Positions 1 through 48,976 of a DNA stretch of 48,976 bases are shown piece after piece; positions within the stretch are counted from its first letter, which is position 1; each line of letters begins with the position of its first letter. This DNA comes from an uncultured Lachnospiraceae bacterium (GTDB taxonomy: Bacteria > Bacillota > Clostridia > Lachnospirales > Lachnospiraceae). The notes beneath the pieces are model-generated. The model ran no database searches. It was not told the origin of the DNA and saw only the letters and a program-made list of their open reading frames with translations. The stretch lies in contig CANSTU010000017.1 in NCBI GenBank assembly GCA_947650005.1, forward strand, positions 1 through 48,976, in the 5' to 3' direction. The translations under genes were made by a program, and so were the position numbers.

Positions 1-174
1 ATGGGCAGAGAAAATGGAGTAGGAGCAGTGCGGCTTGATGTGTATGAGAAAAATTCTTCAGCTATACATTTATATGAAAGCTGTGGATTTTTATATCGTG
101 GGACTATTGATTTAGGACTAGAAGAATTGTATGGCTTAAAGTGGTATCATGTCTATGAAAAAATTTTAGTATAG
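1..174 (+). CDS. GNAT family N-acetyltransferase, C-terminal fragment
   Basis: An open frame runs from base 1 to a TAG at 172-174 and encodes 57 residues. The stretch SAIHLYESCGFLYRG has the A-x-x-LYE-x-x-GF pattern of the last strand and helix of the GNAT fold, which binds acetyl-CoA; the acceptor substrate cannot be told. The gene is cut by the window start, so the ATG at base 1 is unlikely to be the real start. Codons are clearly more AT-rich than in the genes that follow, which hints at a different origin or expression class. A strong terminator lies 7 bases downstream. Confidence 0.75.
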   Translation: MGRENGVGAVRLDVYEKNSSAIHLYESCGFLYRGTIDLGLEELYGLKWYHVYEKILV

Positions 175-181
175 AAAAAGT

Positions 182-218
182 CCACCTGCCTATTTTGATA
201 TGGCAGGTGGGCTTTTTT
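182..218 (+). terminator. Rho-independent terminator after the GNAT gene
   Basis: A perfect 9-bp stem, CCACCTGCC at 182-190 with GGCAGGTGG at 202-210, is followed by a T-rich run. It ends the plus-strand GNAT transcript and, being a stem of symmetrical shape, may also block minus-strand readthrough from the SGNH gene. Confidence 0.88.
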
Positions 219-277
219 CTTTGTTATAGAAACGATTGTCTTAATGACATTGGGCGGCAGCCCGACCTTTTATGCGT

Positions 278-1276
278 TCATTGCGGCTCCATATAGGCTA
301 CCCGCTGATCCTCCCAGGATTCATAGCCCCTCTGCCCCCTGCGGTCCGACACTTCGTAGTGCATTCGAATCCACTTTCCCAAATAACTGGCATACAGCGC
401 CGCGCCCTGCGCGTTTAAATGGGCATGATCTGCAAAATGGATCTCGAAATCCAGCCCCATCTCCCGGTAAATCTCCTCTTGGTTCACATCCAGGAAAGCA
501 AGCCCTCTTTCCTGCGCCTGCGCCGCGATTTCGTTAAATATGAACTGGTCGGATTCCTCCACCAGATAAGGCCCGTTTAAAAGCATCAGCGGTATTCCCT
601 CCTTTTCCGCCAATGCGATGATTTTGTCCAGATAGAGCTGCGCCTTTTCGGTTAAAGGCGCCCTTTCCGTCACACCGCTCATATCCGGCTGCGTCATCTG
701 CGCATGGGTATGGAGCTCCACATATCCTTTCCAACTCGCCTGCATTCTCCGGTTCCAGATAAAATTGCCGAAATCCGCCTCGGACAGCCTGGCGTACCGG
801 TCGTGATATCTGGGAAAACCCATCAGCCAGGATAGCTGATCCGAATCGCAGCTCGCCTTCACCATCTCATATTTGTTCCAGGAAAACCGCATCCCTTCTA
901 AATTCTCCGCCAGCCAATTTTCCTGAATATCCTCACGGAACCGAGCCGGCGTGAAAACATCCAGAACGATCAGTTCAGGCCTCTGCGTCTTGAGCGCCTC
1001 CACCAGATAGTGATAGCTGTTCCAGATAGGCTGCTCCGCTGTGGTACACAGATACGCCGCGATCCCCTGTTCCTCCCACAGCACACGGGTATCCACATTG
1101 CAGTGCACATGGCTGCTCCCCAGGAAAAGCACGTCTACCTTATTCCTAGGCTGCGCATAAAGCCCCCTTGCCTGATCGATTCCGCTCACGGATTTGACAC
1201 ATAAGATGCCATTTAACGTATGGAGCATGAATGCCGCCAACAGCACAAAGGCGGCTGCCCGGATCCCTTTTTTCAT
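278..1276 (-). CDS. SGNH/GDSL-hydrolase-like protein, partner of the MBOAT acyltransferase
   Basis: The product has 332 residues from the ATG at 1276, chosen because AGGAAGG lies just upstream; a GTG ten codons earlier has no ribosome site. The N-terminus carries one hydrophobic segment (AAAFVLLAAFMLHTL), a signal anchor placing the catalytic domain outside. GSSHVHCNV near residue 52 looks like SGNH block I with the nucleophilic Ser, and DHAHLN near the C-terminus fits the Asp-x-x-His block V. Proteins of this type accompany MBOAT acyltransferases in O-acetylation of exported polysaccharides (AlgX/DltD-like logic); the MBOAT gene is directly upstream on the same strand. The exact polymer is unknown. 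Confidence 0.72.
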   Translation of the reverse strand: MKKGIRAAAFVLLAAFMLHTLNGILCVKSVSGIDQARGLYAQPRNKVDVLFLGSSHVHCNVDTRVLWEEQGIAAYLCTTAEQPIWNSYHYLVEALKTQRPELIVLDVFTPARFREDIQENWLAENLEGMRFSWNKYEMVKASCDSDQLSWLMGFPRYHDRYARLSEADFGNFIWNRRMQASWKGYVELHTHAQMTQPDMSGVTERAPLTEKAQLYLDKIIALAEKEGIPLMLLNGPYLVEESDQFIFNEIAAQAQERGLAFLDVNQEEIYREMGLDFEIHFADHAHLNAQGAALYASYLGKWIRMHYEVSDRRGQRGYESWEDQRVAYMEPQ

Positions 1277-1304
1277 GAAACCCTTCCTGTCCGTTTCTAC
1301 GGAC
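1277..1304 (-). promoter_or_regulatory. Hairpin-SD element before the SGNH gene
   Basis: GTCCGT pairs with ACGGAC around an AGAA loop (1289-1304). The stem ends 12 nt before the ATG and is followed at once by the ribosome site AGGAAGG. It is one of fifteen start-codon copies in this window. Confidence 0.7.
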
Positions 1305-1412
1305 ACAAATCCCGGTTATAAGACGACTGTTGGGCCATGACGCTATGCGACGCCAGGTGCACGACAGCCTTCCTGTTTTCATATGATCTGTACAGGAAAT
1401 ATACAGTCCTGT

Positions 1413-2972
1413 CTAAAATCCCATATAAATAAAATCAGAGGCGTCAAAACCGACCCCGTATTTTCCAAATACAAACACTGTCCCCAACAAAAACAGGCAG
1501 ATCGCAAAACGCACCGGCAGCGGGGAAGCATAGATCCATTCTGCTGCGGGTTTCTTCTTCCACTCGCTGATCAGTTCAAACAGCAGCACAATTTGGAACC
1601 CCAAAACAGCTATTATAAATTCCGTCCGATCCAGCCCCATCACAAAGATCAGCTGATCCGCTACCAAAAACCCCTGCCATTTGGTAAATAGGTTCTCCAG
1701 GCATACCAGAGCCATTTCCACCGATTCCGAACGAAAAAAGATCCACAGAACCGTTATGACGGCAAAGGTAAAAAGGCCATAGAACACACGGCCCAGTCCC
1801 TTTAAAAGACGGGACGCCAATCCCCTCTTCCCGGATTCCTCCGGCCGCCGGACGCTTCCTTTGGCCTTCCCGGTTCCCGCCTTCCTTCCGGCAAACAGCT
1901 CCAAAATCCGCCGCGCCACGTCCTCTGCCGCCTGAGTGGCGCCATGCAGCGCTCCCCAGACCAGGAATTGGATCCCGCCGCCATGCCAAATCCCGCTGAC
2001 CAGGAAGGTGAGCATAAGGTTTCGCTCCTTTCGCCACATCCCACGCCGGTTTCCGCCCAGAGGAATATAGACGTAATCCCGTAGCCAGCTGCTCAGGGAA
2101 ATGTGCCACCGGTTCCAGAAATCCTTGAATCCCGCTGCCAGATAGGGCTGGCGGAAATTCTGAATCAGGGAAAATCCCATCATCTGCGCCACCCCCACGG
2201 CAATGCAAGAATAGCTGGCGAAATCGCAGAAAATCTGCCCGGAATAGAAAAGCGCCGCCATTAGCATGGTAAAGCTGTCCGTATTCTCATAAAGGCCGTA
2301 AAGATGATCCACCAGAACCGCCGCCCGGTCGGCCACCACCATTTTCAGGAAAAATCCCCAAAGCACTGAAATCAGACCGGCCACCGTGCGGTCATAATCC
2401 CACAATTCCCTCCGCTTTGCCCCGCAGATCCGCTTCAGCTGGGGCAGAAAACGATCTCCCCTTTCGATGGGCCCACTGGAGAGACTCGGAAAGAAGGACA
2501 CGAATACGGCGAAATGAATCAGGTTTCTCTCCGCCGGATACTTCCCCGCCGCCACATCCGCCAGATATCCCACCGCCTGCAGCGTATAAAAAGAGATTCC
2601 CAACGGTGCGACCCATCCCCAGTCAAAGGCCACATCCAGGCGCACTCTACGTATCCCACCGCCCCAAAAGCCGTTCAGGATTCCTTCCCATACAGGAAAA
2701 TACCGGAAAACAGCGAGCAGGGCCAGATTCAATATAATGCATCCGGCAGCCAGCGCCTTGCCGGATGTTTTTCTTTTATCCAAGAAAAGCCCGCATCCAT
2801 ACGTGGTCAGGACGGTAATCGCCAGCCACACCACGGCCCCGGGAGCCGCATAGCCAAAAAACGCCGCATTGGCCGCAAGCAACACAGCAGCCCGCCCTCT
2901 CCCTGTCGTTGCATAAAACAGGATGAGGACACAGATCACAAAAAGGGCAAATTCATAGGATTGAAAGAGCAA
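1413..2972 (-). CDS. MBOAT family membrane O-acyltransferase
   Basis: The product has 519 residues. The likely start is a TTG at 2972, placed 5 nt after GGGAGG and giving the N-terminus LFQSYEFALF that is usual for the family; the ATG at 3023 would add 17 non-homologous residues. Multiple membrane helices are visible. WNRWHISLSSWLRDY carries the conserved His of the MBOAT active site and SGIWHGGG the second His. Members move acyl, usually acetyl, groups across the membrane onto polysaccharide or teichoic acid. The SGNH protein downstream is the expected extracellular partner. The two genes lie in one run with the MATE gene upstream. Confidence 0.87.
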   Translation of the reverse strand: MLFQSYEFALFVICVLILFYATTGRGRAAVLLAANAAFFGYAAPGAVVWLAITVLTTYGCGLFLDKRKTSGKALAAGCIILNLALLAVFRYFPVWEGILNGFWGGGIRRVRLDVAFDWGWVAPLGISFYTLQAVGYLADVAAGKYPAERNLIHFAVFVSFFPSLSSGPIERGDRFLPQLKRICGAKRRELWDYDRTVAGLISVLWGFFLKMVVADRAAVLVDHLYGLYENTDSFTMLMAALFYSGQIFCDFASYSCIAVGVAQMMGFSLIQNFRQPYLAAGFKDFWNRWHISLSSWLRDYVYIPLGGNRRGMWRKERNLMLTFLVSGIWHGGGIQFLVWGALHGATQAAEDVARRILELFAGRKAGTGKAKGSVRRPEESGKRGLASRLLKGLGRVFYGLFTFAVITVLWIFFRSESVEMALVCLENLFTKWQGFLVADQLIFVMGLDRTEFIIAVLGFQIVLLFELISEWKKKPAAEWIYASPLPVRFAICLFLLGTVFVFGKYGVGFDASDFIYMGF

Positions 2973-3003
2973 TGCTTCCTCCCATCTGCGCACAATGCGC
3001 GCA
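2973..3003 (-). promoter_or_regulatory. Hairpin-SD element before the MBOAT gene
   Basis: GCGCA and TGCGC (2988-3000) pair around a 3-nt loop, then AGAT and GGGAGG lead to the TTG start 15 nt downstream of the stem. The element supports the TTG start over the upstream ATG. Confidence 0.68.
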
Positions 3004-3043
3004 CTTAAATAAGGGGATCCCATCTACATGCCTGGGCGCGGAT

Positions 3044-4384
3044 TTATTCACGCTTCTCCCGCTCCATCTTCCGCATCAGAAGACGATATATAACGTATAA
3101 GAAGATCCCTCCCGCAAACCAAGCGCTGGCGTTCGCCGTACAGACCCCGATAAAGCTCCTTTTCCATGCCGCGATGATGGCGAATACAGCCCGGGCCAAA
3201 AGCTCCACCACGCCTCCCATCATGGGCCAGAATCCATAACCGCAACCCTGCAACACGTTCCGATAGATGAAGATCATACCCACGGTGGTGAAAAAGACGC
3301 CGTTGATCGTCATATATGTTCTGGAATAACCCAGCACATCCGTCACATCTCCGGTGATAAACAGCCCGATAACCGCAGGAAGCGTTACCAGGACGATCAC
3401 ATAAATGGCCACCGAATATACCGTGGAGATGCCAAAGGCGATCCTGCTCCCCTTCTTAATCCGTCCCAAATCTCCGATCCCCCGGTTCTGCCCGCAGTAG
3501 GTTGCCATGGTCATCCCGAGCGCTTGGAACATCTGCAAAACCAAACCCTCTATCTTGAAAACAGCCGTATAGGAGGCCACCACCGTGGAGCCCAGGAGGT
3601 TCAGCGCCACCTGCACCAGGATCGTTCCCACCGCAGTAATGCCGAACTGCAGCGCCATCGGAAATCCAATGGAAAGTTGGTTACGCACGCACCATTTCTC
3701 CAGACGGAAATGCTCCTTTTCCAACGACAAAATGGGCACCTTTTTCACCAAATAGGCCAGGCAGAGAATCCCTGAAATCCCCTGGGAAACCACCGTTGCC
3801 AAAGCCGCCCCTGCGACACCCATGCGAAAATATACGATCAAGACGATATCCCCCGCCACATTCAGAAATGCCGACAGGATCAGAAAGTATAACGGAACCC
3901 TGCTGTTGCCTATGGCCCGCAGAATGCTTGCAATCAGGTTGTAAAGCGCGGTACAGCCCAGCCCCCAGCAGATGATCACGATATAGGTGCGGGACATATC
4001 CATGATATCCTCCGGCGTCTGCATAACGCGAAGCAGCCAGTCCATGCCCAGCACGCTCCCCGCCGTCATCGCCACCGTTACGATCACGGAAAGCACAATG
4101 GCGCTTCCCACGCTCCTTTTCATCCCTTCGCCGTCCCCGGCGCCGAAGCGCTGGGCCGTCAACACCGTAAATCCCGTCGTCATCCCCTGCAGAAATCCGA
4201 TGATCAGGAAAGTGATCGTTCCCGTGGCGCCCACGGCGGCAAGAGCCTTCACCCCCACATAACGCCCTACGATGACGGTATCCACCATGCTGTAAAGCTG
4301 CTGAAAAAGATTTCCCAGGATGATGGGAATGGCAAATCGAACGATCAGCCGAAAGGGGCTTCCCTTTGTCATATCCAGTTCCAT
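3044..4384 (-). CDS. MATE family efflux transporter
   Basis: The product has 446 residues from the ATG at 4384, preceded by TGGAGG; the longer frame to 4498 has no ribosome site and a non-homologous N-terminus. About twelve hydrophobic segments are visible, and the opening FAIPIILGNLFQQLYSMVDT with VGRYVG is the typical MATE helix-1/2 signature. The family exports drugs, toxins or lipid-linked intermediates by Na+ or H+ antiport. Substrate is unknown. It precedes MBOAT and SGNH on the same strand, so it could serve the same envelope pathway, but that is inference from position only. Confidence 0.9.
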   Translation of the reverse strand: MELDMTKGSPFRLIVRFAIPIILGNLFQQLYSMVDTVIVGRYVGVKALAAVGATGTITFLIIGFLQGMTTGFTVLTAQRFGAGDGEGMKRSVGSAIVLSVIVTVAMTAGSVLGMDWLLRVMQTPEDIMDMSRTYIVIICWGLGCTALYNLIASILRAIGNSRVPLYFLILSAFLNVAGDIVLIVYFRMGVAGAALATVVSQGISGILCLAYLVKKVPILSLEKEHFRLEKWCVRNQLSIGFPMALQFGITAVGTILVQVALNLLGSTVVASYTAVFKIEGLVLQMFQALGMTMATYCGQNRGIGDLGRIKKGSRIAFGISTVYSVAIYVIVLVTLPAVIGLFITGDVTDVLGYSRTYMTINGVFFTTVGMIFIYRNVLQGCGYGFWPMMGGVVELLARAVFAIIAAWKRSFIGVCTANASAWFAGGIFLYVIYRLLMRKMEREKRE

Positions 4385-4416
4385 ACGAATCCTCCAAGCC
4401 GCCGCATTTCTGCGGC
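4385..4416 (-). promoter_or_regulatory. Hairpin-SD element before the MATE gene
   Basis: GCCGC and GCGGC (4401-4416) pair around a 6-nt loop; the stem ends 16 nt before the ATG, with TGGAGG in between. Confidence 0.62.
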
Positions 4417-4630
4417 ACAGCAAAAATTTAAAATAGATCCTCTCTGCTTTCCGATGCAAACCCATACAGAAAAAGATGCAGAAAATTTCTTTCCGCACCT
4501 TTCGCCACCCTCCGGAGGCCGCCGCGTATATCCCGGCAACCCTTTTCCCTTATGCTCTGATAAACCGGCCGTCGTCCTCTGCCTAGAGGTTTCGGATTTG
4601 TCGGCAAACCAACAATATCTATCAAACCGC

Positions 4631-5032
4631 TCAGCCGTCGTCCTCCGCCTCATCCGCGCCTTCCGCCCCGATATTCAGCATATTCATGGTTCTCCTGCGC
4701 AGCCGGGAGTGCTCCGAAGCTTCCAATATGTAATTCTTGATCTCCTTCGCGTTTTTTACATGCGTCAACAGTAAAACCGGATTGGTGGTGTCTCCCGTAT
4801 AGCACTTCACCGTCCCAATACCCACGATCCGCTCCGCAAAAGAGGCAAGCAGCTCCACGTCCTGTACCTTATACATGTAGCAGTCGTTTTCCCTCTTATT
4901 CAGAAACCCTTCCGAAACCGTGATCATATCCGCCTTAATCGTATAGACCGTAAAGGTAAAAGGAAGACCTAGGAAAAGCCATCTCTTTTTCTCCTGGAAC
5001 ATGATTTCATTCTTATTTTCATTCGTATTCAT
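4631..5032 (-). CDS. PH-domain-like (bPH) protein
   Basis: The product has 133 residues from the ATG at 5032, with AGAGG upstream. The core (KKRWLFLGLPFTFTVYTIKADMITVSEGFLNK, then VQDVELLASFAERIVGIGTVKCYTG) follows the strand pattern of bacterial PH domains of the YdbS/YvbH type, where a hydrophobic segment leads into a beta-barrel. The C-terminus is charged and acidic. Function of such proteins is generally unassigned. It has its own sigma-A-like promoter and is divergent from pyrB. Confidence 0.6.
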   Translation of the reverse strand: MNTNENKNEIMFQEKKRWLFLGLPFTFTVYTIKADMITVSEGFLNKRENDCYMYKVQDVELLASFAERIVGIGTVKCYTGDTTNPVLLLTHVKNAKEIKNYILEASEHSRLRRRTMNMLNIGAEGADEAEDDG

Positions 5033-5091
5033 ATCGACCTCTACTTTTGCATCCTGCCTTTCCTTTGGGAAATGCAGCCGCTTTTTGTTGT

Positions 5092-5120
5092 AGTATACTA
5101 TCATCCGCCGCAAAGTTCAA
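5092..5120 (-). promoter_or_regulatory. Promoter for the PH-domain gene
   Basis: Reading the minus strand, a -35 TTGAAC (5115-5120) and a -10 TATACT (5092-5097) are separated by exactly 17 bp. It is placed back to back with the pyrB promoter. Confidence 0.75.
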
Positions 5121-5146
5121 GTAACAGTTTGGAGATGATTTGGAGG

Positions 5147-5175
5147 TTGCATCCCGCTCCGGCCTGTGCTATAAT
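5147..5175 (+). promoter_or_regulatory. Promoter for the pyrBI operon
   Basis: A -35 TTGCAT (5147-5152) and a perfect -10 TATAAT (5170-5175) are spaced by 17 bp. Transcription would start near 5182, giving a leader of about 320 nt before pyrB. Confidence 0.8.
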
Positions 5176-5274
5176 GTGCCAAGAGTCAATCGATGCCGTT
5201 CGTTTCAAGCTGAATATCAAAAAGCAGGGCGGCAACGGTACACAACAGAATCCATCATTTTTATCGGAGCGGCA

Positions 5275-5508
5275 ATGGGAAGAATGATCCTGCGTGGAAA
5301 AGAGATGCTCTCTAAATTCATAATGAACATCAGGAAAATGGTCGAAGGGAAAATTGTTTTCTCTTCGATTTTCTTTTTCTTTTGGATGGCGTGCAGGGCA
5401 CGGCATCCTTTCTTTTGTCCGGAGAATCTCTTTTCTCGAAGGAGAGGACATCCCTTCCCTGCCGGTATGCAAAGGTTCCGGACACAGAAAGGAGCAAACC
5501 CGTTATGA
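5275..5508 (+). CDS. Putative pyrBI leader peptide
   Basis: This 77-residue frame starts with ATG at 5275, 5 nt after GGAG, and its TGA (5506-5508) overlaps the pyrB ATG at 5505, so translation could be coupled. It crosses a T-rich tract (5354-5383, 22 of 30 bases T) that encodes mostly Phe and Ile, and then a terminator-like hairpin at 5384-5408. A leader ORF that runs through a U-rich pause region into an attenuator and ends near pyrB is the layout known for enterobacterial pyrBI. No protein family is recognised. It may be translated only for regulation. Confidence 0.45.
5384..5416 (+). terminator. Putative pyrBI attenuator
   Basis: GGATGGCGTGC and GCACGGCATCC (5384-5408) form an 11-bp stem with one mismatch and a 3-nt loop, followed by TTTCTTTT. 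It lies inside the leader, about 95 nt before pyrB and directly after the T-rich tract, so it can act as a conditional terminator. Confidence 0.6.
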
Positions 5509-6422
5509 GACATCTGATGAACCCCCTTGACTTCTCCGTCGAGGAACTGGACCAGCTTTTCAGGCTGGCCCGCGATATGGAAGCCGATATGCCCAAATAT
5601 GCCCATTCATGCGCGGGAAAGAAGCTAGCGACCTGTTTCTATGAGCCCAGCACCAGAACCCGGCTGAGTTTTGAATCCGCCATGCTCAATCTGGGCGGCA
5701 GCGTACTCGGTTTTTCTGATGCCGGTTCTTCTTCCGCATCGAAGGGGGAAAGCGTTGCGGATACCATCCGCATCATTTCCTGTTATGCCGATATCTGCGC
5801 CATGCGTCATCCCAAGGAAGGAGCCCCCATGGTTGCGGCTTCCTATTCCGGCGTCCCGGTCATCAACGCAGGCGACGGCGGTCATCAGCACCCCACTCAG
5901 ACTTTAACCGATCTGATGACCATCCGCAGCCTGAAAGGACGCCTTAGCGACTTAACCATCGGACTGTGCGGGGATCTGAAATTCGGGCGCACCGTGCATT
6001 CGCTTATCAATGCCCTGGTACGCTACGACAACATTCGTTTTCTTTTCATCTCTCCAGAGGAGCTGCGCGTACCGGATTATATCACGGAAATGCTCAAGGA
6101 AAAGGGGATCCCCTATGAGGAAGTCATCCGTCTGGAGGAAATCCTTCCCCGCCTTGACCTTCTGTACATGACCCGAGTCCAGAAGGAGCGCTTTTTTAAT
6201 GAAGAGGATTATGTGCGCCTGAAGGATTTCTATATTCTGGACAAAGCCAAAATGAAGCTGGCCTCCGAGGATATGTTGGTACTCCATCCCCTTCCCAGGG
6301 TGAACGAAATCTCCGTGGATGTGGACGATGACCCCAGGGCCGTTTATTTCAAACAGGCACAGTACGGCGTCTATGTGCGGATGGCCCTGATCCTTACCCT
6401 GCTGGACTGGGCAGGCGCCTGA
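5505..6422 (+). CDS. pyrB: Aspartate carbamoyltransferase, catalytic chain
   Basis: The 305-residue product joins carbamoyl phosphate and aspartate to carbamoyl-aspartate, the first committed step of pyrimidine synthesis. [16 protein letters not shown] contains the S-T-R-T-R carbamoyl phosphate loop, [12 protein letters not shown] the second conserved motif, and HPLPRVNEI the aspartate-binding 240s-loop motif. Length is typical. The ATG at 5505 is preceded by AAAGGAG and is the only start that gives the family N-terminus. pyrI follows 62 nt later, so the enzyme is probably the allosteric two-chain type. A long leader with an attenuator-like structure precedes it. Confidence 0.96.
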
Positions 6423-6484
6423 AGAACCGCTATGGCTGGCCGAATCATATTGAATGAAAATCCGTAGAAAGGAATGGTAAATAC

Positions 6485-6928
6485 ATGTTAAATGTCGGAA
6501 AAATCGAAGAAGGCTTTGTTCTTGATCATATCCAAGCAGGAAAGAGCCTGTCACTCTATCATCACCTCCAGCTGGATAAGCTGGACTGCCCTGTGGCGAT
6601 CATCAAAAACGCGAGAAGCAATAAGATGGGCAAAAAGGATATTCTCAAGGTGGAATGCGACGTGGACCAGATGGATCTGGATGTACTCGCCGTCATCGAC
6701 CACAATATCACTGTAAACGTCATTAAAAACGGAGAAATCGTGGAGAAAAAAGAGCTGATGCTTCCAAAAGAAATCCGGAACATCATTTACTGCCATAATC
6801 CCCGCTGCATCACTTCCATTGAACAGGGGCTTCCCCATGTCTTCACCTTGTCTGACGAGAAAAAAGAGATCTACCGCTGTAAATACTGCGAAGAAAAATT
6901 TGACAGGCGTTCCTGGATCAAAAATTAA
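6485..6928 (+). CDS. pyrI: Aspartate carbamoyltransferase, regulatory chain
   Basis: The 147-residue product has the N-terminal nucleotide-binding domain and a C-terminal zinc domain with four cysteines, in CHNPRC and YRCKYC. In the family, this chain binds ATP, CTP or UTP and transmits the effect to PyrB. GAAAGGAATG lies before the ATG. It follows pyrB in the same operon and ends before a large hairpin. A regulatory chain is frequent in enterobacteria and archaea and also known in clostridia; Bacillus lacks it and uses PyrR. Confidence 0.95.
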   Translation: MLNVGKIEEGFVLDHIQAGKSLSLYHHLQLDKLDCPVAIIKNARSNKMGKKDILKVECDVDQMDLDVLAVIDHNITVNVIKNGEIVEKKELMLPKEIRNIIYCHNPRCITSIEQGLPHVFTLSDEKKEIYRCKYCEEKFDRRSWIKN

Positions 6929-6955
6929 ATTCCAGATACCACTAGAATGAGAAAT

Positions 6956-7019
6956 CGGGCCAAAGCAGAGTCGTTTCCCCTTTTCAAGGGGAAAAATGGA
7001 AACCCTGCTTCAGCCCGGC
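6956..7019. terminator. Bidirectional hairpin between pyrI and ugd
   Basis: The convergent gap holds a long imperfect stem, CGGGC...GCAG at the left with CTGC...GCCCG at the right, and an inner perfect stem TTTCCCC/GGGGAAA around 6973-6993. There is no long T run, so termination strength is uncertain. Confidence 0.55.
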
Positions 7020-7053
7020 CTTCGCTCATATCACAAAACTCCTGATTGGACTC

Positions 7054-8295
7054 TCAATCCCTATGGTACAAATCTCTGGTATACACCTTGTCCCACACCG
7101 GCTCCAGTTCGGAAGAATAGCGGTTCGTTACGATCACGTCGCTGCGCTGGGTGAACGCCGCGAAATCTCTCACCACCTCGGTGCCGAAGAACGTTTCTTC
7201 CTCCATAGCAGGCTCGTACAGAATCACTTCCGCTCCCTTTCCTTTTAAACGTTTCATCACACCCTGAATGGAGCTTTGGCGGAAATTATCGGAGTTGGTT
7301 TTCATGGTCAAGCGATAGATTCCAATGGTCATACGCTTGCCCGTACTTTTTCCTCCCGTTTTCTTGCGGCGGATATAACCCGCCTTCTCCAGGATCCGAT
7401 CCGCAATAAAGTCTTTTCTGGTACGGTTGGACTCCACGATCGCTTCAATAATGTTCTCAGGCACATCCCTGTAATTTGCCAAAAGCTGCTTCGTGTCCTT
7501 GGGCAGGCAATACCCGCCATAACCAAAGGATGGATTGTTGTAATGGCTTCCGATCCTGGGATCCAGCCCCACGCCCTGGATGATCTGACCGGTGTCCAGC
7601 CCGTGGATTTCCGCATAGGTATCCAGTTCGTTAAAGAAGCATACCCGAAGGGCCAGATAGGTATTGGCGAACAGTTTCACTGCCTCCGCCTCCGTGGGAT
7701 GGATGACCAGCGTGGGGATCTGCGTTTTCATGGCGCCCTCTTTTAATAAGTTCACGAACTGCCGCGCCTTTTCCTCCATCTCTTCGTCTCCCGCCGGTAC
7801 TCCCACGATGATGCGGGACGGATAGAGATTATCATACAGCGCATGGCCCTCCCGCAGGAATTCCGGGCTGAAAAGGATCCGGCCTGCGCCGTACTTTTTC
7901 CGTATGGACTCCGTATACCCCACGGGAACCGTGGATTTAATGACCATGACGGCCTCGGGATTTACCCGGAGTACCGTTTCAATCACTTCTTCCACCGAAG
8001 AAGTATCAAAGTAGTTCATATCCGAATCATAATTGGTTGGCGTTGAGATGATTACGAAATCCGCTTCTCTGTAGGCCCGGCCGCCGTCCGTGGTAGCCGT
8101 AAGATCCAATTCTCTTTCCGCCAGATACTCTTCCACTTCTTTGTCCCGGATCGGTGACAGCCTGCGGTTGATAAGGTCTACCTTCTCGGGCAGAATATCC
8201 ACTGCAAATACTCTGTTGTGCTGTGCCAGAAGGACCGCATTACTCAATCCCACGTAACCTGTACCGGCCACAGCAATGGTTATTTTCTCTTCCAT
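7054..8295 (-). CDS. ugd: UDP-glucose 6-dehydrogenase
   Basis: The 413-residue protein oxidises UDP-glucose to UDP-glucuronate with two NAD+, feeding capsule or cell-wall polymers. The N-terminal Rossmann motif is [26 protein letters not shown] follows, and the catalytic Cys sits in [14 protein letters not shown] near residue 260. The C-terminal UDP-binding domain ends normally. The start is the ATG at 8295 after GGGAATAAAA. Directly upstream are four tandem 67-bp hairpin units, the first of which supplies the ribosome site. The gene is convergent with pyrBI. Confidence 0.94.
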
Positions 8296-8566
8296 TTTTA
8301 TTCCCGTCTGCCCGCTTTAGCAGGCGCTCAAACCAAAGAGGTTAAAAGAATATTTCTTTCAACCTTGTTCCCGTCTGCGTGCTTTTGTACGCTCTCTAAT
8401 CAGGGAGGTTGAATGCATCCTTCTTTCAACCTTGCTCCCATCTGCGTGCTTTTGCACGCTCTCTAATCAGGGAGGTTGAATGTGTCCTTCTTTCAACCTT
8501 GCTCCCATCTGCGTGCTTTTGCACGCTTTCATATCAGGGAGGTTACATCAACTTTGTTCCCATTTT
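8296..8566 (-). repeat. Tandem array of four 67-bp hairpin-SD units before ugd
   Basis: Four hairpins at 8310-8325, 8377-8392, 8444-8459 and 8511-8526 are spaced by exactly 67 bp. Read on the minus strand each is a 6-bp stem with a 4-nt loop (for example GCGTGC-AAAA-GCACGC), then AGATGGGAGCAAG, then a second hairpin built from GTTGAA and TTCAAC, then CTCCCTGAT. The unit nearest the gene ends in AGACGGGAATAAAA and the ugd ATG. The stem of that unit has diverged (GCCTGC/GCGGGC with a G-T pair), so copies vary while pairing remains. Confidence 0.85.
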
Positions 8567-8569
8567 CCC

Positions 8570-8890
8570 CTATTGATACAGCTTGGCGATCTCTATCAGC
8601 AGTTCTTCCATGAGATCCCGTTTATCCTCAGGGCATTTGTTATAAACATCCATCATAAAACGTGAAGTAATCTTCTCACCGGTCAGCAGATAAGTCAAGT
8701 CCATATCCATTTTCTTTTCCACCTCGAGTATCCTCTCGATGGAAAGGCGTTTGTTGCCTCGTTCTATCTCTCCGTAAAAGGTTTCTGAAATGCCCAGCAG
8801 TTTGCCTGCCTCCTTCTGGGTAAGCTTCATTTCCTCCCTACGCTCCCGAAGCCTGTCCCCAATATCCATCAGTAACTTTGACGCCGGCAT
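8570..8890 (-). CDS. XRE family helix-turn-helix regulator
   Basis: The 106-residue protein has an N-terminal HTH_3 domain: IGDRLRERREEMKLTQKEAGKLLGISETFYGEIERGNKRLSIERILEVEKKM, the canonical five-helix Cro/CI fold. The C-terminal part (residues 70-106) is a short helical tail with LLTGEKITSRF, seen in small clostridial regulators. No effector domain is visible. The ATG at 8890 is preceded by GAGAGG at 10 nt; an ATG eight codons in is possible. It has its own promoter with a 110-nt leader. It may regulate the neighbouring ugd or the MATE/arr block; the target is unknown. Confidence 0.85.
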   Translation of the reverse strand: MPASKLLMDIGDRLRERREEMKLTQKEAGKLLGISETFYGEIERGNKRLSIERILEVEKKMDMDLTYLLTGEKITSRFMMDVYNKCPEDKRDLMEELLIEIAKLYQ

Positions 8891-8933
8891 TTCATCTATT
8901 CCTCTCTTTCCTCATATATCCCAATACGTTATT

Positions 8934-8963
8934 CCATCCACAGTGTAGCGCTTTGGTGGATGG
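8934..8963 (-). promoter_or_regulatory. Leader hairpin of the XRE gene
   Basis: A perfect 8-bp stem, CCATCCAC (8934-8941) with GTGGATGG (8956-8963), sits in the leader between promoter and gene. It could be an operator for the regulator or an RNA structure. Confidence 0.4.
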
Positions 8964-9001
8964 CTATTTTGCCTTACTACAGGCCCGAATTATCTGGCGA
9001 C

Positions 9002-9031
9002 ATTATAGCACGCCCTTGATATGGTTGTCAA
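9002..9031 (-). promoter_or_regulatory. Promoter for the XRE gene
   Basis: Minus strand: -35 TTGACA (9026-9031), 18-bp spacer, -10 TATAAT (9002-9007). Both boxes are perfect consensus. Confidence 0.85.
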
Positions 9032-9176
9032 TTTGTGGGAGGCTTGGGTTCCCCCACTTTTTAGCATCGTCACATTCTGCATCATTAAAAAATGCAATAA
9101 CACGGAATCTTTGTTATAATCGGATCACCACAAACATCCAAACAATTCCGATCTTCTTTTCTACCATCAAAATATT

Positions 9177-10556
9177 CTATAGCCATTCTTTCTCCGAAAA
9201 ATTCTCCATAGTTTCCTTTATCTGTCTCCTATACGGAATAAACAAAGCCAATGCCATACCCATTGCAAGGCTGTCCGCAATCGGAGTTGCCCACGGTATA
9301 CCGTCTGCGCCGGCCACTGCATTCATAAGAAACATAAACGGAACATCCAGCCCGCCCTTACGCAATAATGACAAAACCATTGGTCTTGTCTTTTGCCCTG
9401 TAGCCTGAAAAACAGAGATAATCATCATCGTTACAGAAACTGCTGGACAGGTAATACATATGATCCTCAGAAAATGCTGCCCGTATGCAACCGTCTCTGC
9501 ATCGTCAATAAATCCCTTTACCACTGGAACAGCGCAGACAAATAGCAATACTGCCCCCACAAAAGCAACAGCCACACTATATATAAATGCAGTTTTAATG
9601 ATAGAACGCATACGCTTCCATTTGTTTGAGGCATAGTTATAACCAATCAGCGGAAGTACACCCTGTGTCGTTCCGTTTGCAATGGCAAACGCAAGCATAT
9701 CAATCTTTTTCGCAATTCCCATACCTGCTATCGCCTGATTGGAGTATGAAACTACTATCTTGTTAAGTACAGTATTTGAGAGGACCCCCATCAGCATCAT
9801 TACAAAACTCGGAAAACCGACAAGCAGTATTTCTTTGGGAATTCCCTGCTGCAAGGAATAGTTTTTTAGCGAAAATTTAATGACAGTCCGCCCACTGTTT
9901 TTGTGTAAAAGAAAGATAAAATATGTCATGGCAATCACGTTGGAAAGCATAGTGGCAATGGCAGCCCCTGTCACACCAAGCTTTAGTGGAAAAATCAGAA
10001 GAGGATCAAAAACAATATTCAAAATGCCACCTAAAGCCACACCAAAACTGGCTTCTTTAGAATAACCTTCTGCCCGGACAAGGTGTGCTAGGCACGCATT
10101 CAATACAGTAGGTATCCCACCAATCGTAATCGTCCATAATACATAGTTAGAACAATAGCCGTATGTATTCGCGTCTGTGCCCAGTAATGGGAAGATAACC
10201 GGGCGTATCAGATACATTACAACACCATAAATAAAGGAAACAGCAGCCGCACTCCATATGCTGAAGGCAGCGCACTTTTTTGCTTTTTCCTGATCTCCGA
10301 TTCCAAGGCTCCGAGAAATCAAGCTGGAACCCCCTATTCCAAACAAATTTGCAATTCCCGTAAGCATAACAAAAGGCGGCATTGCCAGTGTCGCCGCTGC
10401 AACCTGATTTGGATCATTCATCTGTCCAATGAAAAAAGTATCTGCCATGTTATAAATGACCGTTATGATTTGACTGATAACCGTGGGGATAATTAGCGTT
10501 ATAACTGCCTTTGAAACTGGCATTTGTTCAAAAAGCTCCGTATTATCTGTTTTCAT
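9177..10556 (-). CDS. MATE family multidrug efflux transporter (MepA-like)
   Basis: The 459-residue protein opens with VITLIIPTVISQIITVIYNMADTFFIGQMNDPNQVAA, the MATE signature of the MepA branch, and has about twelve membrane helices. The ATG at 10556 is chosen because GAGGAGG lies 9 nt before it; the ATG at 10565 abuts the ribosome site. It overlaps the end of the tetR gene upstream by 14 bp, so both are one transcript and the exporter is expected to be induced by the ligand of that repressor. Base composition is more AT-rich than the surrounding genes, in keeping with an acquired block. Confidence 0.92.
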   Translation of the reverse strand: MKTDNTELFEQMPVSKAVITLIIPTVISQIITVIYNMADTFFIGQMNDPNQVAAATLAMPPFVMLTGIANLFGIGGSSLISRSLGIGDQEKAKKCAAFSIWSAAAVSFIYGVVMYLIRPVIFPLLGTDANTYGYCSNYVLWTITIGGIPTVLNACLAHLVRAEGYSKEASFGVALGGILNIVFDPLLIFPLKLGVTGAAIATMLSNVIAMTYFIFLLHKNSGRTVIKFSLKNYSLQQGIPKEILLVGFPSFVMMLMGVLSNTVLNKIVVSYSNQAIAGMGIAKKIDMLAFAIANGTTQGVLPLIGYNYASNKWKRMRSIIKTAFIYSVAVAFVGAVLLFVCAVPVVKGFIDDAETVAYGQHFLRIICITCPAVSVTMMIISVFQATGQKTRPMVLSLLRKGGLDVPFMFLMNAVAGADGIPWATPIADSLAMGMALALFIPYRRQIKETMENFSEKEWL

Positions 10557-11130
10557 GGATAACATCCTCCTCTGCTTTCATCCGAACGGCAACACACTCG
10601 ATAGCAAACCGATAACTGGTATCCTTATCAATATCAGAAACAGAAAAACCACCGGTATTCTCATGTGCAAAAAATCCGTGCATAACACTTCTTAGCAAAC
10701 GTTGATAATGAATCTGCAGATCTCCTTCTATACCATAATCGGAAATAACACGCAGGATTGGCTTTGCTATCTTTTCTGCTTCCGATTCCAATAACGGGAT
10801 ATCAAGCGTATGTACACCCATGATAATGCGGTAAAGCTCTGTATGCTCTCTGGCAAATTGACGATAGGTATCAGCAAGCGAAAAGAGCGCTTCATCCCGT
10901 AACTTGTCTGCAATTGCCGCTTCTTCTAACCCAGTCAGCATATTGACGGCACAGATTCCAACCTCCTCTAACAAATCGTTCTGCCCTTGGATATGGTTAT
11001 ACAGCGATGAAACCTGTACTCCTAATGAAGCCGCCAGATTGCGCAAGGAAAAAGCAGACAGCCCTTTTTCCTCAATTTGTCCCAATGCTGTATTAATTAA
11101 AATTTCTTTTGTCAGTCCTTTTTTTGCCAT
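10543..11130 (-). CDS. TetR family repressor of the MATE gene
   Basis: The 195-residue protein has an N-terminal HTH (LTKEILINTALGQIEEKGLSAFSLRNLAASLGVQVSSLYNHIQGQNDLL) followed by a helical ligand domain. The ATG at 11130 follows GGAG at 6 nt; the in-frame ATG at 11157 lies inside an operator. Its end overlaps the MATE gene. Two palindromic sites of identical type flank its -10 box, so it very probably represses its own operon. Ligand is unknown; by analogy it would be a substrate of the exporter. Confidence 0.92.
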   Translation of the reverse strand: MAKKGLTKEILINTALGQIEEKGLSAFSLRNLAASLGVQVSSLYNHIQGQNDLLEEVGICAVNMLTGLEEAAIADKLRDEALFSLADTYRQFAREHTELYRIIMGVHTLDIPLLESEAEKIAKPILRVISDYGIEGDLQIHYQRLLRSVMHGFFAHENTGGFSVSDIDKDTSYRFAIECVAVRMKAEEDVIHENR

Positions 11131-11144
11131 TTTATTCTCCATAC

Positions 11145-11195
11145 GAACAGTGTTCATAACAACTCCATTTTAAGTGAACACTGTTCGTTTGTCAA
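11145..11195 (-). promoter_or_regulatory. tetR-MATE promoter with two palindromic operators
   Basis: Minus strand: -35 TTGACA (11190-11195), 17-bp spacer, -10 TAAAAT (11167-11172). GAACACTGTTC at 11176-11186 fills the spacer and GAACAGTGTTC at 11145-11155 lies just past the expected start. The two 11-bp palindromes are mirror versions of each other, as expected for TetR dimers. Confidence 0.85.
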
Positions 11196-11278
11196 TATTT
11201 TTTTAGGAAGATAATATAGAATTCACATTGACTGCAATGCCTTATTCCATATAGCATCTTCCATTTTTTTGCAAATAC

Positions 11279-11297
11279 ACTATAGAAACAACCGGAA
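11279..11297 (+). repeat. Direct repeat copy left of arr
   Basis: ACTATAGAAACAACCGGAA matches 12234-12252 at 18 of 19 bases. The two copies bracket the arr gene and its leader, 955 bp apart. A duplicated promoter-proximal segment is one explanation. Confidence 0.55.
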
Positions 11298-11333
11298 TCC
11301 GTCTTCCGTTAACAGCTTGTATCTTTTGATGTA

Positions 11334-11747
11334 TCAGTCAATTGCTTTGATCCCCATTTCAGACAATTTTTTTAGATTTTCCAACATATTATTTAACATT
11401 TCAGGGGAATGCCCTTCCCATTTGGTTACCTCTGCCACAATTTTGAGCGGTTGCTTTGATCTGTACGATTTTGTTGGATTGCCAGGAAATTTCTGATCCG
11501 TAAGATTTGGATCGTCTTCAAAATCCCCTGTTGGCTCGACAACGTATATTCTTTCTTTCCCCTCTCCCTCTGCTAGTTCTGCTCCCCAAATTGCGGCATC
11601 CAAAGTCCCCGCAAAGTAAACATATTCAGATTTTCTATTATCTTTATAATTCTTTTTCTTTCCGGTGATGATTAAATCTCCTCTTTTCAAATCCGCTTTT
11701 GTTCCATGAAAAAAAGAACCTCGGCTAAATACTATTTTTTCACTCAT
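11334..11747 (-). CDS. arr: NAD+-rifampin ADP-ribosyltransferase
   Basis: The 137-residue protein matches the Arr family along its whole length: FFHGTKADLKRGDLI, YVYFAGTLDAAIWGAELAEGEG, IYVVEPTGDFEDDPN, KFPGNPTKSYRS. The His of FFHGTK, the Tyr of YVYF and the Asp of the FEDDPN region correspond to the NAD-binding and catalytic positions known in mycobacterial Arr. The enzyme transfers ADP-ribose to the C23 hydroxyl of rifamycins and inactivates them. The ATG at 11747 follows AAGGAG. The gene sits alone in AT-rich sequence with a possible promoter 260 nt upstream. Activity is inferred from family, not shown. Confidence 0.93.
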   Translation of the reverse strand: MSEKIVFSRGSFFHGTKADLKRGDLIITGKKKNYKDNRKSEYVYFAGTLDAAIWGAELAEGEGKERIYVVEPTGDFEDDPNLTDQKFPGNPTKSYRSKQPLKIVAEVTKWEGHSPEMLNNMLENLKKLSEMGIKAID

Positions 11748-12007
11748 CTGATTTTCTCCTTCACAAGCCAAAACAATCTGGCCATCTAATGGATGTTCTC
11801 TCTTATCTTAATCGCAGCATCCTACGGCCACATAGGGCGGCGTATTTTGAAATGGACGATGAGAACATGACTTTTCCGCGATTGTTCATGAATATAGTCG
11901 GTTGGCTGTTTTATTACCATCAACGGGTATTTACTATATCATCTGTTGCCTTTGTTACACTGATTGCGGCCATGGCATCAACTCCATTTCATCTATCACT
12001 TATTATA

Positions 12008-12036
12008 ATTATGCCGTACGTTTTTGTGTACGTCAA
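12008..12036 (-). promoter_or_regulatory. Candidate promoter for arr
   Basis: Minus strand: -35 TTGACG (12031-12036), 17-bp spacer, -10 CATAAT (12008-12013). The spacer carries a short inverted repeat, GTAC..GTAC. The implied leader is about 250 nt, long for a simple gene. Confidence 0.45.
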
Positions 12037-12233
12037 CAGCTCCCATCCATCCTAATGTCAATCCCTCATAAATAACAGCTTCTATTCGTGCGGTTAGTGT
12101 CACTCTATCTTTAAACTATTATTCATGTGATGCTCTTTTATCTCCTGTTCCCGCGGCGCCCTTTCCCAGGAATAGCCACATTGGGCCGTCTTACCATTGC
12201 CTTGCAGGAATAATATTCTCATCTTGGGTACAT

Positions 12234-12252
12234 ACTATAGAAAGAACCGGAA
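12234..12252 (+). repeat. Direct repeat copy right of arr
   Basis: ACTATAGAAAGAACCGGAA, one mismatch to 11279-11297. It lies about 100 nt before the ferredoxin gene and could contain its -10 region (TACTAT). Confidence 0.55.
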
Positions 12253-12329
12253 ATACGCACGCATAGAAACGTGCAGACGAAAGGAAGGGTGAAGGATTTA
12301 TGTGATCTTTCGCTCTTCCTGAGTTGTAC

Positions 12330-12359
12330 GCGCGCTAAAGCGCGCAGATGGGAGCAAAT
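12330..12359 (+). promoter_or_regulatory. Hairpin-SD element before the ferredoxin gene
   Basis: GCGCGC-TAAA-GCGCGC (12330-12345) ends 14 nt before the ATG; AGATGGGAGCAAAT fills the gap and holds the ribosome site GGGAG. Confidence 0.75.
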
Positions 12360-12548
12360 ATGAATGCATGTGTGGATCAATTAACCTGTATCGGCTGTGG
12401 GATGTGTCCCGGTATAGCCCCGGAGGTGTTTCAGATGGGCGGAAGCGGTAAGGCAGAGGCCTTTGCTCCCGCTACCGCCGAAAATAAGGACTCCGTTCAG
12501 GAGGCCATCGATTCCTGCCCCGTATCGGCGATTTCCTGGCAGGCTTAG
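12360..12548 (+). CDS. Small 4Fe-4S ferredoxin
   Basis: The 62-residue protein has C-x-x-C-x-x-C in CIGCGMCPG and a fourth Cys in IDSCPVSAI, enough for one [4Fe-4S] cluster of the Fer4_13/Fer4_15 type. It carries low-potential electrons in the cytoplasm; the partner enzyme is unknown. The ATG at 12360 is chosen since the ATG at 12348 is part of the ribosome site itself. It is monocistronic: hairpin-SD element in front, terminator behind. Confidence 0.9.
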   Translation: MNACVDQLTCIGCGMCPGIAPEVFQMGGSGKAEAFAPATAENKDSVQEAIDSCPVSAISWQA

Positions 12549-12594
12549 GTCTCCCTGGACGCACTCTTCTGTAAAATAGTCATTTGTTTATACT

Positions 12595-12634
12595 AAAATC
12601 CATCTGTTTTTTCTAACAGGTGGATTTTTTATTT
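12595..12634 (+). terminator. Terminator after ferredoxin
   Basis: AAATCCATCTGTT and AACAGGTGGATTT form a 13-bp stem with one G-T pair, followed by a run of T. It separates ferredoxin from the uronate genes. Confidence 0.85.
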
Positions 12635-12663
12635 GATAAAATAAAGAAAAAAGGAGATTGTTT

Positions 12664-13830
12664 ATGGGAAACTACAATGTAAAAGGGGCAGACCTGGAGT
12701 GGCTGGACGGCGTATACGAAAAACTCCTGATTAAAATGGAAAAGGAATGCGCCAGGGTGGGGTCCAATATCCCCTATACCCCGCAAAACGGAAGATACCA
12801 GGATCTGGGTATGCCCGGCGGGCTGTATTTTTGGACCAACGGCTTCTGGCCGGGAATCCTTTGGCAAATGTATGGAGCCACAGGCCAGGAGGCCTACAGG
12901 AAAGCGGCGGAGGGCGTGGAAGAACGGCTGGACGAGACGCTTCATGGGTTTGAGGGGCTGCACCACGATGTGGGCTTCATGTTCCTGCCCTCTTCCGTGA
13001 TCAATTATCGGGAAACGAAGAATCCGGATTCCAGGCGTCGTTCCCTCCATGCCGCCAATCTGTTGGCCGGACGGTTCAATCCCGTGGGCAAATATATCCG
13101 GGCGTGGAACGAAAGTTTCCAAGGCAGCGGAGCGGATATCAGCGGATGGATGATCATTGACTGTCTCATGAACATTCCTCTGCTGTATTGGGCCAGCCGG
13201 GAAACCGGAGATCCCCGTTTTACGCATATCGCCGTAAGCCATGCGAAAACAGCACAAAGGTACATAGCTAGGGAGGATGGAAGCTGTAATCATATCGTGA
13301 TATTTGATTCCCAATCCGGAGAATTCGTGGACAACCCCGGCGGACAGGGCTACGAAAAGGGATCCGCATGGAGCCGCGGACAGTCCTGGGCCGTCTATGG
13401 GTTTGCCCTCAGTTATCGGCACACCGGAGATGAATCCTTCCTGAATACAGCAAAGCAGTGCGCCCATTATTGTATTTCCAATCTGGCCGTTTCCGACTGG
13501 CTCCCTCTGGTAGACTACCGCGCGCCCGAAGAGCCTGTGAAGTACGATTCCACAGCCGGTATGATTACCGCCTGCGGCCTGCTGGAACTGGCCGAACATG
13601 TGGGAGAGCTGGAAAAAAATCTGTACATCAAAGCCGCCATCCGCATCCTGAAAGCCTGCGACGCCAAATTCAGCAACTGGGATCCGGAAGTGGATTCCAT
13701 TGTGGATGGAGGAACCTTCTTCTATCATGATCCCTCCGGGGAAAATACGGAAGTGCCCATTATTTACGGGGACTATTATTTCATCGAAGCGATCCTGCGT
13801 CTCAAGGATAAGGCGCTCTTTCTGTGGTAA
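12664..13830 (+). CDS. GH88 unsaturated glucuronyl hydrolase
   Basis: The 388-residue protein belongs to glycoside hydrolase family 88, (alpha/alpha)6-barrel enzymes that hydrate and release the 4,5-unsaturated uronic acid left at the non-reducing end by polysaccharide lyases. HHDVGFMFLPSS (Asp near residue 102) and IDCLMNIPLLYW (Asp near 165) match the two conserved aspartates. No signal peptide, so it is cytoplasmic and acts on imported oligosaccharides. AAGGAG lies 7 nt before the ATG at 12664. It leads a run with the discoidin-like gene, kduI and kduD, which process the unsaturated product. The natural polymer (glycosaminoglycan, ulvan or rhamnogalacturonan type) cannot be told. Confidence 0.9.
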   Translation: MGNYNVKGADLEWLDGVYEKLLIKMEKECARVGSNIPYTPQNGRYQDLGMPGGLYFWTNGFWPGILWQMYGATGQEAYRKAAEGVEERLDETLHGFEGLHHDVGFMFLPSSVINYRETKNPDSRRRSLHAANLLAGRFNPVGKYIRAWNESFQGSGADISGWMIIDCLMNIPLLYWASRETGDPRFTHIAVSHAKTAQRYIAREDGSCNHIVIFDSQSGEFVDNPGGQGYEKGSAWSRGQSWAVYGFALSYRHTGDESFLNTAKQCAHYCISNLAVSDWLPLVDYRAPEEPVKYDSTAGMITACGLLELAEHVGELEKNLYIKAAIRILKACDAKFSNWDPEVDSIVDGGTFFYHDPSGENTEVPIIYGDYYFIEAILRLKDKALFLW

Positions 13831-13840
13831 GGAGGTTTTC

Positions 13841-14641
13841 ATGTCTGAATTATGTCTAAAGGTATTGGACGGCAGGGGCCAAACCCTGGCGGTTGGCAGG
13901 GGGACGGATGAAGCCTGTTTGGTTTTCACCCGGGAATATCAGGAAGGAGATCTGATCCTCTTCCAGTCCTCTGAAACCGGGCAGTATATCTGGCTCCAAT
14001 TCGACGATGCTTTGGGAAAAACCTTGGTCTATGTCACTGGCCTGGTATTTTTCCGCATACCCTTCGGGGAAAGATGCGACAGCCTCTCCCCCAAGGCTTT
14101 TCAGGGGAAAAAGCATCTGATCTGCGCAAGGGCCGCAAGGGATTTTGAGATAGACTCCTATCGGAACCTTGCCGTCAACATATATGATCAGAACAACAGC
14201 CAGAATCTATATCCCCATGCCACAGCGAATGTGGAGACCAGAGACGAGGCCGTTTTTGCGGCGCGCAACGCCATTGACGGCATAACCGTCACGGACTGCC
14301 ATGGAGAGTGGCCCTATGGTTCATGGGGAATCAATCGGCAGGACGATGCGAAGTTCCGAATCGATTTTGGGACGGATGTAGCGATTGACCGCATAATTTT
14401 ATATACAAGGGCTGATTTTCCCCATGATAACTGGTGGAACCGGGTATCGTTTACCTTTTCCGACGGCAGCGAATTGGACTGGGAGCTGCAAAAGGGCGGA
14501 ATGGCCCAGGAAATCCGGTTTGAGGAGAAACGGGTCAACTGGCTGGAAATGCATGATATGAAAAAGGCGGACGACCCTTCCCCGTTTCCGGCCCTGTCCC
14601 AGATCGAGGTCTACGGCAGGCCCTGCCGCACAGGAAGCTGA
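13841..14641 (+). CDS. Cytoplasmic discoidin-like carbohydrate-binding protein
   Basis: The 266-residue protein has two parts. Residues 1-100 are a beta-rich domain of unknown type (LCLKVLDGRGQTLAVG...). Residues 105-260 resemble F5/8 type C domains: NVETRDEAVFAARNAIDG, then FRIDFGTDVAIDRIILYTR, and the closing ALSQIEVYG. Such beta-sandwiches bind sugars. There is no signal peptide or catalytic motif. The start follows GGAGG at 5 nt and lies 10 bp after GH88, so the two are co-translated. A sugar-binding or chaperone role for the GH88 pathway is inference. Confidence 0.65.
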   Translation: MSELCLKVLDGRGQTLAVGRGTDEACLVFTREYQEGDLILFQSSETGQYIWLQFDDALGKTLVYVTGLVFFRIPFGERCDSLSPKAFQGKKHLICARAARDFEIDSYRNLAVNIYDQNNSQNLYPHATANVETRDEAVFAARNAIDGITVTDCHGEWPYGSWGINRQDDAKFRIDFGTDVAIDRIILYTRADFPHDNWWNRVSFTFSDGSELDWELQKGGMAQEIRFEEKRVNWLEMHDMKKADDPSPFPALSQIEVYGRPCRTGS

Positions 14642-14818
14642 TTTGAACGCCCGCTTATGCGGGCAGATGGGAGCAAGATTGAAAGAAGGACGCTTTCAAT
14701 CTCCCTGATTTGAATGCCCGCTTATGCGGGCAGACGGGAGCAAGATTGAAAGAAGGACGCTTTCAATCTCCCTGATTTGAATGCCCGCTTATGCGGGCAG
14801 ATGGGAGCAAGATTAAAA
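14642..14818 (+). repeat. Tandem array of three 67-bp hairpin-SD units before kduI
   Basis: Three units start at 14642, 14709 and 14776, exactly 67 bp apart. Each has GCCCGC-TTAT-GCGGGC (14649-14664, 14716-14731, 14783-14798), then AGATGGGAGCAAG, then a second stem ATTGAAAG/CTTTCAAT, then CTCCCTGATTTGAAT. Units differ at only a few bases (AACG for AATG; AGACGGG for AGATGGG); the third lacks the second stem. CTCCC can pair with GGGAG, closing an outer stem that would hide the ribosome-binding sequence. Confidence 0.88.
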
Positions 14819-14839
14819 TTCGAAAATATCAATCTTGGA

Positions 14840-14864
14840 CTTTGGGACGTTATTCGTCCCAAAG
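14840..14864 (+). other. Perfect 10-bp hairpin between array and kduI
   Basis: CTTTGGGACG (14840-14849) pairs with CGTCCCAAAG (14855-14864) around TTATT. No T tract follows, so it is not a standard terminator; it lies in the kduI leader. Confidence 0.7.
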
Positions 14865-14881
14865 TTCCAGCTAATTAAAAT

Positions 14882-14910
14882 GTCGCTTACGCGGCGGAAT
14901 GGGAGGAAAC
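14882..14910 (+). promoter_or_regulatory. Hairpin-SD element before kduI
   Basis: GTCGC-TTAC-GCGGC (one T-G pair) ends 15 nt before the ATG, followed by GGAATGGGAGGAAAC with the ribosome site GGGAGG. Confidence 0.7.
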
Positions 14911-15771
14911 ATGGAAGTAAGGACGGCATCTTCACCTAAGGACGTGAAACACTATACAACCCAAAGGCTGCGGGAAGAATTCTTGATTCAGGATCTCTTC
15001 ATCCCTGGTAAAATCAAACTGATCTACAGCCACATTGACCGGATTATCACTGGTGCGGCGGTTCCAACGCAGCCACTTTCCCTCACTGCGGGAGAGGAGC
15101 TTCGGGCGGCCTATTTTCTGGAACGCAGGGAAATGGGGGTTATCAACATCGGCGGCCCAGGCCGAATCCTGGTGGACGGAAAAACCTGGCAACTCGGCCA
15201 TAAGGACGGCATGTATCTGGGAATGGGCGCCAGAGATATCGTATTTGAAAGCCAGGATTGCGAAAATCCGGCCAAGTTCTATTTTAACAGCACCCCTGCC
15301 CATCAAAGCCATCCCACCGTACTGATCAGGCCGGAAGGCGAAGCCGGAGAAGGAGTCGTCCTCATTAAGGATGAAAACAAGGTGGAACTGGGAGATCTGG
15401 AGAATTCCAACCACAGAACCATCTGCAAATACATTCTGCCCGGCCAGGTGGAAAGCTGCCAGTTGGTGATGGGAATGACCCATTTGGAGCCGGGAAGCGT
15501 ATGGAATACCATGCCCTGCCATACCCATGACCGGAGGATGGAAGTCTATCTGTATTTTGACATGGATCAGGATTCCCTGGTGATGCACTATATGGGAGAG
15601 CCGGAGGAGACCAGGCATATCGTGGTACGGAACGAGGAAGCGGTGATTTCTCCCAGTTGGTCCATCCATGCGGGCAGCGGCACCAAAGCGTACACCTTCA
15701 TCTGGGGCATGGCCGGAGAGAATCAGGCCTTTGACGATATGGACTCCATCTCCATGGCCGAACTGAAATAG
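14911..15771 (+). CDS. kduI: 5-dehydro-4-deoxy-D-glucuronate isomerase
   Basis: The 286-residue cupin isomerises 5-keto-4-deoxyuronate (the ring-opened unsaturated uronate released by GH88) to 2,5-diketo-3-deoxygluconate. The zinc site is visible as CHTHDRRMEVYLYF near residues 202-215, and the C-terminal WSIHAGSGTKAYTFIWGM is a family signature. The ATG at 14911 follows GGGAGG; an upstream in-frame ATG overlaps that site. It is followed closely by kduD, the next pathway enzyme. Confidence 0.95.
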   Translation: MEVRTASSPKDVKHYTTQRLREEFLIQDLFIPGKIKLIYSHIDRIITGAAVPTQPLSLTAGEELRAAYFLERREMGVINIGGPGRILVDGKTWQLGHKDGMYLGMGARDIVFESQDCENPAKFYFNSTPAHQSHPTVLIRPEGEAGEGVVLIKDENKVELGDLENSNHRTICKYILPGQVESCQLVMGMTHLEPGSVWNTMPCHTHDRRMEVYLYFDMDQDSLVMHYMGEPEETRHIVVRNEEAVISPSWSIHAGSGTKAYTFIWGMAGENQAFDDMDSISMAELK

Positions 15772-15786
15772 CCGCGTAATGAAAGA

Positions 15787-15816
15787 GCCGCCTCCGGCGG
15801 CAGAATGCGAGGAAAC
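15787..15816 (+). promoter_or_regulatory. Hairpin-SD element before kduD
   Basis: GCCGCC-TCC-GGCGGC ends 15 nt before the ATG, followed by AGAATGCGAGGAAAC. It sits within the kduI-kduD intergenic gap, so the element is not confined to transcript 5' ends. Confidence 0.72.
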
Positions 15817-16620
15817 ATGAAAGACATGATGCATCTATTTTCACTGGAAGGAAAGGTTGCCCTGGTGACCGGCGCTTCCCACGGCATCGGCTTCGCTATG
15901 GCCGAAGCGCTTGCCCGGGCGGGCGCTACAGTGGCATTTAACAGCCGGAGCAGGGAACAGGTGGACAAGGCACTGCAGGCCTATGAAGCGTGTGGTATAA
16001 AAGCCCATGGATATGTCTGTGATGTGACCGACGAACGACAGGTGGCCAATACCGTCTCCCAGATCAAGGAAGAAATCGGCGCTGTGGATATTTTGGTAAA
16101 CAACGCTGGGATCATCAAACGCATCCCCATGCTAGAAATGGAAGCCGCGCAGTTCCGCCAGGTAGTCGATACCGATCTTTGCGCCCCCTTTATCGTGGCC
16201 AAAGCCGTGCTTCCCGACATGATCAAAAAGGGCCGCGGGAAGATCATTAACGTCTGTTCCATGATGAGCGAGCTGGGGCGGGAAACGGTATCCGCCTATG
16301 CGGCGGCCAAGGGAGGGCTGAAAATGCTGACAAAGAATATAGCGGCCGAATATGGCGCCTACAATATTCAGTGCAATGGCATCGGCCCGGGCTACATCGC
16401 CACATCCCAGACCGCTCCCTTGCGTGAAATCCAGCCCGACGGCAGCAGGCATCCCTTCGATCAATTTATCCTAGCCAAAACGCCCGCCTCCCGCTGGGGG
16501 CTGGCTGAGGATCTACAGGGCCCAGTGGTATTCCTGGCGTCCGAGGCATCCGACTTCGTAAACGGCCATATCCTCTATGTGGACGGGGGAATCCTGGCCT
16601 ATATCGGGAAACAGCCTTAA
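15817..16620 (+). CDS. kduD: 2-dehydro-3-deoxy-D-gluconate 5-dehydrogenase
   Basis: The 267-residue short-chain dehydrogenase reduces 2,5-diketo-3-deoxygluconate to KDG. TGASHGIGFAMAEAL is the NAD(P) motif, NNAG and the Ser of NVCSMMSE follow, and YAAAK near residue 160 is the catalytic pair. The C-terminus (FLASEASDFVNGHILYVDGG) is typical. GAGG precedes the ATG at 15817. KDG kinase and aldolase genes that would finish the route are not in this window. Ends before a strong terminator. Confidence 0.92.
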   Translation: MKDMMHLFSLEGKVALVTGASHGIGFAMAEALARAGATVAFNSRSREQVDKALQAYEACGIKAHGYVCDVTDERQVANTVSQIKEEIGAVDILVNNAGIIKRIPMLEMEAAQFRQVVDTDLCAPFIVAKAVLPDMIKKGRGKIINVCSMMSELGRETVSAYAAAKGGLKMLTKNIAAEYGAYNIQCNGIGPGYIATSQTAPLREIQPDGSRHPFDQFILAKTPASRWGLAEDLQGPVVFLASEASDFVNGHILYVDGGILAYIGKQP

Positions 16621-16661
16621 ATCAAAGCAGGCCGCAGGATCATTCTTGCGTTTGTCATAGG

Positions 16662-16724
16662 CCGCCCGGTTCCGTCCCTCGCCGAAGCATCAAACCGGCA
16701 GGCGGATGGAACCGGGCGGTCATT
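16662..16724. terminator. Bidirectional terminator between kduD and the YolD gene
   Basis: CCGCCCGGTTCC (16662-16673) and GGAACCGGGCGG (16708-16719) form a perfect 12-bp stem extended by GTCC/GGAT-type pairs, with T or A rich flanks. It serves both convergent transcripts. Confidence 0.8.
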
Positions 16725-17288
16725 TTAATCTTCCAGTCCGGAAAACATCTCCCCCTCGATCCGGGATATCCCGTCCACCGGAATTCTCGTCCCATCCGTC
16801 AGGAATACGGCCCGTTCAAAATCATCCACCTTCTTCACATAGCCGGCCACCGTAACATAGGCGCCGCCCCGTTTCTTTCCATCCGGCCGAAAATAGGTGA
16901 TCCGTACCTCCTCCTGTCTCTCCTCCGGCCATTCCCGCAGCATCTCCAGCTTAAGATTCAGATATCCCCTCACGCCCTCGTCCAGATCCCTTTCTTCTTC
17001 TGTCAGCCGTCCTGTCTCCTTGATGGCGTCCTCATAGCCGGAAAGAGCGGCAAAGGGCAAAAACTGGGCTGCGCGGTTCTTCCTCACCATCTGCGGATGG
17101 GATGTCGATACATGGTGAGGCAAGTCGATGATATCCTTATAGCCAAAGCTCTTCTTGTTTTTCTCCACCGCCAGTTCTTCTCCCTTCTGCCTCCGGGCAG
17201 CATCCCTTCCCTTCTGTCCGACGCTGCTCTTTTTCGTACGTCGGCCGCTTCCCTTTATGCCAAACGTCTGCCTTTTCTGAGGCGGCAT
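16725..17288 (-). CDS. YolD-like protein
   Basis: The 187-residue protein has the YolD-family core, RKNRAAQFLPFAALSGYEDAIKETGRLTEEE, followed by a beta-rich part (ITYFRPDGKKRGGAYVTVAGYVKKVDDFERAVFLTDGTRIPVDGISRI) that resembles the small RNA-binding-like fold proposed for the family. The first 55 residues are a basic, low-complexity extension. The gene starts directly after the polymerase stop codon (TAG-ATG), the usual pairing of YolD with UvrX/ImuB-type Y-family polymerases. Role in translesion synthesis is by association only. Confidence 0.8.
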   Translation of the reverse strand: MPPQKRQTFGIKGSGRRTKKSSVGQKGRDAARRQKGEELAVEKNKKSFGYKDIIDLPHHVSTSHPQMVRKNRAAQFLPFAALSGYEDAIKETGRLTEEERDLDEGVRGYLNLKLEMLREWPEERQEEVRITYFRPDGKKRGGAYVTVAGYVKKVDDFERAVFLTDGTRIPVDGISRIEGEMFSGLED

Positions 17289-18821
17289 CTATGCCTTGTG
17301 TCCCCCGATCTGTTGGTTCCTCTCCCTGGCTGTCGCCCCTTCCTGCAGATTCATTCCCCGAAGGATTGCATTTTTTCCGTACTTTTTCTGGATGCTCAAC
17401 ATAGCCTTCTGTATCCTCTTCTCGCGCTCCAGAGCAGCTTCCTCTTCCGCTCTGCTCTTCTCCAACGCTTCATAATCCGTGAACAGATCCATCTGTTCCC
17501 AGGTATCCCCTATGCAGGCAGCCTTACTCTCCTCCACCACATGGTTTGCCGTCACATTCACCCGGCGGATCAGCAGGTTAGGATCCGCAATCCGGTCATA
17601 GAGCTGTGTCACCGCATCCATGATCAACCTGGCAGAAGAGGTCAGACGATCCAGATTGATGCTCCCATGGGCATATTTGGGCAGTTTACGGCCATAGCGG
17701 TCAATGGTTACAGGCCCTTGATAAAGCTTCCTGATCTCCGGATTGTCCAGATTTTCCCTGTCATATCCTATCGTTAAGACGATCTGATCCGTCACCAGCC
17801 CTTTGTCCACCAGCCCCAACGCCAGGAGATCCGTCATTTCCCGCACCACCAGACGTCCCCGCTCAAAGGAAGACGGCTGCTGAAGCACCTGGCCGGATCC
17901 TACAGTGTTCACATCCGGTTTATATGCCTTGATCTCCGCAATCGTACAGGGCTCCCAGCCCCAGGCATGGTCTATAAGCAGCTCCGCGTTCACGCCGAAC
18001 AGGCGATACAATAAGTCTTCATTATAGAAATCCTTCTGTTTCCCCAAGGAACACCTCGCTATGTCCCCCATCGTAAACAGACCGTTTTCCTCCAGCTTTC
18101 TGGCATATCCCCTTCCCACACGCCAAAAGTCCGTAAGAGGGCGATGCTCCCATAAAAGCCTGCGATAGCTCTTCTCGTTCAGCCTCGCGATCCGTACCCC
18201 GTCCCGGTCAGGTTTGACATGTTTTGCCACAATATCCATGGCTACTTTGGACAGGTAGAGGTTCGTACCGATTCCCGCCGCAGCGGTAATACCCGTAGTC
18301 TGTATCACATCCCATATAATTTTCTTGGCCAGTTCCCGGGGCGTAAGTCCATAGGTCTCCAGATAATGTGTCACATCCATGAAAACCTCATCAATGGAAT
18401 ATACATAGAGATCCTCTGGCGCGATGTATTTCAGGTAAATATTATAGATCCTGGTGCTGTATTCCATATAGAGCGCCATTCTGGGCAGAGCCGTAAGATA
18501 AGAGACAGCCAGATCCGGGCAGTTTTCCAACTGTAGGGCATCATGGGAGGTGCCGGCAAAAACATGCCCCGGGGCTGCCGTCCGCCGGTGCATGTTGACC
18601 TCTTTCACCCGTTCTTCCACCTCAAAAAGCCTTGCCCGGCCCGGAATGCCGTAGGCCTTTAAGGATGGGGATACCGCCAGGCAGATCGTTTTCTGCGTCC
18701 GGCTGGCATCCGCCACTACCAAATTCGTGGTCAATGGATCCAGACTACGCTCCACACACTCCACAGAGGCATAGAATGATTTCAAATCTATCGCAAGATA
18801 AGTACGCATTCCCTGCGCCAT
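17289..18821 (-). CDS. Y-family (translesion) DNA polymerase, UvrX/UmuC-like
   Basis: The 510-residue protein shows the Y-family motifs: YLAIDLKSFYASVECVER (first catalytic Asp), LAVSPSLKAYGIPGRARLFEVEERV, and YSIDEVFMDVTHYL (catalytic Asp-Glu pair), then the helix-hairpin-helix WRVGRGYARKLEENGL and the little-finger domain. It copies damaged DNA with low fidelity. The ATG at 18821 follows GGAGG by 5 nt. Its promoter holds a LexA box, so it is an SOS gene. YolD is co-transcribed. Such genes are often found on plasmids and prophages but also in clostridial chromosomes. Confidence 0.93.
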   Translation of the reverse strand: MAQGMRTYLAIDLKSFYASVECVERSLDPLTTNLVVADASRTQKTICLAVSPSLKAYGIPGRARLFEVEERVKEVNMHRRTAAPGHVFAGTSHDALQLENCPDLAVSYLTALPRMALYMEYSTRIYNIYLKYIAPEDLYVYSIDEVFMDVTHYLETYGLTPRELAKKIIWDVIQTTGITAAAGIGTNLYLSKVAMDIVAKHVKPDRDGVRIARLNEKSYRRLLWEHRPLTDFWRVGRGYARKLEENGLFTMGDIARCSLGKQKDFYNEDLLYRLFGVNAELLIDHAWGWEPCTIAEIKAYKPDVNTVGSGQVLQQPSSFERGRLVVREMTDLLALGLVDKGLVTDQIVLTIGYDRENLDNPEIRKLYQGPVTIDRYGRKLPKYAHGSINLDRLTSSARLIMDAVTQLYDRIADPNLLIRRVNVTANHVVEESKAACIGDTWEQMDLFTDYEALEKSRAEEEAALEREKRIQKAMLSIQKKYGKNAILRGMNLQEGATARERNQQIGGHKA

Positions 18822-18878
18822 GTCCACCTCCCGGGCCGGTATTGTATTTCTTATGCCCTGTCTTATGTATCTGTGGAC

Positions 18879-18907
18879 ATTATATCAGAACGTACGTTCT
18901 GATGCAA
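18879..18907 (-). promoter_or_regulatory. SOS promoter with LexA box inside the spacer
   Basis: Minus strand: -35 TTGCAT (18902-18907), 17-bp spacer, -10 TATAAT (18879-18884). The spacer is almost entirely the palindrome AGAACGTACGTTCT (18887-18900), which matches the Gram-positive LexA consensus GAAC-N4-GTTC. The symmetry extends to 20 bp (18884-18903) and runs into both promoter boxes. Confidence 0.92.
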
Positions 18908-19015
18908 TAGTTCTTTTTTTGCTTCTGATATTTTTCCGGTGATCCGATTTACCTCTATGCACAGAAAAGTCATTGGATATAAACTAGACGAAATCTTTTA
19001 CTTTTGTCTTTCAAG

Positions 19016-19162
19016 CTATACTGCCTTCATACCCATACACAGGGGATTTTCTGCGCTGAAATCGTTGGGATATCCTAACAGATCCAATAAGGGCACGATC
19101 AATTTACTGTGAACTTTTGTTTCCGCTTGTATACGCTGTCTCGTAAAGTCATTTATAAACAT
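19016..19162 (-). pseudogene. Remnant of a restriction-endonuclease-like N-terminal domain (HsdR_N type)
   Basis: A 48-codon frame contains RQRIQAETKVHSKLIVPLLD followed by LLGYP, which closely resembles the start of the type I restriction R-subunit N-terminal domain found in many clostridial ORFs. It stops at 19016, with no further domain downstream and no ribosome site upstream. The flanking 250 bases hold no gene. I read it as a decayed fragment in the gap between the polymerase and spoVAB. Recognition is from memory of the motif and is not certain. Confidence 0.42.
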
Positions 19163-19235
19163 GAAATATCCATCTCACGCTTTACTTTCGCTTCTTTAGT
19201 AGTTTACAGTAATTTTTATCTATATTTTCGTACCT

Positions 19236-19730
19236 TCATACTCCTGTGAGATAAAAGTGTGCAAAAAAATAAATCAGGCTTCCGCACAGCTTTCCCAAAG
19301 CCACGGAGAGTACCGCAATCCCCAGGCCGTGGCGGAACTGGATCCTCCTGGCGAAGATCGGGATCGTATTGAGCATTTCCGCGATGGAGAGAGCTAGACA
19401 GCCCACGAAAATACCGGCGAACAGGCCAAACACCGCCACGAAAATGGCTGACACCGCATCCCAAAGCCCGATTACTGCCTCGCCGAAGGGCTGTTTCTGC
19501 CGGATCCATTCTCCGACGCGACAGGCATAGCCAAACACGCTCAGAACGTTCCCCAAAAGGGTTCCCAGGACCACCGCCTCTTCGTAGAGGAAGATTTTCC
19601 TGCCGGTATGGGTTTTTCCCGCGAAACGGGGAACCAGCCCGACGGAAATGAGAACAGTGAATACACCTGCAGACACCAATAGCCCGCCGCTTGCTCCGAC
19701 GAGCGCCAGAAAAATCTTATCAATTAACAT
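19236..19730 (-). CDS. spoVAB: Stage V sporulation protein AB
   Basis: The 164-residue protein has about five membrane segments and the features of SpoVAB: GGLLVSAGVFTVLISVGLVPRFAGKTHT, YEEAVVLGTLLGN, and IFVGCLALSIAEMLNTIPIFARR. The SpoVA proteins form the channel for dipicolinic acid uptake into the forespore. It overlaps spoVAA by 11 bp. It is the last gene of the sporulation operon here; spoVAC to spoVAF do not follow in this window. Confidence 0.88.
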   Translation of the reverse strand: MLIDKIFLALVGASGGLLVSAGVFTVLISVGLVPRFAGKTHTGRKIFLYEEAVVLGTLLGNVLSVFGYACRVGEWIRQKQPFGEAVIGLWDAVSAIFVAVFGLFAGIFVGCLALSIAEMLNTIPIFARRIQFRHGLGIAVLSVALGKLCGSLIYFFAHFYLTGV

Positions 19731-20352
19731 CTATGGTCTTTCCCTCCCTGTCCGCCGTTTCCACCAGCGCATTGTTCACATCGTCCTCGTAAATGCGCAT
19801 TTCCACTTCGATGGGTGTGGGATCCTTCGTGATGCGTCGTCCGCCGATGTGGTTGAAGAACAGGATGATCCCCATGGCCAGCCCGATGGAATAGGCCACC
19901 TCCAGGATGGTGAAGCCGTCGGAGGGCTTTCCTGAAACCATCTCATAGATCTTTTCAAACACTTTATTGATTCCGATATCGTTATGGAAAGCCATGATCG
20001 TAAAGGCTGTCCCGAAAAAACAGATGAGGGAAACAAAGGCTATTTTAATCCATTCTGGCACGCCCAGTTGTTTTTGCGCGCGCACCTTTTCTACTACCAC
20101 CTCCGTCTCACCAATGGAATCCACGATGAGGCCGGGATGCATGGACTGCAGGGACTGGATGATCTTCATTACGCTGATTACACAGCGCTGCGGTTTCGTA
20201 TCCTTGAATTTATAGATCCGAAGGGATTTTGCCCGGGCAAGGATGTCCGGATTTTCACATACCAGCTTCCCCAGATCTGAAAGCTGCACCTCGTCCTTGT
20301 CCACCTCTACATCCCGGTCCAGCTTCAGATAAAGAGTTTCCTGTGCTGCCAT
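19720..20352 (-). CDS. spoVAA: Stage V sporulation protein AA
   Basis: The 210-residue protein has a cytosolic N-terminal half (LYLKLDRDVEVDKDEVQLSDLGKLVCEN, a beta-rich SpoVAA domain) and two C-terminal membrane helices (IKIAFVSLICFFGTAFTIMAF and VAYSIGLAMGIILFFNHIG). GGCGGAG precedes the ATG. It lies 71 nt behind sigF; spoVA genes are expressed under SigG in Bacillus, but here they are placed on the spoIIA transcript as in many clostridia. Confidence 0.9.
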   Translation of the reverse strand: MAAQETLYLKLDRDVEVDKDEVQLSDLGKLVCENPDILARAKSLRIYKFKDTKPQRCVISVMKIIQSLQSMHPGLIVDSIGETEVVVEKVRAQKQLGVPEWIKIAFVSLICFFGTAFTIMAFHNDIGINKVFEKIYEMVSGKPSDGFTILEVAYSIGLAMGIILFFNHIGGRRITKDPTPIEVEMRIYEDDVNNALVETADREGKTIDVN

Positions 20353-20423
20353 ATTCTCCGCCTTTCCAATGGAAATAAATAAAGATTTTCCATTTTCCTT
20401 AGTAATATGGAAACCGGCAGTTT

Positions 20424-21155
20424 TTATACCTCCTGCCGCAGCCGCAGCAAAATTTTCTTTTCCATCCGGCTCACCTGTACCTGGCTGGTTCCCAGCACGG
20501 CCGCCACTTCGCTCTGTGTCTTTTCTTCGAAATAGCGCAGGCGGATCAGCTCCCGTTCCGTCTCCTCCAGCCCTTCCAATAGCTGTTGTAAGAGCATATG
20601 ATTCAACAGTTTCTCCTTTTCCTCATCGACGTATTCCGGTGACTGGGATTGGGATGCCACTTTATCCACAAGGCGTATTTCGTTGCCGTCAGATTGATAA
20701 ATGGTTTTGTAGATGGATTCCACCTCTCCATTGGCTTCCATGGCCATCACAACATCCTCGCGCTGAATACCCGTCTCCTGCGCGATCTCCTCCAGCGTAG
20801 CGTCCCTTCCATGCCGGTGCGCCAGCTTTTCCGCCGCTTGTCTGACCTTCCAGCCGTTCTCTTTAAGAGTACGGCTCACTTTCACAGGACCGTCATCCCG
20901 CAGGAAGCGTTTGATCTCGCCGCTGATCATAGGCACCGCATAGGTGGAAAAACGTACGTCATAGGTCAAATCAAACTTATCTATAGCCTTGATCAGGCCA
21001 ATTGTACCTGTCTGGAACAGATCTTCCATATCGTATCCCCGTCCGGCAAAGCGTTTAACGATATGGTGGACCAATCCCAGGTTTTCTTCAATCAGTACTT
21101 CCCTGGCCGCCTGGTCGCCGGCCTGTGCCTGTGCAATCAGTACTGATACCTCCAT
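20424..21155 (-). CDS. sigF: RNA polymerase sporulation sigma factor SigF
   Basis: The 243-residue factor carries region 2 (YDMEDLFQTGTIGLIKAIDKFDLTYDVRFSTYAVPMISGEIKRFLRDDG) and region 4 (LRYFEEKTQSEVAAVLGTSQVQVSRMEKKIL). It directs the first forespore programme. The ATG at 21155 is preceded by GGGA from the hairpin-SD element. It is held inactive by SpoIIAB, encoded directly upstream, and released by SpoIIAA. Order spoIIAA-spoIIAB-sigF is universal in spore formers. Confidence 0.96.
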   Translation of the reverse strand: MEVSVLIAQAQAGDQAAREVLIEENLGLVHHIVKRFAGRGYDMEDLFQTGTIGLIKAIDKFDLTYDVRFSTYAVPMISGEIKRFLRDDGPVKVSRTLKENGWKVRQAAEKLAHRHGRDATLEEIAQETGIQREDVVMAMEANGEVESIYKTIYQSDGNEIRLVDKVASQSQSPEYVDEEKEKLLNHMLLQQLLEGLEETERELIRLRYFEEKTQSEVAAVLGTSQVQVSRMEKKILLRLRQEV

Positions 21156-21185
21156 ATTTGTTCCCATCTGCGTGCTTTAACACGC
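21156..21185 (-). promoter_or_regulatory. Hairpin-SD element before sigF
   Basis: GCGTGT-TAAA-GCACGC (21170-21185, one T-G pair) ends 14 nt before the ATG; AGATGGGAACAAAT lies between. It sits between spoIIAB and sigF and could set sigF translation relative to its inhibitor. Confidence 0.75.
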
Positions 21186-21247
21186 ACTCAAATCAAAGAT
21201 TAGCCCTCCGCACATCGCAGGATTTCTCTGCGATACTGTTTCAAGCT

Positions 21248-21679
21248 TTAGATGCCCAGTTTCTTTTTCATCCGTACCAGGGTACCTTCTCCCGGAGCGG
21301 ATTCCACCTCCAAATCGTCCATGAAGGCCTCCATGAAAGAAAATCCCATTCCGGAGCGGTTCTCATCCGGAAGGGTGGTATAGAGCGGTTCCATTGCCTT
21401 TTCCACATCTTCTATCCCACATCCCTGGTCGCGTATTTCAATATGTAAGGCATTGCCGTTCAGGCGGCAGGATAGCTCTACTTTGCACGGCTTGTCTTTC
21501 TGTCTGCCCGCATATCCGTGTATGATGGCATTGGTCACGGCTTCCGATACGGCTGTTTTCACATCCGCCACTTCCTCCAGGGTGGGATCTAATGGGGTGA
21601 TAAAAGCGGCCACAGCCACCCGGGCAAATCCTTCGTTTTCGGAAATTGCATCGAATTCCATTCTCATTTCATTATCCAT
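21248..21679 (-). CDS. spoIIAB: Anti-sigma F factor / SpoIIAA kinase
   Basis: The 143-residue GHKL-fold protein has the N box EAVTNAIIHGY and the G1 box DQGCGIEDVEKA. It binds SigF and phosphorylates SpoIIAA. The ATG at 21679 follows GGGAG; the longer frame to 21703 starts inside the hairpin. It sits between spoIIAA and sigF. Confidence 0.95.
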   Translation of the reverse strand: MDNEMRMEFDAISENEGFARVAVAAFITPLDPTLEEVADVKTAVSEAVTNAIIHGYAGRQKDKPCKVELSCRLNGNALHIEIRDQGCGIEDVEKAMEPLYTTLPDENRSGMGFSFMEAFMDDLEVESAPGEGTLVRMKKKLGI

Positions 21680-21711
21680 ATTTGGCTCCCGTCTGCGCGC
21701 CATGGGCGCGC
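21680..21711 (-). promoter_or_regulatory. Hairpin-SD element before spoIIAB
   Basis: GCGCGCC and GGCGCGC (21695-21711) pair around a 3-nt loop; AGACGGGAGCCAAAT leads to the ATG 15 nt on. The stem differs entirely in sequence from the sigF copy. Confidence 0.75.
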
Positions 21712-21717
21712 TTTGTT

Positions 21718-22026
21718 CTAGTCCCTGATTTCCACGATTTTCTGCATGCCTGATAGTTCCAGCATGCGGCGGATCTGTTTGCTGGGGTGGAGGGCGTATA
21801 CTTTTCCTCCAAAGCAGGATATTAATTTGTATCGTCCGATCAGGATACCAATTCCTGAGCTGTCCATGAATTTGGTATCTGAAAAGTCAAATATTATGTT
21901 GTTTACTTGGGATTGTAGGATGTATTGGTCCGTGTTTTTGCATATTTCATCCGATCGGTGGTGGTCCACTTCTTCAGGCATTTTGATGCAGAGGTAATCG
22001 TCCGTTACCTTGTATTCTTCTTCCAT
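21718..22026 (-). CDS. spoIIAA: Anti-anti-sigma F factor
   Basis: The 102-residue STAS-domain protein carries FMDSSGIGI with the phosphorylatable Ser at residue 56 or 57. When dephosphorylated it displaces SpoIIAB from SigF. The ATG at 22026 follows GGAGAAGCC; the frame stays open 37 codons further upstream in GC-rich low-complexity sequence that is not part of the family. It is first in the operon and is preceded by a very long inverted repeat. Confidence 0.95.
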   Translation of the reverse strand: MEEEYKVTDDYLCIKMPEEVDHHRSDEICKNTDQYILQSQVNNIIFDFSDTKFMDSSGIGILIGRYKLISCFGGKVYALHPSKQIRRMLELSGMQKIVEIRD

Positions 22027-22137
22027 GGCTTCTCCTTTTCTTTTTGGAATGGGTGGGGCTGCTGGGGATCCGGAGGCCGAAACCCCGCCGGGTCCGCTCA
22101 AGGCCTGCGGCCTTTCGCTTTGCGGCTGTCGCCGCAT

Positions 22138-22203
22138 GGTTCCGGGAGCAAAAGCAGCCGGCGGTGTGCAAGCACCCCTCCGGCTGCTTTTGCTCCCGGA
22201 ACC
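22138..22203. repeat. Perfect 24-bp inverted repeat upstream of spoIIAA
   Basis: Bases 22138-22161 are the exact reverse complement of 22180-22203, around an 18-nt centre that itself contains GTGC-AA-GCAC. The arms are GC-rich with a central AAAAGCAG. There is no T tract at either side on the sense of spoIIA, so it is not a normal terminator. It lies 112 nt upstream of the spoIIAA start, in the region where a promoter is expected. Confidence 0.9.
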
Positions 22204-22373
22204 GCCCGGCTCGTAGCTATGAAAAAAAGTACAGGAGGCCCCTCTCCACGTTTTTGTTGTTTCGTGGGTGGTCCTCCTTTGTGTGGTGTGTCTTTCGTTA
22301 TTCTTTATCCGTTGTATTCCAGTAAGTGTGTCTGGCGCGGCCTCATTCTTTAAATAGAGTCGTAAGTTTGTGC
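22204..22373 (-). other. Gap between the TPR gene and the spoIIA operon
   Basis: These 170 bases hold no gene. On the minus strand a weak GC stem (GAGG/CCTC near 22235) is followed by a T7 run, which may end the TPR transcript. No SigH promoter could be placed with confidence. Confidence 0.4.
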
Positions 22374-23780
22374 TTAGGATTCTAAACCGCGAAGGGATTC
22401 TCTGGCTCTTCTGGCTCCTTCGGTGTTGGGGAAGAGTTCGATTCCTTGGTTGTATATGCGGATGGCGTTCTCGCTGTCTCCTTTTCTGTTGTAGGCATTT
22501 CCCAGCAGAAACAAGGCGTCGCTGTTGGTTTCGTCAAAGGAAAATGCCTTTTCCAGTTCGGTGATGGCAGTGTCATAATCTCCAGCTCTGTATGCGGTGT
22601 TTCCCTTTTCGTAACAGGCTTCGCTAATGGAGGGGCCTACGGTCTCCAGGAGTTTTTCGTATAGTTTTTTGTATCCCTGCGGTACATTCTGGGCTTCCAG
22701 GGTTTCCTGGTTGACGTCTTCGAGCGCCTCCGCTATTTTGTCCGTATCTTCCGGCGTGTCCAGGTAGATATAAGCCACATTGAGCAGGTTTTCCATGGCT
22801 TTCATTGTCCCATCCGTGCCGGAGTAGGTTTCCAGTTCGCTTGTCAAGCTGGTGTTGCGGGATTGTAAGGCTTCCAGCTGGGTTTCGATTTCTGCCATCT
22901 CCGCATTCTTTTTATCCAGCTGTTCCCCGATTATGCGGCTTTCTTCGTTGAGCTGGAGGCGCAGGTTCTGCAGCCTGGCGGGCAGGATGAGCGTCAGCGC
23001 GGCGGCTAAGCCTACTGCGCCTCCCACCAGCAGGTATAGAAGGGCCGTATAACTCTTCTTGGGTTCCTTGACGCTGAGCGGCTGGATAATCGTCTCGTTT
23101 CCGCTCTGGTATTTCACAGCCTCTTCGTTCCTGCGGCCTTTATGGCCTTTCCCCTCTTCCACGGCCGCCAGCGCTTCGTCCACTTCTTTCATATAGCGGA
23201 GCGTGGTGGTATTCTTCACATCGATCCGGCTGCATTTTATCAGTTCCCGTCTGGCCTTTTCCCAGTCTTGGGCGTTAATGTACAAAAGGGCTAGAAGCTG
23301 GTGTGCCTTCAGGAAGCCAGGATTCATGGAAAGCACCTTTTTCAGCTGGATGACCGCCAGATCCAGGCTGTCCTGCCTGCAGTAGGCGAGCGATTGATTG
23401 TATTTTCTGATTGACTGGTTCAGATTATCCAGATAGGAAGGGCTCTTCTGCACTTCGTTGAGATAATCGTCCGCGATATTTTTTTCAGGCTTCAGGTTTT
23501 TGCTGATCACCCATTCGCTGAGCGCATCCACCACTTCGCCCATCTCAAAAAGCACCAGGCCCAGAAGGTTCCTGGCGTCAACGTTTACTTTGTTTAACCT
23601 GATGCATTCCGTCAGACTCATTACCGCTCCGGACAGGTCACGTACTTTCGCCTTGTCCAGCCCGTCATTATAATAAAAATTTGATACGCTGATGACCTTC
23701 TTATAATGCTGTACATCAGCTCCGCATCTGGTGCAGAAATCATGTTCTGTCAGACGCGCACCACAATTGTAACAATCCAT
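22374..23780 (-). CDS. Zinc-ribbon, TPR and coiled-coil membrane protein
   Basis: The 468-residue protein starts with a zinc ribbon (CYNCGARL and FCTRCGAD), continues with TPR-like repeats to about residue 210, has one membrane helix near 247-268 (YLLVGGAVGLAAALTLILPA), then a coiled coil (residues 275-320), and ends in further TPRs (AITELEKAFSFDETNSDALFLLGNAYNRKGDSENAI in two repeats). The layout suggests a membrane-anchored scaffold with domains on both sides. It follows the 53-residue gene by 24 nt. Function is not known; it is conserved between folC and sporulation genes in Lachnospiraceae as far as I recall. Confidence 0.75.
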   Translation of the reverse strand: MDCYNCGARLTEHDFCTRCGADVQHYKKVISVSNFYYNDGLDKAKVRDLSGAVMSLTECIRLNKVNVDARNLLGLVLFEMGEVVDALSEWVISKNLKPEKNIADDYLNEVQKSPSYLDNLNQSIRKYNQSLAYCRQDSLDLAVIQLKKVLSMNPGFLKAHQLLALLYINAQDWEKARRELIKCSRIDVKNTTTLRYMKEVDEALAAVEEGKGHKGRRNEEAVKYQSGNETIIQPLSVKEPKKSYTALLYLLVGGAVGLAAALTLILPARLQNLRLQLNEESRIIGEQLDKKNAEMAEIETQLEALQSRNTSLTSELETYSGTDGTMKAMENLLNVAYIYLDTPEDTDKIAEALEDVNQETLEAQNVPQGYKKLYEKLLETVGPSISEACYEKGNTAYRAGDYDTAITELEKAFSFDETNSDALFLLGNAYNRKGDSENAIRIYNQGIELFPNTEGARRARESLRGLES

Positions 23781-23804
23781 AGAAAACCACGCCTTTCCCT
23801 TCCT

Positions 23805-23966
23805 TTACAGCGATTCCGGCCTTGATTTGATCGGCCTTCTTCCCTTCTCGAGTTCCACCAGAAGATCGGTCAAATCCGATAGGTCGTGGTTATATACAGC
23901 TTCTTCCAGATCGCCCACCTCGGGGCTGGAATGAAATTTCTTCAATTCCTCTTCAAAATCTAACAT
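23805..23966 (-). CDS. Small acidic protein of unknown function (53 residues)
   Basis: The frame begins with ATG at 23966, 5 nt after GAGGA, and reads MLDFEEELKKFHSSPEVGDL, then EEAVYNHDLSDLTDLLVELE, then a short basic tail. It is helical and acidic with no membrane segment or cysteine. Clean ribosome site, its own hairpin-SD element and tight spacing to the TPR gene downstream (24 nt) argue that it is real although short. A role as partner of the TPR protein is inference. Confidence 0.68.
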   Translation of the reverse strand: MLDFEEELKKFHSSPEVGDLEEAVYNHDLSDLTDLLVELEKGRRPIKSRPESL

Positions 23967-23998
23967 TTGTCCTCACATTCTGCCGTCCTGGAACGGCA
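23967..23998 (-). promoter_or_regulatory. Hairpin-SD element before the 53-residue gene
   Basis: TGCCGT and ACGGCA (23981-23998) pair around a 6-nt loop; AGAATGTGAGGACAA leads to the ATG. The spacer is nearly identical to that of kduD (AGAATGCGAGGAAAC). Confidence 0.7.
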
Positions 23999-24045
23999 CT
24001 CTATTTCAGGATTGAAAACCCCAGTTTTCCTTTGGGATTTCCGAT

Positions 24046-25350
24046 CTAATTTTCATTTTCAAGCCAATCCAACAGCTGTCCCGCCAGATACAGGGAGCCT
24101 GTCGCATATACCCTGTCCGTCTCTTGCTTCTCTTCTATTAGGAACCGGAACGCCTCCTCCGGGCTTTCATACAAGACAGCCTGTCCCTTGAACAGGGAAA
24201 CAACCTGACCGCCGGCCCGTGACCGGCTGCTTTCATTTTCTGCCACAACAATCCGTGAGAATAAGCCGCTTTCCAAAATCTGTGCAGCCATTTGCTCAGC
24301 CCTTTTATCGGAAACCACAGAGAAAAGAAGAAATCTCTTTCCGCAGCATCCGTCCGCCCGGACGCTCTCCAAAAATACCCTCACGCCGTCTTCATTGTGA
24401 GCGCCGTCAATCACCACTCCAGGCATAACTTCATCCATACGCCCTTCCCACTTGGCAGACGCCAATCCCTCCTCGATCATCTCACGGGAAAGCACAGGCT
24501 CGTAGAGATGGCCCAGAGCCTCCAAGGCGCGAACGGATAGGGCCGCATTTTCTTTCTGATAAATCGCCAGAGTATGCAGACAAACTCTAACATAACCATA
24601 ATACTCAGAGCGGAGGGAAAAATCAACGGTTTTATTATCGAAATTGAAAAAAAGAACGTCCTTTTCCGACACGCAGACGGCCTGCGCTCCCAATTGTTCC
24701 GTTTTTTCGACAATTACCCTATTTACTTCCGCTTCCTGCTCCCAAAAGACCACAGGAACACCCTTTTTGATGATACCGGCCTTCTCACCCGCGATCTCTG
24801 CTTTCGTGTTTCCCAAATATTCCATGTGGTCGAGGCCGATTCTTGTAATCACGCACACCGCCGGCGCCGAAATCACATTGGTGGCGTCTAACCTGCCTCC
24901 AAGCCCCGTTTCCAGAACGATGGCCTCTACGCCCTTTTCTTCAAACCAAAGCATTCCCAGGAAAAACAGGATTTCAAAAAAGGTGGGATGGTACTCCCCA
25001 TTTCCCTCTGTCTGCCGGAAACGTTCCAGCTCCTCCAGACATCTATTCAGGGTATGGGCGAATTCCTGTCTGCTGACCATTTTCCCATCCACCCGGATCC
25101 GTTCCCGGATGTCCACCAGGTGGGGGGAGGTGAAAAGCGCCGTCCGAATCCCTGCCCGGATCAGGACAGCATTTATATAGGAACAGACAGAACCTTTCCC
25201 GTTGGTACCCGCCACGTGGATGATCCTCGCCCGTTCTCCCGGGCAGCCCAGATATTCATAGAAACTGCGGGTAGCCTCCGGCGTATTTTTTTTCGTAAAT
25301 CTCGGGATTTGCAGCACATATTCCACCGCTTTTTCATATTCGTAATTCAT
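24046..25350 (-). CDS. folC: Folylpolyglutamate / dihydrofolate synthase
   Basis: The 434-residue ligase adds glutamate to folates. HVAGTNGKGSVCSYINAVL is the Mur-ligase P-loop, SPHLVDIRERIRVDG follows, and ETGLGGRLDATN is a FolC signature; the C-terminal domain carries GVVIDGAHNEDG. The ATG at 25350 gives the family N-terminus (MNYEYEKAVEYV) and follows GGGAGG. The frame is, however, open a further 54 codons to an ATG at 25512 that has its own hairpin-SD element, so an N-extended form is possible. It follows valS by about 210 nt. Confidence 0.93.
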   Translation of the reverse strand: MNYEYEKAVEYVLQIPRFTKKNTPEATRSFYEYLGCPGERARIIHVAGTNGKGSVCSYINAVLIRAGIRTALFTSPHLVDIRERIRVDGKMVSRQEFAHTLNRCLEELERFRQTEGNGEYHPTFFEILFFLGMLWFEEKGVEAIVLETGLGGRLDATNVISAPAVCVITRIGLDHMEYLGNTKAEIAGEKAGIIKKGVPVVFWEQEAEVNRVIVEKTEQLGAQAVCVSEKDVLFFNFDNKTVDFSLRSEYYGYVRVCLHTLAIYQKENAALSVRALEALGHLYEPVLSREMIEEGLASAKWEGRMDEVMPGVVIDGAHNEDGVRVFLESVRADGCCGKRFLLFSVVSDKRAEQMAAQILESGLFSRIVVAENESSRSRAGGQVVSLFKGQAVLYESPEEAFRFLIEEKQETDRVYATGSLYLAGQLLDWLENEN

Positions 25351-25512
25351 CTGCGTCTCCCTCCCTGAATCTTTTCCCAGGACAGACAATGTCCCGCCTT
25401 TTGCCGTATTTAGCGCGGAAGCCTCTTTGCATCCGAACGCCCATGATTTAGCGGCAGCCCGTTTGCTGCAAACACGCTGCCCGCTTTTTAACAGCAGACA
25501 GCGCATTCGCAT

Positions 25513-25542
25513 CTAAACTCCCGTCTGCCCGCTTTAGCGGGC
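25513..25542 (-). promoter_or_regulatory. Hairpin-SD element upstream of folC (alternative start)
   Basis: GCCCGC-TAAA-GCGGGC (25527-25542) ends 14 nt before an ATG at 25512, with AGACGGGAGTTTAG between. That ATG is in frame with folC, 54 codons ahead of the usual start. Confidence 0.7.
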
Positions 25543-25562
25543 ATTTCCATCAAGATCTCGTA

Positions 25563-28226
25563 CTATTTTTTTAAAGCGGCCAGCCGTTCCTGCACCTGTT
25601 CCATCATTTGTGTATATTTTTCCAGTTTCTCCTTCTCCTCCGCGATCTTGCTTTCCGGCGCCTTGGAGAGGAACCGTTCGTTTTTCAACATCCCATTCAC
25701 CCGGGCCAATTCCCCGGTCAGACGTTTCTCTTCCTTTTCCAGTCTGCCGATCTCTTGGGCGATATCCACCAGTTCGGCAAAGGGGATATACAGCGTCGCG
25801 CCTGCAATCACCACGGATACCGCGTCCTCCGCAATGCCCGTTTTATCCTTCTGCATGGTCACGTCGGAAGCGTTCGCCAAGGAAGCGAAAAACAGCTTTC
25901 CTTCCGTGAAGGTAGCTCTCATCTCCTCGCTTTCGCTCACCACGAACACATGGGGCTTTTTTCCGGGAGCAACGTTCATGGAGCTTCTCACGTTGCGGAT
26001 GCCCCGTACCGCCTCCTTGATGATATCGATGTCCTTCTCCTCCTTGGGGAAATTCCAGGCTTCCAGATAGATCGGCCAGCTGGAAATCATGATGGATTCC
26101 TCTTCCTCCTGAAGGGTACAGAAGATCTCCTCCGTCACAAAAGGCATGAAAGGATGAAGAAGCTTCAGAGCGGACAGGAGGACTGTTTTCAGCGTCCACA
26201 GAGCGGCGCCCTGGCTGGCCGCATCGTCCGTGTCATGGAGCCTAGGCTTCACCATCTCGATATACCAGTCGCAGAACTCATCCCATATGAAATCATACAC
26301 CTTCTGTACGGCAATGCCCAGTTCGAAGTTCTCCATATTGTCGGTCACTTCCCGCACCACCCCGTTCAGGCGGGAAAGGATCCATTTGTCTACGGGTTGA
26401 AGAGCTGTGGACGCGCCCGCCGGGATCTCCTTCCCTTCCATATTCATCTGGATGAATCGGGAAGCGTTCCAGACCTTGTTGGCGAAATTCCTGCTGGCCT
26501 CCACCCTTTCATAATAAAAACGCATATCGTTTCCCGGCGCATTTCCAGTGATCAGCGTCAGCCTCAGAGCGTCCGCTCCGTACTTATCGATGATCTCCAG
26601 CGGATCGATACCGTTCCCCAGGGATTTGGACATTTTGCGTCCCTGGGAATCCCGGATCAGCCCATGGAAGAGCACGGTGGAAAAAGGCTTCCTCCCCATC
26701 TGCTCATAGCCGGAGAAAATCATGCGGATGACCCAGAAGAAAATGATGTCATAGCCCGTCACCAACACATCTGTGGGATAAAAATAGTCCAGCTCTTCCG
26801 TCTGTTCCGGCCATCCCAGCGTGGAAAAAGGCCACAGGGCCGAGGAAAACCAGGTATCCAGCGTATCCGGATCCTGTTCCAAATGGATACACCCGCACTT
26901 CGGGCAAGCAGAGGGCGCCTGGGCGGCCACCACGGTTTCCCCGCATTTCTCGCAGTAATACGCAGGAATCCGATGTCCCCACCACAGCTGCCTGGAGATG
27001 CACCAGTCGCGGATATTGTCCGTCCAGTTGTAATAGATCTTCTCCATACGCTCCGGAATCAGGCGCACATCCTTCTTTTTCACGCCCTCCACGGCAGGCT
27101 TGATCAGTTCCTCCATCTTCACGAACCATTGCTTCTTCACGAGAGGCTCCACCGTGGTCTTGCAACGGTCATGGGTTCCCACATTATGGGCGTGGTCTTC
27201 GATCCTCACCAGCAGGCCCATTTCGTCCAGTTCCTTCACGATGGCCGCCCGCGCCGCATAACGCTCCATGCCCGCATACTTTCCGCCGTTTTCATTGATG
27301 GTGGCATCGTCGTTCATGATGTTGATTTCCGGCAGGTTATGGCGCTTGCCCACCTCAAAGTCGTTGGGGTCGTGGGCCGGGGTGATCTTCACCACGCCGG
27401 TTCCAAATTCCATATCCACATAGGAGTCCGCCACGATCGGAAGTTCCCGGTTCATAATGGGCAGAAGCACCTTTCTTCCCACCAGCCCCTGATATCTGGC
27501 GTCTTCCGGATGTACGGCCACTGCCGTATCCCCCAGCATGGTTTCCGGCCGGGTGGTGGCGAATTCCAGAAATTGTGTTGTGCTGGGCTGCCCGTTTTCA
27601 TCGATGAGCGGATATTTGATATGCCAGAAATGTCCCGCCTGCTCCTCGTAAACCACCTCCGCGTCGGAAATGGAAGTGTTGCACACCGGACACCAGTTGA
27701 CGATCCGGCTCCCCTTGTATACCCAGCCCTTTTCATGCATCTTGCAAAAAACTTCGGTTACCGCCCGGTTACATCCCTCATCCATGGTAAAGCGCTCCCT
27801 GTCCCAGTCACAGGAGGAGCCCATTTTCTTCAGCTGACCGGTGATCCGATCCCCGTACTCCTTCTTCCAGGCCCAGGCGCGCTCCAGGAATTTTTCCCTG
27901 CCCAGGTCGTGCTTATCGATGCCCTCTTCCTTCAGCTTTTCGATGATCTTTACTTCCGTGGCAATGCTGGCATGATCCGTGCCCGGCTGCCAGAGCGCGT
28001 TATAACCCTGCATCCTTTTAAAGCGAATCAGGATGTCCTGCATGGTATTGTCCAGGGCATGGCCCATATGGAGCTGCCCGGTGATGTTCGGAGGCGGCAT
28101 CACGATGGTGAAGGGCTTTCTGCTCCTGTCCACCTCGGCATGAAAATACTTCTTCGCCATCCACTTCTCGTACAATCGATCCTCAATGCCATGGGGATCA
28201 TAGGTCTTTGCCAATTCTCTGCTCAT
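25563..28226 (-). CDS. valS: Valyl-tRNA synthetase
   Basis: The 887-residue class I enzyme charges tRNA-Val. PPNITGQLHMGHAL is the HIGH motif, GRKMSKSLGNGIDPL the KMSKS motif; the editing domain lies near residues 190-340 and CEKCGET/CPKCG is a zinc knuckle. The C-terminus has the Val-tRNA-synthetase coiled coil (LEKEEKRLTGELARVNGML). AAGGAACGAAG precedes the ATG. Expression is controlled by a T-box leader with a consensus promoter. The antisense strand holds an accidental 899-codon frame. Confidence 0.97.
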   Translation of the reverse strand: MSRELAKTYDPHGIEDRLYEKWMAKKYFHAEVDRSRKPFTIVMPPPNITGQLHMGHALDNTMQDILIRFKRMQGYNALWQPGTDHASIATEVKIIEKLKEEGIDKHDLGREKFLERAWAWKKEYGDRITGQLKKMGSSCDWDRERFTMDEGCNRAVTEVFCKMHEKGWVYKGSRIVNWCPVCNTSISDAEVVYEEQAGHFWHIKYPLIDENGQPSTTQFLEFATTRPETMLGDTAVAVHPEDARYQGLVGRKVLLPIMNRELPIVADSYVDMEFGTGVVKITPAHDPNDFEVGKRHNLPEINIMNDDATINENGGKYAGMERYAARAAIVKELDEMGLLVRIEDHAHNVGTHDRCKTTVEPLVKKQWFVKMEELIKPAVEGVKKKDVRLIPERMEKIYYNWTDNIRDWCISRQLWWGHRIPAYYCEKCGETVVAAQAPSACPKCGCIHLEQDPDTLDTWFSSALWPFSTLGWPEQTEELDYFYPTDVLVTGYDIIFFWVIRMIFSGYEQMGRKPFSTVLFHGLIRDSQGRKMSKSLGNGIDPLEIIDKYGADALRLTLITGNAPGNDMRFYYERVEASRNFANKVWNASRFIQMNMEGKEIPAGASTALQPVDKWILSRLNGVVREVTDNMENFELGIAVQKVYDFIWDEFCDWYIEMVKPRLHDTDDAASQGAALWTLKTVLLSALKLLHPFMPFVTEEIFCTLQEEEESIMISSWPIYLEAWNFPKEEKDIDIIKEAVRGIRNVRSSMNVAPGKKPHVFVVSESEEMRATFTEGKLFFASLANASDVTMQKDKTGIAEDAVSVVIAGATLYIPFAELVDIAQEIGRLEKEEKRLTGELARVNGMLKNERFLSKAPESKIAEEKEKLEKYTQMMEQVQERLAALKK

Positions 28227-28255
28227 CTTCGTTCCTTTCTGCCGCCAATGACGGC
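28227..28255 (-). promoter_or_regulatory. Hairpin-SD element before valS
   Basis: GCCGTC-ATT-GGCGGC (28241-28255, one T-G pair) ends 14 nt before the ATG; AGAAAGGAACGAAG lies between. The element therefore coexists with a T-box on the same leader. Confidence 0.62.
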
Positions 28256-28390
28256 TCTTGCATTAAGAGGAAGTCTATGCCGCATGGTGGCGCAAATCCC
28301 AGAATAGAGAACCGGCAAAGCCGATTCCTGTAAAAAGACTTCCGTTTTTCAGAATTTAATTCATCAAACGCCAATCTTTCCGAAAGGGAT

Positions 28391-28780
28391 AAAAAAACGC
28401 CCTATGCCCGTGCGGGCAAAGGGCGCCTATGCGCTGTACCACCTTTATTTACCGTAATTGCCATGACTTTTCCGGCTTCCTTACGGCCTCATTGCGACTC
28501 CCATCAGAGTCTCATCCTTTAACGGGGATGGGGCGTGAAGATTTACTAAAGATCATGGAAGATAGCCTGTTAATCGGCTTCCTGACCCGTTCAACCCTCC
28601 GACTCCAAAGCTACCTTCCGCACATCCCGGAAAACATCCATCCCGGATCTTCTCCTGCTTCCGGACAGCCTTTCAGCCGATGGGCCGTCCTCTCTGATGA
28701 AGGGGGTGTGCATACTCCTCTTTTTCATCGTCTTTTCCTGATTTAGGAAGTACGATTACAATCGCCTTCCCTTTTATCTG
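28391..28780 (-). promoter_or_regulatory. T-box riboswitch of valS
   Basis: On the minus strand the antiterminator motif GGTGGTACAGCGC (28431-28443) is followed by a terminator stem (28398-28410 with 28413-28425, one mismatch) and a T7 run at 28391-28397. Upstream, an AGAGAGGACGG segment and a 200-nt structured region fit stem I. Uncharged tRNA-Val would stabilise the antiterminator. Specificity for Val is taken from the gene; I could not place the specifier codon with confidence. Confidence 0.88.
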
Positions 28781-28786
28781 ACTCTT

Positions 28787-28815
28787 ACTATAGGGAATGT
28801 CAAGCTGTTTGTCAA
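28787..28815 (-). promoter_or_regulatory. Promoter of the valS leader
   Basis: Minus strand: -35 TTGACA (28810-28815), 17-bp spacer, -10 TATAGT (28787-28792). Transcription should begin near 28780. Confidence 0.88.
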
Positions 28816-28863
28816 GGGAAACTTTCAGATGCGAATAACCTGTCATAAATTAATCTGTTCATT

Positions 28864-29650
28864 TTATTTATCCTTCATTTTCATAAGCAGCAAAATTTTA
28901 ACGCCGCGAAAAATGAGGTTGAACAGGGCTTCCGCCGTCCATTTGCTGTCATGGAAAAAGCGCAGGTTATCCGGGCAGTCCACTGTCACAGAAATTTCCT
29001 TTTTCTCCGCTGCATATACAATACCGCTGCAGGCCATCGCCAGAGTGTCAATCAGAGGGCCATCTTTCTTTTCCAAGCGGATCGTCCCGATTTCCAGGCG
29101 GGATGTTCTCACAAGGGATTGAAAAAAATTCCAACTTGTCGGTCTGACTTCGGATACCCTGCAGGAACTCCTGCCGTTCCTGCTCCGTGACAGGCTTGGC
29201 CAGCAGTGTGTCCGCCACCATTTTCAGGTTGCTTACCGGCGTTTTCACCTGATGGGAAACATCAGATACCAGCATCTGAAGCTCCTGGCGTTCCTCATCC
29301 ACCTTTCGCCGGTTTTCCTGCATGATACCATACATCCGAAAGAGATTGTGGCTGATGCGGGCAAAGAGCGTTTCGCTGTCCGCAGCACGCACAGGTTCTT
29401 CGCTTCCGCTTATCATCTGGTCCATTGTCCGGCACAGATCTTTAGTGAATACAGAGAGCCGTTTACTGAAGAAAAGCGTCAAAAGAAACAGCCAGATAAG
29501 GGCGCAGCCTGTCAGCAATATGTTGCTGATCAGTATCCACAGTTCGCCCGTCATGGCAAAGAGAATGGCACAGATGGTCAGCATGGAAACTGCCGCACCG
29601 CCGCAGGCCAGCAAGAATACCCCCTTCACAGAGATCCGCCCCAGACTCAT
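28864..29650 (-). pseudogene. Sensor histidine kinase, frameshifted and truncated
   Basis: The N-terminal part (29650 to about 29115) has two membrane helices, a HAMP-like linker and the H box VSDVSHQVKTPVSNLKMVADTL. At a run of seven T on the coding strand (29122-29128) the frame breaks; one T fewer would continue as KLEFFQSLVRTSRLEIGTIRL, and the rest is open in the other frame to 28864. That part ends after FNLIFRGVKILLL, without the N-box Asn of the usual NLxxNAVKYT and without the G boxes, so ATP binding is lost. The start ATG overlaps the response regulator stop (ATGA). Either a dead gene or a homopolymer error plus a real 3' deletion. Confidence 0.78.
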
Positions 29651-30336
29651 TTCCTCTCCCCTCCCATCCATTGGTATCCGATCCCATAAATCGTCTTAAT
29701 ATAAGTATCGCCGTCCGCCTCAATCTTACTTCGGATGCGGCTGATGGATGTTGTTAAGGTGTGTTCGTCCACATAATTTCCTTCCGCATCCCACAGCTTT
29801 TCCAAAAGCCGCCGCCTAGTCAAGACCTGCTTTGGATTTTTGCAGAACAGGTACAGCATCTTATACTCCATCGGGGAAAGGGTAACCGGCTTTCCATTCA
29901 GAGAAGCGGCCTGCTCCGAAAAATTCAGGAACAGCCTGCTGTCATCATAAAGCTCTTTTGCCCGCCCTTGGTGTTCCAGCATAGCGAACATTGCACGTAT
30001 TTTCCGCAGCAGAGCCCCTATGGAAAAGGGCTTGGTAATATAATCTATCGCACCGACTTCATAGCCGCGTATCTGGTCGCTCTCCTGGTCATTGGCAGTC
30101 AGGAAAATGACCAGAGTGTCGGGATTTTCCGGCTTTATGAGTCTGCACAGATCATAGCCGCTTCCATCCGGCAGATTGATGTCCAGAAGCGCCAGGTCAT
30201 ATTCCGTCCGAGCCAGCAAATCGGCGGCTGTATCCGCATTCAGGGCCGATGTGGTATCGTAGCCCTCCAAGGTCAGGTTGTAGGTCAGTGTTTTATTCAG
30301 AAGGGCATCGTCCTCTACCAGCAAAATTTTCTTCAT
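29647..30336 (-). CDS. OmpR-family response regulator
   Basis: The 229-residue protein has a receiver domain with the phospho-acceptor Asp in LALLDINLPDGSG near residue 53, the Thr of FLTAND and the Lys of TKPFS, and a winged-helix output domain (LSPMEYKMLYLFCKNPKQVLTRRRLLEKLW...RIRSKIE...YIKTIYGIGYQW). AAAGGAG precedes the ATG. Its cognate kinase directly downstream is broken, so phosphorylation may come from elsewhere. The ABC transporter upstream on the same strand is a likely but unproven target. Confidence 0.93.
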   Translation of the reverse strand: MKKILLVEDDALLNKTLTYNLTLEGYDTTSALNADTAADLLARTEYDLALLDINLPDGSGYDLCRLIKPENPDTLVIFLTANDQESDQIRGYEVGAIDYITKPFSIGALLRKIRAMFAMLEHQGRAKELYDDSRLFLNFSEQAASLNGKPVTLSPMEYKMLYLFCKNPKQVLTRRRLLEKLWDAEGNYVDEHTLTTSISRIRSKIEADGDTYIKTIYGIGYQWMGGERK

Positions 30337-30355
30337 GGCCAGTCTCCTTTATGTT

Positions 30356-30397
30356 TCTATAGGGAACAGCAGCTTTTTGCCGTTCCCCATAGTATAA
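30356..30397 (-). promoter_or_regulatory. Inverted repeat before the response regulator
   Basis: CTATGGGGAACGGC and a complementary GCTGTTCCCTATAG arm flank an A-rich loop. It could be an operator or a leader hairpin; a TATACT box overlaps its upstream edge. Confidence 0.45.
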
Positions 30398-30540
30398 CGG
30401 GCAAATGTCCGCGAAATGTTACAACAGACAGCTTTTTTCATCATATGGCCTGGTCTCTTTCAGGATATTTCCCCGTCACAACCTCAGAAATATTTTACTG
30501 GGATATGGCCAGCCATTCACCCCCTTTGTTTTCAATCTAA

Positions 30541-30606
30541 CCTCCCTGCCCGCTTTAGCAGGCTTAAATTCACGGTTGAAAAATGGCCGGATGCCATTTT
30601 TCAACC
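30541..30606 (-). repeat. Hairpin-SD unit between the ABC permease and the response regulator
   Basis: A perfect 14-bp stem, GGTTGAAAAATGGC (30574-30587) with its complement at 30593-30606, precedes GCCTGC-TAAA-GCGGGC (30548-30563) and GGGAGGTTAGA. The order is that of one array unit. No gene starts right after it; a TTG frame of 18 codons is the only candidate. Confidence 0.65.
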
Positions 30607-30614
30607 TATATCCA

Positions 30615-31244
30615 TCAAGTAATATCCCGTCTCTGGTATACCTTTACCGCAATCCTATATGCGACAATAAACCAGATAGCAGAAATTACAAGTACAAGAT
30701 TAAAGGCCAAAAGGATTCTATCTTTTACAGGAATAAATAGATTTGTAAGTAACACAAGCCCCGCAATGATTCCTGTTGACGCCATAAAAGACATCATAAA
30801 GACAATCTGCGACTTTTCTGGGTCGAATAAGTACGCACATGGCAGGCTGATACCGCCTGCCAGCAGGGTGGCGCTTATGCCGATAGAGCCATACAGGTAT
30901 AAAGAGGGAAGCGTGACATCCACACCGAAACAGGCAAGAATAATGCAGGGAATAAGCGCTGTAATCATTCCCAGTACGGCAAGCAGGACATAAAGCAAAA
31001 ACTTCTCACCAATAATCTGGTTTCTCGATACCGGCATGGTAAGGACATTTTTATTCCATTTGGAAGCCGCATCACTGGTAATACTGATAAAGGCTGCTGT
31101 TGTGGAGGCAGCCGGGGCTAAAACCAGAAGCGCGCTGGTTTCAAGTAAAAATGATAATCCCAACCCCAACACGATCAGGCTTACAATGGTTACAAGGATA
31201 TTGCTCCTGGCAATATAGAGGTCTTTCACTAAAACGCCTTTCAT
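30615..31244 (-). CDS. ABC-2 type transporter permease
   Basis: The 209-residue protein has about six membrane helices and the family opening MKGVLVKDLYIARSN followed by a conserved helix pair; it resembles the short ABC-2 permeases that pair with YtrB/PmtA-like ATPases. It overlaps the ATPase gene by 4 bp (ATGA type). Substrate is unknown; related systems export peptides or respond to cell-wall antibiotics. GntR control and a nearby two-component system fit a peptide-stress role. Confidence 0.82.
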   Translation of the reverse strand: MKGVLVKDLYIARSNILVTIVSLIVLGLGLSFLLETSALLVLAPAASTTAAFISITSDAASKWNKNVLTMPVSRNQIIGEKFLLYVLLAVLGMITALIPCIILACFGVDVTLPSLYLYGSIGISATLLAGGISLPCAYLFDPEKSQIVFMMSFMASTGIIAGLVLLTNLFIPVKDRILLAFNLVLVISAIWFIVAYRIAVKVYQRRDIT

Positions 31245-32095
31245 CCCTTCTCCCCCTTTACATACAGCAGCATAATTTCATCAATCGTTGCCGGAACCAC
31301 CATGGCTTTCGGATATTTTTTCTGCATCTTCTCCCTGTCTGAAACCAGAATCTGCCATTCATAGTCCATTTTACGGGATGCAATAACATCGGATCTATCC
31401 AGCGCGTCAAATTGTGCTGCGCCGCACTTGATGATACCGTACTGCTCGGTCAGTTCATCTTTGGGCTTCCCAAAGACCACTTTTCCTTCATGGATAAATA
31501 CGATATAATCGGCAATCTTCTCCAGATCGCTCGTAATGTGGGAAGATACCAGTATGGAATGCTCCTCGTCCTGCACAAAATCCAAAAGCATATCCAGAAT
31601 ATCATCCCGGATGACCGGGTCCAACCCACTAGTAGCTTCATCCAAAATCAACAGTCTGGAATGATGGGAAAATGCAGCACAGATGGCCAGCTTCATCTTC
31701 ATTCCTTTTGAAAACTGTTTAATCTGCTTATCGGACGGCAGAGAGAACTGTTTCAACAGGCCAAAATATGCCTTTTCGTCCCAGGATCTGTAAATGTTTT
31801 TCATAACCCGGTTCAGTTTCCGGGGAGAAAGGATCTCAGGATAATTGCTGCCATCGAATACGACACCGATCTGTTCTTTGATATCCCCATCTAGTTCTTC
31901 TCTCCCCAAAATTGAGACGGCACCGTCTTCTTTTTGAATCAGCCCTAAAGCGGCATTGATTGTTGTGCTTTTTCCTGCTCCGTTTTCTCCGATCAGCCCG
32001 ACAATGGAACCGCTGGGAACGGTGAATGAAACATGATCCAAAACAAAATCCTTATAAGTCTTGGTAAGCCCTGACACCATCAAAGCATTTGCCAT
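31241..32095 (-). CDS. ABC transporter ATP-binding protein
   Basis: The 284-residue ATPase has Walker A GENGAGKST, a signature loop FSKGMKMKLAI in place of the usual LSGGQ, Walker B RLLILDEATSGLDP and the H-loop VSSHI. The FSKGM form is typical of the YtrB/EcsA-like exporters. It lies 2 bp after the GntR gene and overlaps the permease, forming a three-gene operon. Confidence 0.92.
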   Translation of the reverse strand: MANALMVSGLTKTYKDFVLDHVSFTVPSGSIVGLIGENGAGKSTTINAALGLIQKEDGAVSILGREELDGDIKEQIGVVFDGSNYPEILSPRKLNRVMKNIYRSWDEKAYFGLLKQFSLPSDKQIKQFSKGMKMKLAICAAFSHHSRLLILDEATSGLDPVIRDDILDMLLDFVQDEEHSILVSSHITSDLEKIADYIVFIHEGKVVFGKPKDELTEQYGIIKCGAAQFDALDRSDVIASRKMDYEWQILVSDREKMQKKYPKAMVVPATIDEIMLLYVKGEKG

Positions 32096-32097
32096 CG

Positions 32098-32472
32098 CTA
32101 ATCCTCCTCATACAGCAGCGTTAATAAGCTAATTAATTTATCGAGCGGTATTCCGCTGGTGCGGGCTATTTCTATCGCATCATTAAAACAGCCCTCTATC
32201 TTTTTTTGCTGCTCCTCCAAATAGAAATCCTGGTTTTGGGCTGATACATAGCAGCCCTTCCCAGCCGTTGTTTCAATAAAGCCATCTGCCTGCAGGATGT
32301 CATACGCCTTTTGCACGGTCAAAACACTGATCTGCAGCGATTTTGCAAGGGAACGGATAGAAGGAAGCGCTTCTCCTGATTTCAGTTCGCCTCCCATAAT
32401 CTGCGCTTTCATCTGCGACACAATCTGCTCATACAGAGGCCGACTCGCCTTATTACTTACGACAATTTCCAA
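32098..32472 (-). CDS. GntR family (YtrA-type) repressor
   Basis: The 124-residue protein has a winged helix (PLYEQIVSQMKAQIMGGELKSGEALPSIRSLAKSLQISVLTVQKAYDILQADGFIETTAGKGCYV) and the short C-terminal helix pair of the YtrA subfamily rather than a ligand domain. The start is probably the TTG at 32472, which gives the family N-terminus (EIVVSNKASRPLYEQIV); a second TTG at 32514 lies inside the operator. YtrA-type regulators repress their own ABC operon. Confidence 0.88.
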   Translation of the reverse strand: MEIVVSNKASRPLYEQIVSQMKAQIMGGELKSGEALPSIRSLAKSLQISVLTVQKAYDILQADGFIETTAGKGCYVSAQNQDFYLEEQQKKIEGCFNDAIEIARTSGIPLDKLISLLTLLYEED

Positions 32473-32496
32473 ACCGTCACCGCCTTCCTGTCTTTT

Positions 32497-32547
32497 ACTG
32501 TATTGCTTTAACAAATACAGTATAATACATTAACATGCAGCTGTCAA
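32497..32547 (-). promoter_or_regulatory. GntR-ABC operon promoter and operator
   Basis: Minus strand: -35 TTGACA (32542-32547), 17-bp spacer, -10 TATACT (32519-32524). ACTGTATT and AATACAGT (32497-32504 and 32514-32521) form a perfect 8-bp inverted repeat with a 9-bp gap, overlapping the -10 box and the start site, where an autorepressor would bind. Confidence 0.88.
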
Positions 32548-33159
32548 GCTATCTGTATTTTTAGCCCTTTAAAATAGTAAGGCAAAAAGCGGTTTACGAC
32601 TGCAAAAATCCCATTGCCTTTAGCAATTGGGTGAATCCCCTTCTTCTATCTGGGCATTCTCCGTGGCCCCTCCAATACCTGCGCATTATCCGTGGTAAAA
32701 AATAGAACATATCAGGATTTTTGATTGTCGATCTTCGCACAGGAATCTCTAAAAAGCCTCTAAAAACAAAATGCTGTTTCTCCAGGATTAGCTGCTTCAT
32801 CGGGTGAATAATATATCTGCCAGCGTAGAAGCAATTTTTAAAGACGCCTTGCTGCGCAAGACGTCTTTTGCTTTAAAAAACTTGTTAATGGTAATATGAG
32901 CAAGAGAGACATTCCGATCATCTGTGTGGATGCCAATTCTTTCAGGCATCCTATCCTCTCCTCCAGCTTTTCCTGCTCTTTCGCAGGCAGCTTTTCCAAA
33001 AAGCCTCCCATTCCTGTTCCGTTTCTTTACCATGGCTGCACCTGCATCGTTCCCGCCAATCCCTGCGCGGCGTCAGGAAAGCCAGCCCTCCCGGCTTAAA
33101 TCCTCCTCGTCCATCAATACCATCGCCCCATGCTCTTCATACTGTGACAAACACGGGTA
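32548..33159. other. Gene-poor stretch between the ABC operon and uxuA
   Basis: No recognisable gene is seen in 610 bases. On the minus strand a 57-codon frame (32838-33011) encodes a charged helix followed by one hydrophobic segment (MIGMSLLLILPLTSFL) and ends inside a hairpin (AAAGACG/CGTCTTT with CTTGC/GCAAG, 32840-32868); it lacks a spaced ribosome site. A 28-codon frame continues in phase after the uxuA stop (33073-33156). These may be remnants of genes. Confidence 0.45.
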
Positions 33160-34107
33160 TTATATCTCCAATGCATCCAGCAGTCCCTTCAAATAACCGA
33201 TTGCAAACAGACGTCCCAGGGCCGTATACCCTGGCGCATCGTTTGCCTCCCCCGCCATCAGGGGCACATGATCCACCCGGATGGGTACGTCGATTCCACA
33301 GCTTTGATACAATCGCAGCAGGCGCGCCATATCCAGGCTTCCGTTATCATGGAATGTCTCGCGGAAACATTCCCCACAGCCCGTCGCATTACGAAAATGG
33401 ATGAAATAAATACGATCTGCCAATTTCGGGATCACCCGATAGAGATCCTCGCCCATCATGGCATAGCTGGCCTGACACATGGTAACGCCCACGTTGGGGC
33501 TGTCGGCGATCTCGAGTGCGCGGCGGATCTTTTCATAAGAAATCATGATCCGCTCTATCCGGCCCAGACGGGGCAGGGGCGGATCGTCCGGATGGAGGGC
33601 GAGGCGTATCCCCCACCGCTTTGCCTCGGGCGCTGCGACACGGATGAACCGCGTGTAGTTTTCCCACAATTCCTCCTCCGTGATCTCCACGTCCGTCCGC
33701 GGCCGATATTGGCGCAGATCGAATCCAGTCACCCGCGCGCCTCCTCGCTCCGGCAGGGCGGCGCTGGTACGCGTCCATCCTTCATATGCCATGAAATTAA
33801 AGCAGAGGGTATGGACGCCGTGAGCCGCCATGTGAGGATACATCCGGACTACCTTTTCAATACAGGCATCCCGCAATCCGTCTCCGGTTTTAATATGGTC
33901 ATGTAGGGCATTCGGCAAGGGTTCCACCACCAGAGGATGCAGGCCCCGTCTTTCAAATCTCTCACAGAGCGCACGCCAGCATCTTTCGTCCGTCACGTCG
34001 AAATCCGGCGTTTCAGGCAGACGGATCACGGCGTTCTTAACCCCGCACTGCAGCGCATAATCCCACTGAATCCCCTCTTCATGCCTCAGATAATCTGTCA
34101 GAATCAT
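33160..34107 (-). CDS. uxuA: Mannonate dehydratase-like protein
   Basis: The 315-residue protein carries UxuA landmarks on a TIM barrel: FNFMAYEGWTRT, LALHPDDPP, FRETFHDNGSLDM and RVDHVPLMAGE; the His and Asp residues are metal ligands in the family. UxuA dehydrates D-mannonate to KDG. It is shorter than E. coli UxuA (about 394) and begins directly with the barrel, so substrate could differ. The ATG at 34107 follows AGGAAGG; a GTG two codons earlier is less likely. It is last in the GH10-SDR-lactonase-GH2-uxuA run. Confidence 0.82.
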   Translation of the reverse strand: MILTDYLRHEEGIQWDYALQCGVKNAVIRLPETPDFDVTDERCWRALCERFERRGLHPLVVEPLPNALHDHIKTGDGLRDACIEKVVRMYPHMAAHGVHTLCFNFMAYEGWTRTSAALPERGGARVTGFDLRQYRPRTDVEITEEELWENYTRFIRVAAPEAKRWGIRLALHPDDPPLPRLGRIERIMISYEKIRRALEIADSPNVGVTMCQASYAMMGEDLYRVIPKLADRIYFIHFRNATGCGECFRETFHDNGSLDMARLLRLYQSCGIDVPIRVDHVPLMAGEANDAPGYTALGRLFAIGYLKGLLDALEI

Positions 34108-34205
34108 TTTCACCTTCCTGCCCGTTTCAGCGGGCGTATAATTACAGTTGAAAATAGCACAAGGACATTAATCAACCCAGCTTCCATCTACCCGCTTATG
34201 CGGGC
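34108..34205 (-). promoter_or_regulatory. Hairpin-SD elements before uxuA
   Basis: GCCCG-CTGAAA-CGGGC (34120-34135) ends 12 nt before the ATG, followed by AGGAAGG. A second hairpin GCCCGC-ATAA-GCGGGT lies 70 bp further upstream (34190-34205), followed by AGATGGAAGC and a weak GTTGA...TCAAC stem, so this is a decayed two-unit array. Confidence 0.7.
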
Positions 34206-34252
34206 GCCCAAATCAGGCGAAGGTAACTCGCATTTCCCGGGAAATGGCAGAT

Positions 34253-37021
34253 TTATATTCCCGTCCTGAGCGTCACTTCCTCCGCGTTCCACGCTGACAG
34301 CCTGATCGTCAAACGCTCCGGAATCCCTTCCTGTCCGTCCGCTTCCACCCATAGTATCCGTTCTTCTCCAGCCTCCAGCCAGAAGAAATTGTCTTCTGCC
34401 ACGCTTCGAACGGAAGGCTCTACAAACCTGATCCATACTGGGAAGGCTGGTTTCTCTCCCGCATTCCAAATGCGCAGCAGGCAGGAAGCGCGCCTGCCTC
34501 TGCAATCCCAAGAGGCCACTTTTGCTTGCAGCACAGCCCCTTTGCAAGCCTCCACCTGGGGCTTGAGCCATGGTCCTTTATCCAGCCTGAAGTTTTCCTG
34601 AGGATGGCTGCGGCAACGCTTTGCCATCCCTTCCTCTTCCAGCAGGGACAGGCACTTGGGCCAGTAGGCCTGTCGGGAGAGCAGCCTCCCCCTTTCGCGC
34701 AGTTCTATGGTCAGGAAGAAGAACCGGTCGGCCCAGGACGGATCCGTATTCATCTCAAATATCTCACCATCCGCCTCTTTGGCGGGCACCTCCTGTCTTT
34801 TCAGGCATTCCAGATCCGGAGACCAGGCCTGCGTCCTTACCGTTCTGTAATCCAATATCTCATCATACTCGTTGCACAGTCGTATGGGAATCCGAAGGTT
34901 TTCCCCGGGCAGCAGGGAAATCTGTTCCAGCGCCAGGTGTGCTTCCAGGCTGCGGAAAGCATTTTTCAAATAATAATACGGTGCAATGGGCATGCCGCCT
35001 CCGTCCACCAGTTGGATCCCCACCGTTGTCCAGGTGCGTCTAAATACCCAGGGCATCAGCCCCACCGTCACCGGATAATTTTCCCGAAGCGCCTGTACCA
35101 AGATGGCGTAATATTCGCAGGAAGCCATCTGGGAAGCCTCGCAGAGCTCCTCCAGGACGATGTCTTCCAAAGGCATGATCTGGGAGGCGCGCGCCAACAT
35201 TCTCGGCACCCGCTCCGGCACATATTCCACGAAATGGTTTAAAAGCTCCGGAAATCGTTCCCGGAATTCCTCTCCGGTAAGCTCCGGGATCCTTTGCGTA
35301 GACTCCTTTTCTCCCAGGCACAGGCACAGGGAACGATAGGTGGGGAAACTATGGATCCCTGTCTCCGCCACAAAGGGCAGATCTCGATATAACCGGCGAT
35401 ACCAGGTGGGTTCCATATCCCGGTAGATATGGGCGCTCCCCTTATCGGGCGTCGTATCATACCAGATACGGGAAGGATCCAGGGTACGCACGCTACGGCA
35501 CATCACTTCCATAGAGGCCGCGTTCCCGTAGCTATATGCGTTGAATTCGTTTCCTCCGCAGTGCACCGCCAAGGATGGATGGTTGCGCAGCCGATATAGG
35601 TTCATGCATTCCTGGCATTCCAACACATCCTTCGGCCAGCTCTCGGTGTGGGAAGTATTGGCAATGGAATGATCTTGCCAGACCATCAGGCCCATTTCGT
35701 CACACAGCCGATAGAAGCAGTCCGATTCCGGCACGCCGCCCCCACTCCATATCCGGATCATATGGACGCCCGCATTTCGCGCCAGTTCCAGAGACCAGCG
35801 CAATTCTTCCTCGTCCAGCCGGTACAGGGCATCCTGAGGCATCCAGTTGATCCCTTTTAAAAAAACGTTTCTGCCGTTTATCACAAACCAAAAATCGTCC
35901 CAACGCTCCCTCGCCCTAGGGCCTGCGGATCGCACGGTTTCAATGGTGCGCACGCCGTAATCAAAAACAATGCTGTCGCAGACAACATCGTCTACAGACA
36001 ATGCCAGTTCCACCGTGTACAGACAGGGTTCTCCCATATCATGTGGCCACCAGTATTGCACATCGCGCAAAAGAATTTCCAGTTCCACGAACTGACTTTC
36101 CGGATACGCGCCGGCGCGCAGGCTTGCTGAATAATCCACCAATTCCACCGGGCAGGAACGGTCATACGCCGTCCTGCCGCTTTTCTTTTCCCGCAGGTTT
36201 ACGCGAAGCGCAGCGGGCAGCTCCTCTTCAACCTGCCGCAGGCCTTCCGCATAGGCAAAGGTGTAGTCGGGATTCTCCTCCTCCACTCCATAGAGCGGAT
36301 GCAATTCCCCTGCCTCCGGCCGGACGATCTCCACCTCCAGGCGCAGCAAGGCATCCCTTCCCTGAAGCCGCAGCGTGGTCAAATAGGGCCGGGCCAAGTG
36401 TATCGGTGAAAGAAATTCCAGCCTGACGCCGCGCCACAGCCCCATGACGATCCAATCCCCGTTGCTGGTATGGCGATCCCGGGCAATGTTCCAAGGCACG
36501 ATCTCCCGATTCCCTCCGTCCAAGTTCCGGCAGTCCCAGCCCTTCTTTTTTCCGTAGGTGCACGCGCGCACCTCCACTACCAGTTCGTTTTCTTCCTTTT
36601 CTCCGAAGCGCAGAAGCTCTGAAACGTCCGCCATCGGCCCACCGGCCATCCCCTCATGTTCCCCCAATTCCATCCCGTTCAGCCACACTTTGGAATAGTA
36701 CGCCACGCCGTCAAAACACAGTAGCGCGGTTTGATCCCGCAGAGAGCCGGATACCGAAAAGGTACGGCGGAAGTACCATACTTTTTCATCCACCCAGGCA
36801 TATTCTTTGCTGTTACAACCTTGATAAGGATGGGGCAGGACGCCTGATTCGTATAGATTCCAGAACAGGGAATCCGGGATGTGGGCATGATAGGAAAGCG
36901 TCAGATTCCCCGGATCCTTTACGGCAGCATCCATGTAGCCATATTCCCAGGCGCCTCCCAAATCCAGGTGGGCCTTGCCCTCCCGAGGTTCTATATAGTG
37001 CGGTTGATTCAGCTTCATCAT
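34253..37021 (-). CDS. Glycoside hydrolase family 2 (beta-mannosidase-like)
   Basis: The 922-residue protein has the GH2 order: sugar-binding beta domain (KVWYFRRTFSVSG), immunoglobulin-like domain, and TIM barrel. WMPQDALYRLDEEELRWSLELARNAGVHMIRIWSGGG leads the barrel; HCGGNEF holds the acid/base Glu and PFVAETGIHSFP the likely nucleophile. The pattern is closest to beta-mannosidases. No signal peptide, hence cytoplasmic. The ATG at 37021 follows GGGGGA; the ATG at 37018 is equivalent. It lies in the run that starts with GH10 and probably trims imported oligosaccharides. Confidence 0.87.
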   Translation of the reverse strand: MMKLNQPHYIEPREGKAHLDLGGAWEYGYMDAAVKDPGNLTLSYHAHIPDSLFWNLYESGVLPHPYQGCNSKEYAWVDEKVWYFRRTFSVSGSLRDQTALLCFDGVAYYSKVWLNGMELGEHEGMAGGPMADVSELLRFGEKEENELVVEVRACTYGKKKGWDCRNLDGGNREIVPWNIARDRHTSNGDWIVMGLWRGVRLEFLSPIHLARPYLTTLRLQGRDALLRLEVEIVRPEAGELHPLYGVEEENPDYTFAYAEGLRQVEEELPAALRVNLREKKSGRTAYDRSCPVELVDYSASLRAGAYPESQFVELEILLRDVQYWWPHDMGEPCLYTVELALSVDDVVCDSIVFDYGVRTIETVRSAGPRARERWDDFWFVINGRNVFLKGINWMPQDALYRLDEEELRWSLELARNAGVHMIRIWSGGGVPESDCFYRLCDEMGLMVWQDHSIANTSHTESWPKDVLECQECMNLYRLRNHPSLAVHCGGNEFNAYSYGNAASMEVMCRSVRTLDPSRIWYDTTPDKGSAHIYRDMEPTWYRRLYRDLPFVAETGIHSFPTYRSLCLCLGEKESTQRIPELTGEEFRERFPELLNHFVEYVPERVPRMLARASQIMPLEDIVLEELCEASQMASCEYYAILVQALRENYPVTVGLMPWVFRRTWTTVGIQLVDGGGMPIAPYYYLKNAFRSLEAHLALEQISLLPGENLRIPIRLCNEYDEILDYRTVRTQAWSPDLECLKRQEVPAKEADGEIFEMNTDPSWADRFFFLTIELRERGRLLSRQAYWPKCLSLLEEEGMAKRCRSHPQENFRLDKGPWLKPQVEACKGAVLQAKVASWDCRGRRASCLLRIWNAGEKPAFPVWIRFVEPSVRSVAEDNFFWLEAGEERILWVEADGQEGIPERLTIRLSAWNAEEVTLRTGI

Positions 37022-37053
37022 CCATTCCCCCTTGTCATGATTATTTAACGATA

Positions 37054-37075
37054 GATACCTCCCTGCCAAAGCAGG
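37054..37075 (-). repeat. Degenerate hairpin-SD copy upstream of the GH2 gene
   Basis: CCTGC-TTTG-GCAGG (37062-37075) is followed by GAGGT but lies 40 nt before the start codon used, so it is not in the standard position. Confidence 0.45.
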
Positions 37076-37230
37076 AACGCCGCCGGTTATCCACGGATAA
37101 GGAACCCCGAAACATGCCTCCGTCTCTTAAACCATACCTCCCAATACGTCCAGCGAAACGCCGGTACATGCCGTTTTTTCCTTTTCAGCCCTGGAAAGCC
37201 CTTAAATGAGCCGCCCTGGCTTTTGGTGGA

Positions 37231-38199
37231 TCATATGATACGCGCCGCCTGCGCCACAACGCAAATCGGCGCATCCATGCAAATGCGTTCACCCGTATCA
37301 GCCAAGCGATCCCCCTCCACCCGGAACAAAGCCACGTTATTTCCGGCCTCATTGGTACAGATCAACAGATCCTCCACGATCAGAAAATCTCTGGGGGATG
37401 CCCCGCCGCAGGGCGTAACCGAACACAGCTCCAGATTTTTCCCGTCCCAATGGAGGCAGGAGATGGAATCATCCCCCCGATTGGAAACGTATACATACTC
37501 CCCCTTCACCCGGATAGCGGCCGCCGTGCTGTTCACAGGCCGTCCCAACGCTGATACGGTCTGCCCCGGTATCAGTTTCCCGTCCTCATAGGCGAATATT
37601 GTCACCGTGGAGGCCAGCTCGTTTGCGCAGAATATCGTCCTTCCGTCTTCTCCATAGGCCAGATGCCTCGCTCCGTGCCCTGCAGGCACATGGGCCACAT
37701 CCAGGATGCCCAGGGATGCATCATAGCTATAAATGGCATCCAATCCCAGATCCACCGCCAGAAGGCAGGCGCCGTCCGGCGAAGGCATCACGTAATGGGT
37801 ATGGGGCGTCTCCTGGCGTATGGGATGTATGCCCCTTCCTTCGTGGACATCCAGCGCGCCCTCAGAGCTCCAGATGCTTCCCGACAGATAGTTGGCCGCA
37901 TAGATTTTCCCCTTCCAACGGCATAAATGGCAGGCAACCACGCCGCTGGTGGACATCGTCTCCCCAGGATTGGTCAAGCGGCCCGCAGAATCCCGATTAA
38001 AAGAAATCAGGCCGCTTTCCCCGCTATCCCCAAAGGGCTGACGCAACAGTGCCCACAGCTTCCCTTCCTCCACATACAGATACATCGGCCTGTCGCAGAG
38101 CGTCTTTTCCTGCTGGTGAAGCGCCCCTTCACGCAGCGTATAATGCCAGATCCCTCCGTCCTGCACACAGGACGCAAAGTACAGATGATAGTTCCCCAT
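37231..38199 (-). CDS. Lactonase-family beta-propeller protein
   Basis: The 322-residue protein has repeated blade motifs such as HTHYVMPSPDGACLLAVDLGLDAIYSYD and YVYVSNRGDDSISCL, typical of the seven-bladed 6-phosphogluconolactonase family (Pgl/YkgB). Members hydrolyse sugar lactones. In this locus a lactone produced by one of the SDR or FAD-dependent dehydrogenases would be the natural substrate. AGAAGGGG precedes the ATG at 38199. Confidence 0.82.
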   Translation of the reverse strand: MGNYHLYFASCVQDGGIWHYTLREGALHQQEKTLCDRPMYLYVEEGKLWALLRQPFGDSGESGLISFNRDSAGRLTNPGETMSTSGVVACHLCRWKGKIYAANYLSGSIWSSEGALDVHEGRGIHPIRQETPHTHYVMPSPDGACLLAVDLGLDAIYSYDASLGILDVAHVPAGHGARHLAYGEDGRTIFCANELASTVTIFAYEDGKLIPGQTVSALGRPVNSTAAAIRVKGEYVYVSNRGDDSISCLHWDGKNLELCSVTPCGGASPRDFLIVEDLLICTNEAGNNVALFRVEGDRLADTGERICMDAPICVVAQAARII

Positions 38200-38300
38200 A
38201 ATCCCACCCCTTCTTAAATATCCACATAGAGGCTACCGTTTCAGCCTGCCAGATTTTTGTCCGGAAAGGGAGCAGGCAGGCTATCCCTGAATGAATCCAT

Positions 38301-39032
38301 TTATAGATGCATACCGCCGTCCACCACCAAATCCGTTCCCGTGATATACCTTCCCTCTTCGCTGCACAATAGAAGCACCGCTCCTGCACAGTCCTGCGCG
38401 CCTCCGGCAAATCCCATGGGAATGCCTTCCATTATCTTCCTGGCATAGGCAGCGTCATTTAGAGCATCCTCGTTGCGCGGCGTGGCAATGACTCCCGGAC
38501 TTAAGTTGTTGACGGTAATGCCCTCCGCGGCCAGCTGCCCTGCCAGATTGCACACCAGGCTCATTTGGGCGCATTTGCTGGCGGCATAAACAGCCATGTC
38601 CTTATGGGGCTTATACTGCTGCACGCTACCCACCGTAACGATCCGTCCCCAGCCCTTCTTCCGCATATAGGGCGCATAGCGCTGGATTAGGAATAGAGAG
38701 GCCTTCAGGTTCGTCTGGATCTGCCTGTCAAATTCCTCCGGCGTGATTTCATCCCAGGCTTTCCGCACCTGGACCGATGCGTTGAGCACCAGGATGTCCA
38801 CGTCTCCCGTCTGCTTGTACAGGCGGTCGGCACATCCTTCCTCTGATAGATCCTCTAGGGCAGTTTCTGTTTTCCCGGGAATCTGTTCTGCCGCCCTTTG
38901 ACATTTTTCCAGACTTGTGGAACCATGGACGATGACCTGCGCTCCCGCCTCTGCCAGCGCGGCAGCCACCGCCCGGCCAATCCCCTGGGTAGAGCCCGTA
39001 ACCAGGGCGCGTTTTCCTGCTAAATCAAACAT
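38301..39032 (-). CDS. Short-chain dehydrogenase/reductase
   Basis: The 243-residue protein has TGSTQGIGRAVAAAL for NAD(P), NASVQ in the NNAG position, Ser in TVGSVQQ and YAASK as catalytic pair. The ATG at 39032 follows GGGGGATATACAT; an upstream frame of 51 codons has no family features. Cosituated lactonase and dehydratase suggest oxidation of a sugar or reduction of a uronate; the substrate is unknown. Confidence 0.88.
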   Translation of the reverse strand: MFDLAGKRALVTGSTQGIGRAVAAALAEAGAQVIVHGSTSLEKCQRAAEQIPGKTETALEDLSEEGCADRLYKQTGDVDILVLNASVQVRKAWDEITPEEFDRQIQTNLKASLFLIQRYAPYMRKKGWGRIVTVGSVQQYKPHKDMAVYAASKCAQMSLVCNLAGQLAAEGITVNNLSPGVIATPRNEDALNDAAYARKIMEGIPMGFAGGAQDCAGAVLLLCSEEGRYITGTDLVVDGGMHL

Positions 39033-39257
39033 ATGTATATCCCCCTGCAGATCGCAAGCACTGCCTGCGAAACTGCTGCCAATAAAAGATTGAAAGGAGC
39101 CCTCCGACTTTTCCCTTTGTTTTTTTACAGGCATCGCTTCCGGTGCCTCTATACGCGGCCTGCACATCAGGCGCAGGCCACACATGCAAAAATCCCTAAA
39201 ACCTGTATCACCAGCGCAAACATCGATCTGAAACCGTTCTTTACGATCCGACTTTAT

Positions 39258-40604
39258 TTAGATACGAACCACAAAATCGTTCTCTGCGCCCTTCTCCAGA
39301 TGAATCTTTGTGGTAACCGTCTTTTCCCCAGCTGTTAAGCGAACTTCATAGTCCCCGAAGAAGCCTTTCATAGACAGGCTGTCTCCTTCCCCGCTGTCCA
39401 GGGAAAGCTTCGTGTTCCAGGTTTCATGGATCAGCTTCTTTAATTCGTTAAACGCCGGCTTGGGCGACATGTCAAAGCGGAGCAGGGAGCCGTAATAATA
39501 GTTTTCTCCATAGGTCATATCGCCCTGAGGCGCAAAGGCCGCATAGCCGTCCGCCAGGTTCCAATAAATGATCGCTTCCATATTGGCGTGGCTGAACCAG
39601 ATGCTGTACAGATACTTGATGATCTCAGCCTGCACGGCCTCATCCTCCGCCAGCGCAGAATAAGCCGGGATCGTCACCTCCGTGATCTGCATCGGTTTCC
39701 CGAAATCCGCGTATTGATCCATGACCGCGTACAGGTTGTGCGGATCATAGAAGGCAGCCGTCTTCTTCTCTTCTTCCTCCATGCGATAGAACATATGATA
39801 CTGCATTCCGATCGCGTCGATGGAAGCGCCTTTGGCCAAGGCACGTTCAATCTGCATATAATAGGCGCCCCGGTTGTATTTAAAAGCATCCCCCCAGATG
39901 AACGGCGTGGCTTCGTTGATGATCAGCTTCGTGGCGGGCAGATGCTTCCTGGCGTGCTCAAAGCTCCATTCCACCAAATCCGGCTCGTGGAAGAAACGGG
40001 TACTGTGCTTGCCCACCGGATGGTTGGTCTTTCCGCACAGCGTCTCATTGATCACTTCCATCCCCGGGATCTGATCCCTGTAACGTTCTCCGATTTCGGC
40101 TATCCTCTTCTCCAGATACCGCTTTACCGTCGGCGGGTCGTCCGCAACCCACTCCGGCGTCCATTGGTCGTAATTCAGGCAGTGCAGCTTGGGTTCGATC
40201 CCCTTCCTTTCGCAGAATTCCAAACACAGGTCCGGCGCGGGACGGCGATAAATCTTCGGGCTGTCCTTGGCAAAACGCGGCTTGCCCTGCTCCGGCTCCA
40301 AATCACACCAGTAAAAAGGCAGGGTAGCCAAGTTAAACAGCTCACAGAAGCGTTCCTGATATGCGGCGTTTTTCTCCTCCGTCTCAAGCTCATCCAGCAT
40401 AAAAAGATTGGCCCCGAACCGAAAATCATGGGTTTTCTGCCGGATCTGAGCGTGTACTTTCGTCACCGGATTTCCCTCCCCGTCCACGAAGCGAAGCCTG
40501 CCGATCCCCTTCCTGTTCGCTTCAATTCCTGTGGCGATTCGATCCTCCATGTAAGCTTTATTTTCCTCAAAAGGCTTTAAGATCCGTTCCGCTCTGTCTG
40601 ACAT
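39258..40604 (-). CDS. GH10 family endo-beta-xylanase-like hydrolase
   Basis: The 448-residue protein has an N-terminal beta domain (RIATGIEANRKGIGRLRFVDGEGNPV) then a GH10-like barrel: FRFGANLFMLDE, LHCLNYDQWTPEWV, EVINETLCG with the acid/base Glu, and MQITEVTIPAYS with the nucleophile Glu, closing with IYWNLADG. No signal peptide, so it acts on imported xylo-oligosaccharides or aryl/uronyl derivatives. AGGAGG precedes the ATG. It is divergent from the AraC regulator and heads the minus-strand run. Confidence 0.85.
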   Translation of the reverse strand: MSDRAERILKPFEENKAYMEDRIATGIEANRKGIGRLRFVDGEGNPVTKVHAQIRQKTHDFRFGANLFMLDELETEEKNAAYQERFCELFNLATLPFYWCDLEPEQGKPRFAKDSPKIYRRPAPDLCLEFCERKGIEPKLHCLNYDQWTPEWVADDPPTVKRYLEKRIAEIGERYRDQIPGMEVINETLCGKTNHPVGKHSTRFFHEPDLVEWSFEHARKHLPATKLIINEATPFIWGDAFKYNRGAYYMQIERALAKGASIDAIGMQYHMFYRMEEEEKKTAAFYDPHNLYAVMDQYADFGKPMQITEVTIPAYSALAEDEAVQAEIIKYLYSIWFSHANMEAIIYWNLADGYAAFAPQGDMTYGENYYYGSLLRFDMSPKPAFNELKKLIHETWNTKLSLDSGEGDSLSMKGFFGDYEVRLTAGEKTVTTKIHLEKGAENDFVVRI

Positions 40605-40628
40605 CTTTCCTTCCTCCTTCTTCTTTTC

Positions 40629-40657
40629 TTGCTTTTTCCAGCAAATAAACCTATAAT
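40629..40657 (+). promoter_or_regulatory. Promoter of the AraC gene
   Basis: -35 TTGCTT (40629-40634), 17-bp spacer, -10 TATAAT (40652-40657). The divergent GH10 start lies only 94 bp from the AraC start, so a regulator bound here could act both ways. Confidence 0.6.
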
Positions 40658-40697
40658 ACCCTTAATGTTACTGTTTCTTTTCTACAAAGGATTGATC

Positions 40698-41591
40698 ATG
40701 GTTACCGAAAGCTTTCATATCCGCAATAAATACAATACTTCCGACCTCGTCCGCTTTTCTGCCGTTACCATCCAGGTGAAAGAAAAAGTATGGCTCACCG
40801 AGCACCATCATACGGAACTGGAATTGGGCCTCTATCTGTCTGGTTCCGGCTCCTATATGGCCAGCGGCCGGGAGCTTTCTTTTGCCCCGGGCGATCTCCT
40901 GCTCTTTGGCAGCAATCAGGAACATATCATCGATAAAATAAATCTAGCCGAAGATATCCGTCTGCTCAACCTGCATTTCGATCCACGTATTCTCTGGGGA
41001 AGCGCCCTGCAATCCTTTTCCCACGGTTCCCTGCGCGGTTTCATCGGCGATTTGTCGCAAAACGCCCAGCACATGTCCCCAAAGGAGCCGCACTATGACG
41101 CCGTCCGATCGCTTATGCACGAAATCGAGATGGAGTTTCGGCACAGACAGCCGGAATTCGAGCTTGCCATCGAAGGGCGGATCCTGGACATCCTGATCCG
41201 TCTGGTACGCAGCCAGGCCAAACAGCCCCAGCCTGCCACTGGGCACGGAATCAACTATGAACATCTGGCCTGCGTGGAAAAAGTCACCGACTATATCCTG
41301 AACAATCTTTCCGAGCCGTTAACCCTGGAGGGTCTGGCCCGTCAAGCCAATACCAGCCGTTCCTATCTGTGTTCTCTTTTCAAAGAGATCAACGGCATCC
41401 CCATGTGGGAATACATCACCATCAAACGCATCGATCTGGCTATCCGGTATCTGCGCGAGACCCAGGAACCGGTCACCCGGATTGGGGAGTTGTGCGGGTT
41501 CAATACCTCCGCCAACTTCAACCGGGCCTTCCGTAAGATCACGCAGCAGTCTCCCAGCGAATTCCGTAAGAACTGTGGCAATTACTATTGA
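40698..41591 (+). CDS. AraC family transcriptional regulator
   Basis: The 297-residue protein has an N-terminal cupin sensor (EKVWLTEHHHTELELGLYLSGSGSYMASGRELSFAPGDLLLFGSNQEHII) and a C-terminal double HTH (EPLTLEGLARQANTSRSYLCSLFKEINGIPMWEYI...IGELCGFNTSANFNRAFRKITQQSPSEFRK). It is likely the activator of the surrounding hemicellulose genes. AAAGGA precedes the ATG at 40698. Confidence 0.92.
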   Translation: MVTESFHIRNKYNTSDLVRFSAVTIQVKEKVWLTEHHHTELELGLYLSGSGSYMASGRELSFAPGDLLLFGSNQEHIIDKINLAEDIRLLNLHFDPRILWGSALQSFSHGSLRGFIGDLSQNAQHMSPKEPHYDAVRSLMHEIEMEFRHRQPEFELAIEGRILDILIRLVRSQAKQPQPATGHGINYEHLACVEKVTDYILNNLSEPLTLEGLARQANTSRSYLCSLFKEINGIPMWEYITIKRIDLAIRYLRETQEPVTRIGELCGFNTSANFNRAFRKITQQSPSEFRKNCGNYY

Positions 41592-41612
41592 TGCGGTTCA
41601 TATTCCACGCCG

Positions 41613-41638
41613 GCTCCCATCTGCCTGCTTTAGCAGGC
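41613..41638 (-). repeat. Orphan hairpin-SD copy in a convergent gap
   Basis: GCCTGC-TAAA-GCAGGC (41623-41638), then AGATGGGAGCC on the minus strand. It lies between the ends of the AraC and FAD genes and no gene starts after it. Confidence 0.72.
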
Positions 41639-41695
41639 ACTCAGATCAAGCTAATGGGACTCACGTTTCCTAAGAAATCGCTGATTCCATGCGAT

Positions 41696-42892
41696 TCACA
41701 CTTCCGACAGGCTCAGTTTTACGCCGTCCCGGCGAAGCGCCTCCTGCAGGGTAGGGAGCGCTGTTCTCCCCTTTTCGGGGGTGAGCGCCGCGGCCGTTCC
41801 CGCTGCCTGCCCTGTCACTGCGCAGGCAGGAATCACCCGCATCACATCCCACATCTCGTCGTCTGCGCTGATACACCGCCCTGCCGCAAACAGATTTTCG
41901 ATGGCAGTGCCGCACAGAGCGCCATAGGGCACCTCAAAACGGGGGCCGCGCTTGCGCCAATCCCCCACCATGCCCACGCTTCCGCAGACTGGCTTTCCTT
42001 CGTCTGCCTCCGACATCAGGGTTTCCCCATACAGGCATCGGGTCATCCGATATTGAGGCATGTGGGTCATTGCCGCGGGCTCCAGGATCCATCCCGCCTC
42101 CGCCCGCTTCAGGGCATCTGCCAGGGTAGCCTGATGGGACAGCGTCAAATATTCGCTGATTTCCTTCGCACTCTCCCCCCAGAACCGCCTGCCCTGCGGC
42201 CCTTCCTCCTTATCCCTTTCCGTCCCTTCCGCTGCATCCGCAAATCCCAGCATCTGCAGCTTCAGACCGTTCTGTGTGGCTGCATAGTACCATCCGGCCA
42301 CCGTATTTCCCCTCCCGTGCCGCCGGGTGCTCTCCCCGGCTTTGCGAAAGAGCAGCGCATTCCCCGTGGCATCCACCGCCGCCTTCGTCCCTATCGCCCC
42401 CCTTCCGTCCTGATTTTCAACGATCACCGCCCGGAGCCGGCCTCCCTGCGCCGACACATCGCAAATCCGCGTATCGTACCAGATACGCACCCCTGCGCTT
42501 TGCAGCAGCTTTTCCATTTCTATGGCAAAGCAGACCGGATTGAACTGTACCTCGAAACGCTGGGTCCCCCGTTCCCCTTCCCTTCCTTTTTCCAGCCAGG
42601 CTTCCGGCAGGGGGCCCTGTGCCCCATGAACGATGGACAGATGGAACAGCTCCTCCGCAATCCCATAGGACATCTGGTTTCCTCTCCCGTCGCACAGCGG
42701 CAGATAGATGACCACAAGGCCCGATGTGGCGAGGCCGCCCAGCACGCACTGCTTTTCCGCCAGGATCACCTTGGTGCCCTGCCTGGCCGCCGCTAGGGCT
42801 GCCGCCACGCCGGCTATCCCGCCTCCCCCCACAAATACGTCACATTCCTCCACAACAGGGATGCTGCCATGCGTTTCGATAAAATCACTCAT
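41696..42892 (-). CDS. FAD-dependent oxidoreductase
   Basis: The 398-residue protein has the dinucleotide motif VFVGGGGIAGVAAALAAARQG at residues 19-39, CVLGGLATSG after it, AAVDATGNALL in the middle and NLFAAGRCISADD near the end, the pattern of the FAD_oxidored (PF12831) group often found beside polysaccharide genes. The reaction is not known; possibilities are oxidation of a sugar or reduction of a conjugated acid. It is the last gene of the importer operon. AGGAAGG precedes the ATG. Confidence 0.85.
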   Translation of the reverse strand: MSDFIETHGSIPVVEECDVFVGGGGIAGVAAALAAARQGTKVILAEKQCVLGGLATSGLVVIYLPLCDGRGNQMSYGIAEELFHLSIVHGAQGPLPEAWLEKGREGERGTQRFEVQFNPVCFAIEMEKLLQSAGVRIWYDTRICDVSAQGGRLRAVIVENQDGRGAIGTKAAVDATGNALLFRKAGESTRRHGRGNTVAGWYYAATQNGLKLQMLGFADAAEGTERDKEEGPQGRRFWGESAKEISEYLTLSHQATLADALKRAEAGWILEPAAMTHMPQYRMTRCLYGETLMSEADEGKPVCGSVGMVGDWRKRGPRFEVPYGALCGTAIENLFAAGRCISADDEMWDVMRVIPACAVTGQAAGTAAALTPEKGRTALPTLQEALRRDGVKLSLSEV

Positions 42893-42922
42893 ATGAATCC
42901 TTCCTGCCGCACCTTACGCGGC
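42893..42922 (-). promoter_or_regulatory. Hairpin-SD element before the FAD oxidoreductase gene
   Basis: GCCGC and GCGGC (42906-42922) pair around a 7-nt loop, then AGGAAGGATTCAT leads to the ATG 13 nt away. Confidence 0.66.
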
Positions 42923-42933
42923 TTTTCCTGCCG

Positions 42934-43776
42934 TCATTGTTTAATTCCCGATACCGCCACGCTCTGTACGATATATTTCTGCATACACAGAAACGCTATA
43001 ATCAAGGGCACCGCGCTCAATACCGCCACCGCCATACGTGGACCATAATAGATGGAATTTTCCTGGGCGTTGAACAGTGATACGCCTACGGACAACAGCT
43101 GTTTTTTGGAAGTGCGGATTACCACCATCGGCCACAGATAGGAATTCCACTGGGCCACGATCTGCAGGATACTCAAAGCCGCCATGACCGGTTTGCACAG
43201 AGGCAGAATGATCCTGAAAAAGGTGCGCCACTCCCCGGCCCCATCCAGGCAGGCCGATTCCCGCAGAGAATCGGGCAGCGCAGATATGTTTTGGCTGGCG
43301 AAGAAAATGCCGTATACATAGGCTACGTTCCCCAAAATCAATGGCCAGTAAGTATTGATCATCCCCCATCCGCTGTACTGTAGATACAGGGGGATCATAC
43401 GCGACTCAAAGGGGATCATCATTACGGCCAGCATGAAGAAATACCAGAATTTCTTGCCGAAGAAGCGTCCTTTGGCAAAAGCATACCCGCACAGCAGGGC
43501 AAAAAACACAGAAATGACCGTATTTACTATGGCAATGAACAGGGTATTCATATAGTACCGCACCAGATCGATCATCTCCATGGCATACTTATAGTTCTTC
43601 ATGGACGTTTCTTTGGGAAGCCAGGAAAAGGGCGGCAGTTCCGTGATGGCATTGGCGTCAAAGGACAAGATAATGGCCCACCAAAGAGGAATCAGGATGA
43701 TTGCGAGAAGCGCCAGCAGGATCACAGCCGTGATCAGATGCCGCTGTTTTTCTTTTGTGAATTTCTTTTTTTTCAT
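42934..43776 (-). CDS. Carbohydrate ABC transporter permease (CUT1, MalG type)
   Basis: The 280-residue protein has six helices and the EAA loop ESACLDGAGEWRTFFRIILPLCKPV, where it contacts the ATPase. It follows the other permease with a 3-nt gap (TGA-TTG-ATG). No ATPase gene is present in the operon, so a shared MsmX-type ATPase is expected elsewhere. Confidence 0.92.
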   Translation of the reverse strand: MKKKKFTKEKQRHLITAVILLALLAIILIPLWWAIILSFDANAITELPPFSWLPKETSMKNYKYAMEMIDLVRYYMNTLFIAIVNTVISVFFALLCGYAFAKGRFFGKKFWYFFMLAVMMIPFESRMIPLYLQYSGWGMINTYWPLILGNVAYVYGIFFASQNISALPDSLRESACLDGAGEWRTFFRIILPLCKPVMAALSILQIVAQWNSYLWPMVVIRTSKKQLLSVGVSLFNAQENSIYYGPRMAVAVLSAVPLIIAFLCMQKYIVQSVAVSGIKQ

Positions 43777-43779
43777 CAA

Positions 43780-44697
43780 TCAGTCCCCTCCTTTCATAAA
43801 TCCGGACAGCTTCACATTGAAAATCGTCATCACGAAAACAATGGCAAACAGGATCACCGCGCCCGCAGAGGACAAGCCGTATCTGGGAGATTCAAAGCTG
43901 TACTGATAGATGTACATCAGGATGGTCTGAAGCGTTCCGTTGGGCCTTCCCGCACAGGCGTTCCCGCCCAGGATATACAGGTCTGTGAAACGGGACAAAC
44001 CGTTGATCATTCCCGTAACAAACAGGAACGCAAAGCAGGACTTCATCTGGGGAATGGTAATATAGAGCATCCGTTTCAGCTGGGTGGCCCCATCCACAGA
44101 TGCCGCATCATAGATTTCCGTGGGGATCGACTGCAGGCTGGCCAGATTCAGAAGCATGGAATAGCCCAGGTTCATCCAGAGCCAAATAATGGTAGCCCCC
44201 ATATGGGAAAGCGCCGGATCCGTGATCCATCCTATCGTGACTTCCCTACCTGTGATCATGGATAGGAACTGATTTAAAAGTCCGCCGTTCCCCTTCAGCA
44301 CATACTGGAAAATCAGCACCACGCTGACGCCTGTAATGATGTTGGGCATATAGAACATGACCCGGAAAAAGCCCTGCAGCTTTGTGCGTCCCAGGCTGTT
44401 GATCGCATTCGCCAGCAGAAAGCCGAATGGGATGGTCAGCAGGCCATAGAACCCCAGCAACATTGTGTTCTTAAGCGCCCTCAAAAAGGATTTGGAGGTT
44501 AAGAGCGTCGTATAGTTGCGCAGCCCGATCACCTCATAGTCCGTACCGTATGTCCCCATGTTCGTCGTTGAGAAATAGAGGGTCTTAAGAGTGGGAAAAT
44601 AAACGAGAGCCACCAACGCGGCCAGCGTGACGATGATAAAGGAATACCATGTCAGATTACGCTTTATATCCCTTTTCGTTATTCTTTTTTTGTTCAT
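43780..44697 (-). CDS. Carbohydrate ABC transporter permease (CUT1, MalF type)
   Basis: The 305-residue protein has six helices and the EAA loop YDAASVDGATQLKRMLYITIPQM. The ATG at 44697 follows AGGAGGGAG; a GTG two codons before is part of the ribosome region. With the MalG-type partner it forms the membrane channel for the binding protein encoded upstream. Confidence 0.92.
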   Translation of the reverse strand: MNKKRITKRDIKRNLTWYSFIIVTLAALVALVYFPTLKTLYFSTTNMGTYGTDYEVIGLRNYTTLLTSKSFLRALKNTMLLGFYGLLTIPFGFLLANAINSLGRTKLQGFFRVMFYMPNIITGVSVVLIFQYVLKGNGGLLNQFLSMITGREVTIGWITDPALSHMGATIIWLWMNLGYSMLLNLASLQSIPTEIYDAASVDGATQLKRMLYITIPQMKSCFAFLFVTGMINGLSRFTDLYILGGNACAGRPNGTLQTILMYIYQYSFESPRYGLSSAGAVILFAIVFVMTIFNVKLSGFMKGGD

Positions 44698-44797
44698 AGG
44701 CACTCCCTCCTGATGTCTTTATAACCTTTTGCCCTTGCCTGCGGGCTCTTCCCTGTCGCCTTACGACCAATTCCCCGTGCATGATCGCAGCACGAAT

Positions 44798-44828
44798 ACA
44801 GGCGGCGGAGGAAACCACCGCCGCCTGT
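44798..44828 (-). promoter_or_regulatory. Intergenic stem-loop between binding protein and permease genes
   Basis: ACAGGCGGCGG (44798-44808) and CCGCCGCCTGT (44818-44828) form a perfect 11-bp stem with no T run downstream. Such stems after the binding-protein gene usually protect its mRNA 3' end and lower expression of the permeases. Confidence 0.75.
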
Positions 44829-44848
44829 CATAATCTGACAATGCCTCG

Positions 44849-46366
44849 TTAGTTCAGAGTGGAGAGATATTCATCCACATAGTCCTGCATGGACTGTGCC
44901 GCCTCCTCGGGAGTCATATTTTCATTCACCACATTGTCCACGGCCGTAATCAGCGTATTGGTTACGGAACCGAAACTCACGTTGTTGAATACGTCGTTTG
45001 TGGAATTGTTATAGTTCTCAGGCAGGGTACTCAGGGCAGCATCGATAGCGGACGCCGCATTTTCACCCACCAGCTCCTGGACCATATCCTTGCCGTCCTT
45101 GTTATTGGGGATTTCCATATTGGAAACCACCCACTGCGTGGCCTTCTCGTCTGTGGTCATGAATTTGATGAACTCCCATGCCCATTCCTTGTTGTCGGAA
45201 TCTTTGAAGATAGCCATATTATTGTCACCCGCGTGAGGTGTAGGAATCCCTTTGTATTCGCCAACAGAACACTGAGGCATAGGGATCGCCACATATCTTC
45301 CATCAAGATCAGCAGCCTGCATTTCAAAATATTTTGCGATCGGGCCATCCGTGAAAAGCATTGCCCAGTCATTCTCCCCGTTTAAGGTGGTGGTCACCGC
45401 AACCCCTTCCTTACTGCCGGGGCTGGCAAATTTACTCATATCTGCAATCAGCTGGAATGCGGCGATGCTTTCCGGAACCATAAAATTAACTTCACAATCC
45501 TGAAGGGTGGCGCCATACTGGAATACCTTGGCTCCCAATGCATTGGCGGCCTGTACATAGTTGAACCACAAGTTAGAACCCCCTGCGGAATACATCTGCA
45601 GGCCATAGGTCTCTTTTCCAGTTACCGGATCCGTACCCGTCAGCTTTTCACCCAGGGCGAGTACATCGTCATAGGTCCAGCTCTCATCGGGAAGTTCTAC
45701 CCCGTAATCCTCGAAAATCTGTGTGTCAAGCCACACGATACAAGGAGCAAGGGATACGGAAATGCCGGAAACCTTGAACGAATCCGGATGCTCCGTTGTA
45801 CGTCTGGAGGCCGTTCCATAGAGCCGGTCATAGTACTCCGGATCCTTTTCCAGGTAAGGAGCGAGATCTTCCGTCAAATCCGTCATGGTCCCGCCGTGCA
45901 TGATGATATCCACCTCGCCGCTCAGACAGGCCGTTGTGATCGCGCTCTGCCAGCTGTCCCAGGAAGCATTTTCGATCTGCAGGGTCACATTGGGATAAAA
46001 CTCATTCCATCTGGCGATGATGTCCTTATAGCCGGGTTTAAAAATGCCGGAGACCAGGTCGGTAACCCCTTCCTCCCCCACTGCAAAGATGCCGGGGCCG
46101 AACACGTTCAGCATCACTTCTTTACTGGTATCTAAGCTTTCATTTTTTTGATATCCGCCGGTTTCCACTTCGGCTTCCACCTTGAAGGAATCCTCCGCTT
46201 CTCCTACCACGGTTTCTTCCGCGGCTTCCGGAATTTCAGCCTTACTTTCCGTTTCCGTATTACCCCCCCCCGTATCGTTCTGAGAAGATGAACCGGATCC
46301 GCCGCAGCCTGCCACGGCTACAGCCAACAGAACTGTACTCATCAATAATGCAAGTTTCCTCTTCAT
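44849..46366 (-). CDS. Sugar ABC transporter substrate-binding lipoprotein
   Basis: The 505-residue protein has a lipoprotein signal (LLAVAVAGCGG), a Gly/Ser-rich linker, and the family-1 solute-binding fold (MLNVFGPGIFAVGEEG..., WNEFYPNVTLQIENASWDSWQ). It is anchored outside and delivers oligosaccharides to the two permeases. AAGGAGG precedes the ATG. A nine-base G run encodes the linker near residue 33; its length is worth noting as a slippage site. Confidence 0.93.
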   Translation of the reverse strand: MKRKLALLMSTVLLAVAVAGCGGSGSSSQNDTGGGNTETESKAEIPEAAEETVVGEAEDSFKVEAEVETGGYQKNESLDTSKEVMLNVFGPGIFAVGEEGVTDLVSGIFKPGYKDIIARWNEFYPNVTLQIENASWDSWQSAITTACLSGEVDIIMHGGTMTDLTEDLAPYLEKDPEYYDRLYGTASRRTTEHPDSFKVSGISVSLAPCIVWLDTQIFEDYGVELPDESWTYDDVLALGEKLTGTDPVTGKETYGLQMYSAGGSNLWFNYVQAANALGAKVFQYGATLQDCEVNFMVPESIAAFQLIADMSKFASPGSKEGVAVTTTLNGENDWAMLFTDGPIAKYFEMQAADLDGRYVAIPMPQCSVGEYKGIPTPHAGDNNMAIFKDSDNKEWAWEFIKFMTTDEKATQWVVSNMEIPNNKDGKDMVQELVGENAASAIDAALSTLPENYNNSTNDVFNNVSFGSVTNTLITAVDNVVNENMTPEEAAQSMQDYVDEYLSTLN

Positions 46367-46493
46367 GTACGTCTTTCCTCCTTCTTTTTATAAAAAATTT
46401 ACTATCATCAAGGAATCCTTCTTAGGGTAAATGTCCCTGGAAACTCCCTTTCCGATCTCTCGTTTATGCTGCCGTCCCTTCTCCCTGCACGAG

Positions 46494-47396
46494 TTACAAT
46501 GAAGTCTGTGTGTCGTCCGGATCGCCGTTGCGCGCCAAGTCATATTCCTTTGACCAATCCAGATCCCGGTATTTCTCTCCCCTGGGATCTGTCCGGATGA
46601 ATTCCATCAGCATGTCCAGCATTTCTTCCGTCCAGGTATTCTTGTCGATCTGGGCCGTGGTTAAGCGGTTCTGTCCGATCATCTCGAACCCAAAATCATC
46701 CTTGATATGGGTCTTTGCCGCGCCGTCCACCACATCCGCCACAAGATGGCTGGGGATGAACAGCACCCCTCCCGGCGCTCCGAACACAACGTCCCCGGGC
46801 AGGCAGACAGCATTGCCGATCCGGCAGGCCGTGTTGAATCCTGTCATCACCACTTCCCGAATGGGCGTGGGATCGATTCCTCGATAATAGACCTGCACTC
46901 CCTCCACCGTTTTCATCTGTTCCAAATCCCGGACGCCTCCCCAGACCACGCCGCCCCCGTTCTTGGTCCTGGCGTGAATTGCCGTGGTTAAATTCCCTCC
47001 CAGAAAAGTACCCTTATAGATCTTGTCATATAGGTCACAGACCACCACGTCCCGTTCCACCAGGGAGTCGATCACCCATTGGTTATAGTTTCCCTTCCGT
47101 CCCTCCTGGGCTCCGATTCCGAACATCACCTCATGCATGTCGGGCCTGGTGGGCATATAGGTACAGGTTACCGCACGGCCGATGAGCTTTCTTCCGTCCT
47201 CATGCAGCAGATGAAGCCTCCCCTCAAACTGGTTCTCATATCCCAGCAGATAGATCGGCTTCCAGACTTCTTCAAGCGTCATCCCCCGCAGGGCGTCCAG
47301 ATATCGGTCTTCCACATAGGGACGTCCGTCCTCCATCCGCGGGCCCGTCCAATGCTGTGTGAGTTCAATGACATCCTCTTTTGAATTAAAATGCAT
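46494..47396 (-). CDS. RraA-family lyase/aldolase-like protein
   Basis: The 300-residue protein has the RraA fold core: HEVMFGIGAQEGRKGNYNQWVIDSLVERDVVVCDLYDKIYKGTFLGGNLTTAIHARTKNGGGVVWGGVRDLEQM. The Gly-Gly and the Arg-Asp (GVRDLEQ) correspond to the metal and oxalate/pyruvate site of HMG/CHA aldolases. It lies between the enolase-superfamily gene and the importer, where a 2-keto-3-deoxy acid produced by that dehydratase would be a natural substrate; this is inference. The ATG at 47396 follows GGGGG. Confidence 0.83.
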   Translation of the reverse strand: MHFNSKEDVIELTQHWTGPRMEDGRPYVEDRYLDALRGMTLEEVWKPIYLLGYENQFEGRLHLLHEDGRKLIGRAVTCTYMPTRPDMHEVMFGIGAQEGRKGNYNQWVIDSLVERDVVVCDLYDKIYKGTFLGGNLTTAIHARTKNGGGVVWGGVRDLEQMKTVEGVQVYYRGIDPTPIREVVMTGFNTACRIGNAVCLPGDVVFGAPGGVLFIPSHLVADVVDGAAKTHIKDDFGFEMIGQNRLTTAQIDKNTWTEEMLDMLMEFIRTDPRGEKYRDLDWSKEYDLARNGDPDDTQTSL

Positions 47397-47463
47397 ATTT
47401 GCCCCCATCTGCGTGCAAAGCACACGCTTATATCAAGGAGATTGAAAGCATCCCTCTTTCAAT
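47397..47463 (-). promoter_or_regulatory. Hairpin-SD unit before the RraA-like gene
   Basis: The hairpin at 47411-47427 (GCGTGT with GCACGC) ends 14 nt before the ATG; AGATGGGGGCAAAT lies between. Upstream is the second stem ATTGAAAG/CTTTCAAT (47441-47463) and CTCCTTGAT, so a complete single array unit of about 67 bp is present. Confidence 0.75.
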
Positions 47464-47524
47464 CCCTACTTCCATGCCGCGCCTTCGTAGTACCGCATCG
47501 GCTTCCAAACTTCCCCTTCAATTT

Positions 47525-48865
47525 TCAGCTCCAGATCCTGTCGTTGGAGAATTCCCGATCCCACTCCCCCGTGGGCTCCCACATACCGGGTATCTGTGGA
47601 TTGATGTGTTTTGCCAATAGTTCCTCGTTCAAGCTTTCGATGCCAAGGCCGGGCCCGTCCGGCACCTGGATAAATCCGTCCCGGATCAACGGCTGCGGCA
47701 GTCCCTTTACCATGTCTTTCCACCAGGGGACATCCACCGAATGGAACTCCACCGCCAAAACATTGTGCAGGGCAGCAGCCGTATGAACGGCAGCCATGCA
47801 CGCCACAGGGCTTTCCGCCATGTGAATCGCCACCGCGACACCCTGCTCGTCCGCCATATCTCCGATTTTCTTCAATTCGAGGGCTCCGCCGCAGGTGAGG
47901 ATATCCGGATGGATCACAGACACGCCGCCTGCTTTCATCAATGTTTCAAACCCTTCCTTGAGATAAATGTCCTCCCCCGTACATACAGGTATCGTCGTGG
48001 CATTCCGCAGGCGCACATAATGATCCGTATACATCCAGGGAGCCATATCCTCTATCCAAGCCAGATTATATTTCTCCATCCTACGGGCAAAACGGATGCA
48101 GTCCTCCAGGGCCACATGCCCGAAATGGTCGATCGCCAGCGGCACTTCGTACCCGATCACCTCACGGACCTGGCGGACATATTCCTCCAGATAGTGGAGC
48201 CCTTTCTCTGTCAGATGGATTCCGGTAAAGGGATGGGCCGTATTCACAATGCTGTAGCTTTTCTGATGTTTCACCATATCCGCCGTAACGGAACCGCCCT
48301 GTACGTTCAGGATGTGGGACGCATATTTCTTCATGTCGTCGATCAGCCCCAAAGGGGCATTGATGGTTCCCGGTTCGTCCAACAAAAGCCCGATTCCCAG
48401 ATCCATCTTTAGAAACGTAAAGCCCATATCCATGCGGGCCTTGAGCGCATTCCCCATATCATGGCCGCTGTGTTTTCCGTCCACGTCCGTATCGCAATAG
48501 ACCCGTACGCTGTCCCTGTATTTCCCGCCCAGCATTTGGTACAGCGGCACCCCATACGCCTTCCCAGCCAAATCCCATAGGGCGATTTCAACGCCCGAAA
48601 CGCCTCCGCCCTGCCTGGAATGCCCGCCGAACTGCTTGATCTTGTGAAAAATCCGATCCACGTCGCATGGATTCTCTCCCAAAAGACGGCTTTTTAACAT
48701 CAATGCATACGTCTTACTGGATGCATCCCTCACCTCGCCGTATCCCACGAGGCCCTGGTTCGTGTAAAGCTTCATCAATGTGCACCTCTTCGGCGCGCCA
48801 TCGATATCCACAAAACGCATATCCGTAATGCGCAATGTGCGTGGGTCTATGTCTGTCTGCCTCAT
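47525..48865 (-). CDS. Mandelate racemase/muconate lactonizing-family dehydratase
   Basis: The product has 446 residues from the ATG at 48865. The barrel carries the enolase-superfamily residues: LKMDLG, metal ligands in LAIDHFGH, LAWIEDMAPW and CTGEDIYL, and the His of AIHMAES. It should remove water from a sugar acid such as a gluconate, galactonate or uronate-derived acid. The true start and promoter are uncertain because the genomic sequence ends at 48874, only 9 bases upstream; residues read further upstream are adapter translation. It heads the importer operon. Confidence 0.85.
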   Translation of the reverse strand: MRQTDIDPRTLRITDMRFVDIDGAPKRCTLMKLYTNQGLVGYGEVRDASSKTYALMLKSRLLGENPCDVDRIFHKIKQFGGHSRQGGGVSGVEIALWDLAGKAYGVPLYQMLGGKYRDSVRVYCDTDVDGKHSGHDMGNALKARMDMGFTFLKMDLGIGLLLDEPGTINAPLGLIDDMKKYASHILNVQGGSVTADMVKHQKSYSIVNTAHPFTGIHLTEKGLHYLEEYVRQVREVIGYEVPLAIDHFGHVALEDCIRFARRMEKYNLAWIEDMAPWMYTDHYVRLRNATTIPVCTGEDIYLKEGFETLMKAGGVSVIHPDILTCGGALELKKIGDMADEQGVAVAIHMAESPVACMAAVHTAAALHNVLAVEFHSVDVPWWKDMVKGLPQPLIRDGFIQVPDGPGLGIESLNEELLAKHINPQIPGMWEPTGEWDREFSNDRIWS

Positions 48866-48874
48866 ATCCGTTTG

Positions 48875-48976
48875 AGATCGGAAGAGCACACGTCTGAACT
48901 CCAGTCACGCTGGATTTTCCCACCTATCGCGTATGCCGTCTTCTGCTTGAAAAGGGGGGGGGGGGGGGGGGGGGGG
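48875..48976. other. Illumina sequencing adapter and poly-G artefact
   Basis: From 48875 the sequence reads AGATCGGAAGAGCACACGTC and continues as the TruSeq read-1 adapter to 48908. A 17-base index-like segment follows (48909-48925), then the constant GTATGCCGTCTTCTGCTTG region with one mismatch (48926-48949), AAAA, and 23 G at 48954-48976. Poly-G is the dark signal of two-colour instruments. It is not genomic. The 17 bases fit an 8-nt index plus a 9-nt UMI, which is inference. Confidence 0.98.

Follow-up and report, generated by a model that had tools for sequence, protein, structure and literature searches.

Dispersed palindromes in mosaic arrays, resembling the hairpin repeats considered here, are familiar as the REP/BIME sequences, which are associated with Y1 (RAYT) transposases. 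The BOX elements of Streptococcus pneumoniae are likewise small interspersed modular repeats with a tandem inner module and a predicted RNA fold, and can alter the expression of neighbouring genes; however, their modules are named boxA, boxB and boxC, and the available part of that account describes no terminal Shine-Dalgarno (SD) sequence at a fixed distance from a start codon (PMC3049150). The STAR elements of Staphylococcus aureus are GC-rich and lie between genes, repeated a variable number of times with locus-distinct spacers and sometimes within mRNA leaders, but they have a different 14-bp consensus and, in the accessible text, no fixed position relative to start codons (PMC3532100). 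The TAACTGA repeats of marine Beggiatoaceae are dispersed mostly just 5' of start codons with no pattern of gene function; however, the account available to us presents a 7-nt direct repeat with little SD character lying over the expected ribosome-binding site (RBS), unlike the hairpin plus SD seen here (PMC4679880). Finally, the candidate RNAs of the Breaker/Weinberg type, including 'mobile/repeat sequence candidates', comprise cis motifs near the RBS, some of them multi-copy, but no motif of the present layout was found in the available portions of these compilations (PMC11109978, PMC6429828, PMC2864571).

The locus compared with these is the window, that is, the entire 48,976-nucleotide stretch of an uncultured Lachnospiraceae bacterium (contig CANSTU010000017.1), whose assembly probably falls in the Eisenbergiella group. 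Here a GC-rich hairpin runs into an extended SD sequence shortly before the start codon of many genes. The element combines a defined geometry and enrichment at starts with dispersal, tandem arrays, a modular mosaic build and a range that covers genus and family; at orthologous starts its stem is frequently retained although the sequence has changed. It looks like an undescribed, copyable translation-start part shared by many genes of this bacterium and its relatives. We give about an even chance to the reading, drawn from sequence comparison, that it is a mobile or duplicating RBS cassette, with the stem mostly 14-15 nt before the start, which works as a start signal. No paper with this layout turned up in the literature listings or in the passages available; a search by motif strings returned none on a hairpin-SD element among titles and the beginnings of abstracts, and the available text of a study of start sites in C. 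phytofermentans (PMC5171806) does not mention hairpins. An earlier sequence-only reading knew of no described element with this layout.

Hairpin copies and arrays in the window. Hairpins are given as arm-loop-arm; the names SGNH and ferredoxin-like are those of the sequence-only reading.
Positions	Strand	Feature	Sequence after hairpin	Context
1277..1304	-	GTCCGT-AGAA-ACGGAC	AGGAAGGGTTTC (12-nt spacer)	SGNH start 1276
2973..3002	-	GCGCGC-ATT-GTGCGC	AGATGGGAGGAAGCA (spacer)	MBOAT start 2972 (TTG)
4385..4416	-	GCCGCA-GAAA-TGCGGC	GGCTTGGAGGATTCGT (spacer)	MATE start 4384
8296..8325	-	GCCTGC-TAAA-GCGGGC	AGACGGGAATAAAA	ugd start 8295
8360..8536	-	three tandem units (period 67): hairpin 1 + AGAYGGGARCAAGGTTG + hairpin 2		5' of ugd copy
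12330..12359	+	GCGCGC-TAAA-GCGCGC	AGATGGGAGCAAAT	ferredoxin-like start 12360
14639..14815	+	three tandem units (period 67)		5' of kduI
14841..14863	+	extra hairpin module TTTGGGACG..CGTCCCAAA		3' of array, 5' of kduI hairpin
14882..14910	+	type II, GTCGC-TTAC-GCGGC	GGAATGGGAGGAAAC	kduI start 14911
15787..15816	+	type II, GCCGCC-TCC-GGCGGC	AGAATGCGAGGAAAC	kduD start 15817
21156..21185	-	GCGTGT-TAAA-GCACGC	AGATGGGAACAAAT	sigF start 21155
21213..21237	-	hp4 copy		sigF leader, away from start
21680..21711	-	GCGCGCC-CAT-GGCGCGC	AGACGGGAGCCAAAT	spoIIAB start 21679
23967..23997	-	type II, GCCGTT-CCAG-GACGGC	AGAATGTGAGGACAA	53-residue gene start 23966
25513..25542	-	GCCCGC-TAAA-GCGGGC	AGACGGGAGTTTAG	Mur-ligase/folC start 25512
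28227..28255	-	type II, GCCGTC-ATT-GGCGGC	AGAAAGGAACGAAG	valS start 28226
30533..30572	-	copy		no called gene directly after
34108..34135	-	GCCCG-CTGAAA-CGGGC	AGGAAGGTGAAA	uxuA start 34107
34173..34215	-	copy		uxuA leader, upstream, away from start
39030..39074	-	hp4, TCGCAGGC-AGT-GCTTGCGA (hairpin 39050-39074)	TGCAGGGGGATATACAT	
41606..41648	-	orphan copy		3' of FAD oxidoreductase gene
42893..42922	-	GCCGCG..TGCGGC	AGGAAGGATTCAT	FAD oxidoreductase start 42892
47397..47427	-	GCGTG..CACGC	AGATGGGGGCAAAT	RraA-like start 47396

Re-reading of the window bore out the claim of a hairpin at 15 start codons: at every one of them a GC-rich stem of 5-7 bp ends 12-16 nt 5' of the start. The minimum-free-energy fold includes the stem in 15/15 segments of 100 nt at these starts; the z-scores of whole-segment folding energy range from +0.49 to -2.86 and are mostly unremarkable, so that the support comes from the local stem and its position rather than from overall structure. 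The gene named SGNH at 1276 has no Pfam match at 0.001. In-frame ATGs occur inside the SD, so that the listed frame of kduI opens at 14899 and that of kduD at 15805; we rejected such upstream ATGs as the real starts, given that some copies have C in place of the T of AGATGGG and that 15-nt variants lose the frame. Hence, automatic start annotation is likely to be wrong at some hairpin genes.

To measure enrichment we used 400 kb from elsewhere in the source genome, beyond the window, a sequence that played no part in defining the motif. We counted perfect stems of at least 5 bp, at least 60% GC and a loop of 3-6 that end 12-18 nt before the start, and compared them with 60 dinucleotide shuffles of the upstream part in which the last 10 nt before the start were kept. 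Such stems precede 37/275 genes against a shuffled mean of 2.92 (sd 1.67, maximum 7); a looser, earlier count on the same genes gave 39/275. Most called genes thus lack the hairpin under the strict test, which within the window finds it at 6/40 genes (shuffles 0.30), fewer than the 15 read directly because the strict pipeline skips imperfect stems and some starts. Stretches from other genera of the family, chosen regardless of the motif, yield 1/140 genes (shuffles 0.58), and Escherichia coli K-12 yields 1/31 called and 1/47 annotated starts. The profile of distances from stem end to start, in the window and the rest, peaks at 15 nt; among start-proximal copies of the held-out 400 kb, the distance to the ATG is 14 or 15 nt in 30/45, the other 15 having different starts or spacings.

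Within the genus the enrichment is uneven: outside the source genome (G000) and its repeat-rich relative G002, the looser count finds 0-6 stem genes per genome (G001, 0/40; G003, 4/54; G005, 1/39; G007, 1/30; G008, 0/14; G009, 6/40; G011, 5/48; G012, 1/42). A related, type II form, GCCGC-loop-GCGGC-RGAAUGAGAGG-AUG, extends to further genera of the Lachnospiraceae, being present at low copy number in many, and is seen more weakly in the rest of the class. The per-genome R1 and R2 counts are lower bounds, as only 150, or 21-22, candidates per genome were scored, and one or two weak R2 matches in a genome mean little because an SD plus ATG alone scores. In family stretches which, except for L193 and L201, were picked for holding R2 matches, 336 genes have 22 stems at 12-18 nt, with 2.7 expected from farther positions.

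The hairpin is also a dispersed repeat: a covariance-model scan, which had been proposed as a check, gave 19 window matches, and another 84 across the 400 kb (E<=0.01). The earlier view of an RNA structure acting in place thus proved incomplete, the hairpin being in addition a modular, tandemly duplicating repeat that is present or absent among relatives. Tandem arrays lie upstream of genes, with units mostly of 61-67 nt, are mostly locus-specific and have a mosaic modular build; like a BOX-type small interspersed repeat, the element is thus dispersed and modular with a tandem inner module. Two arrays, three single copies and a second hairpin type away from starts in the window were overlooked by the sequence-only reading. 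Upon folding of the unit, at least 3/5 SD-like bases are paired in 25/34 non-final units, a count made without a shuffled control, and in some non-final units these bases pair with the 5' flank rather than with hairpin 2.

Several candidates for the nature of the repeat were set aside. A leader-peptide attenuator or mini-ORF in each array unit is rejected, as the unit lengths of 61, 62, 63, 64, 65, 66 and 67, differing by 1-2 nt, are not multiples of 3 apart, the frame is not kept and the start codon is not constant. An intrinsic terminator does not fit either, the stem being followed in aligned copies by a purine-rich spacer with no U run. Rfam covariance models gave five matches in the window at E<=5, none over any copy; the sole plausible one is a T-box (68.1 bits, gathering 93). 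Y1/REP transposition was dismissed as the source of the present spread: unlike REP/BIME, whose palindromes are not bound to start codons as the start-proximal copies are here, the element has no accompanying PF01797 (Y1_Tnp) match in G000 or G002, the two repeat-rich genomes, although 6/11 other genus genomes have such matches.

The dispersed copies and mostly locus-specific arrays could also be those of a selfish or mutational small interspersed repeat, growing in tandem, with a 3' end that is SD-like by chance, persisting at starts because the gene's own SD was replaced, and with a stem kept perfect at the DNA level, for instance through quasipalindrome correction. Consistent with this, the kduI array is missing at the orthologous site in G002, the ugd array shows a like presence/absence difference, and 9/84 copies in the 400 kb adjoin neither a gene nor an array. 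Covariation, which had been read as pointing to RNA structure, is strong on model-fitted alignments, but in a dispersed, duplicating repeat much of it lies between paralogous copies of a palindrome. One such alignment holds 86 double-change cells where shuffles give 28.9, although the pair counts of A3 and A5 lean towards the model to which both alignments were fitted; a coarser count finds 5 pairs with a double change against 3.2, a value reached in 51/500 shuffles. In a stem-blind set 757/834 pairs are Watson-Crick, and the 48 distinct type II copies outside the genus show 25 double-change cells against 11.0. The strand asymmetry that would tell RNA-level from DNA-level maintenance, an excess of G.T over A.C mispairs on the sense strand, is just borderline, which also suits a selfish repeat: among stem-blind copies, with those of fewer than 3 Watson-Crick pairs dropped, G.T and A.C mispairs stand at 35:20 (p=0.058), without that filter at 44:29, and among distinct hairpins at 33:20 (p=0.098), while sense against antisense energy gives p=0.053. 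A comparison of stem integrity between gene-start and orphan copies (at least 5/6 pairs in 29/34 vs 16/30, p=0.007) was set aside, the orphan class holding chance matches inside genes.

Orthologous starts argue the other way. Between the window and G002 (folC not placed), the stem is present in both at 6 starts, in G000 only at 3, in G002 only at 0 and in neither at 7 (Fisher p=0.011; 0/16 at the control distance), the comparison favouring 'G000 only' over 'G002 only' because it was built from the first G000 list. As in a structured cis-element, the stem is kept at 6/9, albeit in small numbers, and at SGNH, MBOAT and the 53-residue gene the substitutions preserve its pairing; SGNH, kduI and ugd have no hairpin in G002 by the rule of the test, yet a 5-bp stem is visible at SGNH. 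By eye, 12 genus loci of spoIIAB show a stem of at least 5 bp in 7, of 4 bp in 2 and none in 3, the longer stems having several different sequences; the sigF hairpin occurs in 1/12. Thus the stem is often kept while its sequence changes, but some sites gain or lose it. This retention, the sharp 14-15 nt spacing across several sequence families (and nearly so in hp4), the low copy number in many genera and the lack of a Y1 transposase match in the two repeat-rich genomes render a purely selfish origin unlikely. We infer instead that duplication or mobility of the DNA spreads the cassette, which is probably retained at gene starts because it works as a start signal.

The hairpin genes are functionally unrelated, as claimed, and copies follow both near and far upstream genes: for 58 hairpin genes, the same-strand upstream neighbour is within 150 nt in 23 and farther in 29, with 6 on the opposite strand. 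This, and a stem that would border the ribosome on its upstream side, would be compatible with an mRNA stability element, either a 5' barrier to an RNase J-type exonuclease or a processed 5' end before each cistron; but a pure barrier needs neither a fixed 14-15 nt spacing nor a stem-fused SD, and we hold this to be quite improbable. Very doubtful is an operator for an RNA-binding protein reading the hairpin shape and flanking TGATTTG and RGA across a global post-transcriptional regulon, for while the conserved type I flanks TGATTTG and AGA are unnecessary for a plain RBS and the genes are many and unrelated, the flanks vary by type and are lacking in hp4, and the stem sequences differ.

Returning to the start-signal cassette, its register was compared with the 16S rRNA tail. 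No 16S rRNA was found in the source assembly, so the tail was taken from the relative G012, the one genome of 13 with a match, its mature 3' end being presumably placed as in B. subtilis. Over 121 hairpin genes from G000 and the genus and family stretches, with ties split, the best ungapped match to the tail complement starts no more than 1 nt from the end of the stem in 90.7, whereas non-hairpin genes assigned the same distances give 40.1, a result partly explained by the inability of a GC-rich stem to overlap a purine-rich SD. The SD of hairpin genes was not found to be stronger (7.84 vs 7.77 pairs to the 16S tail in G000). The stem would lie where the 30S subunit ends on the upstream side, adjoining the nucleotide that the 3'-terminal U of 16S rRNA pairs with. 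In this position it could stack onto the SD:anti-SD helix and block pairing of the SD with upstream RNA, keeping the SD open and thereby helping the 30S subunit to dock, whether the cistron is the first or an internal one. Within arrays, SD-like sites would be partly paired in many units off the gene, the last, start-proximal site being predicted to be the most exposed.

The element also forms a family of repeats associated with start codons. More tentatively, and with less than even probability, a hairpin abutting the region that pairs with the 16S tail might be a third start-signal component, beside SD and start codon, across Lachnospiraceae and thinly class-wide; several unrelated hairpin families would have converged on nearly the same 14-15 nt geometry, and cells would spread it as a self-copying RBS cassette. 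If the hairpin is part of the start signal, the RBS grammar of a large gut-bacterial group would go beyond the SD and the start codon, it would have to enter expression models and gene-start callers, and it could serve as a portable RBS insulator.

The second module, hp4, is a sequence-unrelated hairpin with nearly the same spacing. In the copy at 39030..39074, the TGCGATA-like arm lies 17 nt from the ATG at 39032, which opens the frame MFDLAGKRAL; in 7/17 hp4 copies an open frame of at least 62 codons begins 14-17 nt past the arm.

The element, a GC-rich hairpin of 5-7 bp joined to a Shine-Dalgarno (SD) spacer and lying 12-16 nt before the start codon, belongs to a family that is real and abundant and, as far as the portion of the literature searched goes, undescribed; in kind it is a small interspersed repeat, fixed in its geometry relative to the translation start. 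Re-reading of the sequence recovered such a stem at all 15 of the starts where the sequence-only reading had placed one, with the stem also present in the predicted fold at each, and confirmed three spacer types: AGAYGGGAGCAA (type I), AGAATGNGAGGAAA with its variants (type II) and AGGAAGG (type III). That base composition might yield such hairpins fares poorly. In 400 kb of the same genome left out of the motif definition, a perfect stem lies 12-18 nt before 37 of 275 genes, whereas 60 shuffling rounds averaged 2.92 and never exceeded 7; unselected stretches of other genera give 1/140 genes and annotated E. coli K-12 starts 1/47. Since shuffles and controls fall far below 37/275, the observation stands. 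Stems most often end 15 nt before the start, in a profile that takes in the window. Across the rest of the genus the strict stem test is uneven, ranging from 0/40 genes (G001) to 6/40 (G009).

The abundance of the repeat was gauged with R1, a covariance model built from 11 window copies. At E<=0.01 it recovers 19 matches in the window, all 11 seeds included, and 84 in the held-out 400 kb (41 at gene starts, 30 inside arrays, four both and nine neither), which extrapolates to roughly 800 copies per genome; the genome-wide search of this 3.59-Mb, 138-contig assembly, with 150 candidates scored, gave at least 157. The copies share a consensus of about TGATTTGAGTGCNNGCTAAAGCNNGCAGATGGGAGCAAATATG, whose 5' TGATTTG and loop are conserved; as these parts are superfluous for a bare ribosome-binding site, they point to common descent. 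Several copies lie no more than about 200 nt from the start of a contig (C24, C43, C73, C121 and C126 of the window's genome; C63, C91 and C187 of its congener G002); hence assemblies are probably interrupted at the repeats, and true copy numbers may be higher than counted. Another dispersed repeat, about 110 nt long and unrelated to the element, CTTCCCTGG..AGGGAAGCGTCCAGGG, also has some copies at contig starts (stretches L065, L068 and L075). Downstream of the FAD oxidoreductase gene lies an intact copy of the element followed, by eye, by a frame of only about 20 codons.

Tandem arrays have at most six units; these usually measure 61-67 nt and consist, in order, of hairpin 1, SD-like spacer and hairpin 2, for example GATTGAAACAACGTTTCAATC or CGTGAAACCTGTGGTTTCACG. 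In most arrays the units are alike within the array and different between arrays, with one internally non-uniform exception in stretch L069; this likeness within a locus suggests local tandem duplication as their origin. In predicted folds, for which the count includes no shuffled control, the SD-like site has at least three of its five bases paired in 25 of 34 single non-final units, the partner being TCCC after hairpin 2 in four of five window units and partly the 5' flank elsewhere. At gene starts the last unit lacks hairpin 2, whose position is taken by the gene's ATG; some arrays stop where no gene begins. An additional module, ACTTTGGGAC..GTCCCAAAGT, precedes type II hairpins. There is also a second hairpin-SD family, hp4 (GCAGTATCGCA..TGCGATATGCAGGGGTATAAG-ATG): among 17 copies in stretches of the window's genome and G002, seven have an open frame of 62 codons or more that begins 14-17 nt beyond the arm, and one more, in stretch L207 at 2598, has by eye an ATG at about 16 nt. 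Among mobilising enzymes the search covered Y1 transposases, and none matched in either genome.

Coordinates of features in the window and in genome stretches outside it (L numbers)
Feature	Coordinates	Strand	Remark
hp4 hairpin-SD module	39030-39074, 21213-21237	(-)	sequence-unrelated to the element; start spacing similar
Copy downstream of FAD oxidoreductase gene	41606-41648	(-)	intact
T-box-like leader upstream of valS	28416-28737	(-)	68.1 bits
Non-uniform tandem array	L069:3642-3875		
Unrelated ~110-nt repeat	L068:1-109, L069:146-291, L073:10808-10920, others		

The sequence-only reading had taken differing stems that still pair as covariation, and the counts agree. In a model-fitted alignment of 107 distinct copies from the window's genome, 94.7% of cells pair, compared with 19-56% in slid versions, and there are 86 double-change cells vs 28.9 in shuffles; 48 distinct copies from other genera give 25 vs 11.0. 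A coarser measure, the number of pairs showing at least one double change, discriminates less well, being reached by 51 and 27 of 500 shuffles, respectively. Because fitting to the model shaped both alignments, a further set was built blind to the stem, from the flanks alone, retaining copies with at least three Watson-Crick pairs: its 139 copies (834 pairs) hold 757 Watson-Crick, 35 G.T, 20 A.C and 22 other pairs. If pairing in the RNA is what counts, G.T should be in excess; in this filtered set the excess is borderline (35:20, p=0.058), with 33:20 (p=0.098) in distinct hairpins and 44:29, with 80 other, when the filter is dropped. Fold energy, sense vs antisense, gives p=0.053. Selection at the RNA level is thus favoured by these sequence comparisons, though not proven.

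The genome collection, scanned for the exact pattern, returned eight stretches, all from Lachnospiraceae, one of them in Eisenbergiella tayi DSM 26961. Across 41 genomes, R1 has at least 152 matches in the window's genome and at least 150 in G002, 0-15 in the remaining 11 of the genus, and 0 or 1 in other genera. Type II is more widespread than R1 copies. With 21 candidates scored per genome, R2, a covariance model from 23 copies of six genomes, has matches at E<=0.01 in at least 226 of the family's 299 genomes; at least 41 have five or more matches and at least 11 have 17 or more, nine of these lying outside the genus. The best score outside the genus is 48 bits, in the family genome G200, whose copies read GCCGC-loop-GCGGC-GGAATGAGAGGAAAT-ATG. 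In the class sample at least 141 of 291 genomes match; among the genomes listed outside the family, only seven have five or more matches, and no score exceeds 34.8 bits. Single weak matches were not counted as finds, because an SD plus ATG gives a background score. Ten high-scoring loci outside the family, picked by score, all have the stem, a purine-rich spacer and ATG.

G002 (ValS 96% identical) permits comparison of orthologous starts. At 16 alignable window starts both genomes have a hairpin in six cases, the window's genome alone in three, G002 alone in none and neither in seven (Fisher p=0.011; 0/16 at a control distance), the start list having begun with known hairpins of the window's genome and being so biased against the 'G002 alone' class. 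The stems at the MBOAT and 53-residue genes differ yet pair, and kduD retains its stem despite a changed spacer. In G002, ferredoxin has an hp4 hairpin replacing type I, ugd a type II spacer with a poor stem, and kduI neither array nor hairpin (46 nt vs 279). By eye, seven of 12 genus loci have a spoIIAB stem of 5 bp or more, two have one of 4 bp and three have none; of 12 sigF loci, the one in the window's genome alone has the hairpin. These mixed outcomes, read from sequence, indicate a trait that is gained and lost, yet often kept once present. G002 yielded no spoIIAB orthologue, the nearest match having 34% identity (E 1.6e-5); sporulation may have been lost there, or the gene may be missing from the assembly.

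As for function, the 16S 3' end, read in the congener G012, is GGATCACCTCCTTTCTA, and the spacers match its complement, AGAAAGGAGG, from the first base onward (type I AGA-U-G-GGAG, type II AGAA-N-G); a G at spacer position 1 can pair with U of the tail. The best 16S register begins within 1 nt of the stem end in 90.7 of 121 hairpin genes, against 40.1 for non-hairpin genes at the same distances, a result that follows in part from the inability of a GC-rich stem to overlap the SD. A stronger 16S-tail match in hairpin genes than in other genes was looked for and not found. In the simplest model the stem would cap the SD:anti-SD helix and prevent the SD from pairing with upstream RNA, so that the 30S subunit would find it; this function is a well-shaped hypothesis rather than a result. 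Copies had been placed both at transcript 5' ends and inside operons, and use after both near and far upstream genes is borne out: of 58 hairpin genes, 23 have a same-strand upstream neighbour within 150 nt, 29 have one farther away and six have theirs on the other strand. Hairpin genes are scarce where a same-strand upstream gene lies within 20 nt (1/58 vs 54/255), which may merely reflect lack of room.

The T-box-like leader upstream of valS falls short of the Rfam gathering score, which is 93. The element also contributes in-frame ATGs that precede the probable true start, and automatic annotation can therefore place a start within the element; ORF starts are listed at 14899, 15805 and 21167.
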